This document shows, in pieces, positions 1 to 57,821 of a stretch of DNA of 57,821 nt; within the stretch, counting starts at the first letter, position 1, and the number at the start of each line of letters is the position of its first letter. The notes below the pieces were generated by a model. It had not been told where the DNA came from and made no database searches. It saw only the letters and a list, made by a program, of their open reading frames with translations. Position numbers and translations under genes: made by a program. Source of the DNA: Candidatus Fermentibacterota bacterium (lineage in GTDB: Bacteria > JAFGKV01). The DNA lies in contig JAFGKV010000193.1 in NCBI GenBank assembly GCA_016928395.1, positions 1 through 57,821 of the forward strand. The letters run 5' to 3'.

Positions 1-92
1 CAATCCCAGGACGAGACTGGTCTGGGCTGATGACGAAAACCCGTCACTCCCGTGCGAGAGAGGATAGGAAGGCTCCCGCCGGAGCCGGTTCT

Positions 93-512
93 GTGAGCCC
101 CCCTAACGAGACCGTCAGATTCGGGGTTTCTCTTCCCCTGAGCCTGCTTCAGGAACTTGACGGCAAGGTCATCGCCCAAGGCCGTGCCTCCCGTTCGGAG
201 TTCATCCGCGATCTCATCCGGGAGAGGCTCATCAGGGAGAAATGGGCGGGCGACGAGGACGTGGTCGGGGTGCTCACCATCGTGTACGACCACCATCAGC
301 GGGAGCTTCCGAGCCGGATCACGGAAGCCCAGCACAGCCATTACCTACATACAGTGTGCACGACTCATGTCCATTTGGATCACGATGCCTGCTTGGAGGT
401 CATCATTATCCACGGCAAACCCAGCGACATCGAAAGGCTGAGTACCCAGCTCGGCGGACTGCGCGGCGTCAAGTTCAGCAAGCTGACGAGAACCTCACGA
501 GTCGAGACATAG
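93..512 (+). CDS. nikR: Nickel-responsive transcriptional regulator NikR
   Basis: NikR represses or activates nickel uptake and nickel-enzyme genes in response to Ni(II). The protein has an N-terminal ribbon-helix-helix segment ([16 protein letters not shown], then [14 protein letters not shown]) followed by an ACT-like metal domain. That domain holds the [20 protein letters not shown] region, with the His/His/His/Cys pattern of the high-affinity nickel site. I chose GTG 93 because GGAG lies 8 bases upstream and it gives about 140 residues, the usual size. An ATG at 30 would add 21 low-complexity residues and has no ribosome site; the frame is also open to the window edge. A nickel regulator fits the [NiFe] hydrogenase operon 6 kb away, but I saw no NikR operator. 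Confidence 0.93.
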
Positions 513-630
513 CCGGCGGCGCCCCGTGCCAGCGGACGCACAGAATCCGAACGCGAAAACCGAAACGCGGGGTCTTCTCAGGGCACGGAGCTGAAGTGCC
601 GGCTCTCGCTCCTGCGGGATCAACCGTGGA

Positions 631-1698
631 CTACAGATCCTCCGGCAGATGGATGGCGAACTGGCAGTGATCGTCGCCTCGCAGCAGGGTCTTCACCACG
701 TCAACGCGAACAGGCCGGCCGATGGCGCCTTCCCACTGGCGTCGCTCCCACCCCGACGAGCAGTAACAGAACGTCGGCGACATCCCCTCCTCCATGTGCT
801 GCCGGATGATGGTGCAGAAACATGCAGCCTTCCGCTTCTCTTCGGGCGTGGTCGCCTGCTCGAATGCCTTGGGGTCACGAGGGTTCTTGGTGGAGAAAAT
901 CGTGCGCCCCTCACGATAGGGGCGCCTGCCCCAGACCGGATCGTTCTCCATGAACTCGAGGACTGCGTCCACGGCCAGCAGCCCGTTGCCGGTGGCTTCC
1001 CTCGCCTCCTCGTAAACGGCTCGGAGCCGCTCCACCTGCTCCGCGGGGAACACATGCGCACACCGGGACAACACTTCGTACTTCTCGAACTCCGTAGCTG
1101 TCTCGTCCACGCGTTGCACCGCACCCTTCGCCCAGGCGAACCGTTCGTCCGCCGCCGACTCCACGGTCAGCACGTCTTGCCCCACCATGATGGCCTGCAT
1201 GGCGGCGGAGCCCAGCACACGATCCAGGTTCCCCCGGAAGAGCCTCTCCCAGTCGTGGATCACGAACTGCACTTCAATCCGGCTCTTGGTTGGGTCGGAG
1301 AGATCGTGGTACACCTCGCGGCAGAACTCGTCCGAGATGAGCCCGTGGGAGTAAGCAGAACTGAACAGCGTCCGGTACGCGCCGCCAATCCCGTCGAGGC
1401 CGCCCTCGTGGACCAGGGAGAGGACAGGCGTTGCGGGCAAGAGCCGGGTGGTAATCCCCTCACCCTCGACCGCTCGGGTTACCGGATACCCCGCCTCGAC
1501 GTCGGACCCATCCTTTACAGGCGTGATGAAGTTGATGATGACAAACGGCGGCCCCGCGATAGCGTCCGTCGGAATCGTCCCTGCGAACCTCGCAAAGACG
1601 GCGGGCAGCTCCTCGCGCTTCTCCAGAACGAACCGTGTCGTGGCCGCCAAGGTGGGAGAGAGCTCCTTGTGCTGAATCCCCTTCTCTTCCAGTGACAT
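631..1698 (-). CDS. GyrI-like effector-binding domain protein with Cys-rich C-terminal domain
   Basis: A 355-residue cytoplasmic protein. The N-terminal ~150 residues look like a GyrI/AraC-type small-molecule-binding fold (AGPPFVIINFITP, then GYPVTRAVEGEGITTRLLPA). The C-terminal half contains a Cys-rich stretch (ACFCTIIRQHM, then FCYCSSGWERRQWE) and ends VVKTLLRGDDHCQFAIHLP. That ending resembles the last segment of V4R or amino-thiazoline-carboxylate hydrolase-like domains. The start at 1698 has a strong ribosome site (GGGAGG, 6 bases upstream); an upstream ATG at 1812 adds residues that look non-coding. It is convergent with nikR. It is probably a ligand sensor or small-molecule enzyme; I cannot name a substrate. 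Confidence 0.75.
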   Translation of the reverse strand: MSLEEKGIQHKELSPTLAATTRFVLEKREELPAVFARFAGTIPTDAIAGPPFVIINFITPVKDGSDVEAGYPVTRAVEGEGITTRLLPATPVLSLVHEGGLDGIGGAYRTLFSSAYSHGLISDEFCREVYHDLSDPTKSRIEVQFVIHDWERLFRGNLDRVLGSAAMQAIMVGQDVLTVESAADERFAWAKGAVQRVDETATEFEKYEVLSRCAHVFPAEQVERLRAVYEEAREATGNGLLAVDAVLEFMENDPVWGRRPYREGRTIFSTKNPRDPKAFEQATTPEEKRKAACFCTIIRQHMEEGMSPTFCYCSSGWERRQWEGAIGRPVRVDVVKTLLRGDDHCQFAIHLPEDL

Positions 1699-1957
1699 TG
1701 TGTAACCTCCCAGGCTCCGCGCGGTATGTGGGCACAACAAAGATGCACGAATTGTGCGAGAACGCCAGGAGAGAAAGGGGGCCGCTGATGAGAGGTGGCG
1801 GTCAGCCCGCACGGTCCCGGCGACCGCATACCGTCACTCCGAACGCTGTCACGGGTAGCTTGTCGCCGAGGGTGCGACCCGCAGATTGTGGAGGTTTGTA
1901 CTTCCGGTGAGTGCGCTCCCGCTCCCGGCATGAGATAGCATCCATCAGGAGGTCTGC

Positions 1958-3094
1958 GTGAGCAAGAGCCGTCTGCAGCGCATCCGCTCTCTGACGAAGC
2001 GCCTCGCGTTCTCCGTCGTGCCTCTGATCGTTCTGGCCGGCATCAGCGAGACACTCCTTCGGATAGACGAGCCCTCATGGATGGCCTGCGTGCGCACCCG
2101 CGCATGCCCTCCGCATGATCTTCGACCCGCGTTCTACACTCAGCAACGAGGGAATTTCGTCGTGGAGACGGCTGAGCCGCTGTCGCTCTACCACCCGACC
2201 CGCTTCTGGTGGCCAAGGCCCCACGTGCAGGGAACGGTGTGCGGCACTCCCGGCGTGAGAACCAACAGCTTCGGCCATCGAGGCCCTGAAATCGAACTCT
2301 CCCCCACCAGGAGGAATGTGCTCCTCGTCGGTGATTCCGTGGTGTGGGGCAGCGCCGTTCAGGAGACGGAACGGTTCTCCGATCGTACCGGATCGCTTCT
2401 GAGAGCTCGACCCGGTCTGGGCGATGTGCAGATGGTCAACGCGGCGGTGGTGGGATTCTCGACCTTCCAGGCGTTGCAGTATGTCAAAGAAGAGGGGGCA
2501 CGCTTCCGGCCCGAAGTCGTGATCGTCTGCGCGGGGATCAATGACTGCTGGCTGTTCAACAGAAGCGACCGCGAGAGCTACCGGGCCAACATGACAGTGC
2601 CGCAGCGCGTCAAACGCTTTTTGATGAGGTCCAACGCCTTCGTGCTCATCGATCGCTACGTGCGGGAACTGGCGACGTGGATCCGCACAGGAGAGAACCC
2701 GGCGGGCCTCACCTTCATGTTTCGGGAGCCATGGAACCCACGACGGCAACATCGCAACTCCCCTGAGGAGACCGAGCTGAACATCGAGGAACTGGGCGCC
2801 TGGGCCGCCAAGGCCGGAGCCGGGGTAGTGCTGATTCTAGAAGATTACCGCACAGAGCATCCTGAGAACTGGGATCCGGTCGCCTTCGTAGAGGGCCGGC
2901 AGCGGCTGCAATCGCGTGCCGCTGCGCGGGGGTGGCGGGTGATCCGCATTGACAACATGAGGAGAGCCCCCTATCGCCTCCAACCCGCCGACTACTTCGT
3001 CGATTTCTGTCACCTGAACCCGAGGGGACATGAGATCGTGGGGGCCTGGCTGGCAGACGTCTTGGAGGAACTGCTCCGGGAAAGCGCCGCATGA
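1958..3094 (+). CDS. Membrane-anchored SGNH/GDSL hydrolase
   Basis: A 378-residue protein with an N-terminal membrane segment (LAFSVVPLIVLAGISETLL) and an SGNH-hydrolase fold. Block I is VLLVGDSVVWG with the catalytic Ser in GDS. Block III is VIVCAGINDCW with the oxyanion Asn. The C-terminal DFCHLNPRGHEIV supplies the Asp/His pair. Such proteins act as esterases or O-acetyl transferases or esterases on envelope polysaccharides. GTG 1958 follows AGGAGGTCTGC. It stands alone between divergent and convergent neighbours, so the substrate is unknown. An AlgX/AlgJ-like role is possible but unsupported by context. Confidence 0.85.
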   Translation: MSKSRLQRIRSLTKRLAFSVVPLIVLAGISETLLRIDEPSWMACVRTRACPPHDLRPAFYTQQRGNFVVETAEPLSLYHPTRFWWPRPHVQGTVCGTPGVRTNSFGHRGPEIELSPTRRNVLLVGDSVVWGSAVQETERFSDRTGSLLRARPGLGDVQMVNAAVVGFSTFQALQYVKEEGARFRPEVVIVCAGINDCWLFNRSDRESYRANMTVPQRVKRFLMRSNAFVLIDRYVRELATWIRTGENPAGLTFMFREPWNPRRQHRNSPEETELNIEELGAWAAKAGAGVVLILEDYRTEHPENWDPVAFVEGRQRLQSRAAARGWRVIRIDNMRRAPYRLQPADYFVDFCHLNPRGHEIVGAWLADVLEELLRESAA

Positions 3095-3157
3095 GTCTCG
3101 CCCATGCGGCGCACACTCACCGCACCCCAGAGGAACCCCGATGTCAGGGGGACGAGC

Positions 3158-3352
3158 TCATGAGGCCGTATGGGACAATCTGAACCGGATGGGTGACGGC
3201 CGGCGCGATGGTTGGTTGCGCATCGCCGATATCAGGCCCGATTCCTTCAGGTGAAGGAGGTTCTCGGCAATCCATGCATCGATCAGCAGAGGATCCACCG
3301 TCTTGCTGGGGAGCTCGGGGACATCAAAATCACGGAGAATGAGATCCGTCAT
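3158..3352 (-). CDS. Small protein coupled to a nucleotidyltransferase (putative partner)
   Basis: A 64-residue ORF whose ATG (3350-3352) overlaps the stop of the upstream nucleotidyltransferase gene by 4 bases, so the two are probably translationally coupled. It is charged and likely helical (LLIDAWIAENLLHLKESGL), with a basic end RNQPSRRPSPIRFRL. I recall similar short ORFs with a DPSRxPVxxRFxL-like tail beside nucleotidyltransferases, so it may be the partner half of a two-gene toxin-antitoxin-like module. There are no catalytic motifs. It is short, so coding status rests mainly on the overlap and composition. Confidence 0.55.
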   Translation of the reverse strand: MTDLILRDFDVPELPSKTVDPLLIDAWIAENLLHLKESGLISAMRNQPSRRPSPIRFRLSHTAS

Positions 3353-3876
3353 AGGTCTTCCTCGACCAGGCGCGCCAGCCCAGGAGGACCGTATCGCTCG
3401 CAGAGCCGGCGCAGCTCACTCACGGGCAGCGCGTCTGGATGTGCCTTCACCAGCGCCACAATGTCGCCGGCCTCTCTGAGCCGACGCTGGGGGTTGTGCT
3501 TGGCGGCGTGGAGCTTCAGGGCGACAAGATGAGGCAGCGATGGAACCCGGAATACGGCGGAGCCGCATCTATACTCGGCACTGTCCTGATCGAGTGCGAC
3601 GAGGGTCGTTTCGTCAACAAGAAGCAGATCCACATCAATGATGGCCGGGGAATCATGCACGAAACGCCGGAAGGCGGCGCTTCTGGCCGTCTCTCGATAC
3701 CCCACCTCAGCGAGAATGCTAGCCAAGTCATCGGCGCCCTCATCGGCAAGGAGAAGGTCTATGTCGATGGTCTGACGAACCACGCCGTATGCCTGCAGCG
3801 CGTATCCGCCGATCAGAAGCACCCTGATGCCCGTCTCCTGCAGTAGCGTCACCAGTAGCTCAAGTTGGCCTCTCAT
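3349..3876 (-). CDS. Nucleotidyltransferase-fold protein (DUF6036/AbiEii-like)
   Basis: A 175-residue protein of the polymerase-beta nucleotidyltransferase fold. Residues 15-45 carry VLLIGGYALQAYGVVRQTIDIDLLL, matching the GG(S)/DxD motif: the two Asp in DIDL are candidate metal ligands. A third acidic position lies in IIDVDLLLVD. The C-terminus is helical (PHLVALKLHAAK, DIVALVKAHP), as in AbiEii and MNT-type proteins. The start follows GAGGATCGCC. It overlaps the small downstream ORF by 4 bases. The likely role is nucleotidylation of RNA or protein within a toxin-antitoxin or abortive-infection-type pair. Which partner is toxic cannot be told from sequence. Confidence 0.82.
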   Translation of the reverse strand: MRGQLELLVTLLQETGIRVLLIGGYALQAYGVVRQTIDIDLLLADEGADDLASILAEVGYRETARSAAFRRFVHDSPAIIDVDLLLVDETTLVALDQDSAEYRCGSAVFRVPSLPHLVALKLHAAKHNPQRRLREAGDIVALVKAHPDALPVSELRRLCERYGPPGLARLVEEDL

Positions 3877-4057
3877 GGCGATCCTCTATCTTGCGCCGAC
3901 GCGTTTCACTATTCGCTGTGACGAGTCTTCGGGAGTCTCGCACGATTGCAGGAGCCAGTCAGGTGGCCTGCCGTGTTCGCGTGCGGATTCGCGGCGAGAC
4001 CAGGGGCAGCCCGACAGATCGCATCCAGCCAAGCGGGGCCGAACGCCTCGCTGGCTT

Positions 4058-4792
4058 TCACTGCGATTCCGCCGTCCACAACCGCATCCACTGCACGATC
4101 GCAGCATTCGCGGCACTAATGTTCGTGGTGGTTGCGGGATTCCCAACGCTGCCGATGTTCAGCCCGTGGTCTCCGCCAACCACCACCACCGGCACGCGTC
4201 GCGCAGCCCCGGCTAGGGCCCCATAGAGCACAGGCAGGGGACAGTTCGCCTCGTCACCCTCGCCCAGCGCGATCAGCACGGGGCGTCTCTCCGCCAGCAA
4301 ATCCGGGTAATACTGCCCGACGGCATCCTCGGTAGGGATCACCGGGGTGAGCAGCACCAAGGCCGCGAGAGAATCATCTTCAGCGAAGACTCCAGCGGCC
4401 AGGACCGAACCCATGGATTTCCCTGCCAGCATTAGGTAGGCCGTGTCGACCCGGTCATGGCGCCTGGCGTGGCGGATCATCGCTCGCAAGTCTTCGATCT
4501 CATCGACAAGGCCCTCAGAAGGTGCTGTGCCCGCGGAGAAGTAGTGCCAGTCGAAGGTGAACACAGCGAATCCGGCGGCCGTGGCCTGCGCGGCGAGATC
4601 GGTGAAGATGGGAAGGCCCTTATGATATCCTCGTCCCGGCGCAACCACGAGACACGGGGCTCGATCGGCGCCCGCGGGAAGATAGATCGAACACTCGACC
4701 TCTCGGGCGTCTGAAGTCGTAACGCGCACGGACTCTGCGGCATCCGGCGCCGCCAGGCCAAGACTCAGCAGCACGGTCAGACTGAAGATCAT
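4058..4792 (-). CDS. Secreted alpha/beta hydrolase (dienelactone hydrolase-like)
   Basis: A 244-residue protein with a signal peptide (MIFSLTVLLSLGLAAPDAAES) followed by an alpha/beta-hydrolase domain. The nucleophile elbow is AGKSMGS (Gly-x-Ser-x-Gly). The acid is likely Asp in LGEGDEANCP and the base His in GGDHGLN. The oxyanion region is VVAPGRGYHKG. ATG 4792 is chosen over the longer frame because GGGAGGAAG lies just upstream and the signal peptide begins there. It is followed upstream by the RDD membrane gene on the same strand, with a gap of about 100 bases. The substrate is unknown; it probably acts in the periplasm. Confidence 0.82.
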   Translation of the reverse strand: MIFSLTVLLSLGLAAPDAAESVRVTTSDAREVECSIYLPAGADRAPCLVVAPGRGYHKGLPIFTDLAAQATAAGFAVFTFDWHYFSAGTAPSEGLVDEIEDLRAMIRHARRHDRVDTAYLMLAGKSMGSVLAAGVFAEDDSLAALVLLTPVIPTEDAVGQYYPDLLAERRPVLIALGEGDEANCPLPVLYGALAGAARRVPVVVVGGDHGLNIGSVGNPATTTNISAANAAIVQWMRLWTAESQ

Positions 4793-4895
4793 GAGCTTCC
4801 TCCCGGGCCACGCAGGCTTTCCTGCAGTTCGACAAGGCGAATCGTCCGAACCGGTCGTGGCCGGTTCGGACGATGTATCGAAGGTGTCGCGTCGA

Positions 4896-5390
4896 CTATG
4901 CGGTCTTCGGGGCAACCTCGATAACCATGGTGCCGGCCATGGTATCGCCCAGACGCTTCCCCTTGGGATCGCTGAAGACCTTCATGAGCTCCATGATGCC
5001 CAAAATGAGCATGGCGATGCCAAGGACGATGTTGATGAGCCATCCCAGAACGGGAATCACCATGAAGAATGCCATGATCGGCCCGATGGCGAACATCCAG
5101 TTGCGCTTGGCGGAGGTCGCGTAGTCGATCTTGGCTGTGGGGTTGGCCTCCATCACCACCGACAGGCCCATGAGCTTCTTGCCGACACTCTTGAACTCGA
5201 GAGCCTGAATCGGCAAGGCATCCCGCAGGAGCATGTAGGCAGCGCCGACGATGCCTCCGATGACCGGGATCGCCGAGACGACCCCCGCCAAGATGCCATC
5301 GATCAAGGTGGCGATAATGCGTTTGGTCGGGTCGGCCTTCTGAAGCTCAGGGCTGACAGGAACACCGGTCTGCGCGACGTCACCATTCAT
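4896..5390 (-). CDS. RDD family membrane protein
   Basis: A 164-residue integral membrane protein. The family signatures are KRIIATLIDGILAG near the N-terminus (R...D), KKLMGLSVV in the middle and GKRLGDTMAGTMVIEV at the end. There are three to four hydrophobic segments (ILAGVVSAIPVIGGIVGAAYML, WMFAIGPIMAFFMVIPVLGWLI, IVLGIAMLILGIMEL). RDD proteins have been linked to ion or compatible-solute transport, but most are uncharacterised. The start has a strong ribosome site, AAGGAGG. Confidence 0.88.
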   Translation of the reverse strand: MNGDVAQTGVPVSPELQKADPTKRIIATLIDGILAGVVSAIPVIGGIVGAAYMLLRDALPIQALEFKSVGKKLMGLSVVMEANPTAKIDYATSAKRNWMFAIGPIMAFFMVIPVLGWLINIVLGIAMLILGIMELMKVFSDPKGKRLGDTMAGTMVIEVAPKTA

Positions 5391-5682
5391 TGCGGCCTCC
5401 TTCTCGGACCCTCTACTGAGAAATCATGCTCTCAATGGAGCCCTTGTCGCCTGTGGATCCCGAATCGAGTCGGGCGGCTCGATCCCATGAAACGCGATTA
5501 TGGTGAAACATACGTAACGGTTCGTACCATCTGATGTCAAGCCAGGCGCATGCGTAGGGATCCCCTCCTTCGCTGCGGTGTACGACCGCGTGCGGATGCC
5601 GTGCCGGCGCCGTTGATGGGCCGGTCATGGCAAGGTCCAAGGTGACCATACGCCTCACACACGCCCACGCAGGAGGAAGACA

Positions 5683-6192
5683 GTGGACTTCGCCGAACTC
5701 ATACAGAAACGCTACAGCGTGAGGGCATACCGCCCGCTTCCAGTTGAAGAAGAGAAGCTGGCCGCGATCCTGGATGCCGCCCGGCTAGCGCCCACCGCGG
5801 CCAACCGGCAACCGTTCAAGATCGTCGTCATCAGGCCCCAGGGCCGGGAGCAGGAGCTGAGACGCATCTATGATGCAGACTGGTTTGTTTCCGCGCCCGT
5901 CATTCTGGCGGTGATCGGCATCCCCGCCAAGAACTGGAAGCGCAAGGACGGCAAGAACTACAACGACGTCGATGCAGCTATCGTCATGGACCACATCATA
6001 CTCCAGGCCGCCGACATGGGCCTTGGCACCTGCTGGATCGGCGCCTTCGATCCCCAGGCGGCTCGGGAGGTTCTGGCGCTGCCCCCGGACGTCGAACCCA
6101 TCGCATTCACCCCCCTGGGGTATGCCGCAGACAGCCCCAAACCCAAGCAACGAAGGCCGCAATCGGAACTCGTCGCGTTTGACCGCTGGTAA
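5683..6192 (+). CDS. Nitroreductase family protein (FMN-dependent)
   Basis: A 169-residue protein of the nitroreductase/flavin reductase superfamily. The FMN-binding signature is at the N-terminus (LIQKRYSVRAYRPLPVEEEKL, then APTAANRQPFK). Mid-protein AIVMDHIILQAADMGLGTCWIGAF and C-terminal FTPLGYAADSPK complete the family pattern. It likely uses NAD(P)H and FMN to reduce nitro, quinone or enone substrates. GTG 5683 follows AGGAGGAAGACA. It is transcribed separately from the hydrogenase operon, with a 354-base gap between them. Confidence 0.93.
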   Translation: MDFAELIQKRYSVRAYRPLPVEEEKLAAILDAARLAPTAANRQPFKIVVIRPQGREQELRRIYDADWFVSAPVILAVIGIPAKNWKRKDGKNYNDVDAAIVMDHIILQAADMGLGTCWIGAFDPQAAREVLALPPDVEPIAFTPLGYAADSPKPKQRRPQSELVAFDRW

Positions 6193-6226
6193 CCCGGTCG
6201 GTGTGGGGCGGCGTGCGACCTCTGTC

Positions 6227-6256
6227 CGGAGCTATTCTAAGCTTAGAATAGCTCCG
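6227..6256. repeat. Palindromic element, copy A
   Basis: A perfect 30-base palindrome with left arm CGGAGCTATTCTAAG, centred on AAGCTT at 6239-6244. It shares the core CTATTCTMA/TKAGAATAG with copies at 50806 and 54613. After the right arm it also shares TCCGC and CTGCCACAC with the 54613 copy. There is no T-tract, so it is not an ordinary terminator. It could be an operator for a dimeric regulator or a small dispersed repeat. Confidence 0.8.
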
Positions 6257-6458
6257 CTCCCCTGCCACACAGGTCATCATTGCCCCGGGCGCATGTGGTG
6301 CGGGCAGATCCCGTGGCCCGGTCGGATCGCGCAGCCGGTGGATCAAGACCTGGAATGCCCTCTGCCGTGCGATGCGCGGAAAAACACAGAACCCCAACGA
6401 GTAGGCTAACCGGCGAGACCCATGTGTCACAAGGCGGATCGTCGATGAACGTTTTTCC

Positions 6459-6486
6459 TTGACGCCTTGACTCATCGGCGTATCTA
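6459..6486 (+). promoter_or_regulatory. Possible sigma-70-type promoter of the hydrogenase operon
   Basis: TTGACG at 6459-6464 is followed after 16 bases by TATCTA at 6481-6486, about 60 bases before the chosen first start codon. The -10 match is only partial. It is chosen for position. Confidence 0.3.
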
Positions 6487-6546
6487 TACGCGACATTGTT
6501 CACTATGCCTGAATCCGCCTGCGCTCCCCCCCCGACCGGAGGCCGA

Positions 6547-7587
6547 ATGCAACGGACGCCGAGGCTGCTGCGAGAAGACCGCCTGAGCGACTTCCTCTGT
6601 GCCCTGCCTGGTGACCATTGCTTTGTGTCTGTGGAGACGAAATCCGGCACCGACTACGCCGAATACCCGACCTCCTCGACTGCTCTTCGGTTCCACCGTC
6701 CGACATCGCCCATCAAGCAGTTCTTCCTGCCCCCCAGAGAGCACATCGCCGCCTATTGGGGAGCCCAGGGCCTCCCGGAGATCGTCCCGTTCAGCTTGGT
6801 GGGGTTGCGCAACTGCGATCTGCTCAGCCTCCGCTACCTCGATCACGTATTCCTGGGCGGCATCTGCGAGGATCCGTTCTACAGGGCACGGCGGGCGGCG
6901 GCATTTCTCGTGTCTGTGGACTGCCTCCCCCCCCAGAAGACATGCTTCTGCACGGCCGTGGGCGGAAGGCCATACCCCGAAGGAGGGTTTGACATCAATC
7001 TGTCACCCGTTGACGACGGCTATGTGGCGGTGGCAGGGAGCGATGCGGGTGAGTCCCTTCTGGCGGGCCTGCCCTTCCTGGAGGATGCCGGCGACCACCT
7101 CCTCGGCCAGGTGGAGGCGGCACGGTCGTCGATGGTGGAGGCGTTGGCGCCAGCGGCCGGATCGGTGGACCCGGACAGAGCGGCCCGGACGCTGGCGGGA
7201 ACCGAGGTGAATCGGGCCTGGGAGCCGTGGGCGGGCAAATGCGTCGAGTGCGGCGCCTGTACCGCGGTATGCCCAACATGCCACTGCTACTACATCATTG
7301 ACACGCCGGGGATTGACCCCGAGATACAACCTGGCGCCTATGCCAAGGTTCGTACATGGGACAGCTGCCTTTTGGCGGAGTATGCTCGAATGGCAGGCGC
7401 CGGCGCAAAGCTTACTCCCCGGCCTCGGCTGCGAAGCAGGCTCTCGAACCGCGTGCTGCACAAGTATGTGTACTCGCCCGACCAGTATGGGATGTGCGGG
7501 TGTCTGGGGTGCGGGCGATGTGATGAAGCCTGCCTGGGCGGCATGAAGATACGCGACATGGTAGATGCGGTTGGTTCCCAGCGATGA
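6547..7587 (+). CDS. Sulfhydrogenase beta / AsrA-like 4Fe-4S electron-transfer subunit
   Basis: A 346-residue iron-sulfur protein that likely passes electrons between the flavin subunit encoded next and the hydrogenase. Two ferredoxin clusters are visible: C232/C235/C238/C242 (KCVECGACTAVCPTCHC) and C319/C322/C325/C329 (CLGCGRCDEAC). The upstream CLPPQKTCFCTAVGG segment is typical of sulfhydrogenase beta and anaerobic sulfite reductase A proteins. ATG 6547 is preceded by GGAGG at 6538-6542. TTG 6496 and ATG 6505 upstream lack ribosome sites, and the extra residues look non-coding. The stop overlaps the next start by 4 bases. Because hydrogenase genes follow and no siroheme reductase does, a sulfite-reductase role is unlikely. 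Confidence 0.88.
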   Translation: MQRTPRLLREDRLSDFLCALPGDHCFVSVETKSGTDYAEYPTSSTALRFHRPTSPIKQFFLPPREHIAAYWGAQGLPEIVPFSLVGLRNCDLLSLRYLDHVFLGGICEDPFYRARRAAAFLVSVDCLPPQKTCFCTAVGGRPYPEGGFDINLSPVDDGYVAVAGSDAGESLLAGLPFLEDAGDHLLGQVEAARSSMVEALAPAAGSVDPDRAARTLAGTEVNRAWEPWAGKCVECGACTAVCPTCHCYYIIDTPGIDPEIQPGAYAKVRTWDSCLLAEYARMAGAGAKLTPRPRLRSRLSNRVLHKYVYSPDQYGMCGCLGCGRCDEACLGGMKIRDMVDAVGSQR

Positions 7588-8405
7588 CCCTGCACGCGAA
7601 CCCGTACGAGCCCATCGCAGCCAGGCTGGCCGAAGTGGTTGATGAGACCCCGACCATCAAGACTTTCATTTTCACCCCCGATGAGCCCATCCCGTTCGTA
7701 TCGGGCCAGTTCGTCCAGCTCTGCCTCCCCGGTATCGGTGAGGCGCCCTTCACCCCATCGAGCTCGCCTCGTGAACCCAACAGGATCGAGATCACCATCC
7801 TCCGTACTGGAGCGGTTACCGAAGCGCTGCACCGGCTAGAGCCGGGGGCTGAGCTGGGGATCCGGGGGCCCCTGGGCAAGGGATACCCGGTGGATGAGCT
7901 GGAGGGAAAGGACATCCTTGTGGTCGGAGGAGGTGTCGGGCTCGCGCCCTTACGGGCGCTGCTCTACCACCTGTTCCACATCCGGGACCAGGTTGGCAAG
8001 ATCGAAATCAAGTACGGCGCCCGCTCGCCGGAGGAGCTGCTGTTCCGCCGTCAGTACGGCCAGTGGTCTGTCCTGCCCGGCGTTCGGTTCTCCGCGACGG
8101 TGGATGTACCCCATCCGCAGTGGACGGGGCGAACGGGCGTAGTCACGGTATTGCTTGATGACATCCAGCTGGATCTGAAGAGCTGCCTCGTGTTCTCGTG
8201 CGGCCCTGGTGTCATGTTCAAATTCGTGGTGCAGAAACTGCTGGAGCTCGGCGCCAGACCTGAGCAGATTTACCTTTCGATGAACCGACGGATGAGCTGT
8301 GGGATCGGGAAATGCGGGCGGTGCAACATAGGTCCGTACTATCTGTGCAAAGACGGGCCTGACATGAACTACGCGAAGATCATGGGATACGCGGATGTAT
8401 TCTAA
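7584..8405 (+). CDS. Sulfhydrogenase gamma / AsrB-like FAD-NAD(P)H oxidoreductase subunit
   Basis: A 273-residue ferredoxin-NADP reductase-fold protein, the predicted NAD(P)H entry point of the complex. The FAD domain (residues ~10-105) includes FVSGQFVQLCLPGIGEAPFTPSS. The nucleotide domain begins at ILVVGGGVGLAPLRALLYHL. Near the C-terminus C239/C244/C247/C255 (SCGIGKCGRCNIGPYYLC) match the [2Fe-2S] ligands of the dihydroorotate dehydrogenase PyrK/HydG/AsrB family. ATG 7584 overlaps the upstream stop by 4 bases. In sulfhydrogenases this pair links NAD(P)H to Fe-S clusters. Here it is fused by operon context to a membrane hydrogenase, not a soluble one. Confidence 0.9.
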   Translation: MTLHANPYEPIAARLAEVVDETPTIKTFIFTPDEPIPFVSGQFVQLCLPGIGEAPFTPSSSPREPNRIEITILRTGAVTEALHRLEPGAELGIRGPLGKGYPVDELEGKDILVVGGGVGLAPLRALLYHLFHIRDQVGKIEIKYGARSPEELLFRRQYGQWSVLPGVRFSATVDVPHPQWTGRTGVVTVLLDDIQLDLKSCLVFSCGPGVMFKFVVQKLLELGARPEQIYLSMNRRMSCGIGKCGRCNIGPYYLCKDGPDMNYAKIMGYADVF

Positions 8406-10047
8406 CGAAGACTCCCGGGAGAGAGGGTGGAGCCGATGCCTGTTCTGCTCGCTCCAGTGCGACCTGGGCATCCGAGACGCCGGAGGCGGCCGACTCGAAG
8501 CGGTATTCCCCCCGGAGGGAGGGCTCTGCAGCCGGGGACAATGTGTCGGAGAACTGGCCATGCGGGTCCGAAGGGGAACGGTTCGCGACGGCATGACGGG
8601 CGAAGAGCTGCCCCTTGCGCGCGGCATTGAAAGGGCGGCAGCTCATCTACGCGACAATCCGGGTCTCGATATTATCGTCGACGGCAATCACCGGGGAGAA
8701 GTGCTGGCGATGGTCGCGGCACTGGCGGCCCGCAACCCCGAACGGATCCGGGGATTCGTCGCTTTGCCCGGTGAAGACCTGCTGATGCTGGAGCATGCGT
8801 GGTCCAGTGGTGTCCGCTCGGGCGGGCTCGAGACCGTCGAACATGCCGACGGATTACTGGTGATCGGTGACCCCTTCTCCAGTCATCCCCGAAGCGCCAA
8901 ACCAATCCTTGATTTCAAGCGACGCAATCGCCGTTCCCCCGTGGTCGTAATCGACAGCTCCCCCCGGCGTACAGCCCTCTTTTCGACTCATCCCGTCATC
9001 ATTGACCCTGCCCTCGTCCCTGCCGCAGTCGCCAGCGTGATCCCGAAAGACGCGGCCGCGTTCCCGCGTCAGTCGCCCGGCGAGATCGACCCCACCGGAG
9101 GGCTGGATCGGGCCCTGTCTGCCCTCGGAAAATGCGCTCGCCTGGGCATCATCATCGCATCAGCTCCCGGGCGGGGCTGCCACTGGTCGGCTGCGGCGTA
9201 CTATGCTGGGCTGCTGACCCGCGTGCAGGGATCCGTGCTCGGCGTGTTGACGCAGTATGGAAATGCACGAAGTGCGTCTCGTTTTGTTGCGTCTGGTGCC
9301 CTGCTGCCCGTTGGTCTCATGACAGAGATGGCGCCGGAGGATCGATCGGTTGCGGTGGTCGGTGAACAAGACTGTCTTCTGAGCGCCACCGTGTGCAACC
9401 ATGTGGCCCGAGCACCGCACGTCGTCCATATCGGGCTGGGCCCGATGAACTTGACACCCGCGCTCGACTTCCCGGGTGTGGGCTTCTTCGAGGATGCGGG
9501 CTCGGTGCTTTCATCCGACGCTGATTGGGAGTTTGTTCCCCCGGCACTCGCGCCGCCCGACGGGGTGCCTTCAGCCGCGGGTATGCTCAAGTCAATCATG
9601 GAGGTCGCCGGTTTCAATGTGGATGAAGGCCCCTCCGCACTCCCGAAGCACCCCGAGTTTGTCGCGCCACAGGCGATGCCTCCTCCTGCACCGATCAAGG
9701 GAGCAGGCCCGCTCAGAGGCCTGCTCTCCGCAGACCCTGAGCAGTTTGTCGACGGCCAGCTCACGGGCCTCACCAGCCTTCTGGGCTCCCGTACTCCGAC
9801 CGTCATCGTGGCAACCGCTGACTGTACCCGATACGGCATCGAAGCCGATACGCCAGTGACGGTGTCGTCCGAGAACGGGCAATGCGCCGCAGTTGCGAAG
9901 TCGTGCATGCATCAACCGTCAGGAATCGCCGTGATCTCATGCACAAACAGCGACGCAAAGGGGCTCTTCCAGTGGGAACTGTGCGGCGGAATACCCGTTG
10001 CCAAACCGTCGCGGGTCTTCATCGAATCCTCTCGGAGTGCCCTCTGA
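8395..10047 (+). CDS. Degenerate molybdopterin oxidoreductase-like Fe-S subunit
   Basis: A 550-residue protein with the outline of a molybdopterin oxidoreductase (FdhA/FwdB/NuoG type). An N-terminal [4Fe-4S] motif C15-x2-C18-x3-C22-x22-C45 is followed by a Rossmann-like central part (GLLVIGDPFSSHPRSAKPIL). The C-terminal segment, RYGIEADTPVTVSSENGQ then PSGIAVISC, resembles the dinucleotide-binding domain. At about 550 residues it is short for FdhA, and I find no Cys or Sec in the usual Mo/W-ligand context. Like NuoG it may only carry an Fe-S cluster or scaffold. It overlaps the preceding gene by 11 bases. Formate dehydrogenase activity should not be assumed. Confidence 0.78.
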   Translation: MYSNEDSRERGWSRCLFCSLQCDLGIRDAGGGRLEAVFPPEGGLCSRGQCVGELAMRVRRGTVRDGMTGEELPLARGIERAAAHLRDNPGLDIIVDGNHRGEVLAMVAALAARNPERIRGFVALPGEDLLMLEHAWSSGVRSGGLETVEHADGLLVIGDPFSSHPRSAKPILDFKRRNRRSPVVVIDSSPRRTALFSTHPVIIDPALVPAAVASVIPKDAAAFPRQSPGEIDPTGGLDRALSALGKCARLGIIIASAPGRGCHWSAAAYYAGLLTRVQGSVLGVLTQYGNARSASRFVASGALLPVGLMTEMAPEDRSVAVVGEQDCLLSATVCNHVARAPHVVHIGLGPMNLTPALDFPGVGFFEDAGSVLSSDADWEFVPPALAPPDGVPSAAGMLKSIMEVAGFNVDEGPSALPKHPEFVAPQAMPPPAPIKGAGPLRGLLSADPEQFVDGQLTGLTSLLGSRTPTVIVATADCTRYGIEADTPVTVSSENGQCAAVAKSCMHQPSGIAVISCTNSDAKGLFQWELCGGIPVAKPSRVFIESSRSAL

Positions 10048-10541
10048 TGCCGGGCCTGAATGGGATAACCGCGCGCGTGGTGCTGGACATCGATCTCTGC
10101 ATCGACTGCAAGAGTTGCGCTGCGGCCTGCTATTTCCATCATAACAACATGCCCATTGTTGGCTTCGGCTCATCCCCCGGGGCGACGCTCCCCGTGATTT
10201 GCCGCCAATGCGAGTTCCCTGGATGTGTCGACGCGTGCCCCAATGAAGCCATGGCGCGGGACGAGAACGGGGTCGTCTCTCGATCGTTGTTTCGCTGTAC
10301 CGGCTGTCTGAGCTGTGTCATGGGATGCCCGTTCGGCGTCATCACCGAGCGGCTGGAGGGGGAGCACGTACCTAAGTGCGACCTCTGCGAGAATCGGGTG
10401 CTCGCCGGCCAGGAACCCTGGTGTGTCGCCAGTTGCTCCAGCGGCGCCCTGAAGTTCATGGACCCGGGCAAGGCTGAAGAGGCAGGCCTCGTGCTGCTGG
10501 GCGGGCGCACGGCGGGCTTCCGTCCATGGGGACGGAGGTAA
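10047..10541 (+). CDS. HycB/HydN-like polyferredoxin, four [4Fe-4S] clusters
   Basis: A 164-residue electron-transfer protein of the FdhB/HycB/DmsB family. It has four Cys groups: C18/C21/C24/C28 (CIDCKSCAAAC), CRQCEFPGCVDAC, CTGCLSCVMGC and the final CDLCENR...WCVASC. ATG 10047 overlaps the TGA of the molybdopterin-like gene by one base. In formate hydrogenlyases this subunit wires the molybdoenzyme to the hydrogenase. Here it should connect the degenerate molybdopterin-like subunit and the flavin module to the membrane complex. Confidence 0.93.
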   Translation: MPGLNGITARVVLDIDLCIDCKSCAAACYFHHNNMPIVGFGSSPGATLPVICRQCEFPGCVDACPNEAMARDENGVVSRSLFRCTGCLSCVMGCPFGVITERLEGEHVPKCDLCENRVLAGQEPWCVASCSSGALKFMDPGKAEEAGLVLLGGRTAGFRPWGRR

Positions 10542-10546
10542 GGGCG

Positions 10547-11500
10547 ATGAGGGAGATGGGCCTCGCGCTGCTGGTGTTGTTCGGAGCGACCCTCGCCACA
10601 GCAGTGCTTGGCCTGATCACCCGGTTCATTGACCGAAAGGTAACGGCCAGAGTGCAGTGGCGGGTGGGGCCGCCATGGTACCAGACTTTCGCGGATATCC
10701 TGAAGCTCTTGGGCAAGGAAACGCTGGTGCCGGGGCTGGCAAAGGGAACGCTCTTTCTGGCCTCTCCCGTGCTGGGCTTCGCCGCCACGTCGGTGGGGGC
10801 TACCATGCTCTGGAGTCATGCCCTTGGGCTGGGGTTCGCGTTCTTCGGCGACATCATCGTGCTGGTGTACGTCCTTACCATTCCCTCGTTGATGCTGGTG
10901 CTTGGGCCGGCCAGCAGCGGCAGCCCGTACGGTGCGGTGGGGGCCAGCCGTGAGATGAAGCTCCTACTGGGCTACGAACTGCCCTTCGTCCTGGCACTGG
11001 CGGTGGCGCTCATTCACACCGGAGGCAGCCTGCGCATAGAGGATATCGTGGCTGGCCAGGCCCGCCATGGCGCGGTCATCGGAAGCGTCAGCGGCGTGGT
11101 GGCAGCGCTGGTGTCGCTGGTGTGCATCCAGGCCAAGATGGGCCTTGTGCCGTTCGACATGGCCGAGGCTGAGACGGAACTCATGGGCGGGATTCTGGTC
11201 GAGTACTCCGGGCCGCCCCTGGCCGTGATCCTGCTGACCAGGGCCATGCTGTATGCCGCGCTTCCAATGCTGCTGGTCACCGTGTTTCTCGGCGGCATCG
11301 ACTTGCGCGGCCTGGGTATCGTCTGGGCACTCCTCAAATACCTGGCCATCGTGGTGCTGATGGTTCTGATGCGCAACACCAATCCTCGTCTTCGGATCGA
11401 TCAGGCCGTGCGCTTCTTCTGGGGCGTGCTGGCGCCGATCGCCCTGGCTGCGGTGGCGTTGGCCGCCTATGGCAGGGCCCGGGGCATCCCGTGGCTATAG
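10547..11500 (+). CDS. Group 4 hydrogenase membrane subunit, NuoH/HycD/MbhM-like
   Basis: A 317-residue protein with about eight membrane helices, homologous to complex I NuoH. The characteristic conserved parts are RFIDRKVTARVQWRVGPPWYQ at the first loop, YGAVGASREMKLLLGYELPF mid-protein and LVPFDMAEAETELMGGILVEYSG. The acidic loop ETELMGG sits at the quinone-site/hydrogenase interface in related complexes. ATG 10547 follows GGAGGTAAGGGCG; the ATG at 10526 lies inside the previous gene. It forms the membrane foot joining the peripheral hydrogenase to the antiporter subunits. Confidence 0.95.
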   Translation: MREMGLALLVLFGATLATAVLGLITRFIDRKVTARVQWRVGPPWYQTFADILKLLGKETLVPGLAKGTLFLASPVLGFAATSVGATMLWSHALGLGFAFFGDIIVLVYVLTIPSLMLVLGPASSGSPYGAVGASREMKLLLGYELPFVLALAVALIHTGGSLRIEDIVAGQARHGAVIGSVSGVVAALVSLVCIQAKMGLVPFDMAEAETELMGGILVEYSGPPLAVILLTRAMLYAALPMLLVTVFLGGIDLRGLGIVWALLKYLAIVVLMVLMRNTNPRLRIDQAVRFFWGVLAPIALAAVALAAYGRARGIPWL

Positions 11501-11508
11501 GAGCGCTG

Positions 11509-11940
11509 ATGAGCTGGAAGATCTGGGCCTTGAAGAAGTCGATCTGGGTCTACCATGTGAATGTGGGCGCGTGCAATAACTGCGATATTGAGATCCTTGA
11601 ACTCCTTACTCCCCGGTATGACATCGAACGCTTCGGCATGGTGCTGGTGGGCTCTCCGAGGCACGCCGATGCGCTGGTAGTGACCGGGATTTGCACCCAC
11701 CAAGCGGTTCCCCGGCTCCAGGAGGTCTATCGGCAAACCGCGAAGCCGTGCGTCGTGTTCTGCATCGGAACATGCGCCAATGACCGTGGCATTTTCAAGG
11801 CCGGGTATGGCTCACCTACGCCTGCGGACGAGGCGATTCGCGCTGTGGATCCCCGCGCCATCATCGCGTATGTACCGGGCTGCCCACCCAAACCCGAAGC
11901 CATGATTGCCGGGGTCGTCAAGGCCCTGGCCGCTCTCTAG
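11509..11940 (+). CDS. [NiFe] hydrogenase small subunit, NuoB/EchC/MbhJ-like
   Basis: A 143-residue NuoB-family subunit carrying the proximal [4Fe-4S] cluster: GACNNCDIE, GTCANDRG and PGCPPKP supply the four Cys. This cluster passes electrons to and from the NiFe site in the large subunit. ATG 11509 lies 9 bases after the NuoH-like stop, with TAGGAGCGC upstream; GTG 11491 is an alternative overlapping start. Confidence 0.94.
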   Translation: MSWKIWALKKSIWVYHVNVGACNNCDIEILELLTPRYDIERFGMVLVGSPRHADALVVTGICTHQAVPRLQEVYRQTAKPCVVFCIGTCANDRGIFKAGYGSPTPADEAIRAVDPRAIIAYVPGCPPKPEAMIAGVVKALAAL

Positions 11941-11949
11941 GAGGTATCG

Positions 11950-12381
11950 GTGGGCCACGTAGCGGAATCGATAAAGTCTCACGTCGGTAATGAACTGCTT
12001 TGGTTCAGCATGCCCAGCGATACCCGGGCATGGGCAGTGGTTGCTCCTGAGGCCATCCGCCGTACCATCGCATTCCTGCGCGAGAGTGGAGGCCGGCTGG
12101 CAACGATGACAGGCGTCGAGGTGCGGGATGGCATAGAGGTCAACTATCATATCTGTTTCGATCATGACGGCCTCGTCATCACTGTGCGCGCCCTGGCGTC
12201 ATGGCCTGAACCGTCGCTGGAGTCGGTGGCGCAAGACTTCCCGGGGGCCTTGTGGATAGAGCGCGAAATCCACGATGTCCTGGGGGTCTCGTTTGTCGGC
12301 CATCCCGATATGCGGCGCCTGGTGCTGCCCGACGATTGGCCCGAGGGAAACTATCCTCTCCGGAAAGGCTTCCAGGCATGA
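11950..12381 (+). CDS. Hydrogenase subunit, NuoC (30 kDa)-like
   Basis: A 143-residue NuoC/EchD/MbhK-type subunit. The family signature is WIEREIHDVLGVSFVGHPDMRRLVLPDDWPEG near the C-terminus. It is a structural partner of the large subunit in the peripheral arm. GTG 11950 follows CTAGGAGGTATCG, and the gene overlaps the large-subunit gene by 4 bases. Confidence 0.92.
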   Translation: MGHVAESIKSHVGNELLWFSMPSDTRAWAVVAPEAIRRTIAFLRESGGRLATMTGVEVRDGIEVNYHICFDHDGLVITVRALASWPEPSLESVAQDFPGALWIEREIHDVLGVSFVGHPDMRRLVLPDDWPEGNYPLRKGFQA

Positions 12382-13571
12382 AGCGCACGCTTGTTCCCAT
12401 CGGCCCCTACCATCCTCTTCAGGAAGAGGCGGAGTTCTTTCAGCTCTATGTGGAGGGCGAAACCGTGGTGGACATGGATGTCCGCATCTCCTACAACCAC
12501 CGGGGCATCGAGGAGCTATCGTCACGGAAGACGTTTGACCAGGTGCCCTACCTGGTCGAACGAGTATGCGGTATCTGCTCGGCCAGCCATCCCATGGCGT
12601 ATATCCAAGCCGTGGAAAGCATCGCAGGGGTGCAGGTCCCCGACCGGGCACTCTACCTCCGCACCATTGTGCTGGAGCTGGAACGGCTGCACTCGCATCT
12701 TCTATGGATGGGGTTGGCCGGCCACTTCATCGGGTACAACACAGTGTGGATGTGGGTGTGGCGATATCGGGAGCCGGTGATGGACGCCCTGGAACTGATG
12801 ACAGGCAGCCGGGTGAACTATGCCAATGCCAAGATCGGCGGCGTCCGCCGAGACATCCCACCTGAGATGTACCCTGAGATCAGGAAGGCGGCGGACGCGG
12901 TAATCGGTCCCACCGAGCTGGTCATCAAGGCCGTGCGCGATGATCCGGTCATGCACGCGCGGTTGAAGGGTGTCGGCGTGCTCAGGAAAGCGGATGCCAA
13001 GGCATGGTGCGTCACGGGGCCGACAGCCCGGGGTTCGGGAGTGGATATCGATGTCCGCAAAGACGAGCCATACGCCGCCTATGACCGGGTGGACTTCGAT
13101 GAGGTCGTGTGGGACAACGGTGACGTCTATGCCAAGTTCATGGTACGCTGCTACGAATGCCTGGAGGCCTCGAAGATCATCATTCAGTGCCTGGATCAAA
13201 TCGAGCCGGGCCCTGTCGATGCGATGGTTCGGGAAATCCCTCCGGGCGACGGCTGCGGACACGTCGAGGCTCCGCGGGGAGAGACCTTCCACTTCGTCAG
13301 ATCCGACGGATCGGCCCATCCTGTTCGCCACAAGGTGCGTGCCCCCTCCTATGTGAATATTCCGAGCTTTAAGGCAAGCTGCATCGGGCAGGAGATCGCC
13401 GACGTCGCGCTCATTCTGGCGTCGGTAGACCCCTGCTACTCATGCACTGAACGCGTGGCCGTGGCCAAAGATGTCTCCACGGGCAGGGTCGTGTGGTCCC
13501 ACAGTGATTTGGTCCGGCTAAGCCGACAAAAGACCGCCAGGCTCAGCGGGCGCGGGAACCGAACGGCATGA
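12378..13571 (+). CDS. Group 4 [NiFe] hydrogenase large (catalytic) subunit
   Basis: A 397-residue NuoD/HycE/MbhL-family subunit with an intact NiFe site: L1 is ERVCGICSASHP (C64, C67, H71) and L2 is DPCYSCTER (C353, C356). Complex I NuoD lacks these Cys, so this is a true hydrogenase subunit. About 41 residues follow the last Cys, consistent with a C-terminal extension removed by the protease encoded at 20132. ATG 12378 overlaps the NuoC-like stop. The peripheral location in the cytoplasm implies proton reduction or H2 oxidation linked to the membrane antiporters. Confidence 0.96.
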   Translation: MKRTLVPIGPYHPLQEEAEFFQLYVEGETVVDMDVRISYNHRGIEELSSRKTFDQVPYLVERVCGICSASHPMAYIQAVESIAGVQVPDRALYLRTIVLELERLHSHLLWMGLAGHFIGYNTVWMWVWRYREPVMDALELMTGSRVNYANAKIGGVRRDIPPEMYPEIRKAADAVIGPTELVIKAVRDDPVMHARLKGVGVLRKADAKAWCVTGPTARGSGVDIDVRKDEPYAAYDRVDFDEVVWDNGDVYAKFMVRCYECLEASKIIIQCLDQIEPGPVDAMVREIPPGDGCGHVEAPRGETFHFVRSDGSAHPVRHKVRAPSYVNIPSFKASCIGQEIADVALILASVDPCYSCTERVAVAKDVSTGRVVWSHSDLVRLSRQKTARLSGRGNRTA

Positions 13572-15460
13572 ACGCCATGACGATCGCCTTGGCCATACCG
13601 CTGGCAGGGGGGCTTCTGGCCTACGTCCTGTCCCGTAAGGCGCCGACTCTGAGCGCAGTCATCGCCTTCCTGGGCAGCCTCCTTGCGGCGGTGTTCGTGG
13701 CACAGGTCTGGTCGGGCGAGGCGAATCCCCAGCTCCTGGCGCCGCTGGCCTCGGGGCCGGGGTGGCTGGCCCGCTTCGCGATTCTGGACCTTAAGGCAGG
13801 TTCGCTAGAGCTGGTGTTTCGTGCCACGAGGCTGGGAAATCTTGGTGCCGTGGGGACGGTTTTCTTCGGCATCATGATCGCCCTGTACAGCATGACGGCG
13901 CTACAGTCACACCCCGAGCGCGGCCGCTTCGGCGCCTTCCTGCTGTGGACCCTGTTCGGTGCCTTCATGGTGTTCTGGGCTGACAATCTGCTGGTGGTCC
14001 TGCTGGGCTGGGAGATCGTGACCCTCATGCTCTACCTGCTCGTGAATACCGATCCGGAAGGCTCCCGGGCCGCGGAGAAAAGCTACGGCATCCTGGGATT
14101 CACCGACGTGGGACTCTTGCTGGCCATCTCGTTCCTGGTGGCTTCGGGCAAGACGAGGGGGTTCTCAGTCAGCCAGTCCACCGTCTATGTCGGCTCGCCC
14201 GGCGTCGCCATCGCCTACTTCCTGTTCCTCGCCGCAGCCCTGGCCAAGGCGGGGGCATGGCCCCTGCACACCTGGCTTCCACCGGTGGCCAAGAGCTCGC
14301 CCGCGGCGGTCTCGGCCCTGCTGCCTGCCTCGCTGGACAAGCTCTTGGGCATCTATCTCCTGGCCAGGGTCTCACTGGATCTGTTTGTGCTGGCCCCGTG
14401 GATGCACACCGTGCTCATGATCATCGGCGCAGTCACTATTCTCTCCGCGGTGCTCATGGCCATGGTTCAGCACAATCTGAAGCGGCTGTTCGGCTTTCAT
14501 GCGGTCTCCCAGGTCGGCTACATGGTCCTGGGTATTGGCACAGGCTCCGCTGTCGGCGTCTTGGGGGGGCTCTTCCACATGGTCAACCATGCGCTGTACA
14601 AGAGCGGCCTGTTCCTGGTGGCCGGCAGCGTGGAGCGTCATGCGGGCACGGCCGAACTTGACGAACTGGGTGGCCTCAGGCGTGCGTTGCCGTGGACCTT
14701 CGGCGTTGCGCTCATCACCGCGTTCTCCATCTCCGGCGTGCCTCCCCTCAACGGCTTCGCCTCCAAGTGGCTGGTATACCAGGGGGCATTGGCCGTGGGT
14801 GGATTCCTGGGACCCCTGCTGTTCACGGTGGCGGTGTTTGGCAGCGCACTCACGCTGGCATCCTTCGTCAAGGTGCTGCACAGTGTGTTCTGGGGTCCGG
14901 AGCGGCAGCCGGCCGCAGGCAGCGCCAAACCCGAGCCTTTGGGCATGCTTCTACCCATGCTGCTCATCGCCACCCTGTGTATCGTCCTGGGGGTCTGGGC
15001 GGGCCCGAGCATCGGCGTGTGGATCGCGCCCGCCCTTGAGGAACTGGGCTATGGCCTGGAGTCGCCGCTGTACGGGCTCGACCTGGAGAGAGGCCTCTGG
15101 AATCCGCTCTTTGCCGTCGTTCTCCTGGCGGGGGGGGTTGTGCTCGGCCTGCTGCTGTACTCCGTAGGCGGTACCCGTCGGGCACGCACAGTGGATCCCT
15201 TCATGGGCGGCGAACGGTTCGGTGCGAGGCCGCCCTTCTATTCAGGCACGCATTTCTATGTCACCATCCAGAAGCTGCCGTTTCTGGGCGGGCTCCTGAA
15301 GGATGGCGAGGCGGGGGCATTTGATCCGTACCGGTGGGCGGGGCTACTGGGCGGCGTGGTCGTGGGAGCATTGCGCGCGCTCCACTCAGGGCTTCTGAAT
15401 CTATACGTGAGCTGGGCCCTCCTGGGCCTGGCCGTGCTGGTGCTGGCACTGGTTTTGTAG
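13568..15460 (+). CDS. Proton/sodium-translocating membrane subunit, NuoL/HyfB-like
   Basis: A 630-residue polytopic antiporter-like subunit. Typical elements are the Glu in VLLGWEIVTLMLYLL, the Lys/Pro helix AAALAKAGAWPLHTWLPPVAKSSPAAVSALL, and the conserved QHNLKRLFGFHAVSQVGYM and HMVNHALYKSGLFL segments. The C-terminal part (VDPFMGGERFG) resembles HyfB and the hydrogenase-linked NuoL homologues. It overlaps the catalytic-subunit stop by 4 bases. With the following small genes it rebuilds the MrpA function as separate polypeptides. Confidence 0.93.
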   Translation: MNAMTIALAIPLAGGLLAYVLSRKAPTLSAVIAFLGSLLAAVFVAQVWSGEANPQLLAPLASGPGWLARFAILDLKAGSLELVFRATRLGNLGAVGTVFFGIMIALYSMTALQSHPERGRFGAFLLWTLFGAFMVFWADNLLVVLLGWEIVTLMLYLLVNTDPEGSRAAEKSYGILGFTDVGLLLAISFLVASGKTRGFSVSQSTVYVGSPGVAIAYFLFLAAALAKAGAWPLHTWLPPVAKSSPAAVSALLPASLDKLLGIYLLARVSLDLFVLAPWMHTVLMIIGAVTILSAVLMAMVQHNLKRLFGFHAVSQVGYMVLGIGTGSAVGVLGGLFHMVNHALYKSGLFLVAGSVERHAGTAELDELGGLRRALPWTFGVALITAFSISGVPPLNGFASKWLVYQGALAVGGFLGPLLFTVAVFGSALTLASFVKVLHSVFWGPERQPAAGSAKPEPLGMLLPMLLIATLCIVLGVWAGPSIGVWIAPALEELGYGLESPLYGLDLERGLWNPLFAVVLLAGGVVLGLLLYSVGGTRRARTVDPFMGGERFGARPPFYSGTHFYVTIQKLPFLGGLLKDGEAGAFDPYRWAGLLGGVVVGALRALHSGLLNLYVSWALLGLAVLVLALVL

Positions 15461-15478
15461 CAGCATGAGGAGGTAGGG

Positions 15479-16048
15479 GTGTCAGATCTCACTCCCGTGG
15501 TTCTGTACGCGCTCCTCGGGTTCATGATTCTGGGCTCCATTGTGGCCGTCGAGATCGCAGATCTGCTCAGCGCGGTCATCGCAATGGGCGCCGTGGGCTT
15601 TGGGCTCTCTCTGGTCTATCTCTTTCTTGGTGCTCCCGATCTTGCATTGACGCAGGTGGTGGTGGAAATCCTCATTCTGGTCTTTCTTATCCGCCTGGTG
15701 GTGCAACGCAAAGACACGACGGAGCAACATCCTCCCGGCGCGCTACTGGTCGGTGGCATCATGCTCGTGATGGGCGTTGTCCTTACGATCATGGTCATGG
15801 CCTTCAGTGACATGCACCCTTTCGGCTCTCCGCTGTTCTCCCGGACCGCGGCCGCACCCACCATCGCGTTCGATTACCTTCGCGAGGCTGTGGCCCAAAC
15901 CGGTGCCACCAACATAGTCACCGCGATTTTGTTGGACTTCCGGGCCTATGACACCTTGGGGGAAGCCACCGTGATCTTCGCCAGCATCGTGGGCGCCTAC
16001 GCTGTGCTGCGGCGCGTCGGCCGGATTTCCAAGGGAGGCACGGAATGA
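15479..16048 (+). CDS. MbhD/MbhE-like fused Mrp antiporter subunit
   Basis: A 189-residue membrane protein. Its first ~80 residues match the DUF4040/MbhD segment (EIADLLSAVIAMGAVGFGLSLVYLFLGAPDLALTQVVVE). Its last part matches MbhE (TNIVTAILLDFRAYDTLGEATVIFASIVGAYAVLR). In MrpA these two lie at the C-terminus of a long NuoL-like protein, and in archaeal Mbh they are two separate genes. Here they are joined to each other but split from the NuoL-like protein. GTG 15479 follows GAGGAGGTAGGG. Confidence 0.9.
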   Translation: MSDLTPVVLYALLGFMILGSIVAVEIADLLSAVIAMGAVGFGLSLVYLFLGAPDLALTQVVVEILILVFLIRLVVQRKDTTEQHPPGALLVGGIMLVMGVVLTIMVMAFSDMHPFGSPLFSRTAAAPTIAFDYLREAVAQTGATNIVTAILLDFRAYDTLGEATVIFASIVGAYAVLRRVGRISKGGTE

Positions 16049-16530
16049 CTCCTCATTCGCCGCGCGGCGGCTCTGGCATGACGATTATCGTGAAGAGCAC
16101 GACGAGAATCGTTACGGCCTTCATCATGCTCTTCGGCACCACGATCGTGCTCTACGGGCATGTCACGCCGGGAGGCGGATTTGCCGGAGGAGTAATCATC
16201 GCGGCAGCCTTCGCGCTTATCGTGCTAGCCTTCGGCAAGACACTGGCCGGCAGGTTTGTGACCGGCACCACGGCCTCGGTGTGGGATTCCGCCGCCGCGA
16301 CCGCCTTTCTTTTCGTCGGCGTGCTGGGGTATCTGGGCGGGTGCTTCTTCTGGAACTTCCTTCGTCCTCCCCAGAGTGGCCGCTTTACTCTCTTCAAGCT
16401 CTACTCGGCCGGGTCAATTCTGCTCTCGAATACCGCGATCGGCATGAAGGTCGGCATGGGCCTGCTCGGAGTGTTCCTTGCTTTGTCCGTATTCAGGCCC
16501 AGAAGGGAAGAAGGTGAAGGACATGAGTAG
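16045..16530 (+). CDS. mnhB: Mrp/Mnh-type antiporter subunit B
   Basis: A 161-residue MnhB/MbhF homologue with four membrane helices. The conserved segment is LYGHVTPGGGFAGGVIIAAAFALIVLAFG. ATG 16045 overlaps the previous stop by 4 bases; an internal ATG at 16078 would remove 11 polar residues. It is part of the Na+/H+ translocating Mrp module. Confidence 0.93.
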   Translation: MTPHSPRGGSGMTIIVKSTTRIVTAFIMLFGTTIVLYGHVTPGGGFAGGVIIAAAFALIVLAFGKTLAGRFVTGTTASVWDSAAATAFLFVGVLGYLGGCFFWNFLRPPQSGRFTLFKLYSAGSILLSNTAIGMKVGMGLLGVFLALSVFRPRREEGEGHE

Positions 16531-16903
16531 CGGGGCCATACCCTTCGCGCTTTCCATGGTTGTGTTGCTCATCGGCCTGTACGCGATCATCGCCAAGGCG
16601 AATGTGGTGAAGATCATCATCGGTATCCTGATCACTGACTACGCGGTCAATCTGTTCCTCGTGCTTCTGGGGTATCGCCACGGAGGCAGAGCGCCCATCG
16701 TCACCAAGGCCGATCTTGACACAAGCGGTGGGGTGAGCATGGGGTTTGTCAACACCTCGGTGGATCCGGTTCCCCAGGCGCTGATCCTGACCAGTATCGT
16801 CATCGGGCTTGCCGTGGCCGCGATGATGGTCGCGCTGGCGCTCCGCCTCCACGACAAGTACGGCACCTTCGACATCACGCGCATTCGCAGGTTGAAGGGG
16901 TAG
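16523..16903 (+). CDS. mnhC: Mrp/Mnh-type antiporter subunit C (NuoK-like)
   Basis: A 126-residue NuoK/MnhC homologue with three helices (ALSMVVLLIGLYAIIAK, VKIIIGILITDYAVNLFLVLLG, PQALILTSIVIGLAVAAMMVALALRL). The loop DPVPQALILTSIVIG is a hallmark of the family. ATG 16523 overlaps mnhB by 8 bases with GAAGGTGAAGG upstream. Confidence 0.93.
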   Translation: MSSGAIPFALSMVVLLIGLYAIIAKANVVKIIIGILITDYAVNLFLVLLGYRHGGRAPIVTKADLDTSGGVSMGFVNTSVDPVPQALILTSIVIGLAVAAMMVALALRLHDKYGTFDITRIRRLKG

Positions 16904-16906
16904 GCC

Positions 16907-18445
16907 ATGACGAACATCCTCCCGCTGGTGGTGGCTCTTCCGCTGGGTGCGGGGTTCCTCTCGCCGCTGCTGGGCAAGTCGCGCCGCGGTGAATCGATGG
17001 CTGCGTTGCTGGCTCTGGGAATCGGTTTCGCCAACCTCGCCATCAGCGTCGCGCTGTTCACCACCACAGAGCCGCTGGTCTACTGGATTGGGTTCTGGAA
17101 TGCACCCGTGGGCATCAGCATGGCGGTGGATGGGTTGACCAGACTTCTCCTCCTCACGACCAGTCTCGTTGCCCTGGCGGCGCTGGTATTCAGTATTGCC
17201 TACATGCGTCGCTTCACGGCCACTGGGCTGTACTACTCGCTGCTCATGCTGATGGTGGCGGGCATGAACGGCGTCATCGTGACGGGCGACCTGTTCAACC
17301 TGTATGTCTTCCTTGAAGTCGCGTCCATCTCTTCCTACGGGCTGGTGGCCTTCGGCACGGAGCACGAGGAACTGGAGGCCAGCTTCAAGTATCTCATCCT
17401 CGGATCAATCGGCTCCTTGTTCATCCTGCTGGGCATAGGCATCCTCTACAACCTGACAGGCCAGCTCAACATGGCCCTGGTGGCAGACTCCCTGGCCGGC
17501 AGAGGCGCCAACAGGGCCATGACCCTGGCTGCGGCGTTCTTCCTCATGGGTTTCGGCCTCAAGGCCGCCTTGGTGCCCTTCCACGCATGGCTGCCTGATG
17601 CCCATCCATCGGCTCCGGCGCCCATCTCGGCAATGCTCTCAGGCGTACTCATAAAGGCGAGCGGTGTCTATGCCCTGGCCCGGATCGTGTTCAATGTCAT
17701 GGGGCCTTCCGCCGCCCATGCGGATGTGCTCACTGCTCTGGGCGCCCTCTCCATGGTTGTCGGCGTCTTCCTGGCGGTCGGGCAGTGGGATTTCAAGCGA
17801 TTGCTTGGCTATCACAGTATCTCCCAGATGGGGTACATAGTGCTCGCCATAGGAGTTGCCGCCCAGGTCATGTCGCCCCGGGGCAGCGGCGATGAGGCCC
17901 TGGCGGGACTTCTGCTGTTCGGCGGTCTCTTCCATCTGTTCAATCATGCGGCATTCAAGAGCCTGTTGTTCCTCTCCTCAGGGTCATTGGAGCAGCAGGC
18001 CGGAACCCGCATGCTCAAAGAGTTGGGCGGCATGCGTCGGCGAATGCCCGTCACCGCATTCTGTTGCCGGATCGGGGCCCTGAGCATCGCGGGGGTCCCT
18101 CCATTCAACGGGTTCTTCTCGAAGCTGGTTATCGTAGTCGCACTGGCTCTGGCCGGCAAGTGGCTGCTGGCCGCCCTGGCGGTGTTCGTCGCCATGATGA
18201 CCTTGGTTTCCTTCTTGAAGGTCCAGCGCACGGTGCTGGAAGGCGAAACCCCTGAGAGGCTCGCCGGGGTGCGGGAGGCTCCATACCCCATGCAATCGGG
18301 TATGCTGATCCTTGCGACGGTGTGCCTGTTGGGCGGGCCTTTGGTGGTGTGGCTGCGCGGGTGGTTGCTGGACCCGGCGGCCGCCAGCCTTCTGACCCGG
18401 GCAGCCGGCTATGCGGCCCTCTTCAGTCCCCGAGGTGGCCCGTGA
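16907..18445 (+). CDS. mnhD: Mrp/Mnh-type antiporter subunit D (NuoM/N-like)
   Basis: A 512-residue polytopic antiporter subunit. Recognisable parts are LFNLYVFLEVASISSYGLVAFG with the key Glu, FGLKAALVPFHAWLPDAHPSAPAPISAMLSG, DFKRLLGYHSISQMGYIVLAIG and FNHAAFKSLLFLSSGS. It is the second large ion-pumping subunit of the operon, beside the NuoL-like protein at 13568. It starts 3 bases after mnhC. Confidence 0.94.
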   Translation: MTNILPLVVALPLGAGFLSPLLGKSRRGESMAALLALGIGFANLAISVALFTTTEPLVYWIGFWNAPVGISMAVDGLTRLLLLTTSLVALAALVFSIAYMRRFTATGLYYSLLMLMVAGMNGVIVTGDLFNLYVFLEVASISSYGLVAFGTEHEELEASFKYLILGSIGSLFILLGIGILYNLTGQLNMALVADSLAGRGANRAMTLAAAFFLMGFGLKAALVPFHAWLPDAHPSAPAPISAMLSGVLIKASGVYALARIVFNVMGPSAAHADVLTALGALSMVVGVFLAVGQWDFKRLLGYHSISQMGYIVLAIGVAAQVMSPRGSGDEALAGLLLFGGLFHLFNHAAFKSLLFLSSGSLEQQAGTRMLKELGGMRRRMPVTAFCCRIGALSIAGVPPFNGFFSKLVIVVALALAGKWLLAALAVFVAMMTLVSFLKVQRTVLEGETPERLAGVREAPYPMQSGMLILATVCLLGGPLVVWLRGWLLDPAAASLLTRAAGYAALFSPRGGP

Positions 18446-18927
18446 AGCAGCTTCTCTCCTGCGTGCTCACCTTGATGCTTTGGCTGTTGCTCACATGGTC
18501 GCTCGCCCCTTCGGATATCGCGGCGGGCGTATTCTTCAGCATCGTCATCGCCGTCGTGCTGAGCGATATCTATCCTGACAATCCCCAGGCGGCGTTCGAA
18601 CCGAGACGGTGGTTCTGGGCAGCGGTCTATGTCCCCTATTTCTTTTACTACATGGTACGGGCGAACCTCGATGTAGCCTACCGGGTCGTGCATCCCGACA
18701 TGCCGATACGGCCGGGGATCGTGAAAGTCCGCACGACCTTGAAGGGTGACCTTGGGCGTACCGCCCTGGCCAACTCTATCACGCTGACGCCGGGAACCCT
18801 GAGCGTCGACATCATCGACGACTGTCTCTACGTGCACTGGATCAATGTCTCAACTTTGGACGCCGAGGAGCAGACGATGCTCATCGTCGAGAAGTTCGAG
18901 CGTATTTTGAAGAAGATCTTCCGATGA
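18442..18927 (+). CDS. mnhE: Mrp/Mnh-type antiporter subunit E
   Basis: A 161-residue MnhE/MbhA homologue with two or three N-terminal helices, then a cytoplasmic domain with the family pattern GIVKVRTTLKGDLGRTALANSITLTPGTLSVDI. GTG 18442 overlaps the mnhD stop by 4 bases. Confidence 0.93.
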   Translation: MKQLLSCVLTLMLWLLLTWSLAPSDIAAGVFFSIVIAVVLSDIYPDNPQAAFEPRRWFWAAVYVPYFFYYMVRANLDVAYRVVHPDMPIRPGIVKVRTTLKGDLGRTALANSITLTPGTLSVDIIDDCLYVHWINVSTLDAEEQTMLIVEKFERILKKIFR

Positions 18928-19193
18928 TACCCGGGTTCATCTCTTTCGGCGTTGCTGTGCTTCTGGCGAGCGCCTTCCTGTGCCTTTTCCGCATCTCTCG
19001 AGGGCCTACACCGCCCGATCGAACCGTGGCCATCGACATTCTCGGCACTCTGGTGGTAGGCTTCTGCTGCGTGCTCTGCCTCGCCACCGGTCTTGACTTC
19101 TTCATGAACATCGCCATCGCCTGGGCGCTGATCAGTTTCATCGGCACCATTGCCCTTGCGAAGCATTTGGAGGGCCGTCACTTTGACGATTGA
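18924..19193 (+). CDS. mnhF: Mrp/Mnh-type antiporter subunit F
   Basis: An 89-residue three-helix protein with the MnhF signature FRISRGPTPPDRTVAIDILG. It overlaps mnhE by 4 bases and mnhG by about 11 bases. Confidence 0.92.
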   Translation: MIPGFISFGVAVLLASAFLCLFRISRGPTPPDRTVAIDILGTLVVGFCCVLCLATGLDFFMNIAIAWALISFIGTIALAKHLEGRHFDD

Positions 19194-19530
19194 CCCCATT
19201 CCCATGGTCTTCATCACGGTCGGCCTGCTGTTCGACCTGCTGGGATGCATCGGCCTCGTCCGGCTCCCGGATGTGTACAATCGTGCCCAGGCGGCAACCA
19301 AGTGCGTCACCCTGGGAACGTGCCTTGTCCTCATCGGCGTCGCGGCCCAGTTCGGCGTCAGCGCCTTAGGAATCAAGGCGCTCTTGTGTATGATCTTCGT
19401 GCTGTTCACCTCACCGGTGGGTGCCCATGCCATCGTGCGTGGAGCCTACCGCAGCGGTGTGAAGATGTGGGGGGGCAGCGTCGTGGATGCATATGCGGAT
19501 GTCGCCGCCTCAGAGCAAGAGAAGAGCTAG
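19183..19530 (+). CDS. mnhG: Mrp/Mnh-type antiporter subunit G
   Basis: A 115-residue MnhG/MbhC homologue: GLLFDLLGCIGLVRLPDVYNRAQAATKCVTLG and the C-terminal FTSPVGAHAIVRGAYRSG are diagnostic. TTG 19183 is preferred because GGAGGG lies 8 bases upstream; TTG 19150 is a possible longer start. Confidence 0.9.
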   Translation: MTIDPIPMVFITVGLLFDLLGCIGLVRLPDVYNRAQAATKCVTLGTCLVLIGVAAQFGVSALGIKALLCMIFVLFTSPVGAHAIVRGAYRSGVKMWGGSVVDAYADVAASEQEKS

Positions 19531-19532
19531 CC

Positions 19533-20141
19533 GTGCGCGCCCCCAAGCTCAGGGAACTGAAAGAAGCTATCCGCTCCCTCTTCTCCCGACCCGTGACCGT
19601 GCGTTTCCCTGCGGGGGCCTACGAAGCACCGGCAGGCTACCGGGGCACGCCGCGGTATGATGAGGCGACCTGCATCGGCTGTGGTGCCTGTGCCCAGGTC
19701 TGCCCGGCCAAGGCCATCGAGATGATTGACGACCTGGCACAGTCACCTCCGGTGCGGCGTTTCACCATTCACTACGACGTGTGCATCTTCTGCGGGCATT
19801 GCGAGCTGAACTGTACCACCACGACCGGGATCCACAACACCACCGAGTATGACATGACGACCTTTGACCGGGCCAGTCTGGTCTCCTCTGTTGAAAAGGA
19901 ACTGGTCCTGTGCGAAGGATGCGGCGCAGTCATCGCCCCCCGGGAACACATCCTGTGGAGCGCTGAAAAGCTGGGAGCAAAGCAGTTCGCCAACCCGACC
20001 CTCGCGCTTTCGTCCGCTGGCGCGCTGGGGCTCGTTGAGCCAGCCTCGGCCAGCGTACATCCCGGCCTGAGGCCGGACAGCGTGCGAGTACTCTGTGCCC
20101 GCTGTCGCCGCACTACCGTCGTCGGAGAGCTGTGGGGGTAG
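19533..20141 (+). CDS. Hydrogenase ferredoxin-like subunit, NuoI/MbhN-like
   Basis: A 202-residue NuoI-type electron-transfer subunit with two [4Fe-4S] motifs, C47/C50/C53/C57 (CIGCGACAQVCPAK) and C84/C87/C90/C94 (CIFCGHCELNC). The C-terminal region adds two CxxC pairs (C127/C130, C188/C191). These could bind zinc or iron and also occur at the ends of some HycF/HyfH subunits. GTG 19533 lies 2 bases after the mnhG stop. It links the HycB-like and flavin subunits to the NuoB-like subunit. Confidence 0.92.
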   Translation: MRAPKLRELKEAIRSLFSRPVTVRFPAGAYEAPAGYRGTPRYDEATCIGCGACAQVCPAKAIEMIDDLAQSPPVRRFTIHYDVCIFCGHCELNCTTTTGIHNTTEYDMTTFDRASLVSSVEKELVLCEGCGAVIAPREHILWSAEKLGAKQFANPTLALSSAGALGLVEPASASVHPGLRPDSVRVLCARCRRTTVVGELWG

Positions 20142-20623
20142 ACTGGGAGAGCCTTCTCGCCCCGCTTCTTCCCGGGCGTGTGACGTTGGTCGCCATGGGA
20201 GACCGCTCGGCGGGCGACGATGCCGCCGCTTTGATGCTTGTCGACCTCTTAGCAGGCAAGGCCTCTCTCCCGCTGCTTGACTGCGGATCGTATCCTCAGA
20301 ACTTCCTCTCCATCATTGCCCGGACCTGCCCCCACGTGGTCATGCTAGTAGACGCCGCTGAGCTTGGTCTGCTCCCAGGCCAGGTCCGGGTCTTGGATCA
20401 CGCGGCCCTGGCCGACTGGGGTGGCAGCCATGGCTATCCCATGGGACTCCTCATGGAACAGATAGAGGCTCTCAGCCGAGCCCGCGTGTTCCTTCTAGGC
20501 ATTCAGATCGGAGACTTGACGCGGGGACAGAGCTGCCATCCTGCCGTGGAGGAAACAATCAGAGGCCTGGCGGAGTTCCTCATGAGCCGGTATCCCGCCC
20601 GGACGAACGAGAGGACCCCATAG
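20132..20623 (+). CDS. hycI: Hydrogenase maturation endopeptidase (HycI family)
   Basis: A 163-residue nickel-dependent protease that trims the large-subunit C-terminus after Ni-Fe insertion. It shows GDRSAGDDAAALMLVDLL (metal-ligand acidic residue), LLDCGSYPQNFLS, and VDAAELGLLPGQVRVLD followed by SHGYPMGLLMEQI with the conserved His. GTG 20132 overlaps the ferredoxin-like gene by 10 bases. Its presence matches the C-terminal extension on the catalytic subunit. No hypABCDEF genes are in this window. Confidence 0.9.
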   Translation: MGVDWESLLAPLLPGRVTLVAMGDRSAGDDAAALMLVDLLAGKASLPLLDCGSYPQNFLSIIARTCPHVVMLVDAAELGLLPGQVRVLDHAALADWGGSHGYPMGLLMEQIEALSRARVFLLGIQIGDLTRGQSCHPAVEETIRGLAEFLMSRYPARTNERTP

Positions 20624-21984
20624 TGTCGCCGCACCGTGATCTGACCATCACCGAAGAGGAGCTGCTCCACCGGCTGGCGTGGTCCGTACGCTTCCGGTGG
20701 TATGCCAGCATCGCCACCAATGTGGCCTTGCTGGTTGCCTGGTACCGGTTCGGGGTTCGATTCCCCCTTCCCCAGACCGCGCTGGTGGCATTGGCAGTGC
20801 CCTTCTACAACGCCATCTTCGCACTCATCGTCGCCAATCTCTCGGCTCGCGAAGCCATTACGGCACTCCGTATCAAGATCGTCGCCAATGCCCAGGTCGC
20901 CTGCGACATCGTGGCCGTAGCCACCCTCGTCCATTTCACCGGCGGCATCGAAAACCCGTTCATGGTTTTCATGCTGTTCCCCATAGTATACTCGCTTCCG
21001 CTGCTCAGAAGAAAGACCGTGCTCTACCACACGACGCTGGCGGCCTTTCTGGTCAATGCTGTGTATTGGGGAGAGTGTTTTGAGATGCTTCCCCACGTGC
21101 ACCTTCCCACTGTGGTCTCTCCCGTACTCTACATGAGCAGGCTGTATGTCTTCCAGACGTCATTCATGATGACGGTGACGCTCTATCTGCTGCTCTTCGT
21201 GGGGGGATCCGTCGCCAGCACCCTCCGCCGACGGGAACGAGAGCTCCAGGCGACGTACAATGAACTCAGAGATCTTCATGAAGCTCGGGCCTTCTATGTG
21301 CGAAAGGTGAGCCACGAGCTGCGAGCCCCGCTGGGCGCCATCCGGAGCCTGCTCCAGGTCATGCTACAGGGCCTCATGGGGCCGCTGAGCACCCAGCAAG
21401 AGGAGACTCTGGCCCGGGTTGACCGGCGGGCGGAAGGGTTGCTTGATCTCGTCACCGACCTGCTGACCTTCGCCCATTTGGAGGTCCTGCGGCGCCCCCA
21501 GCAGCGGAGCCCCGTGGCCATGCATGATTTGGTGGCCAGCGTCGCGCGGCTCTTTGCCCCGCAAGCCGAGGAACGAGGGGTGTCGTTTCAGATCTCGACC
21601 GTGCCCGCAACGGTGGATGGAAACAGAGAGGATCTCCAGCAGCTCGTCACCAATCTGGTGAGCAATGCCCTACGCTATACTCCCCGAGGGGGCCACGTCT
21701 GGGTTACCGGTGTGATCCACGGCGACCGGCTGGCTCTCTCGGTTCGCGATACCGGTATCGGTATACCGAAGGACAAACTCCCCAATGTGTTCGACGAGTT
21801 CTTCCGCGCCTCCAATGCCCGCCAACTGGTCCCGGAGGGCAGCGGTATGGGCATGGCCATCTCCAGGCGGATTGCCGAGATGCATGGAGGGCAGATCGCC
21901 GTGGTCAGCGAGGAGGGCAAGGGTGCCTCGTTCACCGTCGAGCTCCCCCTGGCCAGATCCTCCGACGGCACGGCCATACTCTAA
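20623..21984 (+). CDS. RegB-like membrane sensor histidine kinase
   Basis: A 453-residue kinase. The N-terminal half has about six hydrophobic segments and contains GGIENPF (residues 107-113), the GGxxNPF motif that binds quinone in RegB/PrrB, plus a RegB-like RFRWYA near residue 25. A coiled linker (TLRRRERELQATYNELRDLHE) leads to the H-box VSHELRAPLGAI (H231). The ATPase parts are LVTNLVSNALRYTP, DTGIGIP, FDEFFR and GSGMGMAI. GTG 20623 overlaps the protease stop by one base, so it is co-translated with the hydrogenase operon. No response regulator is nearby. The H-box lacks the RegB redox Cys context, so only the quinone half is supported. Confidence 0.9.
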   Translation: MSPHRDLTITEEELLHRLAWSVRFRWYASIATNVALLVAWYRFGVRFPLPQTALVALAVPFYNAIFALIVANLSAREAITALRIKIVANAQVACDIVAVATLVHFTGGIENPFMVFMLFPIVYSLPLLRRKTVLYHTTLAAFLVNAVYWGECFEMLPHVHLPTVVSPVLYMSRLYVFQTSFMMTVTLYLLLFVGGSVASTLRRRERELQATYNELRDLHEARAFYVRKVSHELRAPLGAIRSLLQVMLQGLMGPLSTQQEETLARVDRRAEGLLDLVTDLLTFAHLEVLRRPQQRSPVAMHDLVASVARLFAPQAEERGVSFQISTVPATVDGNREDLQQLVTNLVSNALRYTPRGGHVWVTGVIHGDRLALSVRDTGIGIPKDKLPNVFDEFFRASNARQLVPEGSGMGMAISRRIAEMHGGQIAVVSEEGKGASFTVELPLARSSDGTAIL

Positions 21985-22009
21985 GGAACCCGCCTCCCGG
22001 GCATCCGCT

Positions 22010-25000
22010 TCAGGCGTTGCCCTCTCGTTGCGCGCGGGCGCCCCTCCGTTCCGCCACCGCCCGCCAGAGCAGCCCTGCCAAGGCTGAGGCGACGACAAGC
22101 CGATGGACCGCCAAGGCTCCCACCGCGGTCAGTATGCTTCTCACGGCGAAGCCCTTGATTCGCATTCCCTTCGAGAATCGCCACAACAGCAGAATTGCCA
22201 CCAGGGCGATGGCAGGGAGCAGGCCTCGGGGCACGATCGGTGCTGCCAGAAGGGCTACCGCCGGGCCCTGGCCGATGAGCATGGGCCGCGAAAAGGTCAG
22301 TTTGTGGCCCTCCAGGGGTATGTCCACCTTGACCGGCATGGCGCCCGCAGCCCACCCATCGGAGGGGCCCTGCTCTGCATAGTCCGCGATGTTGACCTGC
22401 GCCATCATGCGGCCCTCGTCGGAAGCTATGTCCCGATGGAGCCACGGCTCGAACCATGGTGCGGTGTCCAGGTTGGAGGAGATCCTCAGCCAAGGGCGAT
22501 TGCGGGGTACATACACATCCCATTCCACCACCGAGCACGGGATATCCAGCCGGGGACCCACGAGGTCTACCCGGCCGCCACACGGTGCAATCCGCACATC
22601 GTGTCCCCAGACGAGCTCGATCTCGATCGGGGTCAGGCCTCCCTGGCCGTCCGCCGAGGGTGGTACGGGCAGGCGCAAGGCGCCATCGTCTCCACGGGAC
22701 GGCGCGGACGTGGCGCCGTTCACTCCATAGCTCCACACGCGGGCGTCTTCCGGAAGCGTCACCTTCAGGAACTGCTCGCCGCTGTTTCTGACGCGAAGCC
22801 GCGCCCGATTGACGATACGACCCGATGACGAGATCACGGACAACAGATGCTCCCGGTCCACCGATGCGGTCAGGAGCGGAATATCCGCCTGCTGGTCCAC
22901 TCGTAGCTCAATGACGTATGAGGGGTCGATATGCTTGTATGCCAGCAGGATGGGATTAGAGGCCAGGGTCCACAGGTCGGCCGGCAGATCGCGGGGATCG
23001 GTGCGAGTCGATCCCATCTGGGAAACCGGAGTAACGCGCACACTGGTGAGCACTTGGAGGCCCGCCTGCCCCCGATACCGGACCGCGTCGCGAATCGCTG
23101 GTTCCTGCACGATCATGGCGGTAACCGTTTCGGGAAACGCCACCGCATGGGTGATAGTGACCGTGACGCGACCCTTGCTTCCGTTCCGAAGAAGCGCCAC
23201 GAGACGCCGATCATCACCAGTCATCACGGCCCAATCCTCCACTGCAGACGATGCGACATCCAAGATCTCTAGCCCAGGCGGCAGACCGAACACTAAGCTA
23301 TCCCGTGAGCCCTGTACAATGTCGGCGGCACATTTCGTCTGTCCTTCGACCCCTTGCGCGTCAACTGAGAACAGTGTCAGCGTTTCCACCAGTAGCTTCC
23401 CACGGACAGGCCCGGCCTCGCCAGGGCGGGCACCGGCCGGGAGCATTAGCTCCGGCGGGACGTATCGCCAGGTCAGTGCCACGGCGTTCTGACCAAGAAC
23501 CGGCACCACCGCGGTTGCCACGGCTGCGCCAGTCTCCAGCTCCACACGGCGCCCATCCACGGTGAGCCCCGATGAGCCCGGCGGCAGGTTCAGAGTGAGA
23601 AGGCAGCCCATTGATGGCGGCACTGGGCAGGTGAGCACGCGGCCATTGCCCTGCACGGTAACCGGGGCGAAGTACTCAAACTCCAGTTGCTGAATGCCTT
23701 CTCCTTCGACCAGTACCTTAGTGCGGCCATCGGTGCTCCAGAGCGCAGCCGGTGCGGAACCAAGGGTAACGCGGCCTACCCGGGCCCCCGGAGAAACCAG
23801 GTCCACGGCACGCCACGCCCGGCCGACGGACAAGAGCGAGGCGCTTCCCAAGATGCGGGCTTCATCACCGCGGACCTCGGCCGTCAGTTCAACCTTGTCC
23901 AGAATCGACACCGCCGGCATTGCGAAGGGCGACCTTGAGGAGCGGAGCTTGGCCAGAAGGTCACTGATCCGGGAATAGGGAACGTAGGCAAGCGCCTGGG
24001 AGACCCGCCCCGTCAGCATCTGAGCGAGCTCGTCATTGGGTACCATGCGGGTGATTTCCCGCGGAGCTTCACCTGCACCGGCCTGCAGCGCCATGAGCGC
24101 CATGAGCGCCATGGCCGCGATGACATGGCGCCGTCGCCAGCGCATGGAGACGCCCGCAATGATCAGCACGCATACCCCCACGCCGATCCATTCCCATCTA
24201 ATGCCGCTTCTTACATAGATCAGATGCACTTCGGGCGTTTCGGATTGCTGCAGGATCTGGGCGAAGCGGATCTGCGCACCCACCGAAGGCGCTTTCACCT
24301 CGACGGAGGGCATTCCCATGCTGCGCCTTGCCTTCTTGCCGTAAGTCGTCTGCTGCGAATACTCGCGCCATCTCTCCTTCGCATCCTGTTGCCGGGACGA
24401 GACAGTTGTGCGCTCTTCCTGCCTTCCACCGCGCACCTGTAGATCCTGCGATGAGGGAGCATCGTCGATTCCGGCCTCATCCTGTGCCTTTTCGGATAGA
24501 CCGGCAGGCACGCCTGAAGAGTCATCCTCCCGCAGGGCAGCGCCGACGGGCCTCGAGTGGGGCAATGGGGTCTCATCCCGCTCCATGTTGCCGCCCCAAT
24601 GCAGTGGGCAAAGACGCTTTGGATAGCGAATCTCCCACGTAACACGGCTCGCTGGCACATCGGGGCGCGGACCGAGAATGGTCAGTCGCCCCGCAAGCGG
24701 TGAGAGGCGCATGGGCACGAGGTAGGTCAGCTCCACGGGGAATGTCGTCTCTTCAGACCTGCCCAAAGAGCTGGCCAGGGGTACCAGCACGGTGCCGTTC
24801 ACCAGGCCCGGTCGAACAGGAGACGCATCAACCCTGACATCCCATAGCTGTGTGCCAGTGGGAAGCGTCAGCTCGAGGAATTGCTTTGTCGTGTTGCGCA
24901 CATCGTAGCGGCAGGTGGTGACCTGCGATCCCGAGCGGTACACCACCGTGCTGAATCGCGCCCTGTCGATGGATGCCACCAGGACCGGCACATCGGCATG

Positions 25001-26254
25001 GCGGGAGATGCGGATTACGCTCTTTGCGTGGCTCGGATCGCCCCGCAATGCCACTAGAATGCGGCCGGCGGCCACATTCCTCAGGCTCTCAGGAAGTTCT
25101 CGAGGCTGCAGAACCTCAACGCCATGCTGCTCGGCAAGTTCCACCTCTATGTTGGTGGTTGCCACCACCGCCCAATGCGCCATCTGTCGCCGGGCTCCCT
25201 TGACGGCCAGGGATGGCACGCTCACGGATCCTTCAGGGCCGGGCAGGGTCTGGAGATACTCGACGCTCAACCGCTCGTCACCCTGCACCGGCGATGCCAG
25301 ATAGACGCGGATGCCACCCTCGTGGCGCTCCCACGTGTCAAGACTCGGGCTCGTGACATTCATCACCTCGATGCCGTCGGAGGCAGCGATGTCGAGAATC
25401 TGGACCTGACCGGTCCAGACCCGCAGGTCGAACTGCACCTGGCCCCGTACCGCGGCCTCGCCCACCGATGCCAAATGCTCGCTGGCTGCATCCAGCGTTA
25501 CTTCCCTGGTTTCCCGCGGCCGCACCGCTCGCCGCGCCGCATGCCGCCAGGAGAGGCTGATGGTACCCCCGGACCCGGCCTCCAACTCCACCCCGGCGCC
25601 CCGAGAAACCACGCGAAGTGCTGCCGATCCAGGCGAGCTTTCCACGTCCCATTCCCCCGGAGGCAGGGCAACGGTCAGTGCCGCACGGCCGACAGGCGGG
25701 AGGGTGATCTGGAAGGATCCGCCGTCGTCGGTTCTGATCACGGGCACGGGCAGGGTCATGGTGAGCACTCGCCGGCCCGGGCCGTCTATCACCACTCCCC
25801 ACCATGCGCCCGTGCTGACCTGTTCGGCCTCACGTCGAATAGGAACCGGACCGCCCGCAGTGGGCGCCAATGGCGTGCCCGAGGCCCGTATGGAAAGCAC
25901 GGGAGTTGTACGGCCAACCAGAGGGACATAGACTGCACCCTCCTCCAGCACATCCACGACGATCGAGGCCGTTAGCCGGGCGATGTCGCCGTGCACGGAT
26001 CCCTCTAGATTCACCGATGAAACAGTCCCGGGGACGGGCGGCGCGGGAAGCGAAGGAACGGCGGTCTTTGCCGCCTCCTTCAGGGCCGAAAGCTCATCCT
26101 CAGGTATGAACACGAGGCGCTGTCCCGAGGCGAGCACCGAATCGGCCTTACCTCTGGGGTAGGGCTGAATGAGGTGGATCTCGTCGGGTAGTGTCGAGCC
26201 GGAGCTTGCCAGAAGCGGTACCCATGTCAGGATGAGACAAAGAGCGCGATGCAT
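22010..26254 (-). CDS. Giant two-unit secreted/membrane protein with internal duplication
   Basis: A 1414-residue protein with a signal peptide (MHRALCLILTWVPLLASSG) and beta-rich extracytoplasmic repeats. The two halves are alike: residues ~490-640 (ADVPVLVASIDRARFSTVVY, then LTILGPRPDVPASRVTWEIRYPKR) match ~1170-1320 (ADIPLLTASVDREHLLSVIS, then VDLVGPRLDIPCSVVEWDVYVPRNR). Between them lie a membrane helix (WIGVGVCVLIIAGVSM) and a second signal-peptide-like stretch starting at Met704 (MRWRRRHVIAAMALMALMAL). Each half is ~700 residues. Two more hydrophobic helices lie near the C-terminus. ATG 26254 follows GAGAGGACCACC. No family name comes to mind; an envelope role is inferred. Confidence 0.8.
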   Translation of the reverse strand: MHRALCLILTWVPLLASSGSTLPDEIHLIQPYPRGKADSVLASGQRLVFIPEDELSALKEAAKTAVPSLPAPPVPGTVSSVNLEGSVHGDIARLTASIVVDVLEEGAVYVPLVGRTTPVLSIRASGTPLAPTAGGPVPIRREAEQVSTGAWWGVVIDGPGRRVLTMTLPVPVIRTDDGGSFQITLPPVGRAALTVALPPGEWDVESSPGSAALRVVSRGAGVELEAGSGGTISLSWRHAARRAVRPRETREVTLDAASEHLASVGEAAVRGQVQFDLRVWTGQVQILDIAASDGIEVMNVTSPSLDTWERHEGGIRVYLASPVQGDERLSVEYLQTLPGPEGSVSVPSLAVKGARRQMAHWAVVATTNIEVELAEQHGVEVLQPRELPESLRNVAAGRILVALRGDPSHAKSVIRISRHADVPVLVASIDRARFSTVVYRSGSQVTTCRYDVRNTTKQFLELTLPTGTQLWDVRVDASPVRPGLVNGTVLVPLASSLGRSEETTFPVELTYLVPMRLSPLAGRLTILGPRPDVPASRVTWEIRYPKRLCPLHWGGNMERDETPLPHSRPVGAALREDDSSGVPAGLSEKAQDEAGIDDAPSSQDLQVRGGRQEERTTVSSRQQDAKERWREYSQQTTYGKKARRSMGMPSVEVKAPSVGAQIRFAQILQQSETPEVHLIYVRSGIRWEWIGVGVCVLIIAGVSMRWRRRHVIAAMALMALMALQAGAGEAPREITRMVPNDELAQMLTGRVSQALAYVPYSRISDLLAKLRSSRSPFAMPAVSILDKVELTAEVRGDEARILGSASLLSVGRAWRAVDLVSPGARVGRVTLGSAPAALWSTDGRTKVLVEGEGIQQLEFEYFAPVTVQGNGRVLTCPVPPSMGCLLTLNLPPGSSGLTVDGRRVELETGAAVATAVVPVLGQNAVALTWRYVPPELMLPAGARPGEAGPVRGKLLVETLTLFSVDAQGVEGQTKCAADIVQGSRDSLVFGLPPGLEILDVASSAVEDWAVMTGDDRRLVALLRNGSKGRVTVTITHAVAFPETVTAMIVQEPAIRDAVRYRGQAGLQVLTSVRVTPVSQMGSTRTDPRDLPADLWTLASNPILLAYKHIDPSYVIELRVDQQADIPLLTASVDREHLLSVISSSGRIVNRARLRVRNSGEQFLKVTLPEDARVWSYGVNGATSAPSRGDDGALRLPVPPSADGQGGLTPIEIELVWGHDVRIAPCGGRVDLVGPRLDIPCSVVEWDVYVPRNRPWLRISSNLDTAPWFEPWLHRDIASDEGRMMAQVNIADYAEQGPSDGWAAGAMPVKVDIPLEGHKLTFSRPMLIGQGPAVALLAAPIVPRGLLPAIALVAILLLWRFSKGMRIKGFAVRSILTAVGALAVHRLVVASALAGLLWRAVAERRGARAQREGNA
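24086..24112. repeat. 9-base tandem repeat inside the giant gene
   Basis: Three tandem copies of (C/G)AGCGCCAT occur at 24086-24112, encoding a Met-Ala-Leu triplet three times in the second signal-like segment. They lie in frame, so slippage would change the hydrophobic stretch by three residues without a frameshift. Confidence 0.75.
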
Positions 26255-26732
26255 GGTGGTCCTCTCGTTGGTGCCCGCGAGGCAGGGGCTGCATGCGGAA
26301 AAACGCACGACCCACGACCCGAATCCCGTCGTACCCTGAACCTGCGCACCCCACCCGCAGCACGGGCAATGGTGACTCGCTGTCCTCCACGCAGGAGTGA
26401 ATGAGGCACGTCCCTTTGCACTCCTGCCTGATCCAAAGCGGTGACACAAGGTAGCAGCGAGACCGCCGCAGGTCCATGATGACAGACCACCATTGCCCGC
26501 CACTCTCGCTCTGGGAGATACCGGAACCATTGCGACCCCGCGTCGAGAGGCTATATTGACTTTCTCATCCCTTGTTCTCCAGGGAGAGCTGTCGTTGGCC
26601 GAGTGTCTTCCGGAAGGTACGGCTTGGAGGTCCAAGCAGCCATGGTTCGGAGGCGCCGGGCAGAGCCGGGCATTGGGCCCGGATGATTGAGGTGCCGCAG
26701 TCGCGGCGTAGCACAGGAGCGTGGAACTGCCC
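26255..26732. other. Divergent intergenic region
   Basis: 478 bases between the divergent giant gene and the RRM gene, so promoters for both should be here. TTGACT at 26556-26561 lacks a good -10 partner. I see no gene or RNA. Confidence 0.5.
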
Positions 26733-27023
26733 ATGGGTAACAAGTTGTTTGTCGGTGGCCTGAGCTGGAATACGACTCAGGATAGCCTCCGCGAGGCCTT
26801 TGAGGTCTTCGGTGAGGTCCAGGAAGCGAAAATTGTCACCGACCGAGAGAGCGGACGATCCCGAGGATTTGGCTTCGTCACGTTTCGAGATGAGTCATCC
26901 GCCAGTGCCGCCCAGTCAAAGATGGACGGCGAGCAGCTTGACGGGCGATCCATCCGTGTCAGCGAGGCCAATGAGCGAGAAGGCGGCCGCTACCGCGGCG
27001 GATCGGACGGCTCACGGTATTAG
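26733..27023 (+). CDS. RRM-domain RNA-binding protein
   Basis: A 96-residue single RNA recognition motif protein of the cyanobacterial Rbp/glycine-rich type. RNP2 is KLFVGGLSW (residues 3-11) and RNP1 is RGFGFVTF. The C-terminus is a short Arg/Gly/Ser tail (EREGGRYRGGSDGSRY). It likely binds single-stranded RNA and may act in post-transcriptional or cold/stress regulation. ATG 26733 is chosen; GTG 26721 would add four residues but lies too close to AGGAG. A strong hairpin follows 11 bases after the stop. Confidence 0.95.
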   Translation: MGNKLFVGGLSWNTTQDSLREAFEVFGEVQEAKIVTDRESGRSRGFGFVTFRDESSASAAQSKMDGEQLDGRSIRVSEANEREGGRYRGGSDGSRY

Positions 27024-27033
27024 CGGCGAGGTC

Positions 27034-27065
27034 AGCGAGGCACCGGCTCTGGCCGGTGTCTCGCT
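27034..27065 (+). terminator. Hairpin downstream of the RRM gene
   Basis: AGCGAGGCACCGGC (27034-27047) and GCCGGTGTCTCGCT (27052-27065) form a 14-pair stem with one G-T pair and a 4-base loop. There is no clear T-run, so it may work as a terminator or as a 3' stabilising hairpin. Confidence 0.6.
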
Positions 27066-27193
27066 GTCTCGGTTGACAGGCACACCGTGAGCGTGAGTGC
27101 TCAGGCTCTCAGGATGCGCGGTTCGACCTGGAATGGTGTAATCCCGCGAAGCAGATCAGTAGCGCCGCCGAAGGATTCATCCCTCAATCCCCC

Positions 27194-28024
27194 GTGGCCA
27201 CTCCACGCAGTCTCGCCATGAACCGCGGAATCCCTACCCCCTTTGCCGATACGTACGATACCCCTCCCGATACCCCGCGCTACCTGCTGGATCGCCTGAT
27301 CGGTACGCGTTGGAACCTCTACCTGCGCTATGCGGGAGTTGTGTTCACATCTCGGAGGCTGGCGGTCAGGGGCCGCTACGACGACCGTCAATGGGTCGAC
27401 AGTTCGCTGGCCATTCTCCGGCATGTTGAACGCTGCGGCGGCCGGATCCACCTGCGGGGCCTCGACAACCTGCGCGGGCCCGAGGGCGGTGTGGTCATCA
27501 TCAGCAATCATATGAGCGCCGCCGAGACACAGCTCTTCCCGGGCATCATCGCCCCGATCCGGCCCGTGACCTTCGTAGTGAAGCAGAGCCTTGTGACACA
27601 CCCAATCTTTGGACCCGTGATGCGGTCGCGGGATCCCATCGTGGTGGGCAGGAAAGACCCCCGGGCCGACATGGCTACCGTTCTCTCAAAGGGTGCCGAG
27701 CTTCTCGCCCGGGGGGTCTCGGTGATTGTGTTTCCCCAGGCCACCCGGCGGGTTGTCTTCGTTCCGGAAAAGTTCAACTCCCTGGGAATCAAGCTGGCAA
27801 GGGCCGCAGGGGCCCAGGTGATCCCGGCCGCGGTGAAGACCGATTTCTGGGGTAATGGAGGGCTGCTGCGCGATTTCGGGCCCGTGCGCCGGCAGAAACC
27901 CATTTACATGGCCTTCGGCCCGCCACTGACCGTCCAGGGCAATGGCAGGGCCCAGCACCAGGCGGTGGTCGAGTTTGTCCAGGACCACCTGAACCAGTGG
28001 GAGAGCGAGGTCTCGAGGGAGTAG
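27194..28024 (+). CDS. PlsC-family lysophospholipid acyltransferase (divergent motifs)
   Basis: A 276-residue acyltransferase of the glycerolipid family. Motif I reads ISNHMSAAE, giving H-x4-E instead of the usual H-x4-D. Motif III reads FPQATRR instead of FPEGTRS, and the C-terminal part is VIPAAVKTDFWGNGG. I recall a PlsC subfamily with HMSxxET and FPQxTR, so these changes are probably subfamily features and not decay. It presumably acylates a lysophospholipid or related alcohol at the membrane. The start is uncertain: GTG 27194 or ATG 27218, neither with a clear ribosome site. Confidence 0.83.
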   Translation: MATPRSLAMNRGIPTPFADTYDTPPDTPRYLLDRLIGTRWNLYLRYAGVVFTSRRLAVRGRYDDRQWVDSSLAILRHVERCGGRIHLRGLDNLRGPEGGVVIISNHMSAAETQLFPGIIAPIRPVTFVVKQSLVTHPIFGPVMRSRDPIVVGRKDPRADMATVLSKGAELLARGVSVIVFPQATRRVVFVPEKFNSLGIKLARAAGAQVIPAAVKTDFWGNGGLLRDFGPVRRQKPIYMAFGPPLTVQGNGRAQHQAVVEFVQDHLNQWESEVSRE

Positions 28025-28104
28025 GGTTCGGAATTCGGGAAGACCCTGGCGTCTTCGTCCGGTCGTCCGCCATTGATGAAATGAGGCGGGTCTCCGAAAC
28101 GGCT

Positions 28105-28134
28105 CGAGGGGTGAGCCCTGCGGCTCACCCCTCG
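28105..28134. terminator. Bidirectional hairpin between convergent genes
   Basis: CGAGGGGTGAGCC (28105-28117) pairs perfectly with GGCTCACCCCTCG (28122-28134) around a CTGC loop. It lies between the convergent acyltransferase and PorV/PorQ-like genes. No T-run follows on either strand. Confidence 0.7.
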
Positions 28135-28167
28135 ATGCTCACGCGACTCGACGGCTGAGCAACCCGC

Positions 28168-29169
28168 CTATTTCGGCCAGACGCCTACGGCGAGACGGTG
28201 CACGCCGTTGAGGTATTCGTGCTGCTGGTAGCAGTAGTCGACGCTGAGGTCAGTTCCCCCGGCGGGAATTCGCACCCCTGCGCCAGCGCTCCACTGCATG
28301 TTATTGATGGTGTTGTAGCCGGCCCGCAGGAAGTACCTGCCGTCGTAGCCGTACTGCGCGCCCAGTGCCAGGGTTTCGTCCTGGTCGACGGGGTGCGACC
28401 CTTCGACACAGGCAGTGAGCATGCCCATGGTGCCCAGTGACAGGTCATAGGCCATGCCCGCGCGAAAAGCCATCGGCATGGGATACGGCTCTGACTGCAG
28501 CAAAGTCGGCACGTCATCCTTCTGCGTGTCGCTCCACTCATCATTGCCCCATGTCTGCTCCAGGGCATCGCCAGAGAGCTGCATGTCAGGCCCGAAGTTC
28601 GCCACTGCGAAGCCCAGACGAAGGTTCCAGCCTACATTGTAGGCGCCTCCCAGGTCAAATCCCCAACTGGTGGCGGAGACATCGGCCAGGGCTTCGCGGA
28701 TCACTCTGAAACTCAGGCCGGCGGAAAACTTATCCGTCATCATGCGGGCATAGGACACGGTCACTGCCATCGCATTGGCTGAGAAGGTCTCTCCGGTGCC
28801 ATCGGGCATCTCTTCGGTAGTCTCATCAATCTTGCCCGACAGGAAGGCAAGCCCGCTGATTCCGATAACACCGTCCATGGCCGGCACGGCCACCGCAGCA
28901 TCCTCAAGCGACATGTCTGCATAGAGCATCGTATGGGTGAAACCGGCGGCCGTGCCCTCGATCAATGCGATGCCGGCCGGATTCCAGTACACCGATTCCA
29001 AATCGCCTCCCAGCGCGCTCACCGCACTACCCATTCCGATGGATCGTGCGCCGGCGCCCATGGACAGGAATTGTGTCCCGGCGCCTCCGATTCTGGCCTG
29101 AGCCCCGGGGCAGAGCAGAAGAAGTGCGCTCATTGCCACGCATGTTACGCGTAGTGGTGTCCGGTTCAT
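28168..29169 (-). CDS. PorV/PorQ family outer-membrane beta-barrel protein
   Basis: A 333-residue protein with a signal peptide (VTCVAMSALLLLCPGAQA) and the N-terminal signature GAGTQFLSMGAGARSIGMGSAVSALGGDLESVYWNPAGIA. This is the FadL-like start shared by PorV/PorQ and UPF0164 proteins. The rest is amphipathic beta strands. PorV-type proteins shuttle or anchor type IX-secreted proteins at the surface. It is the last gene of the minus-strand envelope operon, 9 bases after the large secreted protein gene. Confidence 0.88.
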   Translation of the reverse strand: MNRTPLRVTCVAMSALLLLCPGAQARIGGAGTQFLSMGAGARSIGMGSAVSALGGDLESVYWNPAGIALIEGTAAGFTHTMLYADMSLEDAAVAVPAMDGVIGISGLAFLSGKIDETTEEMPDGTGETFSANAMAVTVSYARMMTDKFSAGLSFRVIREALADVSATSWGFDLGGAYNVGWNLRLGFAVANFGPDMQLSGDALEQTWGNDEWSDTQKDDVPTLLQSEPYPMPMAFRAGMAYDLSLGTMGMLTACVEGSHPVDQDETLALGAQYGYDGRYFLRAGYNTINNMQWSAGAGVRIPAGGTDLSVDYCYQQHEYLNGVHRLAVGVWPK

Positions 29170-29178
29170 GATCGCCTC

Positions 29179-32100
29179 CTACCGTACGATGGCAAACTTG
29201 CCCACTGCAGTCTTCCCGGTGGACCTATCCTCTACCTGGTAGACGTAGAGCCCACTGGTGCAGTGCATCTGCTCGGATGTGAGCAGATCCCACCGCGCCG
29301 ACCAGTCATCGGCGGTGGCTTGATGTTGGAGTTCACGCACGAGAAGCCCCGCCGCGGTGAAGATTCTGATGGTACAGCGGGAGGGCAAATGCTCGAAGTT
29401 GATCCATCGGTTGTACTGATTGGTATCCCACGCGGCCCGCAGGTAGTACGGATTCGGGACGACACGAACCTGGCTCAGATCATAGTCCTGCCGCGGCGTC
29501 TGGCTGCTGACCGTCTGTATCTCGAAGGCATCGCCTGCATAGAAGGGCCGCATGGTGGTGATATTCAGGGTATCGCCCACCCCGGCAGCATGCGTTGAGT
29601 CTTCCATGTTCATGGAGAAACGTATCACAGCCTGGGTCGCGCTGAACGATTCCGCGCTCTGCTTCAGGATAAACACATAGTCGCTGGAGTCCCACGTATC
29701 GGGATCGCCACCAGCGCCATGGAACAGATGCGTCCTGGCCGGCACTCCCAAAGTCACGTTCTCCATGTGCCAGGGAACCGGGTTGCCTGCGACGTCCAGC
29801 CCTCCCCCTTCCGGGAAGGTCATCCGGTAGCTATAGGGCTCTAGACGATCGATGTACTGATTCCAGTTCAATGCCGTGGGCACCCACGTGGTCGTGCTGC
29901 CGTCAGTCCAGGAAACCTCATCGACGCGGATCCTGCTCGGGGCCTTGAGCACGATGAGCAGCCCATCAGCCAAGGACGCATCGGCCGCGTCATCGGGAAG
30001 GCGAATCTGCCTCGTCTGGGATGTGTCAGTGAAGTCCCACGCTAAGACCCGTATGAGGGTGGAGACAACACGGCCGGCGTCTACGTCTCGCAGCTGAGCC
30101 TGCCAGGACTGGGCGCCTTCCTCTCCCGTCAGCTCCAGCCGGTAGGCGTGACCCGTCACCTCCGCGGGTTGTGCCACACCTACGTAGAGCTCTCCATTGC
30201 CGAGGGACGGGGACAGCCGTGTCCACTGGGCATCGGGGTCCATGCGGTCCACCGGCCGGGAATGGGGCACGACCCGCTCCTTAGATTGGGCGATACTCGA
30301 TTCCAGGGGATCAATGCCCTGGACCGGTGACCCTCGGTCATAGGATGTCACCGCGTACCAGTAGGTCAGTCCGTTTGTCAAGTCCTCATCAGTATACGAG
30401 TAGTACAACCCGGTTTGGTTGCCTACCTCCTGCCAGCCGAAGGTGGCGATGGTGAATAAGTCTCCCGCGGCAGGCGTGTAGATGGTGCCGACGGGATCCG
30501 CAGGATCGAACTGGCCAGATTGAATGAACACATAGAACCCATCGATGTAGATCCTCGCCCCGTCGACCCACTGGCCCAGGAATGGATTGCCTGGTTCAGG
30601 CGCGGGATAGACGATCGCGTCGTTGTCCGCATCGACCACACAGAAGTCACCGGTAAAGATATCCCTTGCCTCGGGGTTGTACCGGTACAAGCTCTGCTGA
30701 TCGGTATTGAACACCGTGAAGGTGGAGTCACTCTGGAACTCCAGCGCGTAGTCATTGCCGACAAAGGCCACGGAGTCGCGACCCGTGCCCCAGAAACCGG
30801 CGAAGCCGAAGTTGAGGTCACCGCCCCCCCGGGCATAACTCACGGCCACCGACTTCTCCGTCAGGCTACCCGCGACATCGTAGTCGGCCAGAAGCTGCCA
30901 GGCTCCCTCAACTCCTGTGCGCGATCGGTAGATGCGGTACCCCTCGAAATCCTCCTCGCCGGTGATGAGGTCCTGAGTCGACTCCGGGGAGTTGTCCCAG
31001 CTTAGGAAGACCCTGCGGTCGCCCGGTGTCACCGTGAGTCGTGGGGCGGGTGGCGGTGCGGTGCCCAGATACCCCATCTCGAACTGCTGGATCGCTCGCC
31101 GCGTGTTCTCCTTCAGATCATCGAGGCTCTGGCCCATGACGATTGCCATGGTGAGGCTGATAGTCTCGCCCGGCTCCATGTGAAGATAGGGCCCGGATGC
31201 ACTCAGGTGGCGTACATCCTGAGGCTCCTCGAAGGTCTCGAAGATGCGCTCATCAGGATCACCCGGGATGCCCCAACCCCTGAGCTGGGCGTACTTCAAG
31301 GCATCCTGGTCGGTAAGGTCCACGTCTTGCTCCACCCCTTCCCTGGTCCACGTGGAGAACGCGGTGAGGCCCAATGGGGCGGGATCTCCTGGATTGCGCG
31401 GCGTCTCGACCAAAACGATGCCGATGTAGCCTGCGCTGGTGGCCCAGCCCGGCTCACTGAAGTTGGAGTCGAAGGTGTAGCCCAGGTTCAGGGAGCGGTC
31501 GAAGCCCACCAGATCATCGTTGGGACCGACACCCACAGCCTCCAGATCGCCCGGGCCGACATCATTGTCCATGAAGAATCCGACATACACGCTATCTATG
31601 GCGAAGTCGTTCATGTTGGTGATGTTGTAACTCACGAAGATGTAGTTCGCCGACGGCCCGTAACTCCAGGAGTAGGTGCGCTGCTCCATGCGAACGCCCA
31701 GGGGCTCCACGTCGTAGCCATAGGAAGGGTACACAAAGTAACCTTGGTCTTCCGGAACATAGTCGCCCAGCATGCAGTACGTGTCCATCTGGGAGACGAA
31801 GTCGGTCGGCTTCACGTCATAAATGGTGTCGCCGAAGGCTACACGACGTCTGGCGTTGATGGAGGCTGCCTCGGTCTGTGGAAAGTAGAGATAGCCGCTG
31901 AAGTCGGCAGGGTTTCCCCACTGAATCTGGTTCGGGGAGCCCTCTTCTCCCGGCTGTACGAAGAGAAACTGCCCCTCCCCAGGGGTATTGGGCGCTCCCC
32001 ATTGGTTGCTGGCCCAAAGCGGACTCACCGGCGTGAGATCAGGGTGATATGAACCGGTGGCGACGATGGGAACGCGGACGGTATCGCCCGCCACGATCTT

Positions 32101-32478
32101 GGGTTTGACTCCACCGACCCAGATTCCCGAGGAGAAGTTGTAGAACTGGCGAGAACCTGCAGGCCATTCACAGCAGTAGGCGTTCCAGTTGGTGACATCC
32201 GCCGGCCAGGTGCCGTCATAGCCCTCCCAGCCAATGGCCGGTTCATACAGGCCTAACAAGGCCACATTTGTGATGGTAAATGCGCGAAGCTGACCCACCC
32301 CGGCCCAGGTCACTCTGACCGGGTAGGTCTGATCGGACATCGGCGCCAATGACGGGGCCGATGCCGGGGCGGGGTAGAGGCCCGGCTTCTGCGGGACGCG
32401 CAGCGCACCCTCGGATGGCGATACGACTAAAGCCAGCGCGACGGCGACCAGTGCGATTCGAAGAGTGGGGATGCTCAT
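29179..32478 (-). CDS. Large secreted FN3 protein with sorting-type C-terminus
   Basis: A 1099-residue exported protein. The signal peptide is LRIALVAVALALVVSPSEGA. A long beta-rich region is followed near residue 490 by a fibronectin-type segment (PRLTVTPGDRRVFLSWDNSPE, then GYRIYRSRTG). The end resembles FlgD-like/type IX sorting tails: VRVVPNPYYLRAAW, then IRIFTAAGLLVREL, SGLYVYQV and GKFAIVR. ATG 32478 has AAAGGAG upstream. It lies 31 bases after the TonB-receptor gene and 9 bases before the PorV/PorQ-like gene. It is probably a surface partner of the receptor, by analogy with SusD, but not homologous to SusD. Confidence 0.82.
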   Translation of the reverse strand: MSIPTLRIALVAVALALVVSPSEGALRVPQKPGLYPAPASAPSLAPMSDQTYPVRVTWAGVGQLRAFTITNVALLGLYEPAIGWEGYDGTWPADVTNWNAYCCEWPAGSRQFYNFSSGIWVGGVKPKIVAGDTVRVPIVATGSYHPDLTPVSPLWASNQWGAPNTPGEGQFLFVQPGEEGSPNQIQWGNPADFSGYLYFPQTEAASINARRRVAFGDTIYDVKPTDFVSQMDTYCMLGDYVPEDQGYFVYPSYGYDVEPLGVRMEQRTYSWSYGPSANYIFVSYNITNMNDFAIDSVYVGFFMDNDVGPGDLEAVGVGPNDDLVGFDRSLNLGYTFDSNFSEPGWATSAGYIGIVLVETPRNPGDPAPLGLTAFSTWTREGVEQDVDLTDQDALKYAQLRGWGIPGDPDERIFETFEEPQDVRHLSASGPYLHMEPGETISLTMAIVMGQSLDDLKENTRRAIQQFEMGYLGTAPPPAPRLTVTPGDRRVFLSWDNSPESTQDLITGEEDFEGYRIYRSRTGVEGAWQLLADYDVAGSLTEKSVAVSYARGGGDLNFGFAGFWGTGRDSVAFVGNDYALEFQSDSTFTVFNTDQQSLYRYNPEARDIFTGDFCVVDADNDAIVYPAPEPGNPFLGQWVDGARIYIDGFYVFIQSGQFDPADPVGTIYTPAAGDLFTIATFGWQEVGNQTGLYYSYTDEDLTNGLTYWYAVTSYDRGSPVQGIDPLESSIAQSKERVVPHSRPVDRMDPDAQWTRLSPSLGNGELYVGVAQPAEVTGHAYRLELTGEEGAQSWQAQLRDVDAGRVVSTLIRVLAWDFTDTSQTRQIRLPDDAADASLADGLLIVLKAPSRIRVDEVSWTDGSTTTWVPTALNWNQYIDRLEPYSYRMTFPEGGGLDVAGNPVPWHMENVTLGVPARTHLFHGAGGDPDTWDSSDYVFILKQSAESFSATQAVIRFSMNMEDSTHAAGVGDTLNITTMRPFYAGDAFEIQTVSSQTPRQDYDLSQVRVVPNPYYLRAAWDTNQYNRWINFEHLPSRCTIRIFTAAGLLVRELQHQATADDWSARWDLLTSEQMHCTSGLYVYQVEDRSTGKTAVGKFAIVR

Positions 32479-32509
32479 GGCGTACTCCTTTGCCCTGCGG
32501 GTCATCGCG

Positions 32510-35443
32510 CTAGAACCTCATGGTGGCGCCCACAGTGATGGTGCGGGGCTGGTCGTAGTTGGCGGGATCGTCCACGTACCGCTTCCAGTTCTCGACGGCC
32601 TGCTGCCAGGTCTCCTCGTCGGCATAGCTCTCTCGGAGCGGGATGTTACCGTTGTCATCTGGCTTGCCCGTGACGGGATACACATCCACCACGTTGCGCT
32701 GATCAAATAGGTTGCGCACGTCAACGAACAAACCCATGCCCAGCCGGCCCACTGAAAGATACTTGTCGATACGAAGATTGGCAGTCTGCATGCCGGGCAA
32801 CCGCCGCGAACCTACCTCGCCGGGATTGCCGCGGGAGTCCGTGGGGGTGTACGGAGGGCCGGTGGAAATGGATGCCATGATGTTGGCGTTGAGATCACCC
32901 AGCGGGTGAAAACCCGCGATGGGAGGGCCGAAATCTTGCGGCATGTAGAGGTTTAGATTCGCCTTCAGGCTGTGAGTCACGTCGAACTCCAGCGGGTACT
33001 CACGCTTGGGAAGCGGAGTCTCCGTATCACGGAACAGGTAATAGTACTCCCGCGCGGAGCTTCCCGAGCCCTTGGCGTCGAGGTAGGAATACGTGAGCGA
33101 TCCCGAGAGGTACGACGCGGCCCGCTTGGTGAGGCTGATGTCCATACCCTTGACCACGGCGAAATCCTCGATGAGGAAGATGGTGTAGTTCACGGGATTC
33201 TGGTTCAGGGTCGAGATGATTTTGCGCGTTGCCAAGAGGTTCTCAACGTCTTTGTAGTACGCCGTGACTTCGCCGGCCAAATCGGGGTTGAAGGCATGCT
33301 TGATGCCGATCTCGTAGGCAACGGTCTTCTCAGGTGGAAGATCGGGATTGCCCAGGAGAGGAACGCCGGAGGTGATGTCTGCATTGAGGCCCTGGTACAG
33401 CTCTCCCAGCTCAACCGGTTGGAAGAAATGCCCATACGAGGCGTAGAGTACGCTCTTATCAGTAACCGCGAAGGCAATGCCGAGGCGCGGGCTGAACTGG
33501 TCTTTTGGATCGGCGTCGATCTTGCCTACATCCAGGCTTTCCATTTGCGCGAAATGGGTTGCCTTGGGGTTGAAGTAGTCCCACCGAAGGCCCATGTTCA
33601 CCGTCAGATCCTCATACTCGATCTTGTTCTGGAGATAGGCTGCCATGTTGTCGGGCTCCATCTCATAGTGATCGCTGTAGGGATTCTGGTTCAGGAACTG
33701 GAGGTCGGTAAGTTCTAAGGTGCTCCATCTGCGGAATGCCCCCGCTTTGAGCTGGTTGAACTTGCCCAACTGATGGGTCAGAGCCACATCGGCGGTGTAG
33801 TGGGTCGTATTCCGGTGATGCCACCACGGCACAAAATCGTAGTAGAAGTGCCGGAACTCGTCGCGGTCGCGGGCGTACCACTGATCGATGTCGCCCTTGT
33901 ACAAGCCGCTCTTGTGGTTGGGGCTGTGTGCCACCTCGTCAAGGTATGCGTCCGCATCGAAGGGCACGTACACAACCGCAGTGGAGTCGGCATTGATCTC
34001 CCACGATCCCGTATCATACCACCGCCGGTTTAGAGCTTCGCGCTCGTATACTAGATTCGTCCAGACTATGTCGCCATCCTCGTCGACGGTGCACCATCCG
34101 AGGTCCTGGTAGTAGCGACGCCATTGATCATCGGCGGTGGTGCCGTACCACTGCTGGTTCTCGACATCGTACCATACCCAACCGATATCATCGTAGTACA
34201 CCGAATCCACCGCGGTCTTCACCCAATCCATGGCGCTGCCGATGATCTGCCAGTCGGTGTAGTGCTTCCCGTCCTGCGCCTGCCGTTTCGTATAAGTATT
34301 GAAGCCGGCCAGGTTGATAGTGTAGAACGTGCGGGGACTTATGCTGTGCGTCAGAGTCATGCCCAGTTGGGTGTTGCCCTGGTCGTACCTCGGTCCCTCC
34401 CGGAGCCAGTTCCCTCTCGATCGGGCGTGGGAATAGGCATGGTACCGGCTGTGAGCCCAGTTGCCCGAGAACACCAGCTTCATACCGGAGCGGGGCGTGA
34501 TCCGGAGCTTCCCGGCGACGCTCTCCTGCTGCCTGTCATTGTAGGGCTTGGGAATGACGCCGGGGGCTCGGTTGTCGGTATCCTTCAGCGAACCGGAGAC
34601 GAAGAATGTTGCTTCCCTGAAGAGGTTGTTCAGCCCCGGCACCGGACCGCCCAGGTTCATGTTCACGTCGTTGGTGCCGTAATCATAGTCCTCGCCGAGG
34701 AAATCATCGGTGTAGTACTCAAGCCCACCTGAGTAGCTCTCGCCACCCTCCTTGGTAACGATATTCACCACCCCCGACATGGCCTCGCCGAATTCAGCGT
34801 TGAACCCTCCCGAGAGGACCGACATCTCTGCAATGGCATTATTGTCTATGATGATGCCCCGGCCCATGGTCACTGGATCAGTGGTGTTCACGCCGTCGAC
34901 CACATAGGTCACCTCGCCGGAACGCCCGCCTCGGATGTGCAGCCCGCCGGAACGCCCTTGGCCAGACTCGACGACCCCCGCCTGGGCAGCCAATACTTCC
35001 GAGAAGCTGGACACCGGCATGGATTCTATGGCCTGCCCGTCCACAATCTTGGTGCTGGCGGTGACACCCTTTTCTATCATGGGTCGCACGGCCACGACCT
35101 CGATGGTTCCCGCGGCCTCCAGTACACGTTCGGTCATCTGGATGTCGATATGAGTCGTCAAGTCAGCGGAGACCCAGGCGCCCTTCACCTCCACGTCATT
35201 GTAGCCCATCATGGTGGCAACCAGCGCGTACTCGCCCACAGGAACATTGATGATGAAGTACTCGCCTTTCTCATCGGCCGCCGCGCCCAGGGCGGTGCCC
35301 TTGATGAGAATATTGGCGAATGGCAGGGGATTCCCTGTCCTCGCCTCCATCACGACGCCCATGATCTTGCCCGTAGTTCCCGCCCACGACGGAGCGGAAA
35401 GAGCAAGACACAGCAAAACACAGAAGACGGTTGATCGAGGCAT
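32510..35443 (-). CDS. TonB-dependent receptor with carboxypeptidase-regulatory domain
   Basis: A 977-residue outer-membrane receptor. After the signal peptide (residues 1-21) comes a carboxypeptidase-regulatory-like domain (GKIMGVVMEARTGNPLPFANI, then GEYFIINVPVGEYALVATMMGY). The plug follows: SSFSEVLAAQAGVVESGQGR, LHIRGGRSGEVTYVVDGVN and GEAMSGVVNIVTK. A long barrel ends in TVGATMRF with a terminal Phe. It imports a large or scarce ligand using TonB energy; the ligand is unknown. ATG 35443 follows GGAAAGGAGAG. It leads the three-gene envelope operon. Confidence 0.93.
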   Translation of the reverse strand: MPRSTVFCVLLCLALSAPSWAGTTGKIMGVVMEARTGNPLPFANILIKGTALGAAADEKGEYFIINVPVGEYALVATMMGYNDVEVKGAWVSADLTTHIDIQMTERVLEAAGTIEVVAVRPMIEKGVTASTKIVDGQAIESMPVSSFSEVLAAQAGVVESGQGRSGGLHIRGGRSGEVTYVVDGVNTTDPVTMGRGIIIDNNAIAEMSVLSGGFNAEFGEAMSGVVNIVTKEGGESYSGGLEYYTDDFLGEDYDYGTNDVNMNLGGPVPGLNNLFREATFFVSGSLKDTDNRAPGVIPKPYNDRQQESVAGKLRITPRSGMKLVFSGNWAHSRYHAYSHARSRGNWLREGPRYDQGNTQLGMTLTHSISPRTFYTINLAGFNTYTKRQAQDGKHYTDWQIIGSAMDWVKTAVDSVYYDDIGWVWYDVENQQWYGTTADDQWRRYYQDLGWCTVDEDGDIVWTNLVYEREALNRRWYDTGSWEINADSTAVVYVPFDADAYLDEVAHSPNHKSGLYKGDIDQWYARDRDEFRHFYYDFVPWWHHRNTTHYTADVALTHQLGKFNQLKAGAFRRWSTLELTDLQFLNQNPYSDHYEMEPDNMAAYLQNKIEYEDLTVNMGLRWDYFNPKATHFAQMESLDVGKIDADPKDQFSPRLGIAFAVTDKSVLYASYGHFFQPVELGELYQGLNADITSGVPLLGNPDLPPEKTVAYEIGIKHAFNPDLAGEVTAYYKDVENLLATRKIISTLNQNPVNYTIFLIEDFAVVKGMDISLTKRAASYLSGSLTYSYLDAKGSGSSAREYYYLFRDTETPLPKREYPLEFDVTHSLKANLNLYMPQDFGPPIAGFHPLGDLNANIMASISTGPPYTPTDSRGNPGEVGSRRLPGMQTANLRIDKYLSVGRLGMGLFVDVRNLFDQRNVVDVYPVTGKPDDNGNIPLRESYADEETWQQAVENWKRYVDDPANYDQPRTITVGATMRF

Positions 35444-35787
35444 CGCACGCTCTCCTTTCCGATGTCCCTTGTTCATGCGCCTTCCGCGAACGTAGCCCCA
35501 TGCACTGCAAGAGTCAAGGTCAAGTAGCGGTAGACTCGAGGGCTACAACGCAGCGTTGCCGCCCGAGAGAGACTCTGAGCTCGGGCCGGCCTGACTCGGG
35601 AACACTAAGGAGTGGAGGACTGCAGGGGCAAACAGAGAGCAGGTCCTTAGCTGAACTGCCCGCCCCGCAGGAATGACGCAACCTGCCGCCAGAAGCCGTG
35701 CTGAATCCCGTACCCTGTGTGCTATTCCCGAAACGAAGCGCTGGTGGTCGAGAGCCACCCGCACACTCGCGCGGGGAGGCTCAGCCG
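35444..35787. other. Intergenic region upstream of the TonB operon
   Basis: 344 bases between two minus-strand genes. A promoter candidate on the minus strand lies at 35489-35517; nothing else is supported. Confidence 0.5.
35489..35517 (-). promoter_or_regulatory. Possible promoter of the TonB/secreted/PorV operon
   Basis: On the minus strand TTGACT (35517-35512) and TACGTT (35494-35489) are spaced by 17 bases, about 45 bases before the receptor start codon. The -35 is a 5/6 match and the -10 a 3/6 match. Confidence 0.38.
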
Positions 35788-36600
35788 CTACTCCATGGAC
35801 TGACGCAGGGCCATATCGACGACGTTGTGCACGAACCTCGGATATCTCTTCTCGCCCGATGCGCCGAACGCGGGGCCCTGGGGGCCGAGATCCCCGACCA
35901 GGGCGATGTCCTCAAGCAGCAGGCGCCCTTGTTCCCACACCATGGATAGCACACAGGGACCGGCCAGTTCCAGCACCCATTCGATGTGACTGGCCAAGCC
36001 CTGGACAAGCGCGGCACGCTCCTCGTCCAGATCGGCACCCTGGAGTCGACGTTCAGCGCGTATCCCACTGAACACGGAGACGACCTCTCCCTGGGCGCAT
36101 CGTTGGACTATGATACCCCGCGAACCCCCCAGCACAGATGCGGCGGCAAGGAGTTCTTCACGGTCATTGACAACCATGGCCTTACTAGAACCGGGCACTG
36201 GGGGAGTGACGCGAAGGGGAAAGCCCAAGACCGACACTCTGGGCTCGCGGCTCACCTCAACCCCGGGGCCCACCAGAAGCCATGGGCGCACCGGTGCGCC
36301 CTCCCGCTCCAGCACGCGACGCCATTGGAGAGGATGATCCAGCAGTGCCAGAGTGTGCAGGGGAGGGCATGCCATACGAACACCCTGGGATGCCAGCGCA
36401 CACGCGAGGCAGAGGGGAAGGCGGGGAAACCCCTGAAAAAACGCCAGATCGACGTCCCGCACGAGATGATGTTCAATGCGCCCTTGCCGGGGCGAGACTC
36501 CGACGTACACGGCATCGTGACCGTTTTCGCGCAGGGCCTTTGCGAAAGGCAGCGATCCAGATGACTCTTCGTCCAGTGGCCCTACCACAGCTATGTTCAT
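35788..36600 (-). CDS. ATP-grasp-like protein of unknown substrate
   Basis: A 270-residue protein resembling RimK/D-Ala-D-Ala-ligase-type ATP-grasp enzymes. There is an N-terminal Rossmann-like unit (MNIAVVGPLDEESSG), a substrate-side helix region (HTLALLDHPLQWRRVLEREG) and a possible nucleotide segment (GIIVQRCAQGEVVSVFSG). The C-terminal part (CVLSMVWEQGRLLLEDIALVGDL) sits where the metal-binding ED...N motif would be, but that motif is weak. It may be a degraded or divergent ATP-grasp. ATG 36600 has GGAG 7 bases upstream. It is not operonic with the receptor. Confidence 0.6.
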   Translation of the reverse strand: MNIAVVGPLDEESSGSLPFAKALRENGHDAVYVGVSPRQGRIEHHLVRDVDLAFFQGFPRLPLCLACALASQGVRMACPPLHTLALLDHPLQWRRVLEREGAPVRPWLLVGPGVEVSREPRVSVLGFPLRVTPPVPGSSKAMVVNDREELLAAASVLGGSRGIIVQRCAQGEVVSVFSGIRAERRLQGADLDEERAALVQGLASHIEWVLELAGPCVLSMVWEQGRLLLEDIALVGDLGPQGPAFGASGEKRYPRFVHNVVDMALRQSME

Positions 36601-36953
36601 GACGACTCCGGTGTGTGTGATCCGCGTAGCCGGCGTGGACACACCGCGCCAGCGTGGTACTCGTGAACACAAAGCGTTGACATCGACGCGCCCTCATCCC
36701 CCTCATCTGTGCCTTTCGAAGGACAGAACATCACGGCGGATAGCCTCCCTCCTCGCTCGCCCCTCGGGTGCCTCGTCCATCTCGACAGGACACCTTCACG
36801 CGCGCCGATTACTTAGAATCTTGTCCCGGACTCCGCAACCCCTATCCCCGCACGGAAGTCTTCGTTCGGCTTGTGTCTTGCCGCGGGGATGGCCTAACTT
36901 CACGCCATTACCCCGCGATGGATAGTGGTGGCCTCTTCCACAAGTGAGCGGCA
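36601..36953. other. Divergent intergenic region upstream of mfd
   Basis: 353 bases between divergent genes. TTGACA occurs at 36677-36682 without a convincing -10. No gene or hairpin is evident. Confidence 0.5.
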
Positions 36954-39900
36954 GTGACACGACCCGACAACGACACCTTCCCGGCATCGAACCCGTTGGA
37001 AGAGCTGACACACCGCATCCGCCACAACCCGTCGGTCAAGCGGCTCCTCCATGACCTTCAGGCCGGGCGGAAAGCATCCGAGCACGGATCCGTTCATGGT
37101 TCCGCGAAGACTCTGCTGGTCTCGTTACTGTGGAAAGCCGCGCGAAAGCCGGTGGTGATCATCACCCCATCGGCTGCCCAGGCCCGATGGTGGGCCGACG
37201 ATCTCAGAGCCATCGTCGGGGAATCACCCGTGTATGAGTTCCCGGATACCGAAGTACTCCCCTATGAGCAGTCCAACCCTGACGCGGATGTGACCTCGTC
37301 ACGGCTGTCCGCCCTCAAGGCCCTGCGCAGTGGTACTGCCTGTCTCGTGGTCACCACGTCGGGAGCCGCCCTGTGCAAGATCCCTGGTTTCACCGGCAAA
37401 GGAGTCACTTCGCTGCAGTTGACCCAAGGCACCGATATCGGATTCTCCAAGGTGCTGAAGGGCCTCGTCCAGATCGGTTTCGGCCGGGTGCCCCTGGTGG
37501 AAGAGATCGGCCAGTTCAGCGTACGAGGCGGAATCGTCGATGTATTTCCTCCGGGTGTCGAAGATCCGGTTCGTATCGAGTTCGACGGCGACACGGTAGC
37601 CTCGCTCAGGTCGTTCTCGCCCCAGACTCAGCGCTCCGTCACCCCCTTGAAGGCGGTAACGATCCTGCCGAGGGACGACTTGGTAGAGGTGAGCCCTGAG
37701 GCCTGGGAACTAGATGTCGACGGCGCGTTACGCCGGACGGCGGAAAACCTGGAGATACGCGATGCTCAGATCGACCGCATGCTGCTCATGCTGGAGCAGG
37801 ATCCCTTTCATCCCTCCAGGCGCTGGTGCTATCCTCTCTTCGGCGTGTCTCCTGTCTCCCTCCTAGACCTTGTGCCCAGCTGTACCGTCCTGGTTGTCGA
37901 TGATGCCGACAGTGTTGCCGCAGAGTTCCAGAAGGTGCATGATGAGGCACAGGAGCAGTACGATCGCAGGCAGAGGCTTGGCGCGCTCGAACCGCTGGTA
38001 CCACCCGCCCTTCTCTTCTCAGATCCTGTTGAGTTGACAACGCGTGTGACAGCAGAGGCATCGTTGACGTTTCGTTTTGGGGACGACGGCGTGCTCCGGG
38101 TACAGAGTGCAGAGGCCATGGGCGGGAGCCTTGCCATCCTCAAGGACCGGTTGCACACTCTGGTGCGGGATGGGTTCAATATCTGGATCTCATGTGAAAA
38201 CGAGGGTCAACGCCAGCGGCTCGAGGAACTCCTGGGCTCGATCCCCCGGGTAAGGATATGGGTGGGGGCTCTGCGCCACGGCTTCCTCTGGGCCGACGAA
38301 CGGATCGGCCTCTTCACCGATGGAGACATCTTCCAGCGCTACACCCGGCGCCGGCGGAAGCGGCGGCACCACACCGGCCTGTCGCCGGCGCGACTCCTGG
38401 AGTTGACCCCAGGCGATTTCGTTGTTCATGCATTCCACGGAGTTGGGAGGTTCGAGGGGTTGTCCCGCATAGCGGTGATGAACCGGGAGCAGGAGGTCCT
38501 CACGCTTTCCTACCGCGGCGGCGACAAGCTCCACGTTCCTCTGGAGCAAAGCCACCTTGTTGACCGGTATCTCGGCCCGGATGCCCGGGCGCCCGCGTTG
38601 GACACGCTGGGAGGCGTGAAATGGAAGCAGACCGCAGCCAGGGTCCGCCGTGCCGTACGCGACATGGCCCAGGAGCTGCTGCGCCTCTATGCCTCCCGCA
38701 AGGTCAAGCCTGGGTTTGCCTTCCCCGCCGGCGATCACTGGGAAGAAGGCTTGGCCTCCAGTTTCCCGTTTCAAGAGACCGCTGACCAGCTCACGGCCTG
38801 GGCCGAGATCCAGGCCGACATGACCTCTGACAGCCCCATGGATCGGCTGGTCTGCGGCGATGTCGGGTACGGCAAGACCGAGCTGGCGGTGCGCGCGGCA
38901 TTCAAGACGGTGCTCGCCAACAAGCAGGTAGCGGTACTGGTGCCGACAACCATCCTGGCCGAGCAGCATCTGAACACCTTTCGCGAGCGCCTTGCGGAGT
39001 ACCCGGTTCAGACGGAGATGCTCTCGCGTTTCCGTTCCCGCCGACAGCAGAAGGACATCGTGCGCGGAGTCCGTGAAGGAGCTTTCGACATACTCATCGG
39101 CACACATCGTCTGCTGCAGAAGGATGTGGCCTTCAAAGACCTCGGCCTGGTCGTGATCGACGAGGAGCAGCGGTTCGGCGTCGAACACAAGGAGCGCCTG
39201 AAGCAACTCCGCACCCAGGTGGACGTGTTGACCATGACCGCGACTCCCATACCCCGCACGCTCTATCTGGCCCTGGCTGGGGCCAGGGACATGAGTGTCG
39301 TCAATACGCCGCCCCAAGGCCGTGTTCCCCACAGGACGACGGTCTCCCCCTTCGATGAGAATCTCATTACCGAAGCCATCCTCCGGGAGGTCGGGCGGGG
39401 CGGCCAGGTGTACTTCGTCCACAACCGCGTGGAGTCGATCCTCTCCATGACCGCGCTGCTGCGCCGGCTCATGCCTACGGTGCGATTCGACATCGCCCAC
39501 GGTCAAATGACCGAGCATGCCCTGGAGGATGTGATGCATACGTTTCTGAGCAGAGAGATCGACGTCTTGGTGTGCTCGATGATCATCGAGTCCGGTCTCG
39601 ACATACCGGGAGTCGACACCATCATCATCAATCGCGCCGATCGTTTCGGGCTGGCCCAGCTTTACCAACTGCGGGGTCGGGTGGGCCGCGGCGCCCGTCA
39701 GGCGTATGCGTACCTGCTGGTTCCGCCCTTCGGCTCACTGACGCCCCAGGCCCGCCGCCGCCTCGAAGCGATGAAGCAGTTCTCGGAACTGGGGTCGGGC
39801 CTGCGCTTGTCGCTCTTGGATCTTGAGATTCGAGGCGTGGGCAACATCCTGGGCCGGGATCAGCACGGGCATGTGGCGGATGTCGGCTTCCATCTGTACT

Positions 39901-40397
39901 GCAACATGCTGGAAGAGGAGGTCCGCCGTCTTAGGGGTGAGGATGTGCCGATCCGGTCTGAGTTAACGGTTCACGCGGTCCCTGCCGTATCGTTACCCCG
40001 GGAGTACATTCCCGATGAGCAGATGCGTCTAGAGATCTATCGTCGTCTGGGCAGAGCCGACAGCACAGAGGATGTCCGCCGGATCCGCGAGGAACTGATG
40101 GACCGGTTTGGAGGTTGTCCAGATGAGGTGGAACGACTACTCCGAGCGGTACTCCTCAAGGCTCTTCTGGGGCCGTATCCTGTCCGGTCGGCGCGCTGGG
40201 CCAAGGATGAACTGGCGATTACGCTTGAATCGGGTTCATCGCCGCCTCCCGTGTTGATCCACCTTGCCGCCTCGTGCGGGGGTACATGGCGTACCGATCG
40301 CAAGCTCATGACTACGTTGGGCATTCCTTTGCGCGCCGTCGCGCAGACCGGTGCGGAACTCGACCCTGTCCTACTGGCCCTGGAGAAAGGAGCATAA
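36954..40397 (+). CDS. mfd: Transcription-repair coupling factor Mfd
   Basis: A 1147-residue full-length Mfd. It displaces RNA polymerase stalled at lesions and recruits UvrA. The N-terminal UvrB-like domains include VYEFPDTEVLPYEQSNPD and FSVRGGIVDVFPPG. The RNA-polymerase-interacting domain is LTPGDFVVHAFHGVGRFEGL. The translocase has the Walker A motif CGDVGYGKTE, the DEEQ box VVIDEEQRFGV, TATPIPRTL and the helicase motif LYQLRGRVGRG. The C-terminal D7 region follows. GTG 36954 is the only good upstream start; its ribosome site is weak. surA starts 1 base after the stop. Confidence 0.97.
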   Translation: MTRPDNDTFPASNPLEELTHRIRHNPSVKRLLHDLQAGRKASEHGSVHGSAKTLLVSLLWKAARKPVVIITPSAAQARWWADDLRAIVGESPVYEFPDTEVLPYEQSNPDADVTSSRLSALKALRSGTACLVVTTSGAALCKIPGFTGKGVTSLQLTQGTDIGFSKVLKGLVQIGFGRVPLVEEIGQFSVRGGIVDVFPPGVEDPVRIEFDGDTVASLRSFSPQTQRSVTPLKAVTILPRDDLVEVSPEAWELDVDGALRRTAENLEIRDAQIDRMLLMLEQDPFHPSRRWCYPLFGVSPVSLLDLVPSCTVLVVDDADSVAAEFQKVHDEAQEQYDRRQRLGALEPLVPPALLFSDPVELTTRVTAEASLTFRFGDDGVLRVQSAEAMGGSLAILKDRLHTLVRDGFNIWISCENEGQRQRLEELLGSIPRVRIWVGALRHGFLWADERIGLFTDGDIFQRYTRRRRKRRHHTGLSPARLLELTPGDFVVHAFHGVGRFEGLSRIAVMNREQEVLTLSYRGGDKLHVPLEQSHLVDRYLGPDARAPALDTLGGVKWKQTAARVRRAVRDMAQELLRLYASRKVKPGFAFPAGDHWEEGLASSFPFQETADQLTAWAEIQADMTSDSPMDRLVCGDVGYGKTELAVRAAFKTVLANKQVAVLVPTTILAEQHLNTFRERLAEYPVQTEMLSRFRSRRQQKDIVRGVREGAFDILIGTHRLLQKDVAFKDLGLVVIDEEQRFGVEHKERLKQLRTQVDVLTMTATPIPRTLYLALAGARDMSVVNTPPQGRVPHRTTVSPFDENLITEAILREVGRGGQVYFVHNRVESILSMTALLRRLMPTVRFDIAHGQMTEHALEDVMHTFLSREIDVLVCSMIIESGLDIPGVDTIIINRADRFGLAQLYQLRGRVGRGARQAYAYLLVPPFGSLTPQARRRLEAMKQFSELGSGLRLSLLDLEIRGVGNILGRDQHGHVADVGFHLYCNMLEEEVRRLRGEDVPIRSELTVHAVPAVSLPREYIPDEQMRLEIYRRLGRADSTEDVRRIREELMDRFGGCPDEVERLLRAVLLKALLGPYPVRSARWAKDELAITLESGSSPPPVLIHLAASCGGTWRTDRKLMTTLGIPLRAVAQTGAELDPVLLALEKGA

Positions 40398-40398
40398 C

Positions 40399-41676
40399 AT
40401 GATCGCGATACTGGCCTTGTGTCTGCTGGGAGCAACCGCGCAGGATTCCCTCCCCGGTCAGAGAGTCGAAGGCATCGCTGCCGTGGTGGGGGGGGAGATC
40501 ATCCTCCGAAGCGACGTGGACGGACTGGTTGACTGGGAACTCCAGCAGAGAAGAGTCGCCTCACCTGACGACAGCACGCTTCTGGCTGTGCGGGCAGAGG
40601 TGCTTCAGCAATTGATCGACGATCGGCTATTGCTCAACTATGCCCGGCAGGAGACGGTCACGGCCACGGCAGAAGAGACTGAGACGTCCCTCCAGGAGCG
40701 GATCGAGGCGATCAGGGCCAGATTCCCTTCGGAATCGTCGTTCCTCGCCCAGCTGGAGGCGGAGGGGCTTGACATGGCCAAATTCCGGGAGCTCCAACGC
40801 CGGGTGATCGAGGAGCAGCTCATTAAGGGGAAACTCCAGGAAAAGCTCCGGGCACAGTGGAGAATCCAAGTGACGGAATCCGAGGTGAAGAGGTTTTGCG
40901 AGGAGCGCGCGGACGAGATCCCCGAGACACCCGCCCGCGTGCAGCTCCACCACATCCTGCTGAAGGCCGGCCCGCCTTCGGAACTCCTTGCCGCGCAGGA
41001 TTCCCTGTTGCAGAGCCTGAGGGCGCGGGCCCTGGCGGGTGAGAGCTTCGAAGACCTGGCGCGCCAGTACTCCGAGGATGCCAGCGCCGCCTTGGGCGGC
41101 GACCTGGGGTTTTTCTCCCGCGGCACCATGGTCTCAGAGTTCGAGGCGGCCTTGGAGACGCTTCAACCTGGTCAGGTAAGCGAGGTTGTCGAGACCCGGT
41201 TCGGGCTTCATCTTGTCCAACTCGTTGCGCGTGAAGGCGACCGGTTCAGGGCACGCCACATCATTCGAGTGCTGCCGCAGAGTGATGACTCCGCCTCCCT
41301 CGACCCGCTGATCAAGGAGATCACCGGCCAGAGCGACACGGCGAGCTTCGGCGAACTGGCCAGCCGGTATTCGACCGACACCGCCACAAAAGACAAAGAA
41401 GGCCTTCTGGGTGTCGTCGCACCGTCGACACTGGAGGCGCAGCCACTGGTTGCACTCCTGGACACCCTCCCCGAGAAGACCATTTCTTCCCCGCTGAGTG
41501 ATCAGGAGGGCGTGCATCTGTATTGGATTGAGAGTCGCCTTCCTGCGGGCAAGCCTTCATGCGACGAGATCGCGCCGGGCATTCGAGACCTCCTTCTATC
41601 CGAGAAACTCGAGGCGCGCCTGCAAGAGTTCCTCGCGGGCCTCCGAGCCGAGACCTACATTGAGGTGTTCCGGTAG
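40399..41676 (+). CDS. surA: SurA-like periplasmic peptidyl-prolyl isomerase/chaperone
   Basis: A 425-residue protein with a short signal sequence (MIAILALCLLGATAQ). It has the SurA N-terminal chaperone domain (VEGIAAVVGGEIILRSDVDG, then LLQQLIDDRLLLNYA-type helices). The first parvulin domain is VQLHHILLKA, GGDLGFFSRGTM and TRFGLHLVQL. A second, more divergent one is RARHIIRVLP and GLLGVVAPSTL. It folds outer-membrane proteins, fitting the barrel proteins in this window. ATG 40399 follows GAAAGGAGC and sits right after the mfd stop. Confidence 0.92.
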   Translation: MIAILALCLLGATAQDSLPGQRVEGIAAVVGGEIILRSDVDGLVDWELQQRRVASPDDSTLLAVRAEVLQQLIDDRLLLNYARQETVTATAEETETSLQERIEAIRARFPSESSFLAQLEAEGLDMAKFRELQRRVIEEQLIKGKLQEKLRAQWRIQVTESEVKRFCEERADEIPETPARVQLHHILLKAGPPSELLAAQDSLLQSLRARALAGESFEDLARQYSEDASAALGGDLGFFSRGTMVSEFEAALETLQPGQVSEVVETRFGLHLVQLVAREGDRFRARHIIRVLPQSDDSASLDPLIKEITGQSDTASFGELASRYSTDTATKDKEGLLGVVAPSTLEAQPLVALLDTLPEKTISSPLSDQEGVHLYWIESRLPAGKPSCDEIAPGIRDLLLSEKLEARLQEFLAGLRAETYIEVFR

Positions 41677-41737
41677 ACCGATGGTTTTCCACTCCATGGA
41701 ATGCACGCCGGCCATGGATCCGCATAGGCACGGCACC

Positions 41738-42706
41738 ATGGCGCGTCTGTGGCGCACCAGGCTCCTTTCGGTCACACTGCTCACCATGGTGTTCGGCGGG
41801 TGTTCTCGGCCCAACGGGCAATCCCGGGTCTTTGTGGTTGCCACGTCCACGATCGTGGGTGATGTGGTACGGGCCGTGGCGAAAGATGAGATCGCCGTCA
41901 ACGTGCTGTTGCCCGTTGGGGTCGACCCCCATTCCTTCGAGCCGACGCCCCAAGACGTGTCGATGCTCTCCGGGGCGCGTCTGATCTTCGTGAATGGTCG
42001 CGCTCTGGAATCGTTTCTCTATCCGCTCCTGGACGTCACGGTGAAACGTGATCGGGTCATAGATCTTTCCGCAGGCATCGATGCAGGAGCTAGCAGACGC
42101 GCATTGCATGAGGCCCTCCCGGAGGGCGACTCGTACCATGAGCACGACGAGGGCTACGATCCCCATGGGGGCGTTGACCCTCACGTGTGGTTTGTGCCGG
42201 CCTACGTGGCACTCTGGGCTCAGGAAGTCGCCGCTTCCCTCTCCCGAGTCGATCCCTCCCATGCCTCCGTGTATATGGACCGCTCCGATAGCGTCATCGC
42301 GGTGCTCGACACCCTTGACGCCTGGATCCGCCGCCAAGTCGCCTCCATCCCCGCGGAGCGAAGGGTGCTTGTCTCGGACCACGCCGCCTTTGGCCACTTC
42401 GCCCGGGCCTACGGCTTCATCGAGATCGGCGCCATCCTCCCAGGCTTCAACACCCTGGCCGAGCCTTCCGCCAGGGACCTCACGAAGCTCGTCGAGCGCA
42501 TTCGGCTCCTGGAGGCGCCCGCGGTGTTCGTGGGTATGTCCGCCACTACCCAGTTGGCCGACCGTATCGGGGAAGATGCGGGTATCCGGGTAGCTCGGCT
42601 CTATACCGGATCGCTCAGCCCGCCCGATGGGCCGGCAGCGGATTATGTGGCATTCATGCGTTACAATGTGAGCGCAATCGTCGCCGCCCTGAAGGGCGAC
42701 GAGTAG
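41738..42706 (+). CDS. znuA: Metal ABC transporter substrate-binding lipoprotein (ZnuA/TroA family)
   Basis: A 322-residue cluster A-I binding protein. The lipoprotein signal is MARLWRTRLLSVTLLTMVFGGC with acylated Cys22. The first ligand region is VGVDPHSFEPTPQDV. A His/Asp-rich loop contains HEHDEGYDPHGGVDPHVWF. SDHAAFGHFARAYGF and the final segment around ATTQLADRIGEDAG complete the site. Zinc is most likely given the His-rich loop; manganese cannot be excluded. The start is uncertain: ATG 41681, 41696 and 41714 are in frame, but 41738 gives the cleanest lipoprotein signal. Permease and ATPase genes follow. Confidence 0.9.
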   Translation: MARLWRTRLLSVTLLTMVFGGCSRPNGQSRVFVVATSTIVGDVVRAVAKDEIAVNVLLPVGVDPHSFEPTPQDVSMLSGARLIFVNGRALESFLYPLLDVTVKRDRVIDLSAGIDAGASRRALHEALPEGDSYHEHDEGYDPHGGVDPHVWFVPAYVALWAQEVAASLSRVDPSHASVYMDRSDSVIAVLDTLDAWIRRQVASIPAERRVLVSDHAAFGHFARAYGFIEIGAILPGFNTLAEPSARDLTKLVERIRLLEAPAVFVGMSATTQLADRIGEDAGIRVARLYTGSLSPPDGPAADYVAFMRYNVSAIVAALKGDE

Positions 42707-42709
42707 GCC

Positions 42710-43501
42710 ATGCGACTGGCGAACCACGATCATCTCGGCGCTGCGCTGGCCATGAAGGAGGCAACAGTCCGCCTGGGCGACATCGTCGCGCTCCAGTCGG
42801 TCACCTTGACGCTGCACCAGGGCGAGCAGGTGGCGGTGGTTGGTCCCAATGGTGCGGGCAAAAGCACGCTTCTCAAGACTATCGCTGGCCTCCTTCAACC
42901 CTCTTCGGGCTCAGTCCTGGTTTACGGGCACCGGCCTCCCGGGCACATCTGCATCGCGTACCTCCCACAGCGGAATGTGGTTGACTGGGCCTTCCCGGTC
43001 ACCGTCGGCGACGTCGTGATGATGGGCAGAATCGGGCGTCTTGGCCTCTTCAGGCGCCCTTCGCGCCACGACCATATGATCGTGGCCGGATGCCTGAACA
43101 CCGTCGGCCTCAGCGACCTCCTGGGCCAGCGAATCGCCGAGCTTTCAGGGGGCCAGCAGCAGCGGATGTTCATCGCTCGGGCCCTGGCCCAGGAGGCGGG
43201 CCTGATGGTCATGGACGAGCCGCTGACTGGCTTGGATGCCACCTCGCAGGAGGCCATCTTGGATTTGCTGGCCGAGTTCCCCCGCCGGAACGTGGCAACG
43301 GTGGTGACAAATCACGACCTCACCATGTCCAGCCAGCGGTTCGATCGGATTGTGTTGCTCAACAGCCGGGTGATTGCCGATGGGCCCCCGGAGAAGGTGC
43401 TCACCGAGAAGAACCTGCTGGCGGCGTATGGTAGCCATGTCCATCGAATTCACGATGCCCGTGAGCCCTTGGCGGTGAGTGACTCATGCTGCGATCCGTG
43501 A
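42710..43501 (+). CDS. znuC: Metal ABC transporter ATP-binding protein (ZnuC-like)
   Basis: A 263-residue ABC ATPase: Walker A GPNGAGKST, Q-loop near YLPQRNVVDWAFPVTV, signature LSGGQQQR, Walker B LMVMDEPLTGLD, and switch His in TNHDLTMS. It starts 3 bases after the binding-protein stop. It powers the Zn/Mn importer. Confidence 0.95.
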   Translation: MRLANHDHLGAALAMKEATVRLGDIVALQSVTLTLHQGEQVAVVGPNGAGKSTLLKTIAGLLQPSSGSVLVYGHRPPGHICIAYLPQRNVVDWAFPVTVGDVVMMGRIGRLGLFRRPSRHDHMIVAGCLNTVGLSDLLGQRIAELSGGQQQRMFIARALAQEAGLMVMDEPLTGLDATSQEAILDLLAEFPRRNVATVVTNHDLTMSSQRFDRIVLLNSRVIADGPPEKVLTEKNLLAAYGSHVHRIHDAREPLAVSDSCCDP

Positions 43502-43558
43502 GTCGGGCTACGAGCCACCCGAGGCCCTGGGAGACCCGCATTGCCGGTTTGAGACCTC

Positions 43559-44455
43559 ATGATGCTTGAGACTCTGGCTGCCTTGGTGCATGGGCTACTA
43601 GATCCCTTCACCCATGCGTTCATGGTACGGGGGCTGTTGGCAGCGGTCACCGTGGGCACGGTGTGCGGCATTGTCGGCACCTTTGTGGTGCTGCGCGGGA
43701 TGGCCTTTCTTGGCGATGCCCTGGCCCACACGATCCTCCCAGGCGTGGCTTTGGCCCACCTGTTGGGCGCCACCCGGCGGGGCACGCTCTTCTGGTGGGC
43801 CCTTTTTACGGCGGTGGCTGCGGCCTTGGGCGTCGGCGCCATTTCTCGGTCTGGACGCCTCCGGGAGGATACCGCCATAGGCATCGTCTTCGCGGGCATG
43901 TTCGCCTTGGGCATCGCCATCATCTCGACCATGCAGAGCTACACCGTCGATCTTGCCCATGTGCTCTTCGGCAATGTCCTCCAGGTCTCGTGGGCCGACC
44001 TCCGAATCATGTGGATCTGTTCCGGGATTGTCGTGGCGGGGATCTTCCTGTTCTACAAGGAACTGGTGGTACTGTCGTTCGATCCGATCTTCGCGGCTAC
44101 CCTGCGTTTGCCCTCCCGCACGCTCAACTACCTTCTCCTGGTGCTTATCGCCGTGGTGATCGTGGTGGCGCTGCAGACCGTGGGCGTGGCACTGGTGGTG
44201 GCGATGCTCGTGACTCCGGCCGCGACCGCGTCACTTGTGGTCGCCAGGCTGCGCAGCCTGATGGTGCTGTCCCCGATCCTGGGCGGCGCCTCGGGCGTCG
44301 CCGGGCTCTACCTGTCATACTATGCCGGTGTGGCCCCCGGCGCCGCCATGGTGCTGGTGGCGACGATGGTCTTCGTAGCAGTGTTTTCCTCTGTCCAGAT
44401 AGGCTCCCGCCGGCTCCGAAGAGGCCGCGCAGCCCCCACTGCTGACACGGCCTGA
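43559..44455 (+). CDS. znuB: Metal ABC transporter permease (ZnuB-like)
   Basis: A 298-residue permease with about nine membrane helices. Family elements are GTFVVLRGMAFLGDALAHTILPGVALAHLLG and LVVAMLVTPAATASLVV. It is the third gene of the transporter, 57 bases after the ATPase gene. No Zur or Fur gene is close by. Confidence 0.94.
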   Translation: MMLETLAALVHGLLDPFTHAFMVRGLLAAVTVGTVCGIVGTFVVLRGMAFLGDALAHTILPGVALAHLLGATRRGTLFWWALFTAVAAALGVGAISRSGRLREDTAIGIVFAGMFALGIAIISTMQSYTVDLAHVLFGNVLQVSWADLRIMWICSGIVVAGIFLFYKELVVLSFDPIFAATLRLPSRTLNYLLLVLIAVVIVVALQTVGVALVVAMLVTPAATASLVVARLRSLMVLSPILGGASGVAGLYLSYYAGVAPGAAMVLVATMVFVAVFSSVQIGSRRLRRGRAAPTADTA

Positions 44456-44578
44456 CCGTGGCCTCATTTCGCGAGGAGGCTGTGTATGGCCTGCCGGGCG
44501 GAATGCAGCCTACCCCGCCACGGAGTTCATCTAAGGCCCTACCTCGCTGAGAGCACGCAGCCGATGGCGTGCCGCAGG

Positions 44579-45475
44579 CTAGCCCACGGTCAAGCGATTG
44601 CGGCCGGTTTCCTTGCTCTCGTACAGCAGTCTATCCGCCCGGGCCACCAGTGTCTCGGGCGCATCCTCGGGCGTGGCCATCGTCGCCCCCAAGGACACGG
44701 TGACCGAGACTCTGACCTCGTCGTGCACAATGAAACTCTGCTCTATCAGCGCCCTGATACGTTCGGTGACTTCACCCAGAACCGTCTTAGTAATGCTGTC
44801 GAACACGACAATGAACTCGTCGCCACCCCGCCGCGTCACAACATCGCGTGGCCGCACTGCCCGTTCCATGGTTCTGGTAACCATGAGCAGAACATGGTCA
44901 CCCAACTGGTGTCCGAACTCGTCATTGACACATTTGAAGTGATCCACGTCAACGAAGGCAATGCCGAAGGGAATGCCAAGAAGACGGGCGCGCTCCAGCC
45001 GCCCGGCCAGCAACGCGTCGCATGCCTTCCGGTTCGGAGCATCGGTCAACGCGTCGGCCAGCGCTTCGTGTTGCGCCTCTCTGAGATCGAGCAGCACCTC
45101 ATGGAGGCCCTTGTCCTCGGAGAACACCTCTACCGCACCCACTACCTCGCCGTGGGAATCGCGCACCGGAGAGACCCGAACCACCACGGGTACCCGATGG
45201 CCCTCCTTGTGGTGCAGGTACACATGGGCCGTTCGAACATCCTCGGCCTCCATGGCATCGGCAAGAGGACACTGCGTGAGGCAAAGAACCCGGCCGTGCT
45301 CGTCCACATGCTGCAGCAGATTGTCCGAGCATCGCGAACCCATCGTCTCGGATCGACAGTAGCCGGTGATGGCCTCGGCGGCCTTGTTCCAGTAGACAAT
45401 GCGCCGGTCCCGGTCGGTGGCATAGACCCCATCGGGCAGGCTGTCCAACAGGAGATCGGGCGGCAGGATGATCAT
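44579..45475 (-). CDS. PAS-GGDEF diguanylate cyclase
   Basis: A 298-residue cytoplasmic protein without membrane segments. The N-terminal PAS domain is LPDGVYATDRDRRIVYWNKAAEAITGY, with a small Cys cluster (GSRCSDNLLQHV, VLCLTQCPL). The GGDEF domain has VDVDHFKCVNDEFGHQLGD and an intact GGDEF active site (residues 217-221). An RxxD inhibitory site (RPRD) lies exactly five residues upstream, so c-di-GMP feedback inhibition is likely. The start may be ATG 45475 or TTG 45511, which has a better ribosome site (GAGG). The PAS ligand is unknown. Confidence 0.93.
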   Translation of the reverse strand: MIILPPDLLLDSLPDGVYATDRDRRIVYWNKAAEAITGYCRSETMGSRCSDNLLQHVDEHGRVLCLTQCPLADAMEAEDVRTAHVYLHHKEGHRVPVVVRVSPVRDSHGEVVGAVEVFSEDKGLHEVLLDLREAQHEALADALTDAPNRKACDALLAGRLERARLLGIPFGIAFVDVDHFKCVNDEFGHQLGDHVLLMVTRTMERAVRPRDVVTRRGGDEFIVVFDSITKTVLGEVTERIRALIEQSFIVHDEVRVSVTVSLGATMATPEDAPETLVARADRLLYESKETGRNRLTVG

Positions 45476-45563
45476 GGGGTCAGGCCTGGTATCCGGCGAC
45501 CTGGGGGCCAAGGTGCCTCGTTATCGCCGACCTGATTGACTGGAGGCCTTTGACGGGAAGCGC

Positions 45564-46361
45564 TCATCCCCCGCCCTGGCGGAAGTAGGTCATGGCTTCG
45601 GGTATGGCCTGCCGGATGGCGGCGATCCGTGAAGCGTCCGATGGATGCGTGCTCAAGAACTCGGGAGGACCGCCCCCTCCCTTGTATGCCGCCATGCGTT
45701 GCCAGAAGGCGACTGCCTCATTGGGATCATAGCCCGCCATGGCCATGAAGATAAGGCCCAAACGGTCTGCCTCTGTCTCATGCACCCTGCTGTACGGTAA
45801 CAGAACTCCCACTTGCGCACCCACGCCGAACACCGTCAACCAAAGCTGCTTGGTCTGTTCAGGCTTCTTCTCCAGCGCTTCGGAGAGGGCCATGCCACCT
45901 AACTGCGCTGCCAGGGCTTGACTCATCCGTTCATTGCCGTGCCGAGCCACCGCGTGCGCCACTTCGTGCCCCATGACCACGGCAAGGCCGGACTCGGTCT
46001 GGGTGAGAGGCAGGATTCCGGAGTACACAACCACCTTGCCTCCGGGCATGCACCACGCATTCACCTCCGCGCTCTCGACCAAGTTGAACTCCCACCGGTA
46101 ACCGCTCAGATGGGACGACATGTCGTTACGGGCAAAGTAGAGCTCCACGGCGCGCTGAATCTTCCCGCCCACAGTGCGAATCATACCGGTCTGGGCGTGG
46201 TTTGAGCTTCTGGGATTCTCCTGCAGGAACTCGTTGTACTGCTGGAAACTCAACGAGAGCATGGTGGATTCGGGGACTATGGTGAACTGCCGCCGCCCCG
46301 TCAAGGGCACGGTTGAGCAGGCCACCATCAGCGTAAGAAGGGCTATGAGAATGCGCGGCAT
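45564..46361 (-). CDS. M48-family zinc metalloprotease, lipoprotein
   Basis: A 265-residue periplasmic protease of the BepA/Oma1-like M48 group. The lipoprotein signal (ILIALLTLMVAC) has Cys15. The zinc motif is GHEVAHAVARHG (H132, E133, H136) and the third ligand Glu is in ETEADRLGL. NAWCMPGGKVVVYSGIL precedes the active site as in the family. It likely removes misassembled outer-membrane proteins. ATG 46361 follows AGGGAGGTGAC. Confidence 0.94.
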   Translation of the reverse strand: MPRILIALLTLMVACSTVPLTGRRQFTIVPESTMLSLSFQQYNEFLQENPRSSNHAQTGMIRTVGGKIQRAVELYFARNDMSSHLSGYRWEFNLVESAEVNAWCMPGGKVVVYSGILPLTQTESGLAVVMGHEVAHAVARHGNERMSQALAAQLGGMALSEALEKKPEQTKQLWLTVFGVGAQVGVLLPYSRVHETEADRLGLIFMAMAGYDPNEAVAFWQRMAAYKGGGGPPEFLSTHPSDASRIAAIRQAIPEAMTYFRQGGG

Positions 46362-47018
46362 GTCACCTCCCTTGGGCGGACAGAGAATCGGCGAGTCATG
46401 AAACAGCGTAAGACACGTGGCATCTCAAGCAACTACTGCTCCTCACCCTACTTCGCGCCCTACGCGGGGGGTGTCAAGCCCACCCCTACACCATGCAGCC
46501 ATAAGGTCTCGGGGAGGCTACTGACCGGGCACCCCAAATCCACGCCGGTGTCTCACATGGTATTGGCCAGGCATGGAACGCGCCCTGTCTCAAATCGCAT
46601 CAACCCCGAGGGCACCATGAGGCGTCATGTAGGACCTGTCACCTAGAGGAAACATCCGCTACAGATTGAGTGGGAACCATTGGGAGAGAAGGGTTTCATG
46701 GCTCACGCTCTTCACTTCCTGACTTCCCTACTTCCGGGTTCGCACGGTGGCAATCCCCCCATGTCCTCAGATCACCCGGAGTACGAGTGGCCAGTCTCTC
46801 TGTGCGCACATCACGCCGGAGAAGAAACAGCCTTCCCAACTGGCCGAACTGGCATCGACTCTCCTGTAGATCCCTGCCCATGACCGCGGGGCCCGTGTGA
46901 CATCAACCTCCCCGGAATATTGACACCGATCCCTCCAGTCGGTATGTCCGGCCTCTTTCCCTGAATGCCCTCTGTCTGCCTGGGGTGCAGCGACCCTCGA
47001 ACCTGCAGGAGGATGCTT
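46362..47018. other. Divergent intergenic region
   Basis: 657 bases between divergent protease and transporter genes. A promoter candidate lies at 46920-46948. Open frames here lack ribosome sites and family matches. I see no RNA gene. Confidence 0.5.
46920..46948 (+). promoter_or_regulatory. Possible promoter of the OFA transporter gene
   Basis: A perfect TTGACA (46920-46925) is separated by 17 bases from TATGTC (46943-46948), about 70 bases before the start codon. Confidence 0.4.
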
Positions 47019-48335
47019 GTGACCAATGAAACGAAGGTCATGAATCGCTGGCTGGTGGTTGTCGGTGCGATTCTGATTCAGCTCTGTTTGGGTGCCATCT
47101 ATGCCTGGTCGGTCTTCACTCCCATCCTGACGAAAGCAGTCAGCGCGGGTGGTTTCGGGTGGAGTAAGACTCAATCACAACTGGTATTCTCGGCGGGATT
47201 GGCCCTGTTCGCCATCGTCATGGTCATTGCCGGCCGCCTGATGCCAAGACTGGGGCCTCGAGCCCTTGCGCTGTCTGGCGGCGTGGTGTTGGGCCTGGGC
47301 TACATCATGGCCGGACTACGGGGCGCGGGGCACTTCTGGTCCACGTTTATCTGTGTCGGTGTTGTGGGCGGCAGCGGGATCGGATTGGGCTATGTCGTGC
47401 CCATCGCCGTGGGGATGCGGTGGTTCCCCGACAAGAAGGGTCTGGTCACGGGGCTGGCGGTGGCCGGATTCGGGTTCGGCGCCACGTTGTGGATGACCCT
47501 GGCCGACACGCTAGGACCGCTGGGTGGCGGTGAACTCCTCACTCGGATCGGGCTCTCGAACACGTTCATCATCTACGGGATTGCGTATGTGCTCATCGTC
47601 GGGATTGGCAGTGTGTGGATGGTGTTTCCGCCCGAGGGCTGGAAGCCTGAAGGTTGGAACCCGCACAAGAACTCATCCGGCGGCCAGACTACGGGTGTCA
47701 TCGACTATACCAGCGGCCAGATGCTCAAGACGCTCCAGTACTTCCTGATCCTCCTCACGTTTGCATGCACCGCCAGCGCAGGCCTGATGAGTATCGGGCT
47801 CATGAAGCTTTTCCCGACGCAAGCACTGCAGGAGCATGGCGTGAGCCCGGAGCGTGCCAGCGGCATCGCCACCATGGCAATGGGTGTGTGTTTTGCGCTG
47901 TTCAACGGTCTGGGACGGATTCTCTGGGGCAGCATAAGTGACAAGCTGGGCCGAAAGAAATCCATCGTGGTGATGGCGGCGACGCAGGGCGTGTTCGTGA
48001 TTCTCTTCCAGTGGATGGCAGGTAGCGAGTTCACCCTGTATCTCTTCGCCGCGCTGATTGGGTTCAACTTCGGAGGCAATTTTGCCCTCTTCCCTACCAT
48101 CACGGCGGACACGTTCGGCACCAGACACATCGGTCAGACCTACGGGTGGGTGTTCCTGGCGTATGCCCTTGGGGGCATTTTCGGCCCGATCCTGGGTGGG
48201 AAGCTGGGAGATGTAGGCAACTTCCCCCTGGCATTCTCCATCTGTGGCGTGCTCTGTCTGATCGCGGCCGCACTGATCACCAGAGTCAACCCTCCTCGAT
48301 TCACCACACACCGTGCCCTCAGCGAGCCGGCATAG
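47019..48335 (+). CDS. OFA-family major facilitator transporter (oxalate/formate antiporter-like)
   Basis: A 438-residue, 12-helix MFS protein. The N-terminus is typical of the OFA group: VVVGAILIQLCLGAIYAWSVFTPIL. Further marks are GSGIGLGYVVPIAVGMRWFPDKKGLVTGLAVAGFG and the second-half motif GRILWGSISDKLGRKKSIV. GTG 47019 is chosen because GGAGG (47008-47012) lies 6 bases upstream; ATG 47013 is too close to it. OFA members exchange oxalate, formate or other small carboxylates, so the substrate is only a family guess. A carbonic-anhydrase-like gene follows after 9 bases. Confidence 0.93.
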   Translation: MTNETKVMNRWLVVVGAILIQLCLGAIYAWSVFTPILTKAVSAGGFGWSKTQSQLVFSAGLALFAIVMVIAGRLMPRLGPRALALSGGVVLGLGYIMAGLRGAGHFWSTFICVGVVGGSGIGLGYVVPIAVGMRWFPDKKGLVTGLAVAGFGFGATLWMTLADTLGPLGGGELLTRIGLSNTFIIYGIAYVLIVGIGSVWMVFPPEGWKPEGWNPHKNSSGGQTTGVIDYTSGQMLKTLQYFLILLTFACTASAGLMSIGLMKLFPTQALQEHGVSPERASGIATMAMGVCFALFNGLGRILWGSISDKLGRKKSIVVMAATQGVFVILFQWMAGSEFTLYLFAALIGFNFGGNFALFPTITADTFGTRHIGQTYGWVFLAYALGGIFGPILGGKLGDVGNFPLAFSICGVLCLIAAALITRVNPPRFTTHRALSEPA

Positions 48336-48344
48336 GCAGGATGG

Positions 48345-48779
48345 ATGATGGCTCATCACTGTGAAGCAGCATTGGTGACGTGCGTCGATTTCAGGCTGCA
48401 TCAACGACCTGATGGTCGAAACTGCATTGCCGAGTTCCTGCGGCGTCTGGGTCTCGATTGTGACGTGATCAGCCGGGCAGGCGGCATACAGGATCTGGTT
48501 CGGCCCCACGGAGGAAGTGACCAGGCCTTGGTGAGAGACCTGGAGGTTTCCGTCGATCTCCATGAGGCGGGCAGGCTGCTGCTGGTCAACCATGCAGATT
48601 GTGGTGCCTACGCGTGGATGGGCGGTTCACCGGACGAGGAACGAGCCCAGCACATCGAGGATCTTCGCGCGGCTCGCGCACTCCTCTCCAGACGCTTCCC
48701 TCGAGTCCAGATCAGTCTCTTTTTCGCTGAACTCGTGCCCGGAACCGCCGATGAGTTCGCAGTTCAGCCGATGCAGTAG
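48345..48779 (+). CDS. Short beta-carbonic-anhydrase-like protein
   Basis: A 144-residue protein with the zinc-site elements of beta-carbonic anhydrases: TCVDFR (Cys and the Asp/Arg dyad) near residue 13 and NHADCGAY (His-x2-Cys) in the middle. It is shorter than typical 190-220-residue enzymes, so activity is uncertain. It could instead be a zinc-binding relative. It starts 9 bases after the OFA transporter stop, suggesting co-expression and a link between carboxylate exchange and CO2/bicarbonate. Confidence 0.8.
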   Translation: MMAHHCEAALVTCVDFRLHQRPDGRNCIAEFLRRLGLDCDVISRAGGIQDLVRPHGGSDQALVRDLEVSVDLHEAGRLLLVNHADCGAYAWMGGSPDEERAQHIEDLRAARALLSRRFPRVQISLFFAELVPGTADEFAVQPMQ

Positions 48780-49134
48780 CGTCTACCCCGCCCTGTGAGC
48801 ATCGGGCATTCGCCCAGATCGCTTCTCGATGCGCAGTGGTTCCGAGGCGCTACGGCATACTGTGGCAACGACGCAGCCAGTGCCCTGCTTCGAAGCCGCT
48901 GTTCGAACGTCTACGCCGCACGGCGCCATCCCGCTTCATGTGTGGGTGAGGGATGCTTCCGTGGAGACGGACCTGTCGCGTCGTTGGCCCTCCCCAGGCT
49001 GAATGCTTGGGCTGAATTCACCCGCGCGCCTGCCGCTGGCCGGCGCACCTTCCCGAACCATTGACCCCTCCGTGTGCGGCGATTATTCTGAACACCGAAA
49101 CAGTCGGGAACCGCCACCCGTTCTTGGAGGAACC
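48780..49134. other. Intergenic region
   Basis: 355 bases without a supported gene or hairpin. The downstream gene has a good ribosome site, TTGGAGGAACC, at the end of this gap. Confidence 0.5.
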
Positions 49135-50706
49135 ATGCATCGCGCCCCCGTTCGCACCATGACCGCCCTCGCGCTCCTCACGTTCGTGCTGCTTGCCCCA
49201 AGTTCGGGGTTCAGCCGTCTCCCCGCGCTGGGAACGTCTCTCTCTCCTACCGTCCTCCTGCGCACTCCCTCGGGCGATCCCGATGGCAATGACTCCCCGG
49301 GCACCGCCACGATTATCGCCATGCCCCACCAGGGCGACTACGCCATCGATCCCGCAGGAGATGTCGATTGGTACCGCATGGAGCTGGGGGCGAACACCTT
49401 GCTCCATATTTACTCGGAGCGCATAAACGACTCGCAACTCGATCCGGAAGCCCGACTCTACGGCCCCCACTCAGCCGATGGCAACGATCTGGACCCCACG
49501 GACTGGATCGCTGTCGACGACGACAGTCACGGTGATGTGCAACCCGACATCCGGATCGTGATCCCCGAAAGCGGCTTCTACTTTCTCAGGATGGCGTACT
49601 ACCAGAACGACCCCACGCGGGGATCCAATGAGCCGAAGGAGTCCAACCGCGCCGACACGGGGGCGTATAGGCTCTTCGTCGAGGAGCTCGCCGACCAGCC
49701 GGATATCTGGGTCGATCCCGACAACTTGGACTTTGGGCTCACCCCACACGACAGCGCCAACGCGTCCATCTCGGTCTCAAACCAGGGAAACGCACCCCTG
49801 CACGTCTCGTCAATCAGTGACGATCAGCCGTGGCTGAGTCTGAGCGTCGATAGCCTCACGGTGCCGCCTGACTCCAGCCTCGACGTGATCGCGACCGCGA
49901 ACTCGACGGGATTGGGGCTGGGGACGCACATCGCGACTATCAGCATAACCAGTGACGACCCCGACCAGAGTTCGATCGCGATTGACGTCGTGCTCACGGT
50001 GGCGTGGCCTGACACGAACGATATGCCACCCGAGGCGACGCCGATCAGTGTGCCCCACACCGGTGACTACGTGATCGGCACTGTCGGCGATGTGGACTGG
50101 TATCGGATGTACCTCCATGCCGGGACCTGGTGGGCGATCCACACGGAGCGCATCGACGGCTCCCAGATCGATCCGGAGGCGTGGCTCTATGGTCCCCATG
50201 CGGCCGATGGGTCTGACGTTGACCCCACTGATTGGATCGCCAATGACGACGACAGCTACGGAGGCCTGCAGCCCCTGGTGGAGATATCAGTCACCGAGAC
50301 CGGAAACTACTTCTTGAGGATCGCCTACTTCGCGAACAACCCGTCCGCCCGAGTGCCCGAGCACAAGACCGCAGACCGAGCAGCCACCGGCGAATACCGG
50401 CTCTTCATCCAGCCCGGCACAGGTGCCGACGATGCGCCGCGACCGTCGTCACTGCTCCTCGGGATCTCTCCCAACCCTGCCTCGGACCGGATTGATCTCG
50501 CAATCCGACTGCAGGAGGAGACACTGGTCTCAACAGCCATCTATGATCTCTCAGGTCGCGTGGTGCTGCAGCCAGTCACGGAGACACTCGGCTCCGGGGA
50601 TCAGGTGGTTCATCGTGATCTGCATACGGTGGAAGACGGTGCGTACCTGGTTCGCGTGCAGGCTGGGGCACTCACGGAGAGCAGGAGAATCCTCGTCCGC
50701 AGGTAG
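49135..50706 (+). CDS. Secreted repeat protein with type IX-like sorting tail
   Basis: A 523-residue exported protein. The signal peptide is TMTALALLTFVLLAPSSGFS. Two nearly identical pre-peptidase-like beta domains (see repeat entry) flank an Ig/HYDIN-like domain (DNLDFGLTPHDSANASISVSN). The C-terminus is a canonical Por-secretion tail: LLLGISPNPASDRIDLAIRL, AIYDLSGRVV, DGAYLVRVQ and RRILVRR. It is expected on the cell surface via type IX secretion. No secretion-machinery gene is adjacent, apart from the PorV/PorQ-like gene 20 kb away. Confidence 0.88.
   Translation: MHRAPVRTMTALALLTFVLLAPSSGFSRLPALGTSLSPTVLLRTPSGDPDGNDSPGTATIIAMPHQGDYAIDPAGDVDWYRMELGANTLLHIYSERINDSQLDPEARLYGPHSADGNDLDPTDWIAVDDDSHGDVQPDIRIVIPESGFYFLRMAYYQNDPTRGSNEPKESNRADTGAYRLFVEELADQPDIWVDPDNLDFGLTPHDSANASISVSNQGNAPLHVSSISDDQPWLSLSVDSLTVPPDSSLDVIATANSTGLGLGTHIATISITSDDPDQSSIAIDVVLTVAWPDTNDMPPEATPISVPHTGDYVIGTVGDVDWYRMYLHAGTWWAIHTERIDGSQIDPEAWLYGPHAADGSDVDPTDWIANDDDSYGGLQPLVEISVTETGNYFLRIAYFANNPSARVPEHKTADRAATGEYRLFIQPGTGADDAPRPSSLLLGISPNPASDRIDLAIRLQEETLVSTAIYDLSGRVVLQPVTETLGSGDQVVHRDLHTVEDGAYLVRVQAGALTESRRILVRR
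49321..50415 (+). repeat. Intragenic duplicated beta-domain coding repeat
   Basis: Two ~370-base units (about 49321-49692 and 50050-50415) encode matching blocks. Shared pieces are GDVDWYRM, ERI..SQ.DPEA.LYGPH.ADG, DPTDWIA, DDDS, YFLR.AY and TG.YRLF. They are separated by an Ig-like domain. Confidence 0.85.
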
Positions 50707-50805
50707 GCCCGCGACCATCTGATGGTCCGGGGGGCGAGCACTAAAGCTCGGGTCTTTGACCTGCCGTCTTTACCTGGAGCTTCGCTTCTGGATCAATCTC
50801 TGCAC

Positions 50806-50829
50806 CACTATTCTCATGTGAGAATAGTG
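50806..50829. repeat. Palindromic element, copy B
   Basis: CACTATTCTCA (50806-50816) and TGAGAATAGTG (50819-50829) are perfect inverted arms around TG. The core matches copies at 6227 and 54613, and the upstream TCAATCT is shared with the 54613 copy. Confidence 0.8.
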
Positions 50830-51168
50830 AGGGTCGAAAGCTCTGAAGGTCCGCCGGAGTGATCTCTACGGGCCATCTGGGAGGCTCCTCGACAGAATCT
50901 GTGCGTGAGTACCGGGATCCCGATGGGGGAAAGCCATTGGGAGCAATGGTGGAAGTACGCCGCAGCGGGTAACGGAGATCGCACACCGGGGAGGGGCGCA
51001 CTTCCGCGCGTCCGAGAGCAGGCCATGGGGCTGCATCAGCACGGACCGAAGGGGTTCAGATCCGGCGTCAGTGCCGTGCCTCAAGTAGTCTCCCCACAAT
51101 GGCCTGTCCCTCGATATTCTCTCTACCAATGATGTGTGAAGAGCATCACGAGGAATACCGACAAAGTG

Positions 51169-51197
51169 TTGACATCGCGTGAGGGGTGTCGCATCGT
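51169..51197 (+). promoter_or_regulatory. Possible promoter of the M50 protease gene
   Basis: A perfect TTGACA (51169-51174), a 17-base spacer, then a weak CATCGT (51192-51197), about 70 bases before the start codon. Confidence 0.28.
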
Positions 51198-51265
51198 GTG
51201 ACAGGCATCGGAGATCCACATGCCAGGTGGATGAGGGTGTGTGATCAATCGCCAAGGAGGAATGC

Positions 51266-52396
51266 ATGTTCGGCAAACGGATGAAACTCTTCAAACTGCT
51301 CGGCTTCGAGGTCGGGGTTGACCAGAGCTGGCTGATCCTGGCGGTGCTGATCACCTGGTCGCTGGCCACCGGTGTGTTCCCGCACTACTTCGAAGGGTTC
51401 TCAACGGCAACCTACATCTGGATGGCGATCATCGGTGCGGTGGGATTCTTCGCATCTATCATCTTCCATGAGCTTTGCCATTCGCTGGTCGCCAGGAGAT
51501 TTGGCTTACGCATCAAAGGTATTACACTGTTCATCTTCGGCGGAGTGGCGCAGATGGAGGAAGAACCTCCGAGCGCCAAGGCTGAGTTCATGATGGCAAT
51601 CGCAGGGCCGTTGTCGAGTATCGCTCTCGGTGTCGGCTTCTACGGAATCAGCCTGGTGGCAGCCGACCCTGCCTCCACCCAACCGGTCACGGCCGTGCTC
51701 GCATACCTCGCGTTCATCAACCTCCTGCTGGCGGGCTTCAACCTGCTCCCCGCGTTCCCCCTGGACGGCGGACGCGTGCTCCGGTCGCTGCTGTGGCGAT
51801 GGAAGAAGAACCTCCGATGGGCAACCCATATCTCGTCGCAGATAGGCTCCGGGTTCGGCGTCGTGCTCATCGTGCTTGGCCTCCTGAGCGTCATCACGGG
51901 CAACTTCTTCGGCGGAATATGGTGGTTCGTGATAGGCATGTTCCTGCGCGGAGCATCACAGCAATCGTATCACCAGCTCCTCATGCGCAGAGCATTGGAA
52001 GGGGAGGCGGTTCGCCGGTTCATGTCGAGCGACCCGGTTACCGTGACCCGCGGCATCACGGTGGAGGATCTGGTAGAGGATTACATCTACAAGTACCAGT
52101 ACAAGATGTATCCGGTGGTTGAGGACGGGAGGTTGGTCGGGTGCGTGACCTTGAACCAGGTGAAGAAGGTGCCCCGAGAGGAGCGAGCCAGTCGTTCAGT
52201 GGGTGACATTGCCGACGCGTGCACCGCTGCGAACACCGTGCATCCGGATTTTGATGCCATGAAAGCTCTGGCCACCATGAGCCGCACAGGGTCGAGCCGT
52301 CTCATGGTGGTGGACGGCGATCGACTGGTGGGAGTGGTGGCACTGAAAGACATGCTGAAGTTCCTGTCACTCAAGATAGACCTTGAAGAGGAGTGA
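51266..52396 (+). CDS. Site-2 protease (M50) with paired CBS domains
   Basis: A 376-residue intramembrane zinc metalloprotease. FHELCHSLVARRFG holds the HExxH motif (H68, E69, H72) and NLLPAFPLDGGRVL the third ligand (D167). Six or so membrane helices are followed by two CBS repeats (about residues 250-370: FMSSDPVTVTRGI, PVVEDGRLVGCVT, LMVVDGDRLVGVVAL). CBS domains may bind adenosine nucleotides and tie cleavage to energy state. It starts with MFGKRMKLFKLLGFEV, typical of the CBS-containing subgroup. uspA follows after 57 bases, so co-regulation is possible. Confidence 0.95.
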   Translation: MFGKRMKLFKLLGFEVGVDQSWLILAVLITWSLATGVFPHYFEGFSTATYIWMAIIGAVGFFASIIFHELCHSLVARRFGLRIKGITLFIFGGVAQMEEEPPSAKAEFMMAIAGPLSSIALGVGFYGISLVAADPASTQPVTAVLAYLAFINLLLAGFNLLPAFPLDGGRVLRSLLWRWKKNLRWATHISSQIGSGFGVVLIVLGLLSVITGNFFGGIWWFVIGMFLRGASQQSYHQLLMRRALEGEAVRRFMSSDPVTVTRGITVEDLVEDYIYKYQYKMYPVVEDGRLVGCVTLNQVKKVPREERASRSVGDIADACTAANTVHPDFDAMKALATMSRTGSSRLMVVDGDRLVGVVALKDMLKFLSLKIDLEEE

Positions 52397-52453
52397 AGTG
52401 AAGCCGCGCCCCGAGTTCGATAGACCCCTACGGTGACCGTGAAAGGAGAAGCC

Positions 52454-52921
52454 ATGCTACCCATCAAGAAGATACTCTGTCCGACTGACTTCAGTGAGCC
52501 CTCACACGAGTCGATCGCTACCGCCAAGGAACTGGCTGAGCACTTTGCTGCCGAACTGCACGTGGTGACTGTGGTCGAACCCGTGCCGGTCATGGCAGCT
52601 CCACCCGCTCCCATGACCTTCAACGTTCTTAGCTATCAGAAAGAGTTGGAGGCCGCGGCCAAAAGAGACTTGGAGAATCTGGTCCAATCGAGAATCCCGG
52701 ACCGAATCGCGGTCCGCAAGGATGTTCTGCTCGGCCCTGCCGCGCATGAGATCGTGCGCTATGCGGAAGAGGAGTGCGTCGACATGATCATCATCGCGTC
52801 GCATGGCCGAACGGGCATTCAACGCTTCCTCTTCGGATCGGTCGCCGAGAAGGTGGCGCGATTGGCAGCGTGCCCGGTACTCATCATCCACGCCCCACAG
52901 GCGGAGTCCAACGAGGAATAG
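52454..52921 (+). CDS. Universal stress protein, UspA family
   Basis: A 155-residue UspA-domain protein: IKKILCPTDFSEPSHESIATAKELA at the start. The ATP-binding signature GRTGIQRFLFGSVAEKV has the G-x2-G-x9-G-S pattern, and PVLIIH follows. ATG 52454 follows AAAGGAGAAGCC; GTG 52433 upstream is less likely. Confidence 0.95.
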   Translation: MLPIKKILCPTDFSEPSHESIATAKELAEHFAAELHVVTVVEPVPVMAAPPAPMTFNVLSYQKELEAAAKRDLENLVQSRIPDRIAVRKDVLLGPAAHEIVRYAEEECVDMIIIASHGRTGIQRFLFGSVAEKVARLAACPVLIIHAPQAESNEE

Positions 52922-53139
52922 ATCTCCGGAAGGGCCTTCAAGCCGTTCAGATGGATCGGCTGAGGAGGAGACATTAGGCTCAGGGCTTGACACGTGACAG
53001 TCTCGCCTCTCTTCAGCGATCCGGTTCGGTTGCCTTCCCAGACTGCACCACCTGGTACCTTCTGAGCCTTCATGGCAGGCGCTTGCCAGAGACAGGCCCA
53101 CGACTGGCAACTCGATGAAGCTCGGCGTCTGGGTTCTGG

Positions 53140-54144
53140 CTACACGAGGCTGGTCCTACGGGCGCGAATCCGCTTGAGAAGAAACGCGCCGTAGTCGACC
53201 TGGTTTTCCCATGATGGGATCTGATGGGTCAGGATCTCCGCACGGGCGGCGCCTTGATGACCGCCCGCTGAGCCAAGGTCGCCAAATAGCTCCTGTGCCA
53301 GTCTCCCGGCATTACGCCGAAAACCCCCGTAGCGGAGTATGATCACCAGTCTGTCGCCCCGTATACCGGAAACCACGCTCCAATTCGCCTCCGCAAGCTT
53401 CAGGAGGAAATCGGCGACAATCACCAGCGTATCGGCGCTGTCTACCTGCCCCATATGAACCACGGCTGCCCTGTTGACAAACTTTATCTTGTCGAGCGCC
53501 TCCTTGAAGCTTGCGAGCGTCTCTTTGGTGATCTCGGAGGTTTCGATCTTCTTGATGACGTTGAGATTCGCCCGTTCATAGAGCCTACGAAACGCGATGA
53601 TGTCGTGCGAATCGCTGTCTCGGACGAAGTTGTCGGTATCGGTCTTGATCCCGTAGAACAACGCCGTTGCAAGGGCCGGAGACGGTCTGATGCGCAGAGC
53701 CGTCAGATACTCTGTCAGGATCGTGGAGGCCGCTCCATACTGCTCGCGGATGTCGATGTAACTCGCGGTGACTGGAGATGATATTGGGTGATGGTCAATG
53801 ATTATGTCAAAGCGGAATCCAAAGAAGGCTCTGTCGTGATGTGGTTGTGAGTCGACAATAGCCCACTTCGTTGCCCCCGAGCTCTTCGCTCTGTTGACAT
53901 GTATCAGCGTGATGTCCAGTAGCTTGATTAGCGCCAGGTTGTCGGCGCGCATCACTTTGCCTATTCGATAGATGTCTACTCTCTTGCACCGCCTCCAGAA
54001 GATGCGCTTGAGGGCCAGGGCGCAGGCAATAGCATCCGGATCGGCATTGATGACGATTGCCAAGGTGTCCTGTGGGCTGATCACCTCGTACAGTCGTCGG
54101 CATCTGTCAATGTTGGAAGTGGATTTCGGGAATGGGCCTTCCAT
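53140..54144 (-). CDS. DHH-family phosphoesterase (NrnA/RecJ-like)
   Basis: A 334-residue DHH/DHHA1 protein. Motif I is INADPDAIACALALK (DPDA), the DHH motif is IIDHHPISS, and the C-terminal DHHA1 element is GSAGGHQGAARAEI. Related proteins cleave short oligoribonucleotides, pAp or cyclic dinucleotides. ATG 54144 follows CTCTGGAG; an in-frame ATG at 54162 is less likely. It is convergent with uspA. With a GGDEF protein in the same window, a role in dinucleotide turnover is possible but only by family. Confidence 0.9.
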   Translation of the reverse strand: MEGPFPKSTSNIDRCRRLYEVISPQDTLAIVINADPDAIACALALKRIFWRRCKRVDIYRIGKVMRADNLALIKLLDITLIHVNRAKSSGATKWAIVDSQPHHDRAFFGFRFDIIIDHHPISSPVTASYIDIREQYGAASTILTEYLTALRIRPSPALATALFYGIKTDTDNFVRDSDSHDIIAFRRLYERANLNVIKKIETSEITKETLASFKEALDKIKFVNRAAVVHMGQVDSADTLVIVADFLLKLAEANWSVVSGIRGDRLVIILRYGGFRRNAGRLAQELFGDLGSAGGHQGAARAEILTHQIPSWENQVDYGAFLLKRIRARRTSLV

Positions 54145-54741
54145 ACGAACTCCAGAGAACAACCGAAGTCATCAAGCGACCGATTTGAGGCAGGGCTTAC
54201 CATCTGCCAGCTTTGCCTCGATCGTCGCGATGCGCGTGTCCGGGTTACGTTCCACCTTTACTCATGCAGTGCATCGCCAATGCGCCCGCTGTGCCGTCGA
54301 GCAACCGATCCCTCCCGACAACTCTTCCCAATCGCCGTGTTCGTCACACTCGTGCGTCATCGTACGCCGCATGGAGAGCCCGGCGCTTGGGGCAGGACGC
54401 CTATGAAAAAGCGGTCCCGATCGCACCGGTCAAGCGGCGCTGTCAGCTCTCAGCTATCGGCTGGCCGGTTCGTCTCGGATTTCGAGCGTGGCCCCGCACC
54501 TGCCGATGCAGGGTATCGTGCTTCGGATTTCAGGTGCGTCCCGTCACAACCTTCATCCCTCGTTCTGTCACATGGCAAGCCCTGGCCAGAGCCGCGTGCT
54601 TTCAATCTGACGACTATTCTCACCTTAGAATAGTGTTCCGCGGCACTGCCACACTGATAGCTCGCGATCCTCCCTACATCCCGTGCGCCCCGTGATCCTC
54701 CGCAACCCAGCTCAGACTCACCAACGAAAGCAATGCGAGGG
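54145..54741. other. Intergenic region with palindrome copy C
   Basis: 597 bases between two minus-strand genes. It contains the palindrome at 54613-54634. Open frames here look random and lack ribosome sites. Confidence 0.55.
54613..54634. repeat. Palindromic element, copy C
   Basis: ACTATTCTCA (54613-54622) and TTAGAATAGT (54625-54634) pair with one mismatch around CC. It shares TCCGC and CTGCCACAC downstream with copy A and TCAATCT upstream with copy B, supporting common descent. Confidence 0.75.
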
Positions 54742-55170
54742 TCAGGGTGAAAGGGGATCACCAATCCAGTGGGCGATGACAGGGGAGGAGCCGCAGTGCA
54801 GGGCAGTGTAGAGCGAGCGGTCCGCAGTGAGGAGTCGGCACCCCAGTCTGAGTGCCAGAGCCGCATAGAGGCTATCGTACATGGTGCACCCGAGATGGGT
54901 CGCCAGCTTGTGGGCGCCTTCGAGCAAAAGGTCCGATGGGTGGATCTCGATAAGGAAGCGACGGAAGTCAGCGAGAATGCCCGCACCCTCCTCCTGGCTC
55001 AGCTCTCGCCTCCGCCACCTCTTCCAGATGCTGTTGCCGACCTCAGCCCAGATGAGGTCCGGCGCGTGGAGTTCCCATTGTCCATCCAGCGCCCGGATTG
55101 CCTCGCGGGAATGCGCCTCGGGAAGGAACCACTTCGCCGCGACGCTGGCATCGACCGCAAGCCGATTCAC
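54742..55170 (-). CDS. vapC: PIN-domain toxin (VapC/FitB family)
   Basis: A 142-residue PIN ribonuclease with the acidic site: D7 (LAVDASVAAKW), E43 (LIWAEVGNS), D99 (MYDSLYAALA) and D117 (LLTADRSL). It likely cleaves tRNA or other RNA when freed from its antitoxin. GTG 55170 overlaps the antitoxin stop by 4 bases, with AGAGGG upstream. Confidence 0.93.
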   Translation of the reverse strand: MNRLAVDASVAAKWFLPEAHSREAIRALDGQWELHAPDLIWAEVGNSIWKRWRRRELSQEEGAGILADFRRFLIEIHPSDLLLEGAHKLATHLGCTMYDSLYAALALRLGCRLLTADRSLYTALHCGSSPVIAHWIGDPLSP

Positions 55171-55397
55171 CGCCCTCTGTCCTCGCGGATCAGAACCGCG
55201 CTGTCGTCGTATGACGTGGTGGCCAGAGTGGTATGCCACTGTTCCGCGACGCGACACGCGTCGGTGATCGAGTACGCGGCCGCATACTCGAGGATTGCCT
55301 GGGCCTCCTTCTGAAGCGACCGGCGGTTCCGTCGCGCTCTGCTTTTGAGCTCCTCGACCACCGCATCGTCCAGTCCTCGGACGAGAATGTCTGGCAT
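55167..55397 (-). CDS. vapB: Ribbon-helix-helix antitoxin (FitA/VapB-like)
   Basis: A 76-residue antitoxin. The N-terminal ribbon-helix-helix (MPDILVRGLDDAVVEELKSRA, then SLQKEAQAILEYA) is FitA-like, and the C-terminal tail is the likely toxin-neutralising part. ATG 55397 has a strong ribosome site, GGGAGGTGGTC. Direct repeats 18 bases upstream of the start codon are a candidate operator. Confidence 0.9.
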   Translation of the reverse strand: MPDILVRGLDDAVVEELKSRARRNRRSLQKEAQAILEYAAAYSITDACRVAEQWHTTLATTSYDDSAVLIREDRGR

Positions 55398-56075
55398 GAC
55401 CACCTCCCGTTGAGAATGATAGCATAATGATAGCACCCAAGGTGCTTCGCATCCAGGGACCGCTGCGATCTCAGAGGACGGGAAACAGAATCAGAAACGT
55501 CGCCGGGTGGTCTCGGCGATAGGGGACCGATTGCCGGCACTTCAACCATGGGACAGAAGTCAAGGACATCGGCGCGGAAAGGATATTGCGTGGGCCAGGA
55601 TTCGAGGATCGATCGGTTGATCTTGCTCCGAACCTACGCACTTTCCTGCAGTCTCCCCACTCGGCAGTTGATGCAGGAAGAGCAACAACTGCTCCTGGAT
55701 CCCAGCTCCGCTGATGCGACGCAGGGCCAACACGCTGGAACTCGACGAGCCCGCTGCACCGGGAGAGACCGGCAATCCGTGTGAGCAGTCGCCGGCTCGC
55801 GCCTTCATACGCAACAACCGAGGATTCCTCAGTAGTTCACGTCTTGTCCTAGTCCGGCCGCTGTAGACCGTACAACCACACCTTGAGGTCAAGGCGCCGT
55901 CCGGCTCACTGCCTCCAGTCCTTCACTCCCCAAGTCCCATACTGCAATACACGACCCCACTGCCCCCCTTTCTCGTGGCGGAAGATGGCATGATTTCTGC
56001 TTCTACGTAACAAACCCGTGCACACGCCATGATTGCCCAACAATCGCACGGAAAACCGCACGCAGGAGATGCAGA
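55398..56075. other. Intergenic region upstream of vapBC and the DUF362 gene
   Basis: 678 bases between divergent genes. The vapBC operator candidate lies at its left end and a ribosome site for the DUF362 gene at its right end. Small open frames in both directions have no recognisable features. Confidence 0.5.
55415..55435 (-). promoter_or_regulatory. Direct-repeat operator candidate of vapBC
   Basis: AATGATAGCA occurs at 55415-55424 and again at 55426-55435, an 11-base period just ahead of the antitoxin ribosome site. It overlaps AT-rich -10-like sequence, as expected for autorepression by a ribbon-helix-helix antitoxin. Confidence 0.5.
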
Positions 56076-57380
56076 ATGCCTTCCCTTGGCCACGTTTCGC
56101 GGCGAGACTTCATGCGACAGATGGCCCTGGCAGCGACGAGCACCGTGCTCCCGTGGAGCCCGTCACACGCGACATCTCGTTCGGGCAACATCCTTCCCGG
56201 AAGGATCGGTATCATCGAGGATCTGAACGCAAGCACCGGGAGTACCGTCAACCTCAATGTGGTCACACAGATGGTTGATACGGGGCTCATTGAGCTCACG
56301 GGAAACTCCGACCCTGTCACGGCATGGGAGAGCCTGTTCCCGGAACTGGATGCCACGAAGCGAATCACCATCAAGGTGAACATTCTGAATGATCTGGTCC
56401 CCACACGGTGGGAGATGGTCAAGGGGATCACCGACCGGCTCGTGCAGATGCTGGGCGGCACATTTCCCCCCGGCAATATCACCATCTTCGACAAAGTGCC
56501 ATCGGGGTTCCCCTCAACCATGGCGGGGTGCGGCTTCACGGCGGGGCACTTTCCCGGGATTGTGATCTCCGGTGAAAGCAATCCTGACACCGAGGTCTGG
56601 GTCGGTGATACAACCCTTCTACTCAGCTCGCACATCGCCACCTGCGACTACTTCATCAACTGCCCGGTACTCAAGGATCATCATCAGGCCGGCAAGCGAT
56701 GGACCCTGGGCTTCAAGAACCACATCGGCAGCGTCTCCCCCATGACGTGTCACTCGTACGAACCGCGCCTGCTTTCTCTGAGTGCGTCACCGCATCTGCA
56801 GAACAAGACCAAGCTCATCATTACGTCGGCCATCCACGCGATCTTCACCAACGGTCCGGAAGGCCCCGCGCAGGGCTGGAGCCTCTTCCCCGAGGAGTCG
56901 ACTCCGAATCTGATCATGCTCTCGACCGATCCGGTTTCTTCGGAACACTGGGGCATCCATTTGATCAATCAGCAAAGAGCGATCCATAACATCACGATAT
57001 ACCAGGACACGTACTGCCAGCATGCGGCGGAACCCCCGTACAACCTCGGCGTGTACGACTTCGCCGCCCATGACGTGTTCACATCGCTTCCCTCGCCCCA
57101 GAACCTCAGCGCATCCCACACTGGGTTGGGAACGATGGTGTCATGGTCGCCCGTCGCAGGGGCATCGAAGTACATCGTGTTTAGATCCGGCGATCCCTAC
57201 TTCGCACCTGATCCATGGGGTGGAACGAACGTGATCGGAGAAACGACTGGGACTTCGTACCTCGATGCTGATTCTGCCACAGAATCTCCGGGCTACTACA
57301 TCGTCCGCGCCTTCAGAGCGTGCTGGTACTCCGCCGACTCGGCGCGGGTCGCCGTGTTCTCGTTCCCGTTAGATCAGTAG
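56076..57380 (+). CDS. Tat-exported DUF362 protein with C-terminal FN3 domain
   Basis: A 434-residue protein. The twin-arginine signal is VSRRDFMRQMALAATSTVL. The DUF362-like body has ITIKVNILNDLVPTRWEMVKGITDRLVQML, CDYFINCPVLKDHHQAG and TLGFKNHIGSVSP. After that a fibronectin-type segment (PSPQNLSASHTGLGTMVSW, then SKYIVFRSGDPYF) ends the protein. DUF362 proteins are often iron-sulfur associated, but I see no ferredoxin Cys cluster here. Tat export suggests folding or cofactor insertion before secretion. ATG 56076 follows AGGAG. Function unknown. Confidence 0.85.
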   Translation: MPSLGHVSRRDFMRQMALAATSTVLPWSPSHATSRSGNILPGRIGIIEDLNASTGSTVNLNVVTQMVDTGLIELTGNSDPVTAWESLFPELDATKRITIKVNILNDLVPTRWEMVKGITDRLVQMLGGTFPPGNITIFDKVPSGFPSTMAGCGFTAGHFPGIVISGESNPDTEVWVGDTTLLLSSHIATCDYFINCPVLKDHHQAGKRWTLGFKNHIGSVSPMTCHSYEPRLLSLSASPHLQNKTKLIITSAIHAIFTNGPEGPAQGWSLFPEESTPNLIMLSTDPVSSEHWGIHLINQQRAIHNITIYQDTYCQHAAEPPYNLGVYDFAAHDVFTSLPSPQNLSASHTGLGTMVSWSPVAGASKYIVFRSGDPYFAPDPWGGTNVIGETTGTSYLDADSATESPGYYIVRAFRACWYSADSARVAVFSFPLDQ

Positions 57381-57438
57381 TCGACGCGGGCCGCACACCG
57401 GATGAGCACTCTGTTCGCCCGGGGACTCCTCCTTTTCA

Positions 57439-57792
57439 CTACTGTGGATCGAGAGAGCTCGTCCCAGGCCCGAGTTCCGCAGTTACGGGTTTGAATCCTC
57501 TCCAGTGACGGCCTTCTGTGTAGTCACCTATGAAGTAGCGATCCAGCCCGTACAGATCGCTGAGCTGTTCCGCCAGCGGGCTGTTCTTCTCCAGCACCCG
57601 GCCCCCGCTCTCGTCAGGGCACACCAGATACGCCTCCCGTATGCCCCCATTGCCAGCAGCCATACCCGCGCACTCATGCTCAATCCCGCCTGCTCCGCTT
57701 CCAGGAGTAGCAGCTTCAGCAGCAACAGCCCCGGCACGCAGCAGAATGCATGCATCCGGATCTTCGTGTCCGTCCAGTTCCGGATCGGCCAC
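57439..57792 (-). CDS. Hypothetical protein near window edge
   Basis: A 117-residue frame with a GTG start and an in-frame stop shortly upstream. The C-terminal half reads like real protein (AYLVCPDESGGRVLEK, then LYGLDRYFIGDYTEGRHWRGF). An alternative frame starts at ATG 57794 with a hydrophobic stretch, so a frameshift joining the two frames is possible. No family recognised. Confidence 0.4.
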   Translation of the reverse strand: MADPELDGHEDPDACILLRAGAVAAEAATPGSGAGGIEHECAGMAAGNGGIREAYLVCPDESGGRVLEKNSPLAEQLSDLYGLDRYFIGDYTEGRHWRGFKPVTAELGPGTSSLDPQ

Positions 57793-57821
57793 ATGCTTAC
57801 TTCACTCCGATCCTTCAGCTC

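Follow-up and report, generated by a model that had tools for sequence, protein, structure and literature searches.

A gene set of the kind analyzed here was listed in 2019 for Saganbacteria RX5A. In that study, a hydrogenase, Mrp subunits, an unclassifiable molybdopterin oxidoreductase, cooF, asrA and asrB were named from genes (Matheus Carnevali et al. 2019, PMC6349859). The study places the RX5A hydrogenase nearest to those of Zixibacteria and Omnitrophica and reports that HMMs pointed to formate dehydrogenase (FDH) for the molybdopterin subunit. Compared by description, these hydrogenases have the same gene set as the present locus, where all six components of the class occur in one cluster.

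The E. coli formate hydrogenlyase and Hyf resemble this locus in the pair of HycB and FdhF-fold subunits, the HycF-like ferredoxin and HycI, but their FdhF is a live Sec-FDH, and they have neither an Mrp B-G set nor a flavoprotein pair. The P. furiosus sulfhydrogenase 1 (PDB 9nez, group 3b) has a beta/gamma NAD(P)H module homologous to AsrA and AsrB here. However, its catalytic core is of the soluble group 3b type, whereas the large subunit here is of the complex I 49-kDa type, and its HydG falls outside the AsrB clade of these operons. Respiratory complex I is similar in the NAD(P)H input, the dead molybdopterin-fold NuoG, the NuoBCDI-H core and the antiporter subunits. Still, it uses NuoEF as the NADH module and a quinone as acceptor, and its NuoD has no Ni ligands, while the large subunit here has both CxxC motifs and the input pair is AsrA/AsrB-like. 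The P. furiosus Mbh (PDB 6cfw, group 4d) shares the core, the Mrp-derived membrane arm and the intact L1 and L2 motifs; the present locus differs in having two large antiporter subunits. Mbh receives electrons from ferredoxin and, to our knowledge, has no AsrAB, FdhF-fold subunit or HycB. The presence of AsrAB and HycB in this operon argues against an entry through ferredoxin only.

In Candidatus Fermentibacterota bacterium, positions 6547-21984 on the plus strand of the window (the whole stretch of DNA analyzed, 57,821 nucleotides) form a single tight operon of 19 genes:

6547..7587, +, AsrA / sulfhydrogenase beta-like, Fer4_22 [4Fe-4S] sites (NCBIfam ShyB, HydB; PDB 9nez_B)
7584..8405, +, AsrB / sulfhydrogenase gamma-like, FAD + NAD(P) + [2Fe-2S], proposed NAD(P)H entry (Pfam; PDB 9nez_C)
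8395..10047, +, FdhF/NuoG-fold protein (mop), one [4Fe-4S] site, probably catalytically dead (family profile, AF2, Foldseek)
10047..10541, +, HycB/CooF-like, Cys for four [4Fe-4S] clusters (Fer4_11 E 6e-18; Cys pattern read in sequence)
10526..11500, +, NuoH/MbhM-like membrane anchor (NADHdh E 2e-64)
11491..11940, +, NuoB-like hydrogenase small subunit, proximal cluster (Oxidored_q6 E 3e-23)
11950..12381, +, NuoC-like subunit (Complex1_30kDa E 2e-26)
12378..13571, +, group 4 [NiFe] large subunit, L1/L2 intact, C-terminal tail past L2 (Complex1_49kDa E 7e-70)
13568..15460, +, NuoL/MrpA-like antiporter subunit, 630 aa (Proton_antipo_M E 5e-56)
15479..16048, +, MbhD+MbhE fused, C-terminal part of MrpA (MbhD E 8e-16, MbhE E 1e-12)
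16045..16530, +, MnhB/MrpB (MnhB E 4e-20)
16523..16903, +, MnhC/MrpC, NuoK-like (Oxidored_q2 E 5e-23)
16907..18445, +, MnhD/MrpD antiporter subunit (Proton_antipo_M E 9e-61)
18442..18927, +, MnhE/MrpE (MNHE E 2e-43)
18924..19193, +, MrpF (MrpF_PhaF E 1e-16)
19186..19530, +, MnhG/MrpG, start codon uncertain (PhaG_MnhG_YufB E 7e-26)
19533..20141, +, NuoI/HycF-like 2[4Fe-4S] protein (PRK12387 formate hydrogenlyase Fe-S subunit E 2e-26)
20132..20623, +, HycI-type [NiFe] maturation protease (TIGR00142 E 2e-15; TIGR00072 above cut-off)
20623..21984, +, membrane histidine kinase, PilS-like membrane domain (HisKA + HATPase_c above cut-off)

Every module that the first-pass annotation had named was confirmed at its coordinates in a single plus-strand operon, and adjacent genes overlap or abut, much as it had described. 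For example, the mop stop TGA (10045-10047) overlaps the hycB ATG at 10047, and the mnhD stop (18443-18445) overlaps the mnhE GTG at 18442. The NuoI/HycF-like ferredoxin (19533-20141) is an operon member absent from the annotation's module list. A search for promoter-like sites found none, and terminator-like matches were weak.

The first-pass annotation had proposed gene-order comparison and considered the combination unknown. The order recurs among relatives: of 39 loci with enough upstream sequence on their contig, 38 have asrB ahead of hycB and the core genes of the hydrogenase. The exception, L037 (WOR-3), has the hydrogenase and hycB with no AsrAB upstream. We observed the arrangement in Planctomycetota, WOR-3/Stahlbacteria, Eisenbacteria, Kiritimatiellota, Lentisphaerota, Fibrobacterota, Elusimicrobiota and others. 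Dozens of contigs, drawn from many phyla, share the gene order, which is thus not due to chance. Given this spread, and the gene set listed in 2019 for RX5A (PMC6349859), the combination was not new. The parts consulted of a 2024 paper on seep phyla and of a paper on the Bathyarchaeia Hfo describe other group 4 systems, none with AsrAB.

The large subunit has the motifs CGICSASH (L1) and DPCYSCTER (L2), intact as the annotation had stated, and matches NiFeSe_Hases (E 3e-14) besides Complex1_49kDa. With the L1/L2 CxxC ligands, a complex I-like small subunit and a membrane anchor, the core is that of a group 4 [NiFe] hydrogenase. The L1 and L2 cysteines are present in every family row extending that far. 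An apparent loss of L2 in half of the relatives was rejected, as the residues there read DPCYCCTER with both Ni cysteines intact. The C-terminal tail extends past the end of processed MbhL (6cfw), HypD is present in the genome, and NikR in the window. The conserved cysteines, the tail, the linked HycI, HypD and NikR together argue for a real nickel enzyme. In a large-subunit tree with HycE, MbhL and Nqo4 long branches meet and deep placement is unreliable, therefore no subgroup was taken from it; papers on other Mrp-linked bacterial hydrogenases suggest HydDB subgroup 4g.

In the membrane arm, MbhD/E, MnhB, MnhC (Oxidored_q2), MnhD, MnhE, MrpF and MnhG all scored above the Pfam cut-offs, and the channel Glu and Lys of the NuoL/MrpA-like subunit align with those of HyfB/D/F. 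The antiporter set annotated as a complete MnhB-G is in effect A-G, because the NuoL/MrpA-like subunit and the fused MbhD-E supply MrpA.

The flavin and Fe-S pair proved to be of the sulfhydrogenase beta/gamma type, as had been proposed. The top NCBIfam matches of the AsrA-like protein were ShyB (E 3e-38) and HydB (E 2e-36), with 9nez_B at E 3e-34. The AsrB-like protein matched PRK08345/AsrB/HydG (E 5e-62 to 9e-53) and the gamma subunit 9nez_C (E 4e-53), with FAD_binding_6, NAD_binding_1 and DHODB_Fe-S_bind above the Pfam cut-off. The 2Fe-2S Cys pattern of AsrB is present in 39 of 40 rows of the family alignment. AsrB proteins of these operons form one clade (support 100/99) that excludes group 3b HydG, and the two kinds separate even where they are neighbours, in L038 and L055. 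Therefore, AsrB appears to be an old, shared recruitment.

The 8395-10047 protein alone fell below every Pfam and NCBIfam cut-off, and its identity was secured through the family profile (F420-FDH, E 1e-45) and a predicted structure. The AF2 model, a single chain with no bearing on docking, had pLDDT 79.6; Foldseek matched it to FDH-H (1e-19) and NuoG (2e-19). The complete FDH/NuoG fold is retained, plus one [4Fe-4S] site. Only the three Cys ligands and R57, G158, P165, E366 and G369 are invariant in the family, and this subunit diverges more than any other compared (27%, against 67% for the large subunit from the same loci). The Sec/Cys-His and Arg333 of a formate hydrogenlyase or Mfh are missing: the column of FDH-H U140 holds E, G, A or Q and never C, U, S or D, no Cys, Sec or His stands at the active-site columns, and the R333 segment is gone from all 25 members. 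The subunit is therefore probably a catalytically dead relay or scaffold. Some Mo enzymes, such as arsenite oxidase, hold Mo without a protein ligand, so inactivity does not follow from the missing Cys/Sec alone.

The subunit is also dispensable to the operon, since in 13 loci AsrB stands directly before HycB. In a by-eye inspection of these loci for a live Mo enzyme, the one large unassigned molybdopterin candidate to stand out was a NuoF/NuoG-like pair in L052. Both members of the annotated molybdopterin-like and HycB-like pair are present, but the former is probably not an ordinary module. The parts of PMC6349859 consulted give the gene set; the probably dead and optional status of this subunit, absent from them, is added here, as are the AsrB clade and the host context.

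That host genome, a MAG of 343 contigs and 94% complete, has Rnf and Nqr-like genes, four POR genes as a source of reduced ferredoxin and, apart from this operon, a Sec-FDH whose partner is NuoEF-like. Family searches found no other complex I 49-kDa homologue in it and no COX1 or haem-copper oxidase, though with so many contigs the absence of complex I could be a gap.

We consider it reasonably likely that the operon encodes a membrane-bound, reversible NAD(P)H-linked group 4 [NiFe] hydrogenase (NAD(P)H:H+ oxidoreductase) coupled to ion flow. We infer from sequence that the products form one complex, in which electrons would pass from NAD(P)H to the FAD and [2Fe-2S] of AsrB, then to the [4Fe-4S] of AsrA, the single [4Fe-4S] of the FdhF/NuoG-fold subunit and the four clusters of HycB. 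From there, they would reach NuoI, NuoB and the NiFe site in NuoD, where 2H+ and H2 would be interconverted. NuoH, the two antiporter-like subunits and MrpB-G would couple electron flow to H+ or Na+ flow. In vivo, the complex would form H2 at the expense of NAD(P)H, with low H2, an influx of ions or both as the driving force; at high H2 it might instead reduce NAD(P)+. The potential of NADH is about -0.28 to -0.32 V, and that of H+/H2 is -0.41 V at 1 atm and about -0.3 V at 10 Pa. Outward ion pumping during H2 formation from NADH is energetically unlikely. Of the annotation's proposal, an ion-pumping NAD(P)H:H+ oxidoreductase or a reversible H2-driven system, the NAD(P)H/Mrp group 4 hybrid, probably reversible, was retained; outward pumping is the thermodynamically less likely direction.

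Ferredoxin may be the true donor, via HycB or NuoI, as in Mbh. With AsrAB as an output arm, ferredoxin entering there would yield H2 and reduced NAD(P)+ while ions are pumped. Such a scheme is energetically favourable and agrees with the two ferredoxin-like subunits, the POR genes, the AsrAB-free L037 and the HydDB entry for group 4g, an uncharacterised group with putative coupling to ferredoxin (PMC5037454). We regard it as rather unlikely, however: Rnf of the same genome already performs Fd:NAD+ transfer with ion export, and characterised Mbh needs no flavoprotein pair.

AsrAB could also work on its own, as a soluble NAD(P)H:acceptor enzyme. AsrA and AsrB serve sulfite reductase in other bacteria; AsrAB and the FdhF-fold protein might then be merely co-transcribed with an Mbh and act elsewhere, e.g., in sulfur or sulfite reduction. 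This seems improbable in view of the gene order shared by 38 of the 39 informative loci, which span many phyla, and of an operon in which no AsrC-like catalytic subunit was seen. An entry through a live Mo/W enzyme acting on formate or another substrate, as in FHL or Mfh, is suggested by the FdhF fold with its HycB partner and by the 2019 HMMs (PMC6349859). It is largely refuted by sequence and very improbable, given the emptied active site, the fast divergence, the 13 otherwise identical operons without this subunit and the separate Sec-FDH of the genome.

If the NAD(P)H-linked reading is true, H2 formation or use in these bacteria is tied directly to NAD(P)H at the membrane and is energy-coupled, which would supply the link left open by HydDB for group 4g. 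The paper describing the FHL structure (PMC9474812) considers that the last hydrogenase in the ancestry of complex I may have been a complex of the FHL type, and the FdhF-fold subunit here, optional and probably dead, is relevant to the origin of NuoG in complex I. Tentatively, a widespread enzyme class may have reached a complex I-like layout separately, with a sulfhydrogenase-type flavoprotein for NuoEF, an FDH-type subunit turned relay or scaffold like NuoG, protons as acceptor, and H2 formation from NAD(P)H powered by ion flow. Such a class would then offer a present-day parallel to the transition from an FHL-type ancestor to complex I. Operons with and without the FdhF-fold subunit permit a direct test of its purpose.

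The operon ends, as annotated, with the HycI protease and the sensor histidine kinase; a kinase follows hycI also in L008, L025 and L057.

The region 6547-21984 on the plus strand is a single operon, as the first-pass annotation had described it, with 19 genes whose ends nearly all overlap or abut. The genes encode, in order, AsrA-like, AsrB-like, molybdopterin-fold and HycB-like proteins, NuoH, NuoB, NuoC and NuoD (the [NiFe] large subunit), followed by NuoL/MrpA-like, MbhD-E and MrpB, C, D, E, F and G proteins, and finally a NuoI-like protein, the HycI protease and a histidine kinase. The nickel ligands of the large subunit, earlier read as intact, are indeed retained (L1, CGICSASH; L2, DPCYSCTER). 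Its C-terminal tail extends beyond the end of processed MbhL in structure 6cfw, fitting the operon-linked HycI protease; HypD is encoded elsewhere in the host genome. We also observed that L2 in many relatives (most of L025-L060) reads DPCYCCTER, with an additional Cys within CxxC, at a position where PMC7886697 permits A/G/S/T. Two further features are:

30-512, plus strand: NikR nickel-responsive regulator, ~6 kb ahead of the operon for the nickel hydrogenase
20623-21984, plus strand: histidine kinase with a PilS-like membrane domain, last gene of the operon

A kinase likewise follows hycI in three related loci (L008, L025 and L057), while no response regulator gene adjoining the operon's kinase was found in the window. 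Just past the operon, on the minus strand (22010-26743), lies a 1577-aa ORF without a Pfam match.

The gene combination had been taken as not previously known; however, the same set is already reported in another bacterium, Saganbacteria RX5A, where function is assigned only by analogy to Mbh (PMC6349859). HydDB gives group 4g as undetermined (PMC5037454), and Mrp-linked hydrogenases of Omnitrophota are typed as 4g. What is added here is a probably dead and optional FdhF-fold subunit, a single AsrB clade and the breadth across phyla, stated in no paper found in the open literature searched.

The large-subunit scan yielded at least 54 related loci, labeled Planctomycetota, WOR-3/Stahlbacteria, Kiritimatiellota, Lentisphaerota, Fibrobacterota, Elusimicrobiota, Calescamantes, Nitrospirota, Spirochaetes and others. 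The closest named relative among the matches listed was Candidatus Eisenbacteria isolate Prado127 (L007; large subunit 89%). A genome of the same genus (G001), its operon divided between two contigs, has an 89% match at the same contig position and is probably the same genome as Prado127. Since one further genome, from a different genus of the same family, shows a match of only 35%, the operon is patchy even inside the family. Gene order was conserved: among the matches listed, 39 loci had contigs extending far enough upstream, and in 38 of these asrB preceded both hycB and the genes of the hydrogenase core. The lone exception, L037 (WOR-3), has hycB and the core, with no AsrAB match in the 10 kb of upstream sequence in view. 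Mrp genes lie downstream in most loci; in L020, L058, L034, L037 and L049 the Mrp set is partly or wholly outside the view or unmatched. In L026 an insertion of ~3.8 kb separates asrB from hycB, and a frameshift, which may stem from misassembly, breaks asrB in the same-genus genome (L005:3224-3847).

The molybdopterin-fold subunit was the most divergent among the subunits compared, with a mean identity to the window of 27%, versus 67% for NuoD and 63% for AsrB from the same loci. Searched alone against families, it gave nothing above the cut-off (Molydop_binding, E 0.0045), whereas the profile of its family (n=25) matched PDB entries of FDH, Nap and NuoG, with E values down to 1e-45. The predicted structure (pLDDT 79.6, pTM 0.82; residues 1-60 and 411-470 weaker) spans the entire Mo-bisPGD fold, with FDH-H, Nap and NuoG tied as matches (VIA Z 21-23, rmsd 4-5 A across 440-510 residues). 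The four Cys for one [4Fe-4S] cluster are retained, the third being Asp in one member, and the family has no other conserved Cys. The columns of FDH-H Sec140 and His141 hold E/G/A/Q and D/P/E/S, respectively, in an alignment possibly shifted by a few residues near Sec140; that of Lys44 holds Arg (Leu once), and the segment carrying Arg333 is absent in all 25 members. We infer that catalysis has been lost and that the subunit serves as a relay or scaffold, which would account for its being left unclassified by the 2019 authors (PMC6349859). Among the matches listed, hycB directly follows asrB in 13 loci, and presence of the subunit maps onto the large-subunit tree with two changes. Such a dead FdhF-type subunit in a hydrogenase would matter because the FHL structure paper discusses FdhF/HycB as relatives of NDUFS1/NuoG (PMC9474812).

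AsrA and AsrB, the proposed NAD(P)H entry, resemble sulfhydrogenase beta and gamma, respectively, and AsrB carries signatures for FAD, NAD(P) and [2Fe-2S]. On the AsrB tree, copies adjoining group 4 hydrogenases formed one clade (100/99) against an outgroup of only three rows, those of group 3b from L038, L055 and P. furiosus, a pattern that favors one ancient recruitment. In both L038 (2031) and L055 (1917), a group 3b-type asrA-asrB-hydrogenase set lies immediately upstream of the group 4 operon, placing both AsrAB kinds in one region. The stretch YGARSPEELLF of AsrB, aligned to YGARSLREMFY of the NADH-using NqrF, is a weak hint of NADH as the substrate. The main rival reading is that ferredoxin is the true electron donor. 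The host looks like an anaerobe balancing ferredoxin and NADH pools. Besides Rnf and Nqr-like genes, its 94%-complete genome carries four POR loci, a Vhu/Mvh-like NiFe hydrogenase, a Sec-FDH whose partner is NuoEF-like, and a NuoEF/GltD/NuoG-like cluster; COX1 was not found in it, nor was complex I, as it holds no second 49-kDa homolog.

By standard redox potentials, electron transfer from NADH to H2 gives no pumping energy unless H2 is extremely low. H2 formation could be driven by ion influx, and NAD+ reduction by H2 could pump ions when H2 is high, so the reaction may run in either direction. The locus L076 (G000:C157:3165-12134) encodes a FeFe-hydrogenase-like protein of 432 aa and a fusion of 1279 aa, which joins Fer2, GltD-like and NuoG-like parts, adjoining a NuoF-like protein; together they may form a bifurcating or transhydrogenase complex.
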